Shown here: positions 1 to 64,000 of the stretch, piece after piece
Position numbering within the stretch: the first letter of the stretch is position 1
Layout: each line of letters begins with the position of its first letter
NCBI GenBank assembly: GCA_963681505.1
Contig: OY811991.1
Span: 5,246,555 to 5,310,554 of the forward strand
Direction: 5' to 3'
Origin: Eunapius fragilis
Lineage: Eukaryota; Porifera; Demospongiae; Spongillida; Spongillidae
DNA length: 64,000 nt
Made by a program: the position numbers and the translations under genes
The notes under the pieces: generated by a model
The model's input: the letters and a program-made list of their open reading frames with translations, nothing else
What the model was told of the DNA's origin: nothing
Database searches by the model: none

Positions 1-244
1 ACATCATGTATATGTATATGTGTCTAGTTGGTTTGTACTTTGACCCTTAGGTTTGTATAATATATGTTTATCGTGCTTAGTAGTCTGTTGATGAGTTTAT
101 TACACTATATATCCACAATGCTGATGCTCTATAGAATACCACAAATCATGAAATCAGTTGAGGCACCTTACTGATTGGAGTGTGATCAAATAACAATTGC
201 ATGTATGCAAATTGAGTATCATTATTACCCCAAACCTGTTGTAG
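1..244 (+). other. Intron A-B of ubiquitin-kinase gene copy 1 (left edge)
   Basis: No coding signal. The stretch resembles 34720..34950, the intron just before exon B of copy 3 (shared text includes 'ccacaaatcatgaaat' and 'gaggcaccttactgatt'). The window therefore opens inside the intron between the ubiquitin-like exon, which must lie to the left, and exon B of copy 1. Confidence 0.7.
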
Positions 245-305
245 GACATAGAGGATAAGACAACCAGTGGAGATGCCTGTGCTCCCCTACCAATAATGAG
301 GCAAG
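245..305 (+). CDS. Linker exon B, ubiquitin-like/kinase gene copy 1
   Basis: A 61-bp exon between acceptor 'ttgtag' and donor 'gtgagc'. It reads DIEDKTTSGDACAPLPIMRQ plus one base. Near-identical exons with the same borders occur at 12943..13003 and 34955..35015, while the flanking introns differ much more. It enters in phase 0, matching the end of exon A, and leaves in phase 1, matching the two-base start (GC) of exon C, giving GGC. The role of the linker is unknown. The gene model is inferred from conserved splice sites and phase. Confidence 0.65.
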
Positions 306-469
306 GTGAGCAAACAAAGAATTATATGCTTGTGTTCTGTCATTTTTAGTTGCCAGTTCAATTTGACACATAGTTTAGAAACCATCATGAACTCAAAATA
401 ACCAACCACCCACACTTCTCATTTGAAAGGATAATAATCACCTGTCCACACTATTTAATTATGTAACAG

Positions 470-1163
470 TCAAGATATCTGGCACTCACAAGGAACCTGT
501 GTCAATTAAACAATTGTTCCGTAACTTACTTAAATCTGGCAGCCTGGGTCGCTTCTGTGATTGTCTCACAGCACAGCTGGAAAAGCGACTAGGAGAAAAT
601 GGAAGTGATGATGTCACGAGTGCTATGCATTTCTATACATTCTTGGCCCCATCAGGCAAATTAAGGTATATGAGTTAGTATTGAAAGTATGTTATTAAGC
701 AAGTTATTCATTAATTTGGAAATCAAGATGTAGCTCTTTTGCAAAGGCACTTTGGACCCATCCTTGAGAAGTGTGGTGTGGATGTCACTGTTGTTCTAAC
801 AGAGTGGAATTTGCTCAAGGACATAGTGTAGGTTCACCTTGTGTAACAGACTTAATGTATCAGTACATGGCCACTATATCCCGGTACGCTGAAACAATAA
901 AGGTCCTACCAAATAAGCCTGAGTGGGTGGATGTGTTCAGGACTGCCCAAGACTCTTGTTTAAATGTGCTCCAGCTGGTGGATCTGCTACTCTCCTTGCC
1001 TGCCAGCACTGCAGATTGTGAACAAGAGTTTAGTCTGACAAAAGTGATCAAGTCAGACTGGAGGAGCAGGCTTAGGGACACCGTGGTCACCGATTTGATG
1101 ACTGTACAGCTGCACAGTCCTGAAATTGGTGACTTTGACCCCACATCATCCATCCTTAGATAG
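470..1163 (+). pseudogene. hAT-family transposase-derived fragment (ZNF862-like), inserted in the intron of copy 1
   Basis: Two open pieces. The region 470..690 reads like the middle of ZNF862-type hAT-derived proteins. The piece at 771..1163 ends with a hAT C-terminal dimerisation region: LLLSLPASTADCEQEFS followed by a basic RSRL stretch and a leucine-rich tail. The equivalent intron positions in copies 2 and 3 lack it, so it is an insertion into copy 1. It is short for a transposase, lacks the DDE core, and is probably a dead fragment. A spliced chimaeric exon cannot be excluded, since 'taacag' precedes the first piece. Confidence 0.5.
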
Positions 1164-1260
1164 AAAGGGACCTGCAAACGCAGGCTATCGCTAAACATAT
1201 CTGATTCATTCTATTCAGATGATGGAATGGAGTCAGAATGCTAATACGATTGATCCTTAA

Positions 1261-2192
1261 CCTTTAATCTCCCGTCGTCCTACGCATAGGACGCAAGGTA
1301 AAATTAATTTTTAGCAAACTCATATGATCTAAGAACAAACCAAAATCTCATTGTACTGTAGAAATGGTTATTAATTCAGAAAATATTTTTACTTTCTTGC
1401 AATTCTTCAAAGATTGTCAAATACAATCAATACTGCATTGCTAAAAGATGTATTTGTGGTAAATCGCAAAGCAACTTAAAGTACTAAAAATTAAGTAATG
1501 CTGGGAAGATCAGAGCAACATGTTAAACGAAGGGGGTAGTAAGACAGGTCTTTTGTACTAAGCATATAAAAAAGTACATTGTAGATTTGGAAATTGCAAG
1601 CTCCACAAGCTTATGAGCGATAGGTATTTGTCAGACGCATGTTGCAGGAATAGCCAAGTGAATGGACAAAATCTTGAAAACGTACAATGTGTTTTCGGTA
1701 AAAATGGCAAAACCTATTAGAGTAAAAACACTGCCATAGAATGTATATAGTAGCACTTCAAAAATCATTCAAAAAAAGTTATACTTGTCGTACTTTGTTG
1801 TGTGACAATTAAATTCTCTACATAATGCATTTTTAAGAACCGTCCGTATCTGTTTATTAGCATCGTGTAACCAAGGGTGTGATTTTAAAAATAGATTGAC
1901 AATTGCAAAAATTAAGTAATGCTGGGAAGATCAGAGCAACATGTTAAACGAAGGGGGTAGTAAGACAATTAAATTCTCTACATAATGCATTTTTAAGAAC
2001 CGTCCGTATCTGTTTATTAGCATCGTGTAACCAAGGGTGTGATTTAAAAAATAGATTGACAATTGGTAAATTTAGCACGATAGACACATCAAACAGCAGT
2101 AGAGAAATGGATACCAAAAAACTGCATTTCTATTTATAATGAATTTTCAAATATTAGTCCTACGCGTAGGACTTGGACCTGGAGAATTAAGG
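1261..2192. mobile_element. Non-autonomous TTAA-flanked DNA transposon (piggyBac-like MITE)
   Basis: Flanked by TTAA at 1257..1260 and 2193..2196. Ends are CCTTTAATCTCC and GGAGAATTAAGG, imperfect inverted repeats, each followed inward by the palindrome CCTACGC(A/G)TAGGAC (near 1280 and 2158). TTAA duplication with CC-starting ends is typical of piggyBac-like elements. No transposase frame is present. Internally, 1487..1545 is repeated at 1909..1967 and about 1808..1902 is repeated at 1968..2062, so the element has an internal rearranged duplication. Confidence 0.7.
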
Positions 2193-2196
2193 TTAA

Positions 2197-2930
2197 AGTT
2201 ATACTTTTTATCCTACCCATTAAAGTATCATCAGCGTCATATATAACTCCTGTTGTTTTAAGTTGTTACCAACGGCAATGATCACTATGATTAAGAGAGA
2301 TGGAGAGATCGGTGTGGCTGATCAAAGTGGATTGAAAGATATGGATGCGTTGCAATCATTGCTGCTCGTACAATTTGAAGATAGGGGTATATACAATGCC
2401 GTGCCAATGACTCTTGAATGGGTCACAACAGAAATCTCCTGGCATTGGTTTAGCAAACGCCAAGCATGTACAAAAGAAATGATTGAGTGAGCGCGTATGC
2501 CTTATCAGGAAAAAAAAACTGATGGAGGGGCAAATACTACCTGTACCTGAAACCACAGTTTATATAGATATTATGCAATACTCTTGTATTAAGAAAGAAT
2601 GACGTTCTGATTTTCATCCCTATGTAGTTCCCAGAGATATTGCATACATGTACACTGAGTGGCGGCAGAAGGTATATAAGACTAGGAAGAAGGCAGGGGG
2701 CTCTAAAAGTGAGGGGTAATTAAATTAAATTCATGAAGGAAGCTTTTGTTGAAAGTAACCTTTTGTCAGCCGGAGGTTGGGGGGTGGGGGGGGGGGGGGA
2801 GGTGTATTTCGTAAACCATTAAGGTTATTAAACTTTTGTTTGGGCTAAAGTGGCATTCATATCAGGACACAAATATATGAGTGGTTGCACAAAAATCTAA
2901 AGCATAGCGTCCAACTTCAAGTTATCCTGG
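2197..2930. other. Non-coding stretch with a short unassigned ORF
   Basis: The longest frame is a 75-codon + strand ORF at 2263..2490 that resembles nothing I know and lacks splice-site support. A poly-G tract lies near 2780..2800. No gene is recognised. Confidence 0.4.
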
Positions 2931-3600
2931 CAGCCATGGAATGACCACTACAGCTTCTACATCCACCAGCTCTGTGGACAGTTCTCCTGCGTGATAACTT
3001 GGCTTGTCCAATGGTTTTCAGCAGGCGTCTCTTCACTAGCGGAACCATCCATTCATAGAACCCCACTCCTATAATGTATGAGATGTCATTATCTTGCTGA
3101 CAGATCTAAATGTCTTGCTATGTCTGATACCAAATGCCATGCTGGGCAGAGAATTGCCTCAAGCACTGGACAAATGCTTCTGCTGTTAAGTCTGGAACTA
3201 ACTCCAAATGGATGGTCTGAACAATGCACAACTTATCCACCTTATCACCATTCCTTAAATACAGAGGCCCTATGTAGTGGACACCAGTGAAACTAAACAG
3301 GAGTGACACTTGTGTTCTGAAGTCAAGCAAAGGAGGAGGTTTAGAGTTAAACTGTTTTCTGCAATCCACATTTACAACAGATACCATCAGGAAAGCTTTT
3401 TATCTGGAAAACACTAAATTGAAGGAGGATGTGTACATGATGTCCTTCTAAATAGTTGTTCTTAAGATGTATGCCTTTCCTTTCCTTGTGCATAACCACC
3501 ACCATCATTATTGCTGTCACCCAGAGGAAGTTTGCATATGCTTCATAAATAAAATACAGTCTACCTGTGATATTATCCAACTCAATATCCCCAGATAAAG
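2930..3600 (-). mobile_element. BEL/Pao LTR retrotransposon fossil, integrase region
   Basis: On the minus strand the segment near 3118..3387 resembles the integrase core of BEL/Pao (Pao-type) pol, including a FTGVHYIGPLY-like motif and a HLELVPDLTAEAF-like stretch typical of that family. It is a short broken remnant with no LTRs seen nearby. Fragments probably of the same family occur near 13700..13990, 17270..17640 and 35270..35500. Confidence 0.6.
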
Positions 3601-3762
3601 AAGTCTTGCACCCCCAACCTCACCCCCAACCTCACCCCCATTGGGGATTCTACCTTTTTTTCAGCCTTCGTTGCTTCCAAAAGGGCCGCTGCCTCTACCT
3701 TGTTGTCCTCACTGGAAAAGCTTGGCTCACGTGACCCTCAAATTGTTCTGATCTAGCTACGT

Positions 3763-4835
3763 ATGTATGGAAGCTTTACCAAGCTAGTTCACATCGCACG
3801 CTCCACACCTCCATCTTTGCCCTTTGAAGGGCTGCATTCCTTCGATTTACAGGTCCATCAAACCTTCACAGAGTGTCAAGCCATTGACACTTCTGATTGT
3901 GCTTGGCAGCAGGCCCAGTTACGTTTAATTCATGGGGGTATTGGGCTACGCTCACTTGCCTATCACTCACCTGCTGCCTTTATAGCTTCTGTCAGGATGG
4001 CAGGTGTTGCTTCCTCCTTGAACTGTTTTCCAGCAGAGGCTGTCAGCTTCTTTAACAGTCTTGTGCCCTTCGAAGGATATGCTCACCTTGAATTCCGTAT
4101 TGTCTTCTCCCTGTCAGCAGCATATTCTTTCTTCCCTGCTAGAGGACATAAAGTTTGCTCCCACCTAAGATATATACAGGAGATGAGCCTTGTCAGCAGG
4201 AGCTCCCCATGCATTAGCCTGGCTTTCTGTAATACCATCTCCAGGCCTGGGCCTAAGCCTAAACCCTAACGAGCACCAAATAGCCATCAAGTAGTGGTTA
4301 GGTCTAGCTAGACATATCCAATGGCTCTCCCTGTACTCTGTCCCCGAACAACTCTCCAGATCCCTTTAGACACCAAGCCTTAACTTTCCAGCACACTGGT
4401 GATGCCATTTTCAGGCACAATAATCTCCGAGACATAGTCCTGGAATTTTGTCACCATGCAGGTATCAGTGCTAAGGTTGAAGCAGGTAGTGGCCTAGGAC
4501 ATGACCTCCACCGAACATGCCCTGCAGACATCCTTGCTTCTAACTAGCTCTGTGGCAAGCCTGCTGCCTTCAATCTCACAGTGACCTCTTCGCTGAACCC
4601 TTCTGTTCATTTGGAAGCGAGTGCCACAGGAGGATCAGCAGCAGCAGCCGCAGAGCTTAGAAAACACTCTGGCAATGTTGGTAAATGCTCCAAGCTGGGG
4701 TGTGTTTGTATCCCCTTGGTGACAGAGTCCTATGGAGCATGGGGCGCAGAAGCCCAAGAGGCTTTCTCACACCTGGCCTCTTCACATGCAACAAACCAAT
4801 GTCATAGGTGGTTGCCAGACTATACGGTCACCTAA
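3763..4835 (+). mobile_element. Non-LTR retrotransposon (LINE-like) C-terminal remnant, copy 1
   Basis: The 168-codon ORF at 3763..4269 has a WQQAQLRLIHGGIGLRS-like stretch followed by a 'PAAFIASV' stretch, a pattern usual just downstream of the reverse transcriptase in many invertebrate LINE-like ORFs. The piece at about 4400..4835 has a second conserved block (GSGLGHD..., PADIL..., KPAAFNLTVTS) and ends 'CVCIPLVTESYGAWG'. The same block occurs at 16034..16483 (+) and 35919..36383 (-). The spacing PAD-x(n)-AxD/N-x-TV recalls a restriction-like endonuclease core, but that is inference. Stops break the frame. Confidence 0.5.
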
Positions 4836-5049
4836 TGTACTAGCCTAATATGCATGGTAGGTATACACACAATAAAACATTCAATGAAATGGTATAGTGT
4901 TGTTGCATTGTGTTGAAATGCTGAAACATAACCTACTAGAACCTCCATAACTATATTGCTTGATTATTGAAGTATGAAATAAGATTACCTCACATGACCA
5001 AACAAATGCATCTGACCTGTATTACATGCTCTGCACAAATTACATGTAG

Positions 5050-6218
5050 GCAAGGAGGAAGAACAGGCAGTGTTCAAACAACTGGAGGCAAGGGTCCAGT
5101 TCTTGGAGGCACAGTTGAGTGAAGCAAAACAGAATCTTGGAGAAGAGAAGAAACAGAGTGAGCAATACAGAACAGAACTAGATCACACTAGGGTGGAGCT
5201 AGTTCAATGTCAGGAAGTCCTAGGTCACACTGGGGTGGAGCTAGTGCAATGTCAGGAAGTCCTAGGTCACACTAGGATGGAGCTAGTGCAATGTCAGGAA
5301 GTCCTAGGTCACACTAGGGTGGAGCTAGAGGAGCTGCAGAAAGAGCACTCAACATGTAAAACATTCTGGATAGTACCACGTCATAAAATAACCATGCTTA
5401 ATAAGCAGCTGGGGGGAGGGGCATGGGGATATGTGGCTGAAGGTCAGTTCAGAGGTCAGCGGGTAGCTGTCAAGTGTGTACACGAGTCCATTATGGCTGA
5501 TAAGACCATCAAGAGAGTGTATCGTGAGATCTGTACAATGGCCCAAGTGTCCCACCCCAACCTGGTGAGGTTCATGGCAGCTGTGCTGGATGACCAGGGA
5601 GAACCCATGATCATCACTGAACTGCTGGACACCACACTGAGGAAGGCCTATGAGGACAACCTCCTTACCTTGCGGCAGTGTGTGGACGTATTCTGTGATG
5701 TTGCCTCTGCCCTCTGCTACCTCCATGAGCTTGAAGAGCCCATCATCCACAGAGATGTGAGCTCAGCCAATGTCCTTATGAAGGCTGTGGTTGGGGGAAG
5801 GTGGATAGCCAAACTGTCAGACTTTGGGTCAGCCAATTGGGCCAAGCAAGCCTCAACCATGGGAGAGGGTGCCATAGTGTACCTAGCTCCAGAGGCATTC
5901 CCCTCTCACCCATCTCAACACCGTAAAGCACCACCACAGACCACCAAGATTGATGTGTACAGTTATGGGATATTGCTCTGTGAGGTCGCACTGAGGGAGT
6001 TCCCTGATCCAGACCATCTGAATGAGACAAAGGAGAGGTTGAGGACCAAACACGTCCCCCTCCATTCCCTGGTGGTGAAGTGCACACAGGACCTACCTGA
6101 TAGACGTCCCACAATGGCTGCTGTTCTTAAAGAACTGCAGAGTACATGTATTGGAACACAGAAGATTGCACAGCAAAAATCATCAACAAAAGAACAAAGT
6201 GAATGTAATTTGAGTTGA
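5050..6218 (+). CDS. Coiled-coil + TKL-type protein kinase, terminal exon C of copy 1
   Basis: The exon opens after acceptor 'catgtag' with GC|AAG GAG GAA; there is no ATG near 5070 (that codon is GTG), so this is a downstream exon. Encoded in order: a charged coiled coil; about four 14-residue repeats (LGHTRVELVQCQEV type, 42 bp each, roughly 5180..5330); then a kinase domain. Visible motifs are the glycine loop GGGAWGYV, the beta-3 lysine in VAVKC, HRDVSSANVL, DFG, LAPEA in the activation segment and a late RRPTM motif. All catalytic residues look intact. Closest type is tyrosine-kinase-like (TKL), so probably a Ser/Thr or dual-specificity enzyme. The C-terminal tail (TKEQSECNLS) is shared with copy 2. 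Linked by phase to exon B at 245..305. Confidence 0.85.
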
Positions 6219-6840
6219 AACCAATCATTGTAGAGGTTATGTAATATATAGCTAGCATTGTAACTGTCCATTAAGTTTTGATGCAATTAGTTTGTTCATT
6301 TATTTTTTGTCTTCCAAAGTGTAGCCAGCGTTATGTAAATGAGGCTTATAATTGTACAATGGGGAATGGAGGCGTATAGCTTTCCTGAAACACAAGGGAA
6401 ACATGTGCAGCCTTTCAGGTAGATGTACTATAAAGGCTACAGCTGCAGGTAATGGAGTAATTAACAGTGGGTGTGTAGTCCCATGCTAAAACTGTGTATC
6501 AGATATCCTATAAATGTGCATGATGAGAACTTTTAAATGATTATCGTGAGTCTAGCTGAGCGCCGGTTTAATAAACTTACCAGAGTGAGACATTCATATA
6601 ACAAGCAGTCCGGTGAGGGATAAAGGTTACTAGGGTTTAGTGCTAGGGTGGAGCCAAAGGCGAATCAACTTTTCACCCCCTCTCCGAATCCGCCCTCAAA
6701 TTGCACCCGTCCTTCCCTCCTGACACTCTTCATTGAAAGCTTAATTTTGGGCGGCGCCTTCGGTGCCACACTCTTTTCCCCTGTAAGTACCACTCTGTGT
6801 AACCATGCCCACAAGTGAATTCGACTTTTAGTTCCCATGC
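6219..6840 (+). other. 3' flank of kinase copy 1
   Basis: Similar to 15714..16000 downstream of copy 2 (shared 'gaaaccaatca', 'ttttgatgcaattagtttg', 'gcttataattgtacaatgggg'), so the duplicated unit extends past the stop codon. No ORF of note. No clear AATAAA close to the stop. Confidence 0.5.
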
Positions 6841-7260
6841 TCCAGATGGATTGATATGCTAAGTGTGCAGATGCTACACCAGATCTTCATGCATGCCCAC
6901 TATGCATGCAAGTTATCTGTCTTACTGATGCATGGTCAGCCAATATCTCTGCAACTTTGCCTGTGCTTTTTTTTCAGTTCATCATTTTCTTATCCAGCTT
7001 TGGTTCTGTGGCTTTGCATTCCTAAGTGCTCTCCTGTGGTCTGCCTTTATGCCCACCAAATGGTCAGCAACTTCTCAACATTTCTTCCTTCCGCCAGGAG
7101 AGAAAGCAAAAGTACATAAAGGAAGTAGAAGTCACCTTGACCCCATTTGTCCTTCAGTGGATGGACTGCTGCGACCACACTTGGCTACTGCTCTGTCTTA
7201 CAAATGCAGTTATGTCAGCACGGCTTGCTTTTGCTGGTGTTTGAGCTGTGAGCTTATGTC
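6841..7260. repeat. Dispersed repeat segment shared with 16980..17240 and (inverted) 18600..18740
   Basis: 6841..7070 matches 16990..17230 in direct orientation; 7080..7200 matches 18600..18740 in reverse. The short frames inside (for example 6856..7119) have no recognisable domain. The context beside BEL/Pao remnants at 17270 suggests the segment belongs to that fossil family, but this is inference. Confidence 0.4.
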
Positions 7261-7280
7261 TAAGAGGGTCACACGGCCCA

Positions 7281-7545
7281 GGGGCGGATCCAGGATTTCA
7301 GAAAAGAAGGGGTTGTTAATTAATATTCATGAAAGTGTGGGAGGGGGTCTGGGGTTCCGCCCCAGCCGCCAACGTTTTTTCATTACATCATGCGCACAAC
7401 ACTACATAACGTCATGATACTGCCTTGCCGTTTGTTTGCTTGCAGAGCTGCAGTTATATTACGAATTTCAGCCATCTTTACTTCGCAATAATTACAATGA
7501 TAATGGGTTTGAAACGCCCCCCCCCCCCCCCCAACCTGGATCCGC
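7281..7545. mobile_element. hAT-like MITE with CAGGGGCGGATCC ends
   Basis: Left end CAGGGGCGGATCCAGG at 7281 and right end CCTGGATCCGCC near 7530 form inverted repeats; a poly-C tract precedes the right end. There is no coding capacity. A truncated second copy lies in reverse at about 16580..16783, with the shared core 'ttaattaatattcatgaa' and 'gcatgatgtaatg'-type text. No clear target duplication is seen here. Confidence 0.6.
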
Positions 7546-7919
7546 CAATGCAAGCAAATTGGAGAAGTGGGTTGGGATTTGAAAATGGCGCTCCTCTGGG
7601 CTTTGAGTATAATCTTTTTAATTATACGACTTACGCTCGCTGTGTTTTGATTGTACGTATTATTATATTATTGTATCAGCCTTCACACAAATTGGATGAC
7701 ACAGACCGTGACTGCAGAAGTCAAAAATATTAGATTCTGGTTTTCGAAACTTCGCCGGGCCCAACCAGTCTAATTAAGGCTAAACGTAATCTTGGACCGG
7801 CCGAGCGTACTTCGGGAGCTCCGGTCTGCCCATACGGCCGCCAAGTTTTTTCCCCCTTTGCTAAGGGCCGGCTGAAGTCGATAAACGACTCGTCATATGA
7901 CGGTGGGACCACAAGCTGT

Positions 7920-8235
7920 TCCTTGTTAGTTTACGTTTCCCGTATTAGGAAACCATTATTCATATATGTAATACACCGCCCCTTCTATATGAGGCCGAGG
8001 TTGTCTATGTAAGTTGGCAAAGTGAAGCCACTGAAGGCCAAGATCCGGGACAAGAAAAGTAACCCACCAGACAAACAGCAACTCATCGTACAGGTAGATA
8101 GACGTACACTGGGCAAATATATACGGGATAGTTTCAGCGAATATTAGGGAGGAGCATCACAGTTGGCGCAATACAGGAAAGTCCACAGAATGTCATCGTT
8201 GGGTTGGATAACACCCTTAATTATGAGGTCACTGC
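7920..8235 (+). pseudogene. Ubiquitin-like module relic upstream of array copy 2
   Basis: Around 8018..8150 the + frame reads like a decayed ubiquitin core: KAKIRDKKSNPPDKQQLIV, then a DRRTLGKYI-like stretch. Canonical ubiquitin has [20 protein letters not shown] and [10 protein letters not shown]. About 40 residues are recognisable and the frame then stops. Similar relics lie at about 19790..19890 and 30300..30520, each about 1-2 kb upstream of an array or of a position where an array would be expected. It might instead be a remnant first exon; no splice link can be shown. Confidence 0.5.
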
Positions 8236-9092
8236 TTGCTAGTTGTCGTTATCCAGTGGTCTTGTAAAGCTGGTTGTTTTTGTTTGTTTTTATTTTTATT
8301 TTATTTTATTTTTTAGCTACAGTAAGCACGCATTTTTTGTGATTGTTCAAATTGTGCAGCATTTTTCAAATTTGGTCTGTCTATTTTCAAGATCGAATCA
8401 CCTGTTTATGTTCGATTATGTATGATTGCATATCAACAATGAACGTAGGGTCGTTTTGCAAAGTCTTGTGTTTATTAGACTATGTGCGTTTCGTAATTGA
8501 ACACTTCAGCGTTTCTATATCGAATAGCAATGATCAAATGGCCACTGAATGCCTGGTCGATTTTTTTTTGTGTAGAATTTATAAATGCAATATTAGAGTA
8601 TGACTCTAATATCAATGCCAAAACCTATTATCTTTGTTCCCACCCCCGCCCAACCTCGCAAAGGTGGAACTTACTTTTATGCAATGATGAAACAATTTCC
8701 AATGGCGTGTATTTGTTGGGTGTGAGGAAGATGTTGTTATATATCTTATTTTTAAAACATGCATTAATAATAGGCCCTTTTTTGTTGCAACATTCCTATA
8801 CACAAATAAATGTTTGTACACCCAGCCTTACATTTCGACCATGCTAGTAAACGATTCTTGCAAATCTGATGACGATGTTTTCTGACTATTCCCCAAGATG
8901 GAAATGTAGTCTCGTCCCCAACCTAATGTGTGTAATGATGTTACATATTGATGGATCTGGGAACAAGACTAGGTGGATGGTTAAAATCTTTTTAAAATGT
9001 GTTAGTTTTAAGTTAGCTGCAAGTATTGTAAATTAAAATCCAAGTATGAGAACCTAAATTGTTTTTCTTTAACCCATCATCTGCAGAGTGGT
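8236..9092 (+). other. Conserved upstream region of ubiquitin-like array copy 2
   Basis: AT-rich and non-coding. Blocks of it are shared with 30640..32128 upstream of copy 3 ('gcaatgatcaaatggccact', 'ttgttcccacccccgcccaacct', 'atgttgttatat') and partly with 21080..21172 plus 25852..25950. This is probably the 5' flank, promoter or first intron of the gene family. It supplies the empty site for the foldback element (8440..8465). Confidence 0.5.
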
Positions 9093-11306
9093 ATGCAGAT
9101 TTTTGTGGTGACACAAACCACCATAACTTTGGAGGTCAAACCAAGTGATACCATTGGAAGTGTGAAGGCCAAGATTCAGGATAAGGAAGGTATTCCACCA
9201 GACCAACAGCGACTTGTCTTTGTGGGCAAACAGCTGGACGATGGTCGTACACTGAGCGACTACAATATCCAGACAGAATCAACCCTTCATCTTGTTCTGT
9301 ATTTATGTGGTGGTATGCAAATCTTTGTGAAGACAATAACTGGCAAGACCATCACCTTGGAGGTTGAACCAGGTGATACCATAGACAACGTGAAGGCCAA
9401 GATCCAGGACAAAGAAGGTATTTCCCCACACAGCCAGCGACTCATCTGCACTAAGGAGCTGAAAGATGGTTGTCCACTGAGTGATTATAACATCCGGAAT
9501 GAGACTACCCTTCACCTTGTCCTTTGCTGGTGTAGTAGTATGAAAATCAATGTGAGGATGCATACTGGCAAGACCATCACCTTGGATGTCAAGCCTAGCG
9601 ATACCATTGGCAAACTAAAGGCCAAGGTCCAGGACAATAAAGGTATTTTACCAGGCCACCAAATACTCACCTTTGCTGGCAAAATGCTAGAAGATGGTCA
9701 TAGAGTGTGTGATTATGATATCATGATGGAGTCAACCCTTCACCTTATTGTTCGTCAGCATAGTCATATGATCAACGTGAGGATACCAGGCAGGACCATC
9801 ACTTTGGAGGTTGAGCCAAGTGATACCATTGACAAAGTAAAGGCCAAGATCCAGGACAAAGAAGGTATTCCACGAGGACAACAAGTACTCACCTTTGCTG
9901 GCAAAGAGCTGGGAAATGGTTGTACACTACATAGTATCATATGGGAGTTTACCTTACGTGTTATTATGGAGATCTTTGTGATGACAATAACTGGTAAAAC
10001 TATCACCTTGGTGGTTGATCCACGCGATACCATTGACAAAGTGAAGACCAAGATCCAGGACAGGGAAGGTATTCCACCACACAGACAGCGACTCATCTTT
10101 GCTGGCAAACAGCTGGAAGATGGTCGTAAACTGAGCGATTATAATGTCCAACGGGAGTCAACCCTCCATCTTATCCTTCATTGGTCTTGTGGTGGTATGA
10201 AGATCTTTGTGAAGACACAGACTGGTAAGACCATCACCTTGGAGGTTATTCCACGCAATACCATTGGCAATGTGAAGGACATGATCCAGGACAAGGAAGG
10301 CATTTCACCAAGCCAACAGCATCTCATCTTTGCTGGCAAATAGCTGGAAGATGGCCATACACTGAGCGATTATAACATCCACCGTGAGTCGACCCTCCAT
10401 CTTATCCTTTGTCAGTGTTATGATATGCAGATCTTTGTGAAGGCACATATTGGCAAGACCATCACCTCCATCACCTTGGTGGTCAAGCCTAGCAATACCA
10501 TTGATGACATGAAGGCCATGATCCAGGACAAGGAAGGCATTCCACCAGGCCAACAGCAACTCATCTTTGCTGGCAAAGAGTTGGAAGATGGCTGTACACT
10601 GAGTGATTATAATATCAATCGTGAGTCGACCCTCCATCTTATCCTTTGTCAGCGTTATGATATGCAGATCTTTGTGAAGGCACATATTGGCAAGACCATC
10701 ACCTCCATCACCTTGGTGGTCGAGCCTAGCAATACCATTGATGACGTGAAGGCCATGATCCAGCACAAGGAAGGCATTCCACCAAGCCAACAGATACTCA
10801 TCTTTGCTGGCAAACAGCTAGAAAATGGTCATACACTAAGTGATTATAATACACCAAAGGAGTTAACCCTTCACCTTGATGGTATGATGCTTATCTATGT
10901 GAAAACATTGACTGGTAAGACCATCACCTTGGAGGTTGAGCCTAGCGATACCATTGACAAAATGAAGGCCAAGATCCAGAACAAAGAAGGTATTCCACCA
11001 GACCAACAACGACTCACCCTTGCAGGCAAAGAGCTAGAAAATGGTCATACACTAAGTGAGTATAATATCCTGAAGGAGGTAACCCTTCATCTTGGTGGTA
11101 TGATGCAGATCTATGTGAAGACACTGACTGGTCAGACCATCACCTTGAAGGTTGAGCCTAGCGATACCATTGACAACGTGAAGGCCAAGATCCAGGATAA
11201 AGAAGGTATTCCACCAGACCAACAGACACTCACCACCATCCTGAAAGATGATCTTACACTGAAAGACTACAACTTTGAGAGTGGTGAAGTACTTCTACTA
11301 ATGAAT
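9093..11306 (+). CDS. Ten-module ubiquitin-like array, exon A of ubiquitin-like/kinase gene copy 2 (one in-frame TAG)
   Basis: Starts at ATG CAG (MQIFV) and encodes ten ubiquitin-like modules of about 66-80 residues joined head to tail. Ubiquitin hallmarks recur: [52 protein letters not shown]. The modules are much more divergent than polyubiquitin: most lack a C-terminal Gly-Gly (ends such as CWCSS, CQRYD), while the first and fifth end CGG, and Lys63 is replaced in most modules. The C-terminal module is shortened and ends '[10 protein letters not shown]', after which the sequence is donor GTAAGC in phase 0. A TAG at 10341..10343 replaces the CAG expected in FAGK-Q-LEDG of module 6. That makes copy 2 a possible pseudogene, or a product starting later (ATG at 10425). 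It joins exon B at 12943 by phase. Confidence 0.8.
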
Positions 11307-12942
11307 GTAAGCCTAGGTTTTTTTTAAATTGAATATTGTTCTGATCTATGTACTAAAATTCAAAGCTCTAGTTAAGTTGTACCAAAAGCCCAGGTTAAAA
11401 TAAGGTGATGGCAACATATTAGTATCCTAATATATCTAACAGCAGGTGGCATGCAGACCAAAGTTGGTCAGCCCTTGAAGTTATAGTTGATGCCAAATGT
11501 TATTATGTCAAGAGACAAGCATTTGAGCTGCAGTTTTGTGATGTACATGTAAAGATTGTTCTGTGCAGTAATATCCCAAGTGAGAAAAATTCGTGCCAAA
11601 TCAAGTCCTGTTTTAACCGATTAAGTCCTGTAACCGCAAATTCGCGTCAAATAGTTGTTTACAGCTACCAACGTATTTTGGGGGACATGACCACAAACCA
11701 CAGAAAGATTATACCAATTTGAAATCTTTCTTGAACACAGCTTCAGCCGGTATCGTTGGATTACCTCTTCCTGACACAAAACATTTTTGTGACGACATTT
11801 AAGATCAAATAACCTCTACATAACAAACCATATTTAGGCCTTAATCGGTTAAGCATAGTAATTTCCTCCACATGGTGCATTTATTCTGGTTCTTATGATA
11901 CCAAAAATCATCAGTTTAATATATAAATACTTGTAAGCACCATCCATCATTACATTAAAATCCATATAGCTGATGCAATGAAAATTCAATTATCGGTGAT
12001 TCACAATATTTGCATAAGAATTCAATCATGCAATGACAAAAAAATCATCTACAAAATCAAGAATTGATTTGCTGTCTTTTTCTCGTGTCTTTTTATTGGA
12101 CAACTCAATGCTGCATAATCATAGTCCTATTATGTAGATACTGTCTATGATGAAGGTGCACTTAGCCTAAGTATGCAAGAACATACTGTAATGTCTTCAG
12201 CAAAACACCATCGGTAGCGAATGACAGCATATATTTTTCAATCTCTATATATCACAAATCATTTTATACGTCTTACTGATTGGAGTGTACCAAAGTGGTT
12301 GTTTAGGTCCTAAACTCTGTTTAATGTTTTGGTAAATGGGATTGAAATGTGTCTAATAACATGGAGCATTTATGCCTGGAATAGCGTACTCACCTCTATT
12401 CAAACACATCTATCTGATCTAACCTCAATGATGCTAAACTGATATGGTTCCTGGTTCAAGCATATATATATAAAGGATGGTAGGTGGACTGCAATCACTC
12501 AGTCATAATAGCATACCACTGCTGGTCTGAATTGCTTTCCCACCCACCACTCCACCTGTGCATTGACTGTACTTTGTACACGTTTGCTGTGTTCTTGCTT
12601 GAATATCAATGGTAGGCGGAACCCTTCGGGCTTCTACACCCTGACCTAATCACTTAACGTTGACCAGCGTCATGGTGTGGCAAACTGGCTGACCCAATGG
12701 TAACCAGCGTTACCCCTTGGTACCAGTCAGGCTCAGTGGTGGGGGTCAGCACCTCTATGGCACACCCGACTGGGTGGCTGCTGCCTGCCCCCTTATGGGC
12801 AAAACTATCGATCATAGTCAGACTCACAACTGGGGTTAAAGCCTATTAACAGCCAGCATGAGAGAGCATTTAGATAGCCAAATATGCATGTATGCATTCA
12901 AAAAATTGATCAGGTATCATTATTGCCCCAAACCTGTTGTAG
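11307..12942 (+). other. Intron A-B of copy 2
   Basis: No gene seen. Opens with donor GTAAGCCTAGG, ends with acceptor 'ttgtag'. Parts match 34130..34954 in copy 3 (for example 'gcagcaggtggcatg'-like text near 11445 and 'atgatgaaggtgcacttagcctaagtatgcaagaa' near 12150). The stretch 12540..12830 has no counterpart in copy 3 and looks inserted. Confidence 0.5.
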
Positions 12943-13003
12943 GACATAGAGGATAAGACAACCAGTGGAGATGCCTGTGTTCCCAAACCAATAATGAGGC
13001 AAG
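12943..13003 (+). CDS. Linker exon B, ubiquitin-like/kinase gene copy 2
   Basis: 61 bp, acceptor 'ttgtag', donor 'gtgagc'. Reads DIEDKTTSGDACVPKPIMRQ plus one base, so it differs from copy 1 at two residues. Phase 0 in, phase 1 out. Confidence 0.65.
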
Positions 13004-13108
13004 GTGAGCTAACAAAGAGTTATATGTTTGTGTTCTGTCATAATTTGCTGTTTGCCAGTTTGATTTAGCACATAGTTTAAAAGAGATAGTATGCAAGTTC
13101 AATGTTAA

Positions 13109-13534
13109 ATCGACGGATCATCTATACGTAGACGAAATTGGTTGAAATTGTCTACACATAGTATTTCAAACCAAGTTTCGGGTGTTAATATCCTGCAAAA
13201 AACATTCATTGTCTTACTCAGCCATCTAAACAGGTTAAACAACAGGTAGCATTTTTTTTGTTTATTTTATCATTTGTGAAATAGTTGCTTCAAATGGATA
13301 AGAACGTTAAAATTGGTGTCAAAATGAAAGTATTGAGAGAGAGAACCAGTGAAGCACGAATGATAAAATTAACTATTAATAAATGCTACCTACCCACGTA
13401 ACCTGTTTAATTAAATGGCTGAGTAAGACAATGAATGTTTTTTGCAGATATTTATACCCAAAACTTGCGTTGAAGTAGCGTCTACGTGTGGATGATTTCG
13501 ACCAATTTCGTCTACGTGTAGATGGTCCGTTGAT
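13109..13534. mobile_element. MITE with about 150-bp inverted repeats and TTAA flanks
   Basis: Left end ATCGACGGATCATCTA and right end TAGATGGTCCGTTGAT are inverted repeats that continue inward for about 150 bp (both contain 'ctgagtaagacaatgaatg' in opposite orientation). Flanked by TTAA at 13105..13108 and 13535..13538. No ORF. Absent from the equivalent introns of copies 1 and 3, so it inserted after the duplication. Confidence 0.7.
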
Positions 13535-13689
13535 TTAACATTAAACAAGGCACACAATCACTATGGCTCTATGTTCTTAAGACAACCATCCACACTTCTC
13601 GTTCAAAAGGGTAATCACACATGTCCACACTATCATGTAACAGTCAAACAACGTTCAATCATTCAGAAGCTCCTAAATCTGGTTCTTTT

Positions 13690-13990
13690 GGGAACCTTTG
13701 CCATTGGGATCAACCAAATTTGGTTCTTGTGTAGTGTCTGGTAGTCATAGCTAAGTTCTTTCTTCATGAGTGGATACTCCCAAACTGGTGCTGTGATGTC
13801 ATCAACCCAGATTAACCTCAATGCATTGCAATCCTCCTTTGCAACAGATACTATCAGCCCAGGAACATCTTTTCAATATCTGTAGCACAGGTGACCAGGA
13901 AGAGAAGGGAGAGTCTACAGAGCATGACCCAATGAATAGGTGCCAGGAGGTTGAGTAAGGAGGGTCTGGGTCACCTGTTAATAGCACCAG
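13690..13990 (-). mobile_element. BEL/Pao fossil fragment (reverse transcriptase region)
   Basis: Matches the better-preserved fragment at 35270..35500, where a HQFAHVVFGVSTSPFLL-like stretch marks Pao-type reverse transcriptase. The shared position in the B-C intron of copies 2 and 3 shows the insertion is older than their duplication. Broken, no LTRs seen. Confidence 0.5.
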
Positions 13991-13999
13991 AATATATAA

Positions 14000-14544
14000 A
14001 AGGAGAGAAAAGGCAGAGAGTGAATAAGCAGTGAAGGCTTTAGCTTGCGTAGATTACATGCGATGTGCGTACATGTATTCTTAAAGATAAAGATTTGCCA
14101 TTAATTGTGTCATTGTGCAAGCTAAGCAGTGCAAAGCGGGTCCATAACAGTATCCTAATAGCCTTAAGCCTAGCATCACTTCTCGGCTTCTTGTTGCCTG
14201 CAACTCTGATATAAAGGTTCAGTATAATCCTTTAACTCATGTTTATTTGAGTTGAAGAGTCAGCCATTATCTCACTATTACATCCACGCAGCCGGGGTTG
14301 GGGGGGGGGGGGGGGGGGGGAAGAAGAGTCTAAAACCAGTCAGTTACCTCATGAAATCACTGAAATATAAATAACATTCAATGAAATGATATAGTATTGC
14401 TACATTGTGTTCAAATGCTGAAACATAGCATGCTATAGAACCTTTATAACTACATTCCAATATAAATAAGATTACCTCACATGACCAAACAAATGCAGTT
14501 GTTCATCTGACCTGTATTACATGCTCTGCACAAATTACATGTAG
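14000..14544 (+). other. Distal part of intron B-C, copy 2
   Basis: Non-coding. The region 14155..14320 matches 42537..42690 upstream of copy 3 ('taatagccttaa', 'cttcttgttgcctgcaactctgatataaa', 'cagccattatctcac'), each followed by a poly-G tract. It ends with acceptor 'catgtag' at 14544. Confidence 0.5.
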
Positions 14545-15713
14545 GCAAGGAGGAAGAACAGGCAGTGTTCAAACAACTGGAGGCAAGGGTCCAGTTCTTG
14601 GAGGCACAGTTGAGTGAAACAAAACAGAAACTTGGAGAAGAGAAGAAACAGAGTGAGCAGTACAGAACAGAACTAGGTCACACTAGGGTGGAGCTAGTTC
14701 AATGTCAGGAAGTCCTAGGTCACACTAAGGTGGAGCTAGTTCAATGTCAGGAAGTCCTAGGTCACACTAGGGTGGAGCTAGTGCAATGTCAGGAAGTCCT
14801 AGGTCACACTAGGGTAGAGTTACAGAAGCTGCAGAAAGTGCACTCAACATGTAAAACATTCTGGATAGTACCACGTCATAAGATAACCATACTTAATAAG
14901 CAGCTGGGGGGAGGGGCATGGGGATATGTGGCTGAAGGTCAGTTCAAAGGTCAGCAGGTAGCTGTCAAGTGTGTACATGAGTCCATTATTGCCCTACATA
15001 CCATCAAGAGAGTGTATCGTGAGATCTGTACAATGGCCCAAGTGTCCCACCCCAACCTGGTGAGGTTCATGGCAGCCGTACTGGATGACCAGGGAGGACC
15101 CATGATCATCACTGAACTGTTGGACACCACACTGAGGAAGGCCTATGAGGACAACCTGCTTACTTTGCAGCAGTGTGTGGACGTATTCCGTGATATAGCC
15201 TCTGCTCTCTGCTACCTCCATGAGCTTGAAGAGCCCATCATCCACAGAGATGTGAGCTCATCCAATGTCCTTATGAAGGCTGTGGTTGGGGGAGGGTGGA
15301 TAGCCAAACTGTCAGACTTTGGGTCAGCCAATTGGGCCAAGCAGGCCTCAACCATGGCGGAGGGTGCCATAGTGTACCTAGCTCCAGAGGCATACCCCAC
15401 CCCTCCATCTCTGCTCCATAGAGGACTACCACCACAGACCACCAAGATTGATGTGTACAGCTATGGGATAATGCTCTGTGAGGTCGCACTGAAGGAGTTC
15501 CCTGATCCAGACCATCTCCATGTTACAAAGGAGAAGATGAGAACCAAACATGTCCCCCTCCATTCCCTGGTGGTGAAGTGCACACAGGACCTACCTGATA
15601 GACGTCCCACAATGGCTGCTGTTCTTAAAGAACTGCAGAGTACATGTATTGGACAGGAGATTGCACAGCAAAAATCATCAACAAAAGAACAAAGTGAATG
15701 TAATTTGAGTTGA
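14545..15713 (+). CDS. Coiled-coil + TKL-type protein kinase, terminal exon C of copy 2
   Basis: Same architecture and borders as copy 1: opens GC|AAG after the acceptor, coiled coil, four 14-residue LGHTRVELVQCQEV-type repeats, then the kinase domain. GGGAWGYV, VAVKC, HRDVSSSNVL, DFG and LAPEA are all intact. Differences from copy 1 include IIALHT in place of IMADKT after the beta-3 strand, and HVTKEKM in place of NETKERL late in the domain. The stop is shared with copy 1. Phase links it through exon B to the ubiquitin-like array at 9093..11306. If the TAG in exon A kills the long product, this exon could be a preserved kinase in a damaged gene. Confidence 0.85.
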
Positions 15714-16033
15714 AACCAATCAGTGTAGAGGTTATATAATATCTAGCTAGCATTGTAGCTGTGTTTGATACCATTACGTTTTGATGCAATTAGTTTGTTC
15801 ATTTTTTATGTTCCAGCGTTACATAAGTTAAAGAAATGGGGCTTATAATTGTACAATGGGGAATGGAGATGTAGCTTTCCTGAAGCACAGGGGAAACATG
15901 TGCAGCTAGATGTATTATACAGCCACAAGTAATGGAATAATTAACAGTGGGTGTGTAATCGCACGCTAAATCTGTGTACAAATAACTGATCAGACATAAT
16001 TATCATTAGTAACAAGCCCTTCTGAACCCAAAA

Positions 16034-16483
16034 TTGGAAGCAGGTGCAGGTTTGGGTCATGAAAGGAGACTAACTAGACCAGCAGACATACTCATCCCAA
16101 GCTGGTCCAATAGTGACGAGCCTGCAGCCATTGATGTGTCCATCACCTCTCCGCTTAAATCAAACATTTTGTCTGAAGCGGGTGTGGTGGCAGGTGCAGC
16201 AGCAAGGCAAACAGAAGAGAGAAAGCATATATCCAATGATACTATCTGCTCCGAATTGGGATGGAAGTGTGTACCATTAGTGGTGGAGACGTTTGGTGCT
16301 TGGGGAAGAACTGCAGGCCAGTTTTTTGGAGAACTCGCATCACGACTTGTGGCTCAAAGCCATTCCTCAAAGACTATAATGTTGAATAACATCTATGGGA
16401 GACTAAGCCTCACACTAGTTCGAGCCAATGCTCGTGCTTTCAATGCTAGGTTGGCTACAACAATGGACTTGCTTGAAGGCTAG
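16034..16483 (+). mobile_element. LINE-like C-terminal remnant, copy 2
   Basis: An open frame of 149 codons carrying the block GAGLGHERR..TRPADILIPSW..EPAAIDVSITSPL, then EARK-like and 'CVPLVVETFGAWG'. This is the best-preserved of three copies (4400..4835 and 35919..36383 are the others). The pattern PAD-x(n)-D-V-x-I could be a PD-(D/E)XK nuclease core as in restriction-like-endonuclease LINEs; this is inferred. No reverse transcriptase core is present beside it. Confidence 0.5.
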
Positions 16484-16579
16484 GTAGTTTCACTAGTTTT
16501 GTGCAAGTTCGTGTGTAGTAACGTGTATATATGTGCATTTATTTTATATATGTTTATTGATTTAATAACAATTAAGAAT

Positions 16580-16783
16580 TATTGCAAAGTAAAGATGGCT
16601 GAAATTCGTAATTCAACTGCAGCTCTGCAAGCAAACAAACGACAAGGCAGTATCATGAAATTATGTAGTGTTGTGCGCATGATATAATGAAAAAGCGTTG
16701 GCGGCTGGGGCAGAGCCCCAGACCCCCTTCCACACGTTCATGAATATTAATTAACAACCCCCTCTTTTCTGAAATCCTCCGTA
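16580..16783. mobile_element. Truncated hAT-like MITE, reverse copy of 7281..7545
   Basis: Shares with 7281..7545, in reverse, the segments 'gcaagcaaacaaacg', 'ggcggctggggc' and 'ttcatgaatattaattaaca'. The outer CAGGGGCGGATCC end is degraded ('gaaatcctccg'). Confidence 0.5.
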
Positions 16784-16799
16784 TGACCCTTTTAAACAT

Positions 16800-17650
16800 A
16801 AGCTCACAGCTCAAACACCAGCAAAAGCAAGCCGTGCTGACATAACTGCTTGTAACTGAGTAGGCTATGTCCCATTTGTAAGACAGAGCATTAGCCAAGT
16901 GCTTCAGGAAGTGGTCAGCATCTCGTTGCATCTGTGTAACCATGCCCACAAGGGATTTCAGTATAGCAGAGCTCTTGATTATTATCTGACTTTTAGTTCC
17001 CATGCTACAGATGGATTGATATGCTAAGTGTGCAGATGCTATACCATGCAGATCTTCATGCATGCCCACTATGCATGCAAGTTACCTGTCTTACTGATGC
17101 ATGGTCAGCCTATCTCTCTGCAACTTTGCCTGTGCTTTTTTCAGTTCATCATTTTCTCTCCCAGCTTTGGTTCCATGGCTTTGCACTCCAAGCTGCTCTC
17201 CTTTGGTCTGCCTTTATGCCCACCAAATGGTCTAAAGCTAAAGCAACCTCTGTTATTTATTCAACCTGTCTACAACCAGAGTTAGTGCTTGGTGAACCAC
17301 TGTGTTATACTGACTCAAGAATTGCACTATTTTGGATACAGGAAAAAGGGAATGGATAGTTTATTCAGAATCGTGTCAATGAAATTCAATTCTTTCTCCC
17401 TACCAAATGCTGGCACCACTGCTCCGGTGTTATGAATACATCTGACTATCTTTCAAAGGGACTCGATCTGTCTGAGCTGAGTCCATATATCCTGGCTCAC
17501 GATATCCCATTAGATTTGTGACTCAGAGCAAATGGACTGTGATTATGCTCTGGAAGTAGTCCCAGATGAGTGCTTGCTGGAACTGGTGAAGTTCTTTTTT
17601 GAGGCACCCACAACTAACTGACCCATGTGAGCAGCCACTGGAGTGTGCCA
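16800..17650. mobile_element. BEL/Pao fossil fragments
   Basis: On the + strand near 17270..17540 the text resembles the Pao-type pol region between reverse transcriptase and integrase (a YTDSRIALFWI-like motif, later a YLSKGLDLSEL-like motif). The region 16930..17240 is the dispersed segment also seen at 6841..7070. The remnant is broken in several places, with no LTRs seen. Confidence 0.5.
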
Positions 17651-18200
17651 AAGTCTGCAACTTCAAGATGAAGTGGCAGCTCTTGTAATGTAGTTGGTAG
17701 AGCTTTCGAAGTCAAGGATTAAAGGCGATTAAGTGATAGCAGCAATTAGCACAGCAGGTATGATTTAGTTGTCACAGGCATTTGTGCACCATGAGAAGTT
17801 GAATGTTGATGAAGATTACATGTGGAGGTATAAGGGAGGATGGCATCATGCTTATCTACCAGAATCAAGCGAGTATATCCTATTCTTCTCGATAAGGCGC
17901 ACCATTCACTACATTAATTGCATTAATTGTGAGTGACTAGCGATGCATGATGGAGTTAAGGCAACCAAACAACATTCAAGATTCTGTGTCATGCAATTTG
18001 TGTGAAGGCTGATATTATAATACATATGTACAATCAAAGCGAATAATAAAAAGAAAAGATTACTCAAAACCAGATTAGCGCCATTTTAAAATCCCAACCC
18101 ACTTCTCCAATTTGTGTGTGACCCTCTTAGACATAAGCTCACAGCTCAAACACCAGCAAAAGCAAGCTGTGCTGACATAACTGCTTGTAACTGAGTAGAC
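17650..18200. other. Stretch without a recognised gene
   Basis: AT-rich. The region 18090..18200 repeats in reverse the segment found at about 7205..7265 and repeats directly about 16800..16865 ('ctcacagctcaaacaccagcaaaagcaag'). No supported ORF. Confidence 0.4.
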
Positions 18201-18592
18201 CAGTGGCGTATCCAGGATTTCAGCGACTGCGAGGGGGGTGCTTAAGCTCAGACCCATTACGAAAAGCGGGGGGGGGGGGGGGTGCTGTCGGTTTTGATAC
18301 GAAAAGCGGGGGGGGGGGGGGGGGGGGGGGTGCTGTCGGTTTTTGGTCCGATACGAAAAGCGGTGGGGGGGATGCTGTTAGTTTCTGGCCCGATATGAAA
18401 AGCCGGGGGGGGGGGGGGGGGGGGGGGGGGGGCGTGGGGGGGTGTGCTGTCGGTCTCTGGCCCAATACAGGCGCGTATCCCGAATGTGCTGGAGGAGGGT
18501 GCTGAAAAGCTAGCGCGCGCAATTTTTGGGCCCATTCTTAAGACGGAGGGGGGTGCCCGAGCCCCCTGAGCCCCCCCCTAAATACGCCCCTG
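18201..18592. mobile_element. hAT-like MITE with CAGTGGCG / CGCCCCTG ends and internal G-rich tandem repeats
   Basis: Ends CAGTGGCGTATCC and AAATACGCCCCTG, flanked by a 5-bp duplication TAGAC (18196..18200 and 18593..18597). Inside are about four copies of a module 'gatacgaaaagcgggg...tgctgtcggtttt' with long poly-G runs. The surrounding text ('actgagtag' ... 'gtcccatttgtaagacagagca') continues uninterrupted at 16855..16890, giving a paralogous near-empty site. Open frames within it are artefacts of the poly-G repeats. Confidence 0.7.
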
Positions 18593-18599
18593 TAGACTT

Positions 18600-18760
18600 T
18601 GTCCCATTTGTAAGACAGAGCAGTAGCCAAGTGCTTCAGGAAGTGGTCAGCATCTTTGTGCAGCAGTCCATCCACTGAAGGACAAATGGGGTCAAGGTGA
18701 CGTCTACTTCCTTTATGTACTTTTGCTTTCTCTCCTGGCAGGTATGAAGGAAGAAATGCT
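18600..18760. repeat. Inverted copy of the dispersed segment at 7080..7200
   Basis: The text 'aggacaaatggggtcaaggtgac' and 'tttatgtacttttgctttctctcctggca' is the reverse complement of 7080..7170. Part of the BEL/Pao-associated debris around 16800..18200. Confidence 0.5.
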
Positions 18761-19680
18761 TAAGAAAGAAGAAGAGCTGCCAGCAATTCTAGCCCTAAGG
18801 GTATTGTCTGCATGACATATTTATCAATGAATCCGACACCTTTGGCTTTATATCAGAGCTTGTGCTTGCACTGCTGGTACTGGCAGTGTTAGTACTCCAG
18901 CTGCTGCTCACTCCTTCCTTCTTGCAGCTGTGCGTGCACATATACACATGTTAAAAACATTTCACAACAGCTAATAGGTCTGAGTACACTCACTTTCCTT
19001 TATTCCATGCACGGACGTTATGTGGTACCTCATGTTTGAGGTGTTATTCCCGTGTCTGGAAACCCGTATAGCACATGCTGCAAACTGCACAGCAAGAACC
19101 AATAGCTTTTTTGTGCCATCGGTCAGCTAGTTGCTGAAATTGTTGCATCTGAATATGTCTACTACGTCACTGTAACAATGTCCCGTGAAAAGAAAAAAAA
19201 AAAACTGTCTAACCGTAAATACCTAAATACCCAATCCGGGTCAGCGGGTACCACAACCAATTCGATTTCGGCGAATTATTAAAAGGGGGCGAGCCCAGGG
19301 CATTTTTGCCCTCCAATTAATACCATATTTTGCCCTCCAATTACAATTTCAAAGCTAGTACGGTACAATTATGGTACAGCTACGGTACAGCTAGCAAGCC
19401 CCCGTTTAATAATTCGCCGAAATCATCTATACAACCCTGACAGTGAGACGTGCATGTAGACTGGTGCGAACGTAACGTTGGGGGGTAAGAACAACGTTAC
19501 GTGGCTGGCATTAGAAACCTGTCTGTAACCGTCGCGTTACAAGTTTTTCTACGTCGTTCAATATATTTCTCCCGCTTCATATCTTCACGTTACAGTAGCG
19601 TAGCTGAATACTGCATTCAGGCGAATGTAACGTTATCGTAATGCATTTTATTACACACTGACAGCCAATCGTTACCGATA
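18760..19680. other. Unassigned non-coding stretch with a small inverted repeat
   Basis: 'aattcgatttcggcgaattattaaaagggggc' near 19260 and 'ccccgtttaataattcgccgaaat' near 19400 are inverted repeats about 160 bp apart, so a small MITE of about 165 bp is likely at 19260..19425. No gene is seen. Confidence 0.4.
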
Positions 19681-19689
19681 TTCATGGTG

Positions 19690-19960
19690 GGACCACAAGC
19701 GATAAGCTGTTATTCCTTGTTCGTTTCCGTATTATAGGAAACCATTATTAAAACGCCGCCCCTCCTATAAAAGACGTTGAAGGTTGTCATATAAGCCGAT
19801 AATTTGGCAAAGTGAAGGCCAAGATCCAGGACAAGGAAAGTACCAAGTAAACTTACAGGTAGATGGACGTTGACTGAGCGAATGTATACGGGATCATTGC
19901 AAGCGAGCAGTGGCGTCCCGGCAAGGGTTGGCAACACGTGATCAATCACAAATACATGTG
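19690..19960 (+). pseudogene. Ubiquitin-like module relic, second copy
   Basis: At 19800..19890 the text 'ggcaaagtgaaggccaagatccaggacaaggaaag' encodes VKAKIQDKE, then decays; 'gatggacgttgactgagcga' matches the DGRTLSE region. Upstream 'ggtgggaccacaagc..gctgtt..ccttgtt' matches 7900..7925, so this is a copy of the array 5' flank. No array follows; the downstream homology resumes at 21080 and is split by the foldback element. Confidence 0.5.
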
Positions 19961-21172
19961 AGAGTTAGCGCGTGATCACTAAACACTATAGCGCCGAGGC
20001 TAATTCCTTAGTGAAATAAGTTAACACCCGTCTCACTAATTCTTATTCCCAAACGTAATCACTTTCTGTTGTATGACATGAATGATCGAACCGATCGCGA
20101 TATGTCCATACAGCAGCTCAGGCAGGCATCATAATTCATAGATTTGTCATTTATGGATGCTTTCAAAATCCTCTGTCATCCATCTTATCACCTTCACAAC
20201 ATACCTATTCCATAGCTGCAACCATACTTATTACTCTGCAGGCCTACGAGATGAGGGAGGGGAAGGCAAAATTCCCAGACCCGGGCTTATTAGGGGCCTG
20301 GGCCTTTTCGGTCCACCCCCTGGCTTGGATTTCTTTAGCCCAATTGTTTTTGGTATTTAATCATGACAATTGATTAGCCACCTTCCGAATTTTATCGGGA
20401 TCCAGGCTGTTGTAACCACTCACAGCATATTTGCATTTCCACTTGAGCCCCAAAAAATTTTCTATGAGAAGAAATATTAGTGTTGACTGTATTGAGTGAT
20501 TATTGAATTAACGTATTGAAATCGGCGATCGTGGTAACTAGTTAAATCCCATACATGTAACTATGTTCGTCACAAAGCAAGGTAGCACATCAAGAAACGA
20601 TCTACCATTGCCATTGGATTTTTACCCATGCATGCAGCAATGACACTTGCAATAGAAGTCCATGTATTTCAACCATTTTACTAGTATTATCAAATAGCTG
20701 ACCTACACTGATACATGGTGAAAATTCTGCAAAGGAAAAAGTTAAGTAGCTGGGACAAAGTCCCAGACTCCATTAATTGCATGAGCTTACAGTGCTCCCC
20801 CAAGCCCCCCTTGCTGTTTGGGAACCTCTCACACCCACCCCTGTGTCAGTTAATAAAGCTCCCACACTTTTATTATTGTCTGCGGCCATGATCAAGCTAT
20901 GTGGGAGCATAGGATCATAAACATAGGAGCCCAGGAAACATTTTTTGGCCCCAGCTGGCTCTTGGTGCTCTTAATTGGAAATGCATGTACAGAATAAAAA
21001 GTTAATAATGGGGTAAGGGGTGTGGGTCCAGGGATGCCACCATGGTTCAATCTTGTGATTGTTCAGCATTGGTCGTTGTCTTCATTTTGTGTGCACAAGT
21101 TGAATATACCTGTTTTTATACGATATGCTAAAGGTATAAAATCGCAAAATCTCCATATCAATGTACATAGGG
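19960..21172 (+). other. Stretch without a recognised gene
   Basis: Short frames only. From about 21080 it is homologous to 8390..8445 (the array upstream region) and ends in AGGG at 21169..21172, the target site of the foldback element. Confidence 0.4.
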
Positions 21173-22054
21173 GGGTCATTCCATGTCCTGACACAAATGA
21201 ATCGGCATGTACCCCTCAGATTTGTGTGCAATTTATCATATTTGCTTGACCTAATATGGATGTTACTTTAACGCATTAATTTTTAAAATCTCACGAGCGG
21301 TTTACGAATTAACACCATCATGAATAATTAATTGCTTTCCACTTTGAAGACTCATAACTCCCTACTTACAGAACGTGTATGGCTATTGTTGGCATCAAAT
21401 TGAAGCTCTCTTAGTGTACAATCCAACTATAATATGTTTCTGTGGGAGAGGCGAAAGGTTTAAAGAATTAACGTTTATACAGCACGGTTTTCAATATTTA
21501 GGCCATTTGCAGGGTGATACTTGCGAATTTTGTTTTTGTATATGAAAATTGTTCATTGTCCTTACATTAAAAAAAAAAAAAAAAGTTTGAGTATCAGCTA
21601 GTTCTGGGAACTGCAGAGGGTTAAAGGGCAAGACGCCATTTTTAATTTCTTCATAGTTGATTTTATCCCTAATGAGAAGCAAGGGTATTACATAATACTG
21701 TCGTCAACTATCACAACAGTAAGAAAAGGTGTTGGTAATTTTAAAAAATGATTTTTAGTACATCGAATTGCGCATTTATTGGAAACCGTTAAGCCTTCTA
21801 ATGGGATCGTTGCTTAGGTAAGGGTGCTCGTTAGTACTGTCATAAGTGGTTACAGCTCAACATTTCTTTTGATTTGAAGTAAAAAGGAACAACGAGGTTT
21901 AACTGAACCGGCGGTGGGACCTATTCAACCTGTTCATACGGCGCACCGGGGATCCCACCCGCGGCACCACTACCCCCGGTGCTACTAATTGAACTCCCGC
22001 GCTCCACTACCGCCGGTGCCATTAGTTGAACAACCCGCGGTACCACTACCACTT

Positions 22055-23537
22055 CATAGGCGGCGGAAGGTGAATAAACCTGGGGGGGCGGAATTGTAGC
22101 GTAAATCGGAGGTGGGGTCTTTAATTATTGCCGATTTTTCCTTTCGGCGATCTAACCCGCACGCTCTCTCGCTTTCTTTACAATGTACATGTACATGTAA
22201 ATGACTGTGCAAGTACCCTCGCTTGCAAAATATAAATTTCATTTTTAACATGTACATGCGTATGTATTACGAAAATTCTCCAAAATATGTCTTTCTCCTC
22301 TCATTAGCTGCAATGAAGTCTTGGGCTATAGCAGTCAAATCAATTGCATCAGTCATTTCTTTGTGACAATGGAGTAAGAGAATGTTATTCAGTCTACATT
22401 GAGTCATTGTTGATCTCAAGTAGGATTTCAACCTTCTTAATGACGAAAAAGATCTTTCTGCAGTAGCAATTGTTATCGGAATTATCATAAATATTTTAAC
22501 TAACTTACCACTTCTGAAAATACACCCAATGTTAAAGGTGAAGACGATAGTATTTCAGCAATCGTTGAGACACTACTAATATTTTTAAGGTGCATGAATG
22601 AGGGCGTAGATTTAAGTTCCTTTATTAAATCAGGAAGCATACATGTATTTAACTGCCTTTGTAATTTAGAAGGATCGAGATCTCTTTCATAAAATTTTAG
22701 CAGTTCACTGTCAATTTGTAATGAACCAAGTACATCCCAATTCGCAGCTTCTAAAATAGGTCTTTCTATTGCAAGTGGTATTTGGAGGGAGGGTTGGTCA
22801 AATCTTCTATTTAATTCATTGACTACAACATCGATCACTTCAAAGTATATCTTCCTATAATATTCTAAAGGGGTTTCAAAACATGAGGTTCACTGTCACT
22901 ATCAATTCTTCTTGGTGGCCTCCTAGCACAATGCAGATATGGTTGATTTTGAATCGTTTAGGCAGTTTTCATAAAACAAATTGTATGCCTCGTCTGTGCG
23001 GTGTGCCTCTCCAAACATTTACGTGCCACATTCAGTTGTCCTACAGCATCTTGCAACATGATATTTTGCTTTGAAGAAACAATGATACTACTTCTGTTAT
23101 TGCAAATACAAGATGACATAATCTGAAACCGACACATTTTGAGACATCTGTGCTACTATCATCAATAGAGCTATAATGCAGCAAAGAGAACAGCAACCAT
23201 CTTACATTGCATGCATACAGTCAACATTTAACCTCTATACCTTGTTATATCATCATTATTGATTGATACCATGAATATTGATGGGGAAGGTGGAGAGATT
23301 GATCTTGCGCTTCTACATAAATCACTTACTGTTTTACAAGTATTACGTTCATGTGAGGAGCCTGTGCTATGTTGAAGATTGGGTGTGCATTAAGGTAATG
23401 CTAATAACACACCTTGTTGGTCCTGATCATGTTGCACCATGTTATCAGTATCACTGTCTTGGTCAATGCCTTTGTATACACACACAGACACACATGCACA
23501 CACGCACATGCACACGCACACACATGCACACACACAT

Positions 23538-23618
<81 letters not shown>

Positions 23619-24330
23619 ACCTGCATAATACATTTTTGAAATGGCAATTTTATACCTTTTTTACAACTGGGAGTGGATGAAGATGAATCATCTGCACACT
23701 GGCTGTGAATGCCTAGAAACATGACAGCATATGTCATGATATCGATCAGATGTGAATACCTGTACAACTCTTCTTAAAAAAGAATGAGCTGATGCTTTGC
23801 TGACGTTTCATCTCTGTCACTCTCTTCAGGACTAATTCAGCAGAACTCTGAAGAAGTTGTAGCCACTTTGCAGTCTGCTAACTGTACACCGTTGCAGGGA
23901 AACTTCGTATCACTGTACAGCAGATCGATGCCCAGACTAGAGACATCATTAATTTTATTGTTACAAATTCTACAGCGCCAATATGTACTAGCACACAAGC
24001 GACGATTATGCTTACAGTGCTCAGTTGAGAAAGAGAATTAGCTAGATGACTAAGACGATCAAGCACTGCAGTGCTGCTGAGAACGGGTGGTTGTGAAGTA
24101 AGAACAACGTCAAGATTCAAAGAAGCGTGCCAATCGCCGGATTATACCGTTAATTAGAATCAAACGCTGTAAATTAAAATACCCTGCCGATATGCAATTT
24201 TAATTTGTTGCAGTCACGAGTTTTCCAGTCAACCTAAAAATCTGGGGGGGCGGAATGATGCTTCCGCCCCCCCCAATGGCAAAAGTGGGGGGGCTAAAGC
24301 CCCCCAGCCCCCCCGGTTCCGCCGCCTATG
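22055..24330 (-). mobile_element. hAT element with degenerate transposase, inserted in the foldback element
   Basis: Ends CATAGGCGGCGGAA and TTCCGCCGCCTATG, flanked by a 6-bp duplication CCACTT (22049..22054 and 24331..24336). The other arm of the foldback keeps the empty site. Minus-strand frames at 22500..22838 and 22267..22488 encode the C-terminal part of a ZMYM1-like hAT transposase, including the dimerisation motif ATAERSFSSLRRLKSYLRS. They are offset by one frame, so the gene is broken; upstream coding is too decayed to follow. A (CA)n tract lies at about 23478..23617. Confidence 0.75.
23478..23617. repeat. (CA)n microsatellite
   Basis: About 140 bp of CA dinucleotides with scattered CATG and CATA variants, inside the hAT element. 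The Thr-His and Cys-Val frames read from it are not genes. Confidence 0.95.
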
Positions 24331-24731
24331 CCACTTGCCGAGCCTCCTGAGCAACTACCAGAGGTCCCAGCTGACGTAGCTTACGTATCAGTAGCACCTC
24401 CTGCCGCCCTTCCACATACAGCGCGTCGAGCAACTACCAGAGGTCCCAGCTGACGTAGCTTACGTATCAGTAGCACCCCCTGCCGCCCTTCCACATACAG
24501 CGCGTCGATAAGTCCCTCGACGCGCTGTATGTGGAAGGGCGGCAGGAGGTGCTACTGATACGTCAGCTACGTCAGCTGGGACCTCTGGTAGTTGCTCAGG
24601 AGGCTCGGCAAGTGGTAGTGGTACCGCGGGTTGTTCAACTAATGGCACCGGCGGTAGTGGAGCGCGGGAGTTCAATTAGTAGCACCGGGGGTAGTGGTGC
24701 CGCGGGTGGGATCCCCGGTGCGCCGTATGAA

Positions 24732-25056
24732 TAGTCTCGTACCCAGACCGTCTATGACGTAAGCGATTATCGCATAATCACTACGTCCAGACGGTCTGGA
24801 AAACAAGTCAAAGATTCTTGTTCCAGCGTCCCTGATTTTTGAAGACGCTGTTTATATCTAAATATAGCGTGACGTAATGATCAAGGGAGAAATTAACCCA
24901 ATTAAGTAGACACCAAAAAGCAATTGCGTGGGCATACTTGAAGCGATTAACCTTTCCTAAACGCTAGCCTCCCCACCTTACCTGCGCCTGGACGTAGTGA
25001 TTATACTGTTTACAGCGATAATCGCTTACGTCATAGACGGTCTGGGTACGAGACTA
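24732..25056. mobile_element. MULE-like MITE, 9-bp target duplication CCGTATGAA
   Basis: Near-perfect inverted repeats of about 42 bp begin TAGTCTCGTACCCAGAC. Flanked by CCGTATGAA at 24723..24731 and 25057..25065. The left arm of the foldback element (near 21940) keeps the same site uninterrupted, as its reverse complement. A 9-bp duplication and long inverted repeats fit Mutator-like elements. No ORF. A related end lies near 47777 ('tgtctcgtatccagacc'). Confidence 0.8.
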
Positions 25057-25851
25057 CCGTATGAACAGGTTGAATAGGTCCCACCGCCGGTTCAGTTAAA
25101 CCTCGTTGTTCCTTTTTACTTCAAATCAAAAGAAATGTTGAGCTGTAACCACTTATGACAGTACTAACGAGCACCCTTACCTAAGCAACGATCCCATTAG
25201 AAGGCTTAACGGTTTCCAATAAATGCGCAATTCGATGTACTAAAAATCATTTTTTAAAATTACCAACACCCTTTCTTACTGTTGTGATAGTTGACGACAG
25301 TATTATGTAATACCCTTGAGACGTATCTAAACAAACAAACACTTGCTTCTCATTAGGGATAAAATCAACTATGAAGAAATTAAAAATGGCGTCTTGCCCT
25401 TTAACCCTCTGCAGTTCCCAGAACTAGCTGATACTCAAACTTTTTATTTTTTTTAAATGTAAGGACAATGAACAGTTTTCATATACAAAAACAAAATTCG
25501 TAAGTATCACCCTGCAAGTGACCTGAATATTGAAAACCCTGCTGTATAAACGTTTTTTCTTTAACTCTTTCGCCTCACCCACAGAAACATATTATAGTTG
25601 GATTGTACACTAAGAGAGCTTCAATTTGATGCCAACAATAGCCATACACGTTCTGTAAGTAGGGAGTTATGAGTCTTCAAAGTGGAAAGCAATTAATTAT
25701 TCATGATGGTGTTAATTCGTAAACCGCTCGTGAGATTTTAAAAATTAATGCGTTAAAGTAACATCCATATTAGGTCAAGCAAATATGATAAATTGCACAC
25801 AAATCTGAGGGGTACATGCCGATTCATTTGTGTCAGGACATGGAATGACCC

Positions 25852-26290
25852 AGGGTTGTTTTGCAAAGTGTTCTGTTTATTAGTTTATTTGTGTTTTCTT
25901 ATATTGAATAGCCATGATCAAATGGCCACTGAAGGCCTGTATATGCGCATGTTTGGCAGTACGATTGGGGGGCCTAACCGATTTATATATTTATTCATCT
26001 GGGAGTTGCAAACACGAATGAACCAAGCCAACTACAATATCTGTTAGTGGCTCTAACCCTATTACACAAGTGATTAAAACATTCTCTATACGAGAAGGTT
26101 GGTGGTATATAGGAATCAAAGGCGATGGTGGTGTAAAAAGCAAGGGAAGAAGGCTTCTGATTGAAAAGGAATAATGAAATAGATCTATATTAGTAGCATG
26201 TTGTAATGTGCTAATATAGGTCTATGTTGGCGGACTTTGTCATTTCAGTTTAGGAATATACCTGACAAGGTAGTTACACATTCCCAAATA
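25852..26290 (+). other. Resumed 5'-flank homology, then unassigned sequence
   Basis: 25856..25950 continues the array upstream homology (matches 8455..8560 and 31520..31630: 'ttttgcaaagtgttctgtttattag', 'atgatcaaatggccactga'). The rest holds no recognised gene. Confidence 0.5.
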
Positions 26291-28345
26291 CCTTCGCACA
26301 TCAGCTGGTCCTTTCGGCTCCGGCATACCACATATTTGAGGGGTCTGGCTGAATTCCTATTGCGGAAATGACATGCCCAATGTACAGCACTTCTGTCAAA
26401 TGTAAGCGCATCTTATCCTTATTTAGTTTCAGATGCTGTTCCCTCGCTCTGTCCAGTAGTTGCAATAGATTTGCATCGTGATTGAATCTGGCTTCCTCCA
26501 TTTTTTTCCCAATACCATACACTAGAATGTCATCAGCAACAACTGCCACTCCATGTAATGCTTGCCGTGGCGCCGCTGAAACTCCACGGGCACAGGAGAC
26601 ACACCAAACGGAAGTCTCAGCCATCTGTAGCGACCCTTAGGACCCCAGAATGTAGTCAGAAAACTGCTTCATTCAGACAGTTTTATCTGTAAGAACCCAT
26701 CCTTTGCGTCCAGAAGACTGAACAGCTTTACCTGTTTCAAATTTGGCAAATCATCATCAATGGTCGACATGTTGAAATGGTTTCTGTGAATAGCCATGTT
26801 CAGGTCTCTCGGGTCCAGGCAATTCTGCTTGCTTCTTGTCTGGTTCCAAACTGTTGTAATGTTGCTGATCCAGTCCGTTGGCTGATCCACTGAAGCTATC
26901 ACTCCAGCTTGCTCTAGTTGCACCAGCTTGCTCTCCACTGCTGCCCTCATGGTATGCGGGATCTTGTGTGGCCTGTTTTGAACTGGTAGCACCTTTTCAT
27001 CCAAGTCAATGTCGTATTCGCCAGATAAACACCCTACACCCGTGAACAGGACTTCAAACTGTGATAAGATCTGTTGCTGCAGCTGCTGTTCACAACCGAC
27101 GCCTCCTCTGGTTTGTATGTCAAAAGCTTCAAGGTCAAACAAGTATCCAGGGACAACAATGAATGGTGCTCACTCTTCAAAACCTCAAAAAGGAGCGTCT
27201 GTGTCTGTTCTTCCGGATCCAGCACCTGCTGAAAACACCGCCCGAATGACCGCAGAATGGACCCATCATACATTGTCAATGTTGTGGCACTCCTTCCCAG
27301 TGATGGTTCTTCCACTGTCCTGTGATCCTTCAGTGATAACACATTGCATGTTGCTGCAGTGTCAAGCTCGCACAGCAATGCCACTCTGCCTTTCTGCCTT
27401 CTTCTCTGCAAACTGAAGTGTTCCTATAAGCTTCTTCCCGACTTTACGAACCGTCACTGAGAGTATGTCTTCTTGATCGGTGGCCCCGAAAGGTGTGCTC
27501 TCCTTAGTATGGCATTTTCTGGCAAAATTGTTGAGTTGATGACACTTTCCACAACGCTGTCCATACACTGGACACTGTCTTGGTCTGTGGAATGTACCAC
27601 ATCTAGAACACTCTGCTCCCTCTGTACCTCTTCGATCCTCCCTGTTGAGCCTGGTTTCTGCCTTTCTTACCACCCCCTTGCTCATTTCTGCTACCTTTTC
27701 CGATCCTTTCCTTTCACCAATGGCTATTTCCGCAACCATCTCCTCGCCAACTGGCTTCTTCGCTGTTCACTGTTGCAAATCTGCCAATGTCGCCTCCATG
27801 CTCTGACACATCTGAATCGCCTTGGCTAGCTCAAGTTTGTCTGTTTCAAACAGGCGTCTTTGCATTATTTCATTGTCAAGGCCTCGAATCAGCACGTGCA
27901 ACATTAGGTCGTCCTTCAGTGCTCCAAAGTCGCAGTCCTTCACTTACTTCCTAAGGTCGGCCATGAACTGATCCACAGTGTGTTTTCCTGTTTCATCTGG
28001 AAGAAACGGTCCCGAATTACATGCCTACTTGTTCGCCTTATGCACTGCGCATCCAACTTTTTAATCACAGTGGCATAGTCCTCTTTGTTTTCCCCCTCTC
28101 GTCTCGTGCATGCCGTTGATTCGCTGACCTGCAACCCTTAGGAATATCGCTAATTTCACAGCAGACCCTTTTCCAATTGCTGTTAAGAACAGCCCAAATT
28201 ATTTCTTGAATCGGTTCCATTGGTCAGTGAGGTCGCCCTCACCCATGGGTTCAGGCACAAGGTACTTTTCCATCTCTAGATGTTTAGTATCCCACTCCTG
28301 ACACCATGTTATGTTCAAACTAATTCCTCTTCTAGCTGATGCACA
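26290..28345 (-). mobile_element. Gypsy-like (Metaviridae) LTR retrotransposon fossil, gag-pol
   Basis: On the minus strand, from right to left, there are gag-like segments, a CCHC zinc-knuckle region (about 27560..27660), an aspartic protease-like region, and the N-terminal and middle parts of a Ty3/Gypsy-type reverse transcriptase (about 26300..27000), with recognisable LDPRDLN-like and VADDILVYG-like stretches. RNase H and integrase are not seen, nor clear LTRs. Broken, with several interruptions; moderately old. Confidence 0.75.
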
Positions 28346-28350
28346 CGGCA

Positions 28351-29100
28351 GGGCCGGCCTTAGATTTTTGGCGGCCCTATGCAAAAAAGGTTTCCAACCT
28401 CACTCGAGGGTGGTCTGGGGAAAAAAAGATCTTCAATATTGCATGCTCATCCACGTTTGCAGCTTGCGACATAGCACGTATGTAACGTAATCATCACTGA
28501 ACACATGACAATAATTATACATTTTAAAGTTCCTTATGCATGAAAAGCGATTTAATGGCTGAAAATGAATCAATTAATGTACCAATTAATGCAGAAATGT
28601 TTTTGTTAGCCCAATGCTGGTGCTTTCTTGGACGTGCAAAAAATGCTATACAATGCAAACTGTTTTGTTACCATATTCAACTGAACGAAGGACAACAGTC
28701 ATTTGCTCATTGCGGCTAACATCAGATCCTGGGGCGTACAATCTAAAATGACTGGATAGCACTTTGATTTAGTAACACTCGCAAGGATTTCTTTTAAAAC
28801 ATGGTTGCCGATTAGTTGTATATGAACTCTTTTTGCATTTGTTTACCTAAGTAATGATCATGAATTTCATCATTGCTGATACGTTGAACGTGCTCTTGTA
28901 TTGTTACAGCAGGGTCGAATTTTGCTACAAGTTGTACTAGGCCTAAACAATTTTCATTGTTAGGAGCATTCAAACTTTCTTCTGTTCCTCGAATGGCATG
29001 TTGTTTTGAGCCAGAAACTGAACTATTGCTAATAGCCACTCGAGTACTCAACGCCAGTGCATTTCTTCGGCAAGGATGCACCTTTGGAATTCACTATCAA
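28351..29100 (-). mobile_element. hAT (ZMYM1-like) transposase fragment with CAGGGCCGGCC end
   Basis: Typical hAT end CAGGGCCGGCCTTAG at about 28351. The minus frame at 28812..29081 reads LVAKFDPAVTIQEHV, then a HDHYLGKQMQKEFI-like stretch, as in ZMYM1-like hAT transposases. The opposite end of the element was not located. Non-functional remnant. Confidence 0.55.
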
Positions 29101-30290
29101 TGGTTTGTTTTTTTGATTCTGCCAATTTTCTGTATTTTATGTGTTCGATGTGCTTTGAATTAAGATGTTTCAAATAGCCATTATGTTGTTCCAATCACAG
29201 TACTGATGGGTTTCATTTGACAAAGTGTCACTGGCAGAATACCCCATTGCTGCACCTACATTCATCATCAGTACATTTGCATTTTCGATCACCACGCACT
29301 CCTCCTCCTCCATGTCCTTGTCAGCAGTAAATGTTTCAAGGTCGATCCTTGCTGGGATTTCATAAAGTTATCATGAGTTCTCTTTCGCATCCGCTTTTCA
29401 GCGCCAGAATCGTACTTGTAGAGCCAGACATTTTAATTTTTTTGCAAATAGAATGTATAAGTACGTCAGGGATCAAGGTTGACCTTGCTGAGGAGAATAC
29501 AGAGTTCATGGAGGGCAGGTATGAGAAATGGTGCTAGACTGCATAGTGAAAGGGTTGCATGTGACAGAGAACCTTTGACACACGGGATTCAGGCAATAGC
29601 GAGTTTGAAGTGACAAGGTAGGTAGCTGTACTGCACTTTGCCTCTTTTCAGTGAATGGCCACATAGCTTTAGTGGTGCTCTGTGGAGAAAGGAGCTGATA
29701 TCAATGCAGTGGATACGCAGTTAGTATACATTGTAGTCCTTCTTAGTCTTATCCCAACCCATCTTCATATGTTGTTCTCTGTGCATGATTGCTAACTAGA
29801 AGATTACAATTGCATTCACATAAGCATATTTACATGTAACGACATACATTGAAAGATAGACAGATTTAGTAAGCACAGGGGGCAGATCGACAAAAATGCA
29901 CATCACAGCAGCTCTCTTTTTAAAGGTGATCTACATCGTAACGATAGAAAATGCTTCAGAAAGGGGATTTTTAAAAAGTTAACATTTAGTTGTTGATACC
30001 TGTGACCATGTGAATATTCATGTGCTGCAGGTAAGAATTGCCATATACGGGTAGTGTAAAATTCACAAGCTGCCACGTCGTGCGTGTGGTGCGTGCTATA
30101 TATGGTCGTGTGTGCGCTGCATATCGATTCCATACATGTAGATGAATTGCCATATATGAGGGTCTACATATTCATAGCCATGACATTGTGCATGTGCTGC
30201 GTGCCATATATGGTCACGTGTGCGGCGTATCTATTGCGCGGTCAAGCACAGGTATTAATATGCCATAGCCATTTATGTGGCACAAATAAC
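29100..30290. other. Stretch without a recognised gene
   Basis: Small frames only. The part near 29200..29530 may still belong to the hAT element. Around 30080..30235 'tgcgtgccatatatggtcacgtgtgcg' is a diverged tandem repeat of 'gcgtgctatatatggtcgtgtgtgcg'. Confidence 0.4.
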
Positions 30291-30545
30291 AGGCCGAGGT
30301 AGTCGTATAGAAAAGTCTTTATAATTTGGCAAAGTTAAGCCATGTACTTAGTACTGTACTGAATTAAGGCCATGATTCGTGTAGTATACCTGTGCTACGT
30401 TAGTGCATGCGGCTACCACAATCCGGGACAAGAAAAGTATCCAGCCAGAAAACAGCGGACTCATCTTACAGGTACACTAACGAATACAATTGTTGCAGCG
30501 AATGTTAGCAAGGAGCATCACAGTTGGCGCAATATAATTCAGACA
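30290..30545 (+). pseudogene. Ubiquitin-like 5' relic upstream of array copy 3
   Basis: 'ggccgaggt', 'ttggcaaagttaagcca' and 'gacaagaaaagtatccagccagaaaacagcggactcatcttacaggt' correspond to 7990..8095. The encoded ubiquitin-like core is almost gone. It is followed by 'gcgaatgttagcaaggagcatcacagttggcgcaata', which matches 8140..8175. Confidence 0.4.
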
Positions 30546-32134
30546 ATACTATAGAGTAGAGGGATTTGGAAATTCCAGTCTGTCATCGACATTGGGGTGG
30601 ATAACAACCTTAATTAATGAGGTCACGGCTTGCTAGTTCTCATTATACAGTGAACTTGTGACGCTGGTTGTTTTTGTATTTTGTTGACTACGGGTATTAA
30701 AGTCCTGGACAGCATCGAGGAAGTATACGTTTATGTAGCATGTATTTTAATTATATTCATAGCAAATCACTCACCACAATTCGGTAAAATATGTCAGCTA
30801 TGTATGGTGAGAAAACGAAACTTATATAGTATAACGTGAAGTCAAAAATTTCAAGTTTATTGGGGGTACTAAAAATTTTTTTATTCAGTTTGACAATATT
30901 TCAGTACCGCGTCCAAATTTAAAAATCATATTTTGATTCTTCATGTAATGATATCTAAAAATACCGAAAATCTCGTTTTTTGCTTAAAAACTGTCCATAA
31001 GATTTTCAAGACAAGTTTTTTAAAGTTTTTGCCTCATTACTGGAGCCATTTCATCACCCACTTACCTTGTGTAAGCAAAACAACTCGCTGAAGTAACCAT
31101 AGTTTACTTAACAGCTGTAATTGGTAAGAGCGTTGCTCAACAATCTCATCGATAAGCCCTTTCCTTTGTTCCTACTGCGGCGTTTTATGTAAACGGTCAA
31201 GTGTTTTCAATGAATATAATTAGCTGCTAATTGTGAAATAATGTTTATAGTTATAATTCAACTCACTGAATTTTTTGTTAAAACGAGTTGGGCTAGTGAA
31301 ACCAATATAAGGAACGTTCTTATCAGACCCCAAAGGCACCTTTAAAATTAAAAAAATGGCAAATTATTTTTACTTCCTCGATGCTGTCCAGGACTATAAT
31401 TAGCTACAGTATGTATGCATTTTTATTATGTTCAAATTATGCAACATTTTTCAAATTTGGTCTGTGTATTTTCAAGATTGAATCACCTGTTTATGGTATA
31501 ATCACATATTATCAACATAGGTCGTTTTGCAAAGTGTTCTGTTTATTAGTTTATCAGGATTATGTTTCGTAATAGGACACTTGTTTCTATATCAAATAGC
31601 AATGATCGAATGGCCACTCAAAGCCTGGTCGATTTTTTTTGTGGAATTTCATATGCGATATTAGAGTACGGCTCTAATATTGATGCCAAAGCATATTATC
31701 TTTGTTCCCACCCCCGCCCAACCTTGCAAAGGTGGGGAGGGGGTGGACTTACTATGAAGAAACAATTTCCAATGGTGTAAGGAAGTATTTATTGTGTGTG
31801 AGGAAGATGTTGTTATATCTCTTATTTAAATATGGGTTAATTATAGGTCCTTTTTTGTTGCAACAATTCTATACACAGATAAATGTTTTTGTGCACCCAT
31901 CCTTACATTTTGACCATGCTACTGAGCAATTCTTGCAAATCCAATCAATGGAAATGTAGTCTCGCCCCAACCTGATGTGTGTAATGGTGACATAATCCAC
32001 CTGATGTTACATTATGATGGGTCTGCTAGGTGGATGGTTAAGATCATAGATGTCATGGTTTTAAGTTAGCTGTGATCAAAATCCAAGTATGAGAACCTAA
32101 ATCATTTTTCTTTAACCCATCCTGCATAGTGGCC
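30546..32134 (+). other. Upstream region of ubiquitin-like array copy 3
   Basis: Non-coding and AT-rich. The region 31400..32128 is homologous to 8320..9092 (array copy 2), but 30700..31390 has no counterpart there and looks inserted: 'atgctgtccaggactataatta' near 31380 and 'gtcctggacagcat' near 30690 are inverted ends about 700 bp apart. Likely promoter and first-intron region. Confidence 0.5.
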
Positions 32135-34129
32135 ATGCAGATTTTTGTGGTGACACAAACCACCATCACCTTGGAGGTTGAGCCAAGTGATACCATTGAC
32201 AATGTGAAGGCCAAGATCCAGGACAAGGAAGGTATTCCAACAGACCAACAACGACTCATCTTTGCCGGCAAACAGCTGGAAGATGGTCATACACTATGCG
32301 ACTATAATATCCAGACAGAATCGACCCTCCATCTTGTTCTGTATTTGTGTGGTGGTATGCAGATCAATGTTATTACACTGACTGGTCAGACCATCACCTT
32401 GGAGGTTGAGCCAAGTGATACCATTGAAAATGTAAAGGCCAAGATCCAGGACAAGGAAGGTATTTCACCACACAGACAGCGACTCATCTGTAGTAAAGAG
32501 CTGAAAGATGGTTGTCCACTGAGTGATTATAACATCCGGAATGAGACTACCCTTCACCTCGTCCTTTGCTGGTGTAGTAGAATGAAGATCTATGTGAGGA
32601 TGCATACTGGCAAGACCATCACCTTGGAGGTTGAGCCAACTGATACCATTGACAATGTGAAGGCCATGATCCAGTACAATGAAGGTATTCCACCAGGCCA
32701 ACAAATACTTACCTTTGTAGGCAAAATGCTAGAAGATGGTCGTAGAGTGTGTGATTATAATATCATGATGGAGTCAACCCTTCACCTAATAGTTTGTCAG
32801 CTTAGACATATGATCTATGTGAGGACACATACTGACAAGACCATCACCTTGAAGGTTGAGCCAAGTGATACCATTGGCAACGTGAAGGCCAAGATCCAGG
32901 ACCAGGAAGGTATTCCACCAGACCAACAGCGACTGAAGTATCATGGCATACAGCAGAGTGATGGTAATACACTGCATAATATCATGTGGGAGTTGACCCT
33001 TGATGTTGTTATGAAGATCTATGTGAAGACACTGTCTGGCAACATCATGATCATCTTGGAGGTCAATTCAAGCGATACCATTGACAACGTGAAGGCCAAG
33101 ATCCAGGACAAAGAAGGTATTCCACCAGACCAACAACGACTCATCTTTGCAGGCAAACAGCTGGAAGATGGTCGTATACTGAGCGAGTATAAATCTATCC
33201 AAAACGAATCGATCCTCCATCTTCTTCTTCGTACACGTGGTGGTATGCAGATCTTTGTGAAGACACAGACTGGCAAGACCATCACCTTGGGGGTTTGGTC
33301 TGACCATAACGGAAGCGATACCATTGACAACGTGAAGGCCCTGATCCAGGACAAAGAAGGTATTCCACCAAACCATCAGCGACTCATCTTTCAAGGCAAA
33401 TGCCTGGAAGATGGACAAACAGTGAGAGATTATAACATCCACCGTGAGTCGACCCTCCATCTTATCATTCGTCAGTTTTATGATATGCAGATCTTTGTGA
33501 AGGCACATACTGGCAAGACCATCACCTCCATCACCTTGGTGGTCGAACCAATCAATATCATTGATGACGTGAAGGCCATGATCCAGCACAAGGAAGGTAT
33601 TCCACCAAGCCGACAGATACTCATCTTTGCTGGCAAACAGCTAGAAAATGGTCGTAAACTAAGTGATTATAATATTCCAAAGGAGTTAACCCTTCACCTT
33701 GATGGTATGATGCAGATCTATGTGAAAACACTGACTGGTCAGTCCATTACCTTGGAGGTTGAGCCAAGCAATACCATTGACAACGTGAAGGCCAAGATCC
33801 AGAACAAAGAAGGTATTCCACCAGACCGTCAGCGACTCATTTTTGCCGGCAAAGAGCTAGAAAATGGTCATACACTAAGTGAGTATGATATCCTGAAAGA
33901 GGTAACCCTTCACCTTGGTGATATGATGCATATCTATGTGAAAACACTGACTGGTAAGACCATTACCTTGGAGGTTGAGCCTAGCGATACCATTGACAAG
34001 GTTAAGGCCATGATCCAGGACAAGGAAGGTATTCCACCAGACCAACAGACACTGACGACCATCCTGAAAGATGATCATACACTGAAAGACTACAACATTG
34101 AGAGTGGTGAAGTACTTCTAATAATGAAT
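32135..34129 (+). CDS. Nine-module ubiquitin-like array, exon A of ubiquitin-like/kinase gene copy 3
   Basis: Starts at ATG 32135 (MQIFVV; the upstream codon at 32129 is GTG). It stays open for 665 codons to donor GTAAGC after ATG AAT, in phase 0. Nine ubiquitin-like modules follow one another: [43 protein letters not shown] and STLHL motifs recur. Module 1 ends CGG and module 5 ends RTRGG; the others end without Gly-Gly, so most could not be conjugated. Two modules carry insertions (TSITLVV; a WSDHNGS loop). Reading past the donor would add a hydrophobic tail ending KFKALV and a stop, which I regard as intron read-through. Compared with copy 2 it has one module fewer and no internal stop. 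Confidence 0.85.
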
Positions 34130-34954
34130 GTAAGCCTAGGTTTTTTTTTATTGTATATTGTTCTGATCTATGTACCAAAATTCAAAGCTCTAGTTTAGTG
34201 TTTAGTTGTACCAAAAGCCCCGGTTGGATTAAAATAAGGTGATGACAACATCCTAACATGTCTAACAGCAGGTGACATGGCAGACCAAGTTGGTCAGCCA
34301 TTTGAGTTATAGTTGATGTTATTATGTCAAGAGACAAGTGTCTGAGTTGCAGTGTGGTGACTGATGTGATTGTTCTGTGCAGCAGTAATAATCTTAAGAT
34401 CCCTAGCGAGAAAATTTCATGCCAAATAACGTCCTGTTTTAATCCAAAGTTCATTCAATATATAAATACTTATAAGCACCATCCACCATTACATTAAAAT
34501 CCATTTAGCTGATGCAATGAAAATTAAATTTACAAGCAATTATCGGTGATTGAGAATGTTTGCATAAATATTATTGAGCACCTCAATGGTGCATAATCAT
34601 AGCCCTATTATGTAGATACTGTCTATGATGAAGGTGCACTTAGCCTAAGTATGCAAGAATATACTATAATGTCTTCAGCATAACACCATCGCGAATGACA
34701 GCATATATATCTTTCACATACATGCGTGTTGCTGGCTCCAGCTGGTCTGTACTTTGACCCTTATGTGTGTATATATTATGGGTAGCAAAGTTAAAAAGTT
34801 CAGTTGATGAGTTCATTACAAACTGATGGTTTAATCAATCTCTATACAATGTTATACCACAAATCATGAAATTAGTTGAGGCACCTTACTGATTGGAGTG
34901 CCAATACGCATGTATGCAAATTGATTATCATTATTGCCCCAAATCTGTATGTAG
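34130..34954 (+). other. Intron A-B of copy 3
   Basis: Donor GTAAGCCTAGG, acceptor 'tatgtag'. Homologous in blocks to the copy 2 intron but shorter. No gene. Confidence 0.55.
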
Positions 34955-35015
34955 GACATAGAGGATGTGACCACCAGTGGAGATGCCTGTGCTCCCCAAC
35001 CAATAATGAGGCAAG
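34955..35015 (+). CDS. Linker exon B, ubiquitin-like/kinase gene copy 3
   Basis: 61 bp, acceptor 'tatgtag', donor 'gtgagc'. Reads DIEDVTTSGDACAPQPIMRQ plus one base. Same phases as copies 1 and 2. Confidence 0.65.
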
Positions 35016-35269
35016 GTGAGCAAGTAATTATATGGTTGTGTCCTGTCATTTTTGTAGTTGCCAGTTCAATTTGACACATAGTTTAGAAACCATCACATAG
35101 GAGCTCTAGATCTTAAGATAACCACCCACACATCTCATTTGAAAGGATAATAATCACCTGTCCACACTATTACAATTAAAAGTCAAAATATCCCCTTGCT
35201 AGTCAACATTATGCAAAAAAAAAACAATGTTCAATCATTCAGAAGCTCCTAAATCTGGTTCTTCTGGGG

Positions 35270-35500
35270 TCATGTATCTTCGCCATTGGGATCAACCAAA
35301 TTTGGTTCTTGAGTAGTGTCGGTAGCCGTAGCTAAGTTCTTTCTTCATGTGATTAAGCAGAAAGGGACTAGTGGATACTCCAAATACAACATGAGCAAAT
35401 TGGTGCTGTGATGTCATCAATCCAGATGAACCTCCTTTGCAACAGATACTATCAGCCTGGGAACACCTTTTTGCCAGAAATGTCGGACATCGATCCATAA
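35270..35500 (-). mobile_element. BEL/Pao fossil fragment (reverse transcriptase)
   Basis: Minus-strand similarity to Pao-type reverse transcriptase (FAHVVFGVSTSPFLL-like). Same intron position as 13690..13990 in copy 2. Broken short remnant. Confidence 0.55.
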
Positions 35501-35918
35501 CTCTGGCCAGGAGAACAATATAAAATTTCTGCTTTCACTGGTACAATTGTATTCTTGAGCTAAGATTTATGAAAACATAAAAATTAATTAATGTTCTTTA
35601 CGACAACAAATTCTATTTTAAGTACCTGTATGAGCAGAAAGTTTGTTATCGTATAATTTACAAAATCATCCCTTTTAGAACATTTTTTAGTTTTGATTCC
35701 TAGTATTGATTGTCACGCATGCGCGTTGCGACAGCATGCTCTTACCTCACTATAGCCTGGGGACCAGATACGGACTTTCTGGTCCCCAGACTACGTGTAA
35801 TAGTAAATAGGTGTGTTTCTTGAATTCCAATCACATTTCGGTATGATTGGTACGTGTTGTCACGGTACATGTAGCTATTGTAGTGTTGTTTCTGAAATAT
35901 ACACTTTTATACATTCAT
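35500..35918. other. Unassigned stretch with a short palindromic repeat
   Basis: Contains 'cctggggaccagat..tctggtccccagact' near 35757..35800, resembling the ends of the MITE at 57801..58086. No gene. Confidence 0.4.
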
Positions 35919-36383
35919 TTAAGTGTACATGATTATTATTTTAAAAGTTGTATTATTAATTCCACAGCTGGGTGTCATGCATGTGCAGAGAAAGTAGTTC
36001 ATGCCTAGTGTTGCAATGAATTTGTAGGGCTGATCTTTGGCTTCAATACCCCAGATCCCATAGCTATCCACAGCAAGAGGGATGCAGTTAGAGTATGACG
36101 CTTGGGATATTGGCCTGGTGCTTCCTCTTCTCTGCCAGTAGTGCGGCTGACACTTGATTAGGGGAGACGTGACAGTGATATCAAGGGCAGCCGGCTTGCC
36201 TTGTGCCCAATTCCTCACTACCACACCAACTGGGTGAGTGCAGTCCAGTGTGAGGCCACTTCCTGCTTCTAACGCTGCAATGTGAGCTTGGTGGCAATAG
36301 CCATCATGCAACTTACACAGCGTCACCTCCACGTCGACAGGTATGGCTGAGAGGGTTGAGTGCCACATCAGGGCAAAGAGCAC
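35919..36383 (-). mobile_element. LINE-like C-terminal remnant, copy 3
   Basis: A 154-codon minus-strand frame with the block LEAGSGLTLDCTHP, a GKPAALDITVTSPL stretch and 'CIPLAVDSYGIWG', clearly homologous to 16034..16483. Lies inside the B-C intron of copy 3. Confidence 0.5.
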
Positions 36384-36569
36384 ATGAAGTGCCTTTGGAA
36401 GTGTCCAAGCCCAGCCACCACTTCTCTGCCATATGGTTTTTGTTTAGAGCTTGGAACTTCTTTGTCTTTGGAATACCAGTATTGCTTGTTTAGAAACTCA
36501 AGTCCGCTGTGTGAGGCTGGCAATAATCCATACACCATCAATCTTAATAGGCCAACACTGATGCACGCG

Positions 36570-38430
36570 TGTGATGAATGTACAGGACTGGTGCGGGCGG
36601 GCTGATGTATTTTATGTACTGGACTGGTGTGATGTATGTACTGGACCACCTCACATAATTTCCATGGACTTAAATGGGAGGCTTTGCATTTGGTCATATC
36701 AAACATCCTCTGTGTGTGTTTTTTTGTATGTACATGGTCCAGAGTCTCAGGATGGAAGCCTTGATAGTGACAGGGAATATTATTTCTACCCTATCTCAAA
36801 AGATTTGTAAGGACTGGGCCACTGTAAAGTTTATATGCTACACACATGGCTTCATATCATATTAACCCGTGCTTCAGAACTTAGGATGGTATACTGAGGG
36901 CAATGCCACACCCCCTTCCCTCCTCCATCATACAACATACCAGTCCGCTACATAGAACACACCAATCCACTGCCAATTCAATACACCAGTCCTGTTTCTA
37001 CAACATATGTGGTGGCAATCAGATAGGCCAGGACTCAGGAACTAGTGAGAACACACCCACCCAAGATCAGAGCACTTTATGTCATTTAAAGTTGGAGTGG
37101 GTTTCTGGATTATAGTGCCACTTCCAAAAGGCAATCCAGTACAATCCAGTACATGCAACGCCAATCCAGTATATATAACTCATCAGTCCAGTATGTACTT
37201 ATACATGTATAACACATAAGACAATTGGTATGTTGTATGAACGGAAATAGCATGGTGTATCGGATTGGTGTGATGCATGTACTGGTCTGGTGTGTTGTAT
37301 GTACTGGACTGGAGTGTTGTACGTACTGGACTGGTGTGTTGCATGTACTGGACTGCTGTGTTGCATGTACTGGACTGGTATGTTGTATGTACTGGACTGG
37401 TGTGTTGCATGTACTGGTCTGGTGTGTTGTATGTACTGGACTGGAGTGTTGTACATACTGGACTGGTGTGTTGCATGTACTGGACTGCTGTGTTGCATGT
37501 ACTGGATGGTGTGTTGTATGTACTGGACTGGTATGTTGTATGTACTGGGCTGGTGTGTTGCATGTACTGGTCTGGTGTGTTGTACGTACTGGACTGGTGT
37601 GTTGCATGTACTGGACTGGTGTGTTGCATGTACTGGACTGGTGTGTTGCATGTACTGTTCTGGTGTGTTGTATGTACTGGACTGGTGTGTTGCATGTACT
37701 GGACTGGTGCGTTGCATGTACTGGTCTGGTGTGTTGTATGTACTGGACTGGTGTGGTGTATGTACTGGACTGGTGTGTTGTATGTACTGGACTGGTGTGG
37801 TGTATGTACTGGACTGGTGTGTTGTATGTACTGGACTGGTGTGTTGTACGTACTGGACTGGTGTGTTGCATGTACTGGACTGGTGTGTTGTATGTACTGG
37901 ACTGGTGTGTTGCATGTACTGGACTGGTGTGTTGTATGTACTGGACTGGTGTGTTGCATGTACTGGACTGGTGTGTTGGATGTACTGGACTGGTGTGGTG
38001 TATGTACTGGACCGGTGTGTTGTATGTACTGGACTGGTGTGTTGTATGTACTGGACTGGTGTGTTGCATGTACTGGACTGGTGTGTTGTATGTACTGGAC
38101 TTGTGTGTTGTATGTACTGGACTGGTGTGTGACGTATGTACTGGACTGGTGTGTTGTATGTACTGGACTGGTGTGGTGTATGTACTGGACTGGTGTGTTG
38201 TATGTACTGGACTGGTGTGGTGTATGTACTGGACTGGTGTGATGTATGTACTGGACTGGTGTGTTGTAGTACTAGACACCAGTATACCATCCTCTTTCTA
38301 GTTCTGAAGCCATGGGTAAATATGAAGTCATGTGTGTGAATAGCTCAGCATATAAACTTTACAGTGGCCCTGTCCTTACAAATCTTTTGGGATAGGGCAG
38401 AAATAATATTCACCGGGCTTCCATCCAAAG
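36570..38430. repeat. Inverted-repeat unit enclosing a 20-bp minisatellite
   Basis: 36755..36900 and 38279..38425 are inverted repeats (for example 'aggatggtatactg' against 'cagtataccatcct'; 'caaaagatttgtaagga' against 'tccttacaaatctttt'). Between them lies the minisatellite. The flank at 36440..36720 also recurs directly at 38775..39080 (shared 'aaactcaagtccgctgtgtg', 'acttaaatgggag'). This was probably built by local inversion and duplication within the intron of copy 3. Confidence 0.65.
37236..38270. repeat. 20-bp minisatellite (gtgttgtatgtactggactg), about 50 copies
   Basis: Tandem 20-mers with few variants (tgcatg/tgtatg, ggactg/ggtctg). Because 20 is not a multiple of 3 the repeat cycles through frames, and no frame on either strand happens to contain a stop, giving long Cys/Trp/Tyr-rich or Thr/His/Ser-rich ORFs that are not genes. 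Isolated units of the same motif lie at 36580..36645 and 38910..39010, and reverse-oriented ones at 36935..37200. Confidence 0.9.
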
Positions 38431-38496
38431 ACCTACAGACGTATTCACTCGCAACACACATCTACACACAAAGCACGCAGCTACACACACACACAC

Positions 38497-38544
<48 letters not shown>

Positions 38545-39587
38545 GCACACAGCTACATATACACACACAGGTGATTGTAGTGTTAGATTTGGTGAACCAC
38601 AATCATGATGTTCAACAGTCCCAAGGTCCCAGAGTGTTACCTCAGTTCATACAATAGAAAGATAGCTATTTCAGTGACATCATGTTGATCAAAAATATCT
38701 GTACACTGGAGCCCCATAAACAGAAGTGGTCTGAGTGACAGGGTACTCTACTAAGGTTCAGCAGTTACTGGTTATTGTGTAGAGCTCAGAACATCTTTGC
38801 CTTTGTAATACCAATATTGCTTGTTCTGAAACTCAAGTCCGCTGTGTGGGCAGGCTGGCGATAATCCATACACCATCGTTCGCACTCACGCAAGTGTGTC
38901 AGGACTGGTGCAGGTGTTATACTGGGCTGGTGTGTTGCATACACTGGACTGTAGCTGGTTGTGTGATGTATGTACTGGTATGGTGTGTTGTATGTACTGA
39001 ACTGGTGTGATGTAGTATTGGACTAGTGTGCAATTCCACGCCACTTAAATGGGAGATTTTGCGTTTGGTCATAGCAAACATTGTGTGTGTGTATGTGTGT
39101 GTGTGTGTACATGTGCATGTGTGGTGTGTATTGTGATATACATATGTGCATGTGTTTACATGCATGAGCAACACACATCAAGCCAGCTGCTGCTCACCTC
39201 ACAGTACAGTGAGAGCTGTTGTCAGGAAGCGCACCATGTACAGTGTATGATCTAGCTCCCTTTGCTTGAGAGGTCCTGCTTGTTGATACTTATTGAGCGC
39301 CACTTGATAACATGCAAAAATGTTAAAAACACATTCACACAAATATACACATGCAGATACATGCCCACATACTCCAGACACATGCTATACACACATGCAC
39401 ATACTGTACACATGTGCACACACACACGCAACATACATGTACGTGAACAAACATCTCTAGCTTGAGAGGTCCAGTTCCAATCTATTATCTGTCCAGCTTG
39501 CCCAAATACTAGACTATTTGCCCATGTGAGGGGAAGAAACAAGTGGCACAAATGCACACGAATACAATACACACACACACACGCACA

Positions 39588-39650
<63 letters not shown>

Positions 39651-41460
39651 AACACACACACGAGGAGGAACTACACACACAAGGAGGAACTATGAAATTA
39701 ATACTAATTGCACAAGAAATATATGTAGCAGTTTCACCAAAAGAAGCTCCACCAGCCATCTCCACCCCTCCAAACCTGGCTACCTTCAGCTCTCCAACAC
39801 ACCTCCCTCCCTCATACAGGTGGACACATCCATGTAGGGTCTACTTCATAGCGGAAAAACCACTTACTGTTAACATCTCTTCCTGATGTGGAAAATCTTG
39901 ATGAGGGAACTGATCGGTTGCCAGCTTGTTTCCATTGTGGTTCCACTTCACACATTACCATAGCCATGTGGGCATGGCTAAATTTAGAAAGGATTGTGTG
40001 AAAGTGAAACTGAACATTATCCAGCAAGAATATTATTGCACAGTTCTCGGCTATGACCACATGCAGCATTCAAGTGCATAATGCTCACCCAGAATACACA
40101 AAACCGCAAAATGGGGCTGGGCACCCTAGGGACCCACGTACAGTGCGCAGACACTCAGTCCAGCCCTGAGGTCCCAGTGTTTCACTGGTAGCTTGTAGAT
40201 ATTGCTCCCCAACACAACCAATTTTTTGGAAGGATGCCAGTCCACAGACTTCATTCTACTGGTAGAGGAAGGTGAAGAGATAAGAGGTGAGGTGAGGAAG
40301 GAGTGGTTAGGAGAGAGGGAGAGCAGGGAGGAGGCAAAGAAGAAACAAGCAAGGTAACAGGAAGTGAGATGAGGGGTTACAATAGGGGAGAGGAAAACAC
40401 CAACAGGTTGTTTGGCTACTGGTACTGACTACTAGGCCCAGCCACCATGCATGCAAAGCTGATTTCCAATGCAAAGAAGCATGTACAAAGCACCCATTAT
40501 TGATTAGCGAGTACAACATCACTCCCACCCCACCATCACCCCTAACTCTCCCGTCAGGTCATGAATCATACTGTTCTGATACTTTGATTTCTGCTACAAC
40601 CGCACTTAACACCACACATAACATGTGCAAAGAGAACCAGAGTGTGTGCATTACCTCTGAGTATTATGAATTCCTCTGAGCAATGGATGAAGTTGAATAT
40701 CCTCACCATACCATCGTCAGAGCATGTGACCAGCTTTACATCAGTTGGAGAAACTGCAAAAAGATGGTGGGACTTATACATATATCTCTCCAGGCATCTA
40801 TTTGGGACGATAAACATGAATACACGCCACAAAAAAGCAGCACCGCCGTAATGATATACCCAGGTTTTTGGATTGAAATCATCAGTTGTCCGAGCATGTC
40901 TGCAACCTTCAAACGGCCTTACAACAGTGCTGGTATTTCTATGGCTAGTATCCATTTTTTATCCCAAATAGACTCCACGGCCAGAGGGTTTACAGTAACT
41001 AACACACATCAAGCCAGCTGCTGTTCACCTCACAGTACAGGTGAGCTTGTCGTTAGGAAGCAGCTCATTGGTCTCGTCTGATGAACATCTTGAATCCCCC
41101 CAGTCATTTCCTAGGACAAAGCCATATATCCTCTGACTCTGCATGACCAGAAGAGCAATAACATATGCACAAATGCACACACACCAAATGCACACAAATG
41201 CATGCACATAAACACATATATTCTCAACATACACATGCACACCCACACACAATGTACAGTGTATGATCTAGCTCCCCTTGTTTGAGAGGTCCAGCTTGTT
41301 GATACTTGGACTATTGAGCCCCACTTGATAACACAGAAACACTCCACGCACACAAATACACACATTCATACTCCAGACTCACACACACACACTGTACTCC
41401 AGACATATATCACACACACACACTTACACACAACATCCACCCCCCCCCCCCCCCCCCCAT
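38431..41460. repeat. Microsatellite-rich part of intron B-C, copy 3
   Basis: (CA)n tracts at about 38483..38542, 39571..39645 and 41385..41430, a (TG)n tract near 39080..39110, and a poly-C run near 41440..41458. The text 'acacacatcaagccagctgctgctcacctcacagtacag' occurs at 39170 and 41000, and 'gtacagtgtatgatctagctccc' at 39239 and 41255, so a segment of about 2 kb has been duplicated in part. Frames over CA tracts are spurious. Confidence 0.7.
40600..40960 (-). pseudogene. WDR33-like WD40 gene fragment
   Basis: On the minus strand, an exon-like block of about 107 bp (about 40656..40762) lies between acceptor 'atctttttgcag' and donor 'gtaatg'. It reads SPTDVKLVTCSDDGMVRIFNF, then IHCSEEFIILRG. 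Vertebrate WDR33 (polyadenylation factor) has [32 protein letters not shown] at this point. Flanking sequence contains only vague WD40-like text and no further exons, so it seems an isolated, decayed piece of a WDR33 gene carried into this intron. Confidence 0.5.
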
Positions 41461-42536
41461 TTAATGCTTCGCCATTTATCGTAGTTTTGTATCATGCATG
41501 CAGGCCCAAAGTTGACTGCCTTGTATCGCGGGCGCTCTCCCCCACTTGAGGCCCAGGTGGCCCGCTCTTTTGTGTCGAACCCGAAAGTATAAACATACAA
41601 CATCCCAGCTTTATGTCGATCACGCGTTCTTGTGGGCTACACTATGTATGCTAGCTATGGTTGTTACGCACATGTACAACACCTAAGCACCTCAGTTGTA
41701 GCATACCTGAGTGAGTCTGATTCAGGGCAGGCTTTTCCCACAGTGACAGGCTGCAGAACCTGTATAAAAATGCCCATTACATCATGCAATCATTGCGAAG
41801 AATTAATAATGGAGACATTCAGTAACTCACACTCAGGAACCTTGAGAAGTAGGGGAAAGAGTGTTTTATAGTATCAGACACCTGCCTCGATGATCTGGCT
41901 AACATTGTAATAAATAGCTTATACTACATCTACAACTATCACAGAAAAATGCACAATGTCTTGACAAAACCCAAATTTGTACACATGTGTCTATGGACGT
42001 TTTTTTTTAGGGCCGTGGAACCTACAGATAGACCCATAGTGTAATATGGTCATCATTATATTTTTGACGGTATTGCAAGCCACCCGTATTGTATGTCATA
42101 ATTCAAGCCGCCACACTGTATTAGGAACATTTGCCGTTTAATGCATACTGTAAGAATGCATTTAAGTGTCATACTTATCTATGCATCGTTTTATCAAGAT
42201 CATGAATATTAATTAGCCTCCCAAATTTTTGTGATTGACTACGGCCATGAACCACACCGTTGACACGGAACCAACGTAGAACTGTAGATCGTTGTGCTCT
42301 CATTCCACCGTACCGCGTGATAAAGAGATAAGCGATCCGTTTCTCCATTGTCCCTCCAGACGCTAGTGAAGTTTTATTAATGACATTCATCAACCCAACA
42401 GGTTCAGATTAATTCCTGCTGAACAGAAATGTATTTTGTTCCATACATTTCAATGGACGCTTGCACGCAGACGTTTACAATGATGCGTCAGGAATACATA
42501 ATGAGCGTCCAAAATTTCTGGCAATGTTTTCAATTA
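41460..42536. other. Unassigned stretch in intron B-C, copy 3
   Basis: Short frames only, no domain recognised. No clear transposon ends. Confidence 0.4.
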
Positions 42537-42941
42537 CCCTAATAGCCTTAAACCTAGCATGCACTGGTCAACTTCTGGGCTTCTTGTTGCCTGCAACTCT
42601 GATATAAAAGGTTCAGTAAACTGATTGCTTACTACCTTTAACTCATCTTCATTTGAGTGTCAGCCATTATCTCACTTATTACATCCGGGGAGGGGTGGGG
42701 GGGGGGGGGGGGGGGAGGGGAGAAGAGTCTCAAACCAGGCGGTCACCTCATGCAATCTCTGAAATATAAATAAAATTCAATGAAATGGTATAGTATTGCT
42801 ACATTGTGTTCAAATGCTGAAAAAAACTCTATAACTACATTGCTTGATTATTGCAATAGGAAATAAGATTACCTCACATGACCAAACAAATGCAGTTGTA
42901 CATCTGACCTGTATTACATGCTCTCCATAAATTACATGTAG

Positions 42942-44008
42942 GCAAGGAGGAAGAACAGGCAGTGCACAAACAACTGGAGGCAAGGGTCCAGTTCTTGGAG
43001 ACACAGTGGAGTGAAGCAAAACAGAAACTTGGAGAAGAGCAGAAACAGAGTGAGCAGTACAGAACAGAACTAGGTCACACTAGGGTGGAGCTAGTTCAAT
43101 GTCAGGAAGTCCTAGGTCACACTAGGGTGGAGCTAGTTCAATGTCAGGAAGTCCTAGGTCACACTAAGGTGGAGCTAGAGGAGCTGCAGAAAGAGCACTC
43201 AACATGTAAAACATTCTGGATAGTACCACGTCATATGATAACCATGCTTAATAAGCAGCTGGGGGGAGGGGCATGGGGATATGTGGCTGAAGGTCAGTTC
43301 AGAGGTCAGCAGGTAGCTGTCAAGTGTGTACATGAGTCCATTATGGCTGATAAGACCATCAAGAGAGTGTATCGTGAGATCTGTACAATGGCCCAAGTGT
43401 CCCACCCCAACCTGGTGAGGTTCATGGCAGCTGTGCTGGATGACCAGGGAGGACCCATGATCATCACTGAACTGCTGGACACCACACTGAGGAAGGCCTA
43501 TGAGGACAACCTCCTTACTCTGCGGCAGTGTGTGGACGTATTCTGTGATGTAGCCTCTGCCCTCTGCTACCTCCATGAGCTTGAAGAGCCCATCATCCAC
43601 AGAGATGTGAGCTCAGCCAATGTCCTTATGAAGGCTGTGGTTAGGGGAGGGTGGATAGCCAAACTGTCAGACTTTGGGTCAGCCAATTGGGCCAAGCAAG
43701 CCTCAACCATGGCGGAGGGTGCCATAGTGTACCTAGCTCCAGAGGCATACCCCACCCCCCCATCTCTGCACCATAGAGCACCACCACAGACCACCAAGAT
43801 TGATGTGTACAGTTATGGGATATTGCTCTGTGAGGTCACGCTGAGGGAGTTTCCTGATCCAGACCATCTGGATGAGACAAAGGAGAAGCTGAGAACCAAA
43901 CATGTCCCCCTTCATTCCCTGATGGTGAAGTGTACACAGGACCTACCAGACAGACGTCCCACAATGGCTGCTGTTTTTAAAGAACTGCAGCAAATGATTG
44001 GAAAATAA
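42942..44008 (+). CDS. Coiled-coil + TKL-type protein kinase, terminal exon C of copy 3
   Basis: Opens GC|AAG after acceptor 'catgta-g' at 42941, then a coiled coil, three 14-residue repeats (one fewer than copies 1 and 2) and the kinase domain. GGGAWGYV, VAVKC, HRDVSSANVL (His at 43598), DFG (43670..43678) and LAPEA are intact. It ends ELQQMIGK, without the 20-odd residue tail of copies 1 and 2. The upstream text 42537..42690 matches 14155..14320, so the same B-C intron is present but stretched to about 7.9 kb by repeats. Joined to exons A and B the product would be about 1040 residues. Confidence 0.85.
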
Positions 44009-44764
44009 AGAACAATTAGTTATGAACTGAAACCAATGAACGAATATAGAGTTATTGTAATATAGTGATGTAACGTTTCTTGATACCATTAAATTCCATT
44101 ATTGATATGGTCTTTGTACCTAAAGGTGTTATTATTTGGCATTGGCCACTGTATCCTGTATGGTATTGATTGACAATCTGCAGTACCCAGTCTTGCATTA
44201 AGATTAGTAAGGACCAGCCTTTTTTTAACCCCCAACCACGTGGCACGTCATTTGCTACATCCAATCACATTCGGAAGGACCTTAGTTTCTGCTTAGTTCT
44301 CCGTGAGAGCGTCTATGTTTAATTACGCATCCCAAATATTGGTCATAAAATGATAAAACATTGACTTTATAATTACAATGCGAACGTCCAGAAAAATTAT
44401 CACACCGACACTGTCAGTTAAATATAATTTCATATCTGCAGCTGCCGAACTAAAGAAAGAAAGTAGAAAATCGACTGATATCAATATGCTATGCTCGAGC
44501 GATCATTTTCTTATTCCACGAGTAGCTCCTACAGTAAGCCACAGTAAGTACATTTATGTTGCGTGTCGAAATATATATAGCGATGTGACATTTTCGCAGG
44601 CAAGTGTATCAGCTAGCTAAAAAGATCCGCAATAGTCTAATTAAACAGATAAAAATTATTTTCTTATAAATAATTTTTTTTAAAACGCGTGTTGGTAGTA
44701 ATAATAGTTAAAGTATATAGCAGCCCGTAGGGGTGGCCAAACAAACACACGCACACACACCAAT
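44009..44764 (+). other. 3' flank of kinase copy 3 and upstream region of the F-box gene
   Basis: A + frame at 44378..44620 (80 codons) has a CSSDHF motif that faintly recalls a THAP domain but lacks the rest. 'aacaaacacacgcacacacaccaat' just precedes the F-box ATG. No gene assigned. Confidence 0.35.
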
Positions 44765-46243
44765 ATGGACTTCTTCTCTAACTTGGATCTCGACCTAGTG
44801 TTGAACATCGTCTTGCACCTGAGCACAGATGACGTCTTGCGCTGCCTACGTGTGTGTAGAGGATGGTCCGATATGTTGCGCTCAAAAGCGTTCGATCCGT
44901 TCTGGAGGCGCTCGTGCGAAGAAACAGGCCTCTCCGATCCCGTACAGAAGGCCCAGCAGCAGAAGGTCTCCTCATTCTACGAGCTATTCCTCATCGCGAG
45001 GAGGTTTGGTCGCGTGATCGCCTCACACACGCCGCAAATGAAAATCCTGACAGGGTCGCCTTACCCTTTCGATTCCACCATGAACTCGGAGCACGCTGGA
45101 CAGGGCTACTTCGTCAGGCACATCGACATGCTTAGCGTGGAGCACAAGGAAACTGTGATAGGGAAATACAACGAAGCGAGCGGAATTATCAAGAGGATAG
45201 GATCCAAACCCGGTATTCACGGATGGATTGTTTGGAGCGGGTTGTCCGGCAGGAACGTCCTCTGGGCCACCACGGACGGCGTGTGGCTCGGTTTTGAAAT
45301 AGACACGGAGGTCTTCTTCACGCTCCTCCCTCACAGGAAGCTGTCGCTCGGCCACGAGGCGGTCGGGTGTTGCGAGAACTGCCTCTTCGTCGCCATCGTC
45401 AGCGTGGAGTCCAAACACCGCGGCCATGTCTTCAGCCTCCAGCTGCTCCGCTTGGACCCCGGAACGGAGACCCCCGTGGAATGGAAGCACGAAATCCCGT
45501 TCGCGAAGGGACTCTCTTCGTTCATGCCCAAGCCGGTCTCCGCCGTCATCCTCCCGGAGGGCGGGGTCTGCTCCTCCCACCTCCTCATGCTGCAGAGCGG
45601 TTACTGCGTCGCCGTGTACAGATTAGAGTACAAGTCGGAGACCAAAGAGATCAACCTCTCCACCACGCCCTTGGCCATCCTGAACCCCTACTACGACTCC
45701 GACATAGCCGTCATGGTCGTCAACAACACCAGCCGACTGACCCCTTCCCGGGACAGGAAGGTCCTCGGGATGCTCACGAGCATCGCCTACCCCTACCACT
45801 CAGGGCTGTTCATCCACCTGTGGAGCATGGACACCTTCCAGAGGGTCAGCTCAGTCAAGGTGGACTGGTCCAAGGGGGAGTTCAGCGACCCCCAGCTCCT
45901 CACCCTGGGGGGGCTGTACTCGGCCATCGCTGTGGGCCACTCCTATGGCTGCTTGAAGATAGTGGCTTCGAGGACGGGGAAGGTCTTCATGGAACACAGT
46001 ATGTACGCCAGGGCGCTGCAGTCTGTGCTCCCTTTTGTCTTTGAGGTCACCGTGGACTATATAGGGACGCTGGGGGACACCTGTCTCAATGACCTGACCT
46101 CCCCCGCAAAGGTTAAAATGCTGTTCAGGGACTCGCGGGGCAGGGATCGCGCCAACATGCGCATGTTGCAGTTTAACCCCCCGCGGGGGCCGAATGTTGT
46201 TGCAACGGTCGCAGACAGCGCAGGAAATGACAGCGATGCCTGA
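44765..46243 (+). CDS. Intronless F-box protein, 492 aa
   Basis: Single uninterrupted ORF from ATG 44765 to TGA 46243. Residues about 4-50 form an F-box (LDLVLNIVLHLSTDDVLRC, then VCRGWSDML and FWRRSC), so it probably acts as a substrate receptor of SCF (Skp1-Cullin-F-box) ubiquitin ligase. The remaining roughly 440 residues show alternating hydrophobic strands like a beta-propeller but no clear WD or Kelch signature; I cannot name the substrate domain. Base composition is strongly GC-rich with C/G-ending codons, unlike the AT-rich surroundings and the kinase exons. Lack of introns and this composition fit a retrocopy, or strong codon selection. No AATAAA is visible close to the stop. Confidence 0.85.
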   Translation: MDFFSNLDLDLVLNIVLHLSTDDVLRCLRVCRGWSDMLRSKAFDPFWRRSCEETGLSDPVQKAQQQKVSSFYELFLIARRFGRVIASHTPQMKILTGSPYPFDSTMNSEHAGQGYFVRHIDMLSVEHKETVIGKYNEASGIIKRIGSKPGIHGWIVWSGLSGRNVLWATTDGVWLGFEIDTEVFFTLLPHRKLSLGHEAVGCCENCLFVAIVSVESKHRGHVFSLQLLRLDPGTETPVEWKHEIPFAKGLSSFMPKPVSAVILPEGGVCSSHLLMLQSGYCVAVYRLEYKSETKEINLSTTPLAILNPYYDSDIAVMVVNNTSRLTPSRDRKVLGMLTSIAYPYHSGLFIHLWSMDTFQRVSSVKVDWSKGEFSDPQLLTLGGLYSAIAVGHSYGCLKIVASRTGKVFMEHSMYARALQSVLPFVFEVTVDYIGTLGDTCLNDLTSPAKVKMLFRDSRGRDRANMRMLQFNPPRGPNVVATVADSAGNDSDA

Positions 46244-46812
46244 CATGACGAATCTCTTAGGATTTTCCCCCCCTTCCCACAGGGGGGGTTTATATTACTG
46301 AGGACATCAATTAGGCATTGGCAGGTGTGTTGATTGGGCAAGTTCATGTATGTCTATACAAATTTCACTTTTTACATGTATTACTCTGCGTCTTCACGCT
46401 CGCACCTTGTAACATTCTCTATTGCACTGGATTTGTAAGACCCAGGAAAGTGAGATGGGTGGGGGGGGGGGGGGGGGGAGAGAACACTGACCGGCTGCTC
46501 CCCGTGACCTTCCTTAGTGACCTTCCTTATCGTGTCCGCAGAGTGCTTTCATTCATGATCTCACACAATCGATGAATGCTGCCTCAAATGTGCTGCGGTT
46601 TTGCCTGTTTTCAATGCTTCTCGTGTAAACGTACTTGCATTGTTATATTACCAAGGATTTACGGACCGTATGAAGTATATGCTTGCGCGCAGGCATGCAT
46701 GTGACTCGCTCAAATTGTGGCTATAATAATACAGGTAAATAGTGTGTTAGCCACATAGATTGATGACCTACGTCAATATTCATGATAATATGAAATCACG
46801 GCGTCGGTTAAA
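46244..46812. other. 3' flank of the F-box gene
   Basis: Holds a poly-G run near 46460..46478 and no recognised gene. TTAAA at 46808..46812 is the left target copy of the next element. Confidence 0.4.
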
Positions 46813-47638
46813 CCAAGGACACTTAATTATTACAAGGACACTTAATTATTACATGGACTGGAAACCACCGCGTAACGTAATACAATAAATTGTCGCAATC
46901 CTCGTTGCGCCTCGTTCGCAACTTTTCAGACAAAAAAAGGCTTTTGTGAAGTTGTCTTAGCTTTGGAGTGGCTTACAGTTACAGAAAGCTGTTCTTTTGT
47001 TGAGGTAAACCCGTTAAAAGTCTTAAAGATAACGTTAACATACGGGTCTTAGCTTCTACGTGCATATTTGCCTCGCTACGCTACTTTGGTTAGGCCCCTG
47101 GACACACCGATGAGTAGACATTTGTTATGAAAGGTGTTTCCAGCGCTTAATGGTATGATACAAGTCCTATGTTAGTTTGTATTGAAAAGGATGTTTCTTA
47201 AAGTAAGGGCAAACGATTTTAATCGAACGATGCGCATGTTTTGTTGTCAGGCCACTGCAAATATGGTAATAGTTATGGCCTTATTTAACGTTTCACAGTA
47301 TACCAGGATGGTTTCTCTAAGTCCAGATTATATTTACATGATGAATGAACCTATGTTTATTTCTATACATTGCCTTGAACTGATGTTTATTAATTATTGG
47401 TTCATTGCTTATTTTGAATTAGCGATGCCAAAAATGCAGAAAGGGAAGCGAAGAATGGTTTATACATAACAAAAATCAACGTCGCAGCACCCCAGACAAG
47501 TCCCAGTCTTCTGATGCACTATAACAGTCATATCGTCGTGTACATGTACTAATAACTCATTAATAATTCATGAGCAACGAGGATAGCGACATGAATTTAT
47601 TGTGGTTTCCAGTCCATGTAATAATTAAGTGTCCTTGG
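46813..47638. mobile_element. Non-autonomous TTAA-type DNA transposon with about 70-bp inverted repeats
   Basis: Ends CCAAGGACACTTAATTATTAC and the reverse complement at 47638. The inverted repeats continue inward through 'catggactggaaaccac', 'aataaatt' and 'cctcgttgc'. Flanked by TTAAA on both sides (46808..46812, 47639..47643), compatible with a TTAA-targeting piggyBac- or Kolobok-like element. The left repeat has a 20-bp duplication (aaggacacttaattattac). The internal 95-codon frame (47182..47469) has no known domain. Confidence 0.7.
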
Positions 47639-47643
47639 TTAAA

Positions 47644-48148
47644 CTTCGACAGGCTGGAAACGATGAGTATGAATTCCGACCCTGTTAATAGCATTGGTTG
47701 AATCTTAACGGCTGTATTAATTAACTCCAAAAAGGATACATGTCTATCTAGGCGTTGAACTTAGTAAGTTGTCTCGTATCCAGACCTGCTTGCGTCACAG
47801 CTGCGGATGTATTACACCACCAATAGCACTCGTTCCCATTTCAACCGCAGCTGCTAGGCTAGTTCCCAGGCCCAACATTTGCTCAACCTATTGGTCCCTT
47901 TCACTTTTTTTTCTGCCAACAGTACCAATCAGTTCAGATACATCCTTAGTGGTCAGATAGCCAAAGAAAGTATCAGGTGGGGAAGGGAAGTAGTACCTTA
48001 TATCAGGCTCAATAAACAAACAGTAAGCCTAGTTGGGCATGATGTCCTTCATACATGACCCAGATTATTACTACAGCAGATGCATTCACTATGAAGGATT
48101 CAAGGAGGGAATATGCTTAAGAAAGGCGGCATAATCTCCATGCAAGGG
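47644..48148. other. Unassigned stretch
   Basis: No gene. 'tgtctcgtatccagacctgc' near 47777 resembles the end of the MULE-like MITE at 24732, so a solo end or decayed copy is possible. Confidence 0.35.
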
Positions 48149-48485
48149 CAGGGGCGGATACAGGGTTTTCCAAAAGGGGGGGTTGAGACCCGCAATACGG
48201 AATGCGGGGGGGAGAGGGGGGGTGCTGTCCGCTTTAGACCCGACACGAAAAGTGGGAGGTGCTGCCCGCTTCAGGCCCGATACAAAAAGCGGGGGGAGGG
48301 GGTGCTGTCCGCTTCAGACCCGATATGAAAAGCGGGGGGGTGCTGTCCAGCGCTTCAGGCTGATACAAAAAGCGGGGAAGGGGGAGGGGCTGTTTAGCAG
48401 AAGAGGGGGCGTTACCATATATGAAAGGGGGGGTTGCAACCCCCAAACCCCCCCCCCCCCCCCCCCCCCCCCGGATCCGCCTCTG
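48149..48485. mobile_element. hAT-like MITE with CAGGGGCGGAT ends, 5-bp duplication AAGGG
   Basis: Ends CAGGGGCGGATACAGG and GGATCCGCCTCTG, flanked by AAGGG at 48144..48148 and 48486..48490. Inside are tandem modules 'gatacaaaaagcggggg...gtgctgtccgctt', the same design as the element at 18201..18592. No coding capacity. Confidence 0.75.
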
Positions 48486-48642
48486 AAGGGGTCCGCGTTG
48501 ATTCATAACTGAGTACCAGAAACACATTCAGATTTGATTGATGAGGGGGTTATAGCTAGCAATAATCTGCGGCATAAAAAATCACACACACAGTGACTCA
48601 GGACTGTACTGGCACACTTGAGCAGTGACATCCTTAAAAATG

Positions 48643-49537
48643 TCACTGCAGTTCAAAGGTGTAACACCTTCTCTCCCACACCTGATTGGTCGGATCAGCC
48701 AAGGTCTTCTCTGTAAAGGTCACCACTCCATGCCTGTCCACCAGTACCACGGTGCTGGTCCTGAAGAAAGGTGAGCTAAAGCCAATGGTACACTACAGAT
48801 GGAGCATCTTCACCTGGTACCATAGAGCTGGTCCCCGGCTAGGGCTGGTTGGACACACACAGAATTCAGGGACTTCACAAGTTCTTCAGAGAAGCCAGTG
48901 TCAGGAACATTGGGGTCTGGATGAAGGCTGCAAGGAAATAATTCTGTATGGTACGGTACACATTTATGCTTTGTGTGTGTGTGTGTGCGTGCGTGTGTGT
49001 GCAACCATATGTCTGGTACACACACACACATCAAATTCACACACCACACACAATGTACAGCTGTACCATGTGGCATCTACTAGCAGCTGCAATAGCCTGT
49101 CGGTTAGGTCCTCCTTTGAATAGGAAGGAGTTACCGTGGAGACAATGGTGGCAAACTGCTCTCGTCCGTAGACCACCTTCCTCCAAGGGCAGTCCAATCC
49201 CGCATTGCTCAGACCATAGGTTCCAGGAGAGAGGGTCTGCTCCTGTGATCCCACCACGTTGGTGCAGTAAGCAGCCTCCTTGGGACCACTGGTGGGAGGG
49301 AGACATGTGGCCATGGAGGAGGAAGAAAATGATTTTTAGGGTTAGGGTTAGGGTTAGGAGAAGGAAGATGAGGAGCAGGAGGAAGATGAGGAGGAGGAGG
49401 AAGATGAGGAGGAAGATGAGGAGGAGGAAGATGAGGAGGAGGATGAGGAGGATGAAGAGGAGGATGAAGAGGAGGATGAAGAGGAGGATGAAGAGGAGGA
49501 TGAAGAGGAGGAGGATGATGAGGAGGAAGAGGAAGAG

Positions 49538-49572
<35 letters not shown>

Positions 49573-50204
49573 GGAGGATGAAGATGAGGAGGATGAGGAG
49601 CAACAAGCAGAATTAATATAAAGTCTTCATGTTGTATGTAACCAGTACTGTGTTATGCTTACAGAAGCCGGCAAGCCTCTCTCATTACCTCAGCTGCGCA
49701 GTCACGAGGTTAAATCCGTTATAGTCGGTCCCATGCGTCAAAACGCTCCTGGAGTACTCTGCTGGGGACGAGGAACCCAGCAAAAAGTCGGTGACAATTT
49801 GTCCTACATGATGCGGGGGGTGGGGGGAGAGGGTGGAGCCGTGCATGGAACGCCGAAGGTACGGTATTTGCCAACCTCTGCTGGCAGCTTTAGGGTTGAT
49901 GTCTCTAGCGTGACATCTAACGTTCGTCAATGCACTGAAGCGCCCTGTAGTAGTAATCCCAAGCCATGTGCTCAAAACGTTCGGACTGCGGTAGAACACG
50001 TCTCTACCTGAAAGAAATGTACACCTTACGGCAGTGAAGGTTAAATATGTACAAGGCGCGACCAGCTAGGATAGTTGGGTGATCACTCCAGAAGCATGCT
50101 GGTGCCGTTGGCCTGCTGAAGAACTCATCTCTGTTATTAGCAGCGATGAGAACATACGGAAAGGCGGGGTCCGTTGGTTGGTAGGACAGAAATAGGATGC
50201 ACAT
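48643..50204 (-). CDS. TANGO2: TANGO2 homologue (NRDE family), six exons, 280 aa
   Basis: Exons on the minus strand: 50063..50204, 49876..50007, 49689..49803, 49067..49288, 48814..48927, 48643..48760. All introns are GT-AG, phases agree, and the total is 843 bp. The start is MCILFLS with Cys2, as in the Ntn-hydrolase-like NRDE family, followed by NNRDEFFSRP. Later conserved blocks are TWLGITTTGRFSALTN, YNGFNLVTA, LSPGTYGLSNAGLDCPWRK, YGTRTSTVVLVDRHG and VTFTEKTL. Length is close to the human protein (276 aa). Members are linked to haem trafficking and to mitochondrial and Golgi homeostasis; the biochemical role is unsettled. The first intron is 55 bp. Shares a 71-bp divergent promoter with POLDIP2. 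Confidence 0.93.
49320..49616. repeat. Purine-rich repeat with a TTAGGG telomere-like run, TANGO2 intron 3
   Basis: 'tttagggttagggttagggttagg' (about 49337..49359) is three to four tandem TTAGGG units. It is followed by about 250 bp of GGA/GAA/GAT-rich sequence. The Arg/Lys-rich + frame and Leu-rich - frame are artefacts; it lies entirely within the intron between 49289 and 49688. Confidence 0.85.
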
Positions 50205-50275
50205 TCGTTGTACGGTACCCAGACCTACGTCATGTGCGTTAAAATTAATAACCTTTGTTTTTGTATTATAATATT
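50205..50275. promoter_or_regulatory. Bidirectional promoter region, TANGO2 / POLDIP2
   Basis: Only 71 bp separate the two divergent start codons, so the 5' UTRs and core promoters must overlap or be very short. AT-rich on the POLDIP2 side ('tttttgtattataatatt'); no classical TATA box placed with confidence. Confidence 0.6.
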
Positions 50276-51061
50276 ATGGTTCTTCGCCGGCTTTGTTTAA
50301 GATGGTTGGGAATAAACAACCGTAAGCTTCATTGTCATCCATCTGGTCTACAGCGGTGAGCATTCTCACTTTCACACAAACACGTACCGACTAAGAATCT
50401 ATTTAAAGCCCACCTTTTTGTCTACAGCTTAGTGGAAGTAGGAAAACTGGAAACTCCGCAGGCTGACGACCGCTACAAGGCCGGACAGGTTAGCTTGTCT
50501 GCGCTCAGCACCATGAAACCTATCTAACATTTGTGACCTAGCTGTTCTTACACCGCGTATTTGGTTATCGCGGTGTGATCCTCTTGCCCTGGACGGCGCG
50601 AGTGTTCGACAGAGACCTGCACGGAGGAACAGCGTAAAAGCATCTCCATTCTACAAAGAGCGCACCTTATCCGTTTTTTTTTTTGTTTTGTTTTTTTTAC
50701 TGCAGTGCTAACAAGGATAAAGACCTTATAGGTCAGGAACAACTGAAGGGCCTCAAAGCAGAGGAGTTTGCCTATTACCAAGTACTTATCGACCAAAGAG
50801 ACTTCCCATACGTTGTAAGTGCAAGTCACGTGGGAAACCAGCTACGTGGAAGGGGCATGCCATATTTTTTCTTCTTGTTCCACACATGTACTCATTCATG
50901 CATACATTGCTGATGCATTTTACATGCATGCACGCCCAATCATCTCGGGATTCACAGCGTAGCCAACCAGAGGGTATCACTTTTCTTGCAGACAAGGACA
51001 ATTCCTCTTTGTACACAGTTTCAGGTGCAGTGGGGGGAAGTTGGGTAAAGAAATATGGTGT

Positions 51062-51113
<52 letters not shown>

Positions 51114-52581
51114 TTGGGGAAAGTCAGAGGGGTTGTGGTTTGTATGGATGTGTTGTATGATATATGTGTGTGGAAAGGGTGACATTTTGTGTACCAATGG
51201 GCATGGTCTCCTCCCCAGGCCTTGACTACATAAGCCATGAAGAGGTGCTTCCTTACACGTCTACAGATACTGATGAACCATTTCGACATGAGCTGTTTGA
51301 TCAGTTCCTAGTACCGTCAGCTGATGAGACCAGTGAGTCAAACCTTGGCCTTTATTTTGAGTTCAGCTCTGACTTTAATGTTCATAGATCCTTTTTGCCT
51401 CTGAGCATAACCCCATGACTTCTGAGCATAACCCCTTGACATCTGAGCATAACACCTTGACATCTGAGCATAACACCTTGACATCTGAGCATAACCCCTT
51501 GACTTCTGAGCATAACCCCATGACTTCTGAGCATAACCTGGTAACCCCATGACTTCTGAGCATAACCTCTTGACTTGTGAGTGTGAGTACATTTTTTGTA
51601 TAACACCTTGATAACCCTATGACCTTGGGAGCATCATGTGGTTTATGTGTATGACACCAGAGAAGTGAACAATGGGATTAATTAGATATCTGGGGGGGGG
51701 GGGGGACCAGTTCACCCTAAAATTGTCCCGCCTTCCTCCACCCTCCCCCTCCCCCAGAGATCTCCTACGCTCCAAGGGACTCTCTCAGGGCCTGGCAGGA
51801 AAAGAACATCCAGTGGTTGGAGTGGACAGATGTGCACAGGGAGACCACCAGAGGTATCAAGGTCACCGTCATCCCCTTCTACGTTGGGTACAAGGCGAGC
51901 AGTTCCAGCACCACTGGCGGCCACGTCCACTGGTGGCGCTACAACATCAGACTTGAGAACCTGACGGGGGAGAGAGTGCAGCTGCGTGAACGCTACTGGA
52001 AGATATTTAGCACCTCGGGGACACTCGAGACTGTGAAAGGGAAGGGGGTGGTTGGTCAGGTGAGCAAGTGAGAGGGGCTTGGTAGGTCAGGTGAGCAAGT
52101 GGGAGGGACTTGGTTAGTTAGGTGAGCAAGTGGGAGGGGCTAACCTGGTCATGTGAGGCTTGGTTGGTCAGTTGAGCAAGTGGGAGGAGGGGCTTGGTTG
52201 GTCAGGTGAGCAAAAGGGAAGGGGGTGGTTAGTCAGGTGAGCAAATGGGAGGGGCTTGGTTAGTTAGGTGAGCAAGTGGGAGGGGCTTGGTTGGTCATGT
52301 GAGGCTTGGTTGGTCAGTTGAGCAAGTGGGAGGAGGGGCTTGTTTGGTCAGGTGAGCAGATGGATGAAAGAAAGTGGCATACTTAATCAAGTGAATAGGA
52401 TGAAGGGTGTGTGTCCTTGAGACTCATGTGATATTTGTTTCCTCCTTATGACTTGTTTGCAACCCACTTATCATGAGCAGGAGCCTATCTTGACGTCTCG
52501 GCAGTCGGCCTTCCAGTACAGCAGCCATGTATCCCTCCAGTCACCAAGTGGTCACATGTGGTAGGCTGTGTACCTGTGCAT

Positions 52582-52642
<61 letters not shown>

Positions 52643-52776
52643 CATGCACGTGGCATGTTTACCCACCTTTCGTCTACTACAGGGGCTCCTTCAGGATGGA
52701 GCGGCAGGATGGCAAACTATTCGACGTGCGCATACCGCCATTTATGCTGGAGAGCAACCGTAGCAGAAACAAATAG
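50276..52776 (+). CDS. POLDIP2: POLDIP2 homologue, nine exons, 332 aa
   Basis: Exons: 50276..50355, 50428..50488, 50542..50633, 50706..50814, 50958..51024, 51219..51332, 51758..52059, 52481..52560, 52683..52776 (999 bp, phases consistent). The N terminus MVLRRLCLRWLGINNRK is basic and amphipathic, as expected for mitochondrial import. Exons 2-5 encode a YccV/hemimethylated-DNA-binding-like domain (YRGVILLPWTARVFDRD, YYQVLIDQRDFPY). Exon 6 holds LDYISHEEVLPYTSTD. Exons 7-9 hold the ApaG/DUF525 domain (WTDVHRETTRGIKVTVIPFY, HVHWWRYNIRLEN, SGTLETVKGKGVVG, FDVRIPPFMLESN). Human POLDIP2 (368 aa) binds DNA polymerase delta p50 and PCNA and acts in mitochondria with ClpXP. AATAAA at 53015..53020. 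Confidence 0.95.
51061..51112. repeat. (GT)n microsatellite, POLDIP2 intron 5
   Basis: About 25 GT units between exons 5 and 6. Confidence 0.9.
51400..51580. repeat. 21-bp minisatellite, POLDIP2 intron 6
   Basis: About eight copies of 'tctgagcataaccccttgact' (variants ccatgact, accttgaca). 21 is a multiple of 3, so both strands have open frames, but they lie inside an intron. Confidence 0.85.
52060..52375. repeat. 32-bp minisatellite copying the exon 7 splice donor, POLDIP2 intron 7
   Basis: Units of the type 'ggtcaggtgagcaagtgggaggggcttggtt' repeat about nine times directly after the true donor at 52060. CAG|GTGAGCA is repeated at least four more times, and 52210..52236 also copies the last exon bases (gggaagggggtggtt). 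The array evidently grew from the exon-intron junction. Confidence 0.8.
52585..52640. repeat. (GT)n microsatellite, POLDIP2 intron 8
   Basis: About 27 GT units shortly after the exon 8 donor. Confidence 0.9.
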
Positions 52777-53164
52777 GGGCGTGTCTGCCCCTCCCCCTTC
52801 CGTCACATCACCAATTATGTATTGTCTTATTTTGTTCAAGGATTTTTAAAGCCTTGGTTCATGCAGATCAGATCCACTATATTTCTTGATTCATGCAGAT
52901 CAGAGCTTTTCATCTGACTAGACTACTCCGGCTGTAACCATCTCTGTTTATTTTTCGTTATAGCGGACTGTCGTTAAGGGATGCTGCTGTTGCTATGGTA
53001 TATTGAAGCTAGATAATAAAACAATTGTGATAGGCAAGCCCGTGTGTCGATGGGCCTCAGGCACTTGATAACTGGGTTTTCGGTGCTTGCAAACTTAGCA
53101 TGTATGAACTGATGGCACGTGTCGTACATGCATTCGTTTTTTAGATAATTTTTTAAAAAATACT

Positions 53165-53835
53165 ATGTTCGGTTTCAGCGTCCGGTTGGTCTCCAACTGT
53201 AACTTTTCTACCTCAAACGGCGTACGTGTACGTACTTCCCCAAGGAAGTTTACAACTAGACTGTGTGGTGGCGGACGGCCCACCATCACATGGTGCAGGG
53301 GCGGGGCTCCCCTGATCGCCTTCAAAGGGAGCTTGGCAAACGGTTCCCTGGTGATATCCAGCGTGACGGACGGGTTGCTAATGCTGGCGTCCAGTATCAG
53401 TGTGTCGCCACCAACAGCTTTGGCACAGTCCTAGGTCCCATGGTGAAGGTGTATACCACCTGTAAGTAGTGAGAATTTTTCATGAATTTTTCTCACACGT
53501 TCCAACCTCACTCGGTCGCGGGTATTTATCAAGGACCAGTGAGCGTCACCTACTTCGTCGAAAGCGCTGCATTTGGCGCCGACTTGGACGATCTCGCCCT
53601 GTACTGCAACATGCATGATATTCGGCAGTAACGTCCCGCTGAGCATAGCGTGGTGTGACGACCAAAACCGCACCATCCTCAACGACGGGACCCACTTCAC
53701 GTACCTTGACGGAGGCATGTACCTCGTTATCTACGCCTTCAGTCCGCTTTGGACCGCAGTAAGAAAATTTCACTGCGGAGTCACCAACCAATCATTACAA
53801 CCTCTGGGGACTCCAACACAGTACACCCTCAATAC
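53165..53835 (+). pseudogene. Ig-like domain coding segments, frame-disrupted
   Basis: An exon-like block follows acceptor 'cggtttcag'. It encodes an Ig fold spread over three frames: WSPTVTFLPQTAYVYV and LQLDCVVADG; then GRPTITWCRGGAPL and NGSLVISSVTDG; then AGVQYQCVATNSFGTVLGP. The B-strand Cys, the W and the F-strand YQC are recognisable, and the donor GTAAGT follows at 53462. A second Ig-like block lies at 53600..53800 (SNVPLSIAWCDD, then FHCGVTN). The two one-base slips in the first domain mean either a decayed gene or indel errors in the assembly. Typical of Ig-superfamily cell-surface proteins; identity unknown. It may form one gene with the proline-rich frame downstream. Confidence 0.5.
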
Positions 53836-53864
53836 TTCTGGTCTGTTTCACCAGAGATACTGCA

Positions 53865-54040
53865 TAATCTCTTGGCCAAGACTCTTGGGCAAGATGCTCA
53901 ATATCTTGCCCGGGAAGCCAAGATCTTGCTACAGAGCCCCAAGGGTCTTGCCCAGGATCTCAACTAATGAGATCTTTGGGCAAGACCGCGCAAGATCTTG
54001 CCATAGATTATATATATAAGTGCCTTGGCCAAGAAATTCT
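53865..54040. repeat. Small palindrome-rich repeat, possible MITE
   Basis: Begins 'tcttggccaagac' and ends 'ccttggccaagaa', with internal 'aagatcttg' palindromes and repeated 'ttgggcaaga'. About 170 bp. Target duplication not found. Confidence 0.4.
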
Positions 54041-54120
54041 TGCTGGGATATAAAAAGTATCTCTGGTTTCACTCGATCGCTCAAAAAAAGTTTTACTTAA
54101 ACTCCTTTATAGGCTACTAC

Positions 54121-54424
54121 AGCACCCAGCCATATGCGTACAAGCCCCTGCAGGATGCAGCACCCAGCCATATGCGTACAAGCCCCTGCAGGATGCAGCA
54201 CCCAGCCATATGTGTACAAGCCCCTGCAGGATGCAGCACCCAGCCATATGTGTACAAGCCCCTGCAGGATGCAGCACCCAGCCATATGTGTACAAGCCCC
54301 TGCAGGATGCAGCACCCAGCCATATGTGTACAAGTCCCTGCAGGATGCAGCACCCAGCCATATTTGTACAAGCCCCTGCAGGATGCAGCACCCAGCCATA
54401 TGTGTACAAGTCCCTGCAGGATGT
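54121..54424. repeat. 38-bp minisatellite, eight copies
   Basis: Unit 'agcacccagccatatg' + 'tgtacaagcccctgcaggatgc'; starts at 54121, 54159, 54197, 54235, 54273, 54311, 54349 and 54387. 38 is not a multiple of 3, so each unit shifts frame; all three + frames stay open. Ends abruptly at 'ggatgtcatggcac', where coding-like sequence resumes. Confidence 0.9.
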
Positions 54425-56081
54425 CATGGCACATGAAGGAGACAGCAACGTTACATTCTCCTACATAGCCGCCAGCGTTGGAGCAGTCAGCACATTCTGC
54501 CTGATCTCCTTCTCGCCCCCTGGCTCAGAGGAGAGGAGTTTGAACCAGCGGCAGAAGGGCATATGTACTCTGAATGGACCTCCCCTGACCCTGAACAACA
54601 GTGGGACCACTGTACTGTTCTTGGTGGATTATGGACCAGTTGGTCTTCATGTTCCTTTCCATGGAACTGCACCACCTCCACCTCCCCATGTACCTGCTGC
54701 ACCACCTCCACCTCCCCATGTACCTGCTGCACCACCTCCACCTCCACATGTACCTGTTGCACCACCTCCACCTCCCCATGTACCTGCTGCACCACCTCCA
54801 CCTCCACATGTACCTGCTGCACCACCTCCACCTCCCCATGTACCTGTTGCACCACCTCCACCTCCACATGTACCTGTTGCACCACCTCCACCTCCCCATG
54901 TACCTGTTGCACCACCTCCACCTCCCCATGTACCTGTTGCACCACCTCCACCTCCCCATGTACCTGTTGCACCACCTCCACCTCCACATGTACCTGCTGC
55001 ACCACCTCCACCTCCACATGTACCTGCTGCACCACCTCCACCTCCCCATGTACCTGTTGCACCACCTCCACCTCCCCATGTACCTGTTGCACCACCTCCA
55101 CCTCCACATGTACCTACTGCACCACCTCCACCTCCCCATGTACCTGTTGCACCACCTCCACCTCCCCATGTACCTGCTGCACCACCTCCACCTCCACATG
55201 TACCTGTTGCACCACCTCCACCTCCACATGTACCTGTTGCACCACCTCCACCTCCCCATGTACCTGCTGCACCACCTCCACCTCCACATGTACCTGCTGC
55301 ACCACCTCCACCTCCCCATGTACCTGCTGCACCACCTCCACCTCCCCATGTACCTGCTGCACCACCTCCACCTCCCCATGTACCTGCTGCACCACCTCCA
55401 CCTCCCCATGTACCTGCTGCACCACCTCCACCTCCACATGTACCTGTTGCACCACCTCCACCTCCACATGTACCTGTTGCACCACCTCCACCACCCCATG
55501 TACCTGCTGCACCACCTCCACCTCCACATGTACCTACTGCACCACCTCCACCTCCCCATGTACCTGCTGCACCACCTCCACCTCCCCATGTACCTGCTGC
55601 ACCACCTCCACCTCCCCATGTACCTGCTGCACCACCTCCACCTCCCCATGTACCTGCTGCACCACCTCCACCTCCACATGTACCTGTTGCACCACCTCCA
55701 CCTCCACATGTACCTGTTGCACCACCTCCACCTCCCCATGTACCTGCTGCACCACCTCCACCTCCACATGTACCTACTGCACCACCTCCACCTCCCCATG
55801 TACCTGCTGCACCACCTCCACCTCCACATGTACCTACAGCACCACCTCCACCTCCCCATGTACCTGCTGCACCACCTCCACCTCCCCATGTACCTGTTGC
55901 ACCACCTCCACCTCCCCATGTACCTACTGCACCACCTCCACCTCCCCATGTACCTGCTGCACCACCTCCACCTCCACATGTACCTGTTGCACCACCTCCA
56001 CCTCCCCATGTACCTGCTGCACCACCTCCACCTCCACATGTACCTGTTGCACCACCTCCACCTCCCCATGTACATGTTTAA
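54425..56081 (+). CDS. Proline-rich repeat protein segment (47 x APPPPPHVP[A/V/T]), probably a 3' exon
   Basis: The frame runs from EGDSNVTFSYIAA through SFSPPGSEERSLNQ, LTLNNSGTTVLFLVDYGP and VPFHGT into 47 perfect-length 10-residue repeats (30 bp, 54669..56078), and stops at TAA 56079..56081. The repeat varies almost only at position 10 (Ala/Val/Thr) and at one silent CCC/CCA site, so it is young or kept uniform. PPPPP motifs could bind SH3, WW or EVH1 domains. All three forward frames are open through the array; this one is preferred because it continues the upstream non-repeat ORF and gives a plausible low-complexity domain. The link to the Ig-like blocks upstream is inferred. Confidence 0.5.
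54669..56078. repeat. 30-bp minisatellite, 47 copies
   Basis: Unit 'gcaccacctccacctcc' + '(c/a)catgtacctg(c/t)t'. Exactly 30 bp each with no length variants across 1.4 kb. Larger-order blocks recur: the order of CCC/CCA and GCT/GTT variants repeats over several units, which suggests multi-unit duplications. Confidence 0.95.
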
Positions 56082-56511
56082 AGGGCTTGTTCTAAAGCAA
56101 TCATGTGCAGAGCACAGACAAATCCATTCAGAGCACACCATGAATTGTCCACTAAACCCATGCATGAATTTCAACATGTATATCTCTCTGTCCAGTATCG
56201 TTGTGGGTTGGGTTTGTTGGCATTACACAGTACTACAGTAGTAGTCGATAGCAGTTGTATTATTAGTGTTCACAGCAAGTGCTATGGTTTCTATAGTCAC
56301 CAATGTTTATGCTTATGACTGAGGCGTCGTAACGATTACATGAACTAGAGTAAATGATTAACTCTGCATGAGGGAAAAATCACTTAATACATACAAATGT
56401 GGTATGTATTATTTAAATAAGACATACAATAGATAGATTCCATCTACACACACACACACACACACACATGGAGGTATGGCAGGGCAAGAATAAGAAGGGG
56501 TTAAACAGAAG
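56082..56511. other. Intergenic, convergent with PRODH
   Basis: A short (CA)n near 56449..56468. No gene. Confidence 0.5.
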
Positions 56512-62299
<5,788 letters not shown>

Positions 62300-62403
62300 G
62301 TTGCGTCTGGTACACACCCTCTCAACGCCCTTTCGATTCGCGATCGTTTCTTGACAATTATACTGTGATTTCAGTAAATTGTACTCGGCCCCAGACTCAA
62401 AAG
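62300..62403. promoter_or_regulatory. Bidirectional promoter region, PRODH / TMEM199
   Basis: 104 bp between divergent start codons. No TATA box or CCAAT box placed with confidence. Confidence 0.6.
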
Positions 62404-63481
62404 ATGGCCATGGATTCGTATACTCACGGCTCTTACACTTTGGTTCGGGCCACAGACTTGATACGGCAGGGAGTGAAGCACATCCTAGCGCAGGAAGGCG
62501 GGCTGGTTCCTGAGGATTTAAGGGAGCAGCTGGCAGAATGGCAGGCCCCGGGAGGCGCGAACGTTGGAATTCCATTCGAGCTTGTGAAGAGAGTGCATCA
62601 GCAGTTGTTGGAGACGCCGATGTGTTGTAAGTGATAGAGGAGGGCTGAAATGTTTTAAAATGCCTAGCGGTTTAGCCGAAGGAGCTGCACTGTACCTCCA
62701 CGAGCTGATGAAAGGTAGTGAGATAGTACTACCTACGCTCAAGCCTCCAGAACGAGTGAGTGCGCTGTCTCCGCGTCTACGTTCCTTTCTCCATATCTCC
62801 TCTATGCTATGCCTTCACCCTTACTCTCCTGCCCGTTTTTGTCCCTATCTTCCCTAACCCTTTTGCGTTCCTTCCCTCTCGTCCCTCCTGCTACTCGGAT
62901 CCTATTATGAACGACGCAGAACCCCAAACTAGTGGCACGTTTGAACAAGATAAAGACCCAGGTGGAACAGCGAGAGTACAACAAGATGGTGGGAAACGTT
63001 GACATGTCTGTAAGTCATGTTGCTCCACGCTGCAATGGATAAGTTGGGCATTCTTTTCATAGCTACCAGAGTCTGTTAATGTGAACTTAGCATTTGAAAG
63101 TGAGTCACCCCCCAAGTGGTGCATATATGGTGTGTGTTATTAATTTGTTTCTGTTTGACTGTGTGACCCCAGTGCGGGCTGCTACCAGGGAAATCTCCTT
63201 CATGGCCAACCTACTTCTGACGATAGTGGGATGCTTTGCTTTCGGGTTCTTTGCCACCTATTATGCAGGCTTCCCTGTAATAACGGTATGCCCTTCACTG
63301 CCTCTTGTGTGATGTTCACTGAATCAATGGTGTTTTTTGCTGGTGTCTTTTTCTTGTGTACTTCCAGTGCACATTCGTGGGACTTATCTTTGGTATGGTC
63401 GCCTTCTTTGCTGACCTGTACTTCTTGGTCAAGTATGAATCAATTGAACAAGCTGCTGCAATGAAAGGAAAGAAGAATTAA
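62404..63481 (+). CDS. TMEM199: TMEM199 / Vma12 homologue, six exons, 218 aa
   Basis: Exons: 62404..62626, 62676..62755, 62920..63009, 63063..63099, 63173..63285, 63368..63481 (657 bp, phases consistent). Several introns are only 49-82 bp. Family blocks: ALYLHELMKGSEIVLP, KPPERNPELVARLNKIK, YNKMVGNVDMS in the cytosolic N-terminal part, then two membrane helices (FMANLLLTIVGCFAFGFFA and FVGLIFGMVAFFADLYFLV). Vma12/TMEM199 is an ER/ERGIC factor that, with CCDC115, assembles the V-ATPase V0 sector. Human protein is 208 aa. A second in-frame ATG at 62410 is possible. The 37-bp exon 4 is needed to keep phase. Confidence 0.92.
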
Positions 63482-63637
63482 CCCTTTCACAGCTATTTGT
63501 TGCTCTGTTTGTCAAGATGTATTTATTTCCACCTGGAAACCGCAATTGGCTTTCACACCTGTACCGTAAATAGATATCTTCTAATTATCTGCATAACAAC
63601 GAATATTACAATACATACGCCCGTTCCCCACCTCCCC
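63482..63637 (+). other. Short TMEM199-VPS53 intergenic region
   Basis: 156 bp between the stop of TMEM199 and the ATG of VPS53, same strand. No clear AATAAA. Confidence 0.5.
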
Positions 63638-63888
63638 ATGGCACAATACAAAGACGAACTCAATGCCGAGTGGTCTGCCGACCTGGCTTGTTTGCTGTAC
63701 GATGAGGAAGTGGAGAAGGCGATTCTCGAGGTAGGTAGCTTGCCGTTTTGGGACGACGTGTTTCGTCTATGGGCGCTCACTTTTTAACCCTTCCCCCGCG
63801 TGCAAAGGTCTGCCCCAGTGCGGATCCCCTCGACAGCAAGGACTTCGATCCAACCGAATATATAAACAAGCTTTTTCCAACAGAGCAG
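63638..63888 (+). CDS. VPS53: VPS53 homologue, first two exons (truncated by window end)
   Basis: Exon 1 63638..63730 encodes MAQYKDELNAEWSADLACL and then an acidic stretch to AILE. Exon 2 63808..63888 encodes VCPSADPLDSKDFDPTEYIN followed by KLFPTEQ. Human VPS53 has FPSQDPLDRADFNAVEYIN and LFPTEQ at the same place, a signature of the protein. VPS53 is a core subunit of the GARP and EARP tethering complexes, which capture endosome-derived vesicles at the trans-Golgi or recycling endosomes. Both introns start GTAGGT/GTGAGG. The rest of the gene lies to the right. Confidence 0.88.
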
Positions 63889-64000
63889 GTGAGGGGGGTT
63901 TGGCAGACCAAGTGACCAGTAACCTTCATCGGCTGCACAACAACGATATTACATTGCATCCAAACAACCGTATATACATACCCTTCTCTGTGTAACCCGT

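Follow-up and report, generated by a model that had tools for sequence, protein, structure and literature searches.

A predicted sponge gene family in which arrays of ubiquitin-like modules are spliced to a TKL-like kinase

On chromosome 21 (C21) of the sponge Eunapius fragilis (OY811991.1, assembly odEunFrag1.1, 5.79 Mb) three elements recur as one unit: an exon A coding for head-to-tail ubiquitin-like modules, an exon B of 61 nt and an exon C coding for a protein kinase. As judged from the comparison of the copies, A, B and C are very probably three exons of one gene, for which a fused protein is predicted. The wider reading, which is considered probable, comprises this gene, its roughly ten paralogs on C21 and an array that would act as a diversified binding arm clustering the kinase, whereby both the clustering and the binding of partners by the array are what we infer. 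The stretch of DNA that was analysed, hereafter the window, has a length of 64,000 nt (C21:5246555-5310554) and holds the exons B and C of a first unit (U1) and the exons A, B and C of two further ones (U2 and U3; Table 1).

Table 1. Features of the units U1 to U3, in window coordinates.
Feature	Position	Strand	Remarks
Exon B of U1	245..305	+	61 nt, phase 0 to 1; tblastn/blastn and splice sites
Exon C of U1	5050..6218	+	two bases, coiled-coil-like stretch (by eye), kinase, stop
Exon A of U2	9093..11306	+	10 ubiquitin-like modules; in-frame TAG at 10341-10343
Donor GTAAGC 3' of U2 exon A	11307..11312	+	
Exon B of U2	12943..13003	+	of 667 stretches, the sole one both kept in 8/8 units and frame-compatible
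Exon C of U2	14545..15713	+	coiled-coil-like stretch, kinase, stop
Exon A of U3	32135..34129	+	9 ubiquitin-like modules, 665 codons, open
Donor GTAAGC 3' of U3 exon A	34130..34135	+	
Exon B of U3	34955..35015	+	tblastn/blastn and splice sites
Exon C of U3	42942..44008	+	coiled-coil-like stretch, kinase, stop

The arrays of U2 and U3 both terminate with ATG AAT/GTAAGC, i.e., with a phase-0 donor, exon B is directly preceded by AG and directly followed by GTGAGC in U1 to U3, and exon C opens in all three with GC/AAG after TGTAG. The introns thus delimited measure 1636 and 1541 nt in U2 and 825 and 7926 nt in U3, and for the latter a product of 1040 residues (665 + 375) is predicted from A, B and C. 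Pfam assigned nine stretches of the U3 array to ubiquitin (PF00240, E 4.8e-192) and the three exon C proteins to the protein kinases (PF00069/PF07714), next to one filament match below the cut-off. The sequence-only reading had described this anatomy, namely ubiquitin modules closed by a phase-0 GTAAGC donor, a 61-nt exon leading from phase 0 to phase 1, and a terminal exon with two leading bases before a coiled coil and a kinase, all in the same order, strand and phase in each window copy, and the splice sites and domain matches bear it out, the coiled coil being a coiled-coil-like stretch recognised by eye. Only one of the three window units, U3, is open from the first ATG of the array to the kinase stop. 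The U2 array carries an in-frame TAG, and the U1 array, which starts at about C21:5244027 and is therefore not part of the window, comprises four modules, the first one being truncated and out of frame.

Instead of three copies, the chromosome carries ten related loci, of which eight are grouped at 4.99-5.29 Mb and the remaining two lie near 2.1-2.2 Mb. These were found by searching the whole genome (218,937,333 bases, 24 contigs) with ubiquitin, the exons B and C and the terminal part of exon A as queries, whereby match counts for large families are to be read as "at least". All three exons are contained in U1, U2, U3, U4, U6 and U8, whereas two partial units have open frames, U5 consisting of array and exon B without a kinase and U7 of exons B and C without an array. 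U9, which is located about 3 Mb away at 2.12 Mb, possesses exon A, an exon B of 73 nt and an exon C whose kinase is frame-shifted near its end. The tenth locus, U10, is a kinase with an array (C21:2193401-2194270) lying 33 kb upstream; within the sequence examined, which does not include 2176000-2186999, this array could not be linked to the kinase, and it was not counted as a unit. Fully open frames were identified in four of the ten loci (U3, U4, U6 and U8). Exon B was detected as DNA in eight copies in the genome, each of them on C21, seven with an array upstream (the exception is U7) and seven with exon C downstream (the exception is U5); all eight matches run into intron flanks, and a retrocopy with joined exons was not found among them. 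Further array fragments locate to C21:5125392-5125673 and C21:5218531-5218620, and a kinase fragment to C21:5020987-5021163. Tandem and segmental duplication of genes is a known feature of sponges (PMC7385117), hence the cluster as such is ordinary, while its architecture is not.

The splice model was evaluated by a pseudo-exon control, for which all 667 AG..GT stretches of 40-90 nt between exons A and C of U2 were considered and required to match the seven other units without gaps at 75% or more, with AG and GT kept. Two of them pass in 8/8 units, namely 12943-13003 and 12950-13003, i.e., exon B and a stretch inside it, a result that is not to be taken as a probability because the units are paralogs; only the former is open in phase 0 and has the length of 3n+1 that exon C requires. 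With the splice patterns located by pattern search, the comparison with U3 yielded no gap within exon B and none within the first 150 nt of exon C, as against 14 gaps in the opening 60 nt of intron 1 (13 of them not multiples of three). In the flanking intron stretches, between 2 and 26 gap events were counted each, most of which would shift a reading frame. The alignment of the end of exon A contains five gap events, two of which are not multiples of three; nevertheless the frames are open up to the donor. Nucleotide identity at the exon ends does not tell exon from intron, with mean values of 0.788 for the last 150 nt of A and 0.845 for the first 60 nt of intron 1, and of 0.966 for the last 60 nt of intron 2 and 0.958 for the start of C.

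In the distant unit U9, the introns match those of U2 and U3 over 41 nt and 21 nt only, the latter at the last acceptor, while its phases are unchanged (A donor phase 0, exon B phase 0 to 1, two bases at the C acceptor) and the additional 12 nt of its exon B leave the frame intact. The 41-nt stretch is positioned about 58 nt before exon B and is 85% identical between U9 and U3 (within the U3 intron at window 34130-34954), other intron sequence being hardly alignable; it is possibly a splicing element. Of nine arrays compared, seven end with ATG AAY/GTAAGC, and U9 has ATG/GTAAAT at the same domain end; at the end of the U10 array no such donor was found. Beyond the A donor, read-through terminates differently between the units. 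Exon C needs an upstream start because its coiled-coil stretch is without ATG in six of seven units. Among 19 kinases inspected by eye, 12 (U1-U4, U6-U10, C14a, C14b and C14d) clearly have an acceptor with two leading bases in front of the kinase exon, which is plausible in those of C1 and C5, while a clear phase-1 acceptor was not found in this way for the C14c, C14e, C3, C11 and C2 kinases. Taken together, the conserved splice sites and phases, the pseudo-exon control and U9 lend good support to the fusion of array and kinase that had been proposed from the window alone.

The modules of the arrays appear to have retained the ubiquitin fold. For 57 modules from U1-U6, U8 and U9, positions were grouped into core, patches and surface after the structure of ubiquitin. 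Of the 785 residues aligned to core positions, 745 were found to be the same as in ubiquitin and 780 to be hydrophobic. The tail positions 72-76 are identical in only 84 of 210, with 75 gaps; the RLRGG motif occurs in none of the 57 modules and GG in 19. The positions of the I44 patch are identical in 132/221 versus 755/1120 for the other surface positions, L8, I44 and V70 are jointly kept in 13 modules, and in the ranking of all 76 positions V70 and L8 belong to the 11 least kept, with I44 and H68 in the lower third. Since the core is conserved and the I44 patch is kept no better than other surface, the fold is seen to be kept while the signalling surface is not specially kept. Per module, 39-70 of 76 residues are identical to ubiquitin, the U8 modules being nearest with 61-70. 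The boundary of exon A coincides with the end of the last ubiquitin strand. When the two terminal modules of U3 were modelled with AlphaFold, they displayed a ubiquitin-like pattern of strands and helix (mean pLDDT 83.7, pTM 0.55), which is less pronounced halfway through the last module. Other arrays exist in this genome: canonical polyubiquitin arrays are found on C13, a very divergent array resides on C16 (L038 507-2150), in which four modules were recognised with 29-37 of 76 residues identical, and the frames of two ubiquitin-like arrays on C4 (L036 358-1488; L037 197-1087) share, by eye, a tail past the last module.

Exon C is predicted to encode an active protein kinase, as the catalytic motifs K, E, HRD, N, DFG and APE are invariant in six aligned kinases. 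CTR1, TNNI3K and the MLK proteins are TKL kinases, and the best 60 of 364 matches to solved structures are headed by CTR1 (1.4e-19) and TNNI3K (2.8e-18), with MLK4 and MAP3K9 further down; tyrosine kinases score nearly as well (Fyn, 3.5e-17), and the exon C kinase is here termed TKL-like only. TBK1 or IKK kinases are not among these best 60. In the kinase tree, nine C21 kinases form one clade (99/99), followed by the C1 and then the C14 kinases, a topology with long branches flagged and bootstrap values not settled. The preceding coiled-coil-like stretch, repeat-rich and read by eye, spans 74 to 172 residues across seven units in steps that are multiples of 14, and 88-172 residues in the fully open copies. 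CAP-Gly matches are located upstream and on the same strand of 4 of 12 C14 kinase matches (55% identity or more): L026 carries two, one above and one under the Pfam cut-off, L028 has one under it, and the coordinates place two further ones (C14:2555281 and C14:2591801) at 7.8 and 8.8 kb from two other C14 kinases. Ubiquitin arrays were not detected in stretches of 10 kb for five C14 kinases and the C1 kinase. The CAP-Gly matches upstream of the sister-group kinases on C14 suggest that the kinase module may take different N-terminal arms.

Selection was estimated separately for each part. The array yielded dN/dS values of 0.37-0.50 (five pairs computed of 21 possible), the kinase domain 0.25-0.74 (21 pairs) and the coiled-coil stretch 0.44-1.65, i.e., no clear purifying selection, and for the amino acids of exon B purifying selection was not detected by Ka/Ks over 28 pairs.

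Three other explanations were weighed. If two adjacent genes had been duplicated as a block, the array gene would end soon after exon A, and the kinase gene would start either at the ATG of exon B or in an unseen first exon. Consistent with this, exon B possesses an in-frame ATG in 8/8 close copies, a few codons before the B-C junction, where U9 has ATG ATG, so that the kinase could start there; in U1, U4, U6 and U8 the frame runs into a stop two codons past the A donor, hence their unspliced RNA would encode the array alone; and U5 and U7 each retain one half, both halves being open. An array gene ending at this point would, however, need no donor, yet one is kept in seven of nine arrays and, in altered form, in U9, though not in U10. 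Likewise, an acceptor and an open, gap-free frame 5' of the ATG are present in exon B of 8/8 units, and the length change of U9 in that very part is a multiple of three. Two separate genes are considered improbable. Only slightly less improbable, and still unlikely, is the view that the array represents a built-in, uncuttable linear ubiquitin chain, which would recruit ubiquitin-binding proteins or serve as bait for deubiquitinases. It is in line with the head-to-tail arrangement known from linear chains, with the nearness of the U8 modules to ubiquitin and with the missing RLRGG, and it had been put forward from the window sequence; the poor conservation of the L8, I44 and V70 positions, which is no better than that of other surface, and the loss of the tail do not favour it. 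The description of the chain as non-conjugatable stands in the sense that RLRGG is absent and that the array is predicted to continue into exon B.

The third explanation, a functionless cluster of decaying pseudogenes, would account for the damaged frames, i.e., the TAG in the U2 array, the defective first module of U1 and the frameshift near the end of the U9 kinase, as well as for the halves missing in U5 and U7 and the additional array and kinase fragments nearby. Four units are fully open, though, core residues are far better kept than surface residues, and dN/dS is below 1 in array and kinase, for which reason this explanation is regarded as highly improbable.

The preferred reading, that of one gene with an array as binding arm, would work as follows. 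Each open copy is predicted to encode 4-9 modules of ubiquitin fold, a linker of about 20 residues, the coiled-coil-like stretch and the C-terminal TKL-like kinase. The protein would be cytosolic, its array would not be cut into free ubiquitin and its modules may constitute a diversified binding arm, with the coiled coil pairing the chains. Binding of a partner could then cluster the kinases and allow for their mutual phosphorylation, whereby the paralogs may differ in their binding partners. A more far-reaching and rather doubtful idea holds that these are cytosolic receptor-like kinases, in which interchangeable N-terminal arms (ubiquitin arrays on C21, CAP-Gly on C14) are spliced to one coiled-coil-kinase module; the arrays would be a recognition arm that has diversified and that perhaps protects the ubiquitin system from microbes, with turnover by gene birth and death, and this so far in this sponge only. 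Few known proteins are as constrained as ubiquitin, and here its fold has apparently been copied many times, with its core retained and its surface freed, and wired to a kinase. If an mRNA exists, nature would have supplied in this family a series of binding modules derived from ubiquitin, on which the gain of new sensing arms by kinases could be tested directly in an early lineage of animals.

The window contains 41 open reading frames of at least 150 aa in all, and a Pfam scan of ten others among these gave a match for one. An F-box (PF00646, E 8e-07) is found in an open stretch of 511 residues that begins 700 nt past the U3 kinase (window 44708-46243, + strand). In intron 2 of U3, a 22-nt unit is repeated in tandem about 46 times, which gives long open reading frames on both strands (window 37262-38277), and about 47 copies of a GC-skewed 30-nt tandem repeat, open in several frames, were found at window 54667-56073.

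Relatives outside this genome were not found in viral contigs, and GTDB genomes gave only three remote bacterial matches (25-31% identity). To our knowledge, no protein carries a long ubiquitin-like array on a TKL-like kinase, and a ubiquitin-array kinase was not found in the literature covered, which left aside most subscription papers and all bioRxiv preprints. The earlier statement that no such family is known was nevertheless too broad, as ubiquitin-like domains and kinases are combined in TBK1/IKK-epsilon and in plant UbDK/PI4K-gamma. The nearest solved kinase sequences among the best 60 matches, CTR1 and TNNI3K, possess, like MLK, other N-terminal domains and, as far as we know, no ubiquitin arrays. 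The plant UbDK/PI4K-gamma proteins, reportedly the subject of Galvao 2008, likewise unite a ubiquitin-like domain and a kinase in one chain. Two plant relatives are described in a further article (PMC6792133). The kinase of the plant proteins is of the phosphoinositide 3/4-kinase kind and has no array, whereas exon C belongs to PF00069/PF07714. TBK1 unites a protein kinase with a ubiquitin-like domain and with coiled coils in a single chain (PMC8994244), and in this TBK1/IKK-epsilon resemble the sponge genes. Their order is nevertheless a different one, with an N-terminal kinase, a single ubiquitin-like domain and then the coiled coil, whereas in the sponge genes 4-11 modules come first, followed by the coiled-coil-like stretch and, at the end, the TKL-like kinase. 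With polyubiquitin genes, finally, the arrays share the head-to-tail arrangement of ubiquitin modules; in a canonical polyubiquitin reading frame of the same genome (L002), however, L8, I44, V70 and RLRGG are present in 5/5 modules, each 75/76 identical to ubiquitin, whereas RLRGG is absent throughout the kinase arrays, which sets these apart from a polyubiquitin precursor.
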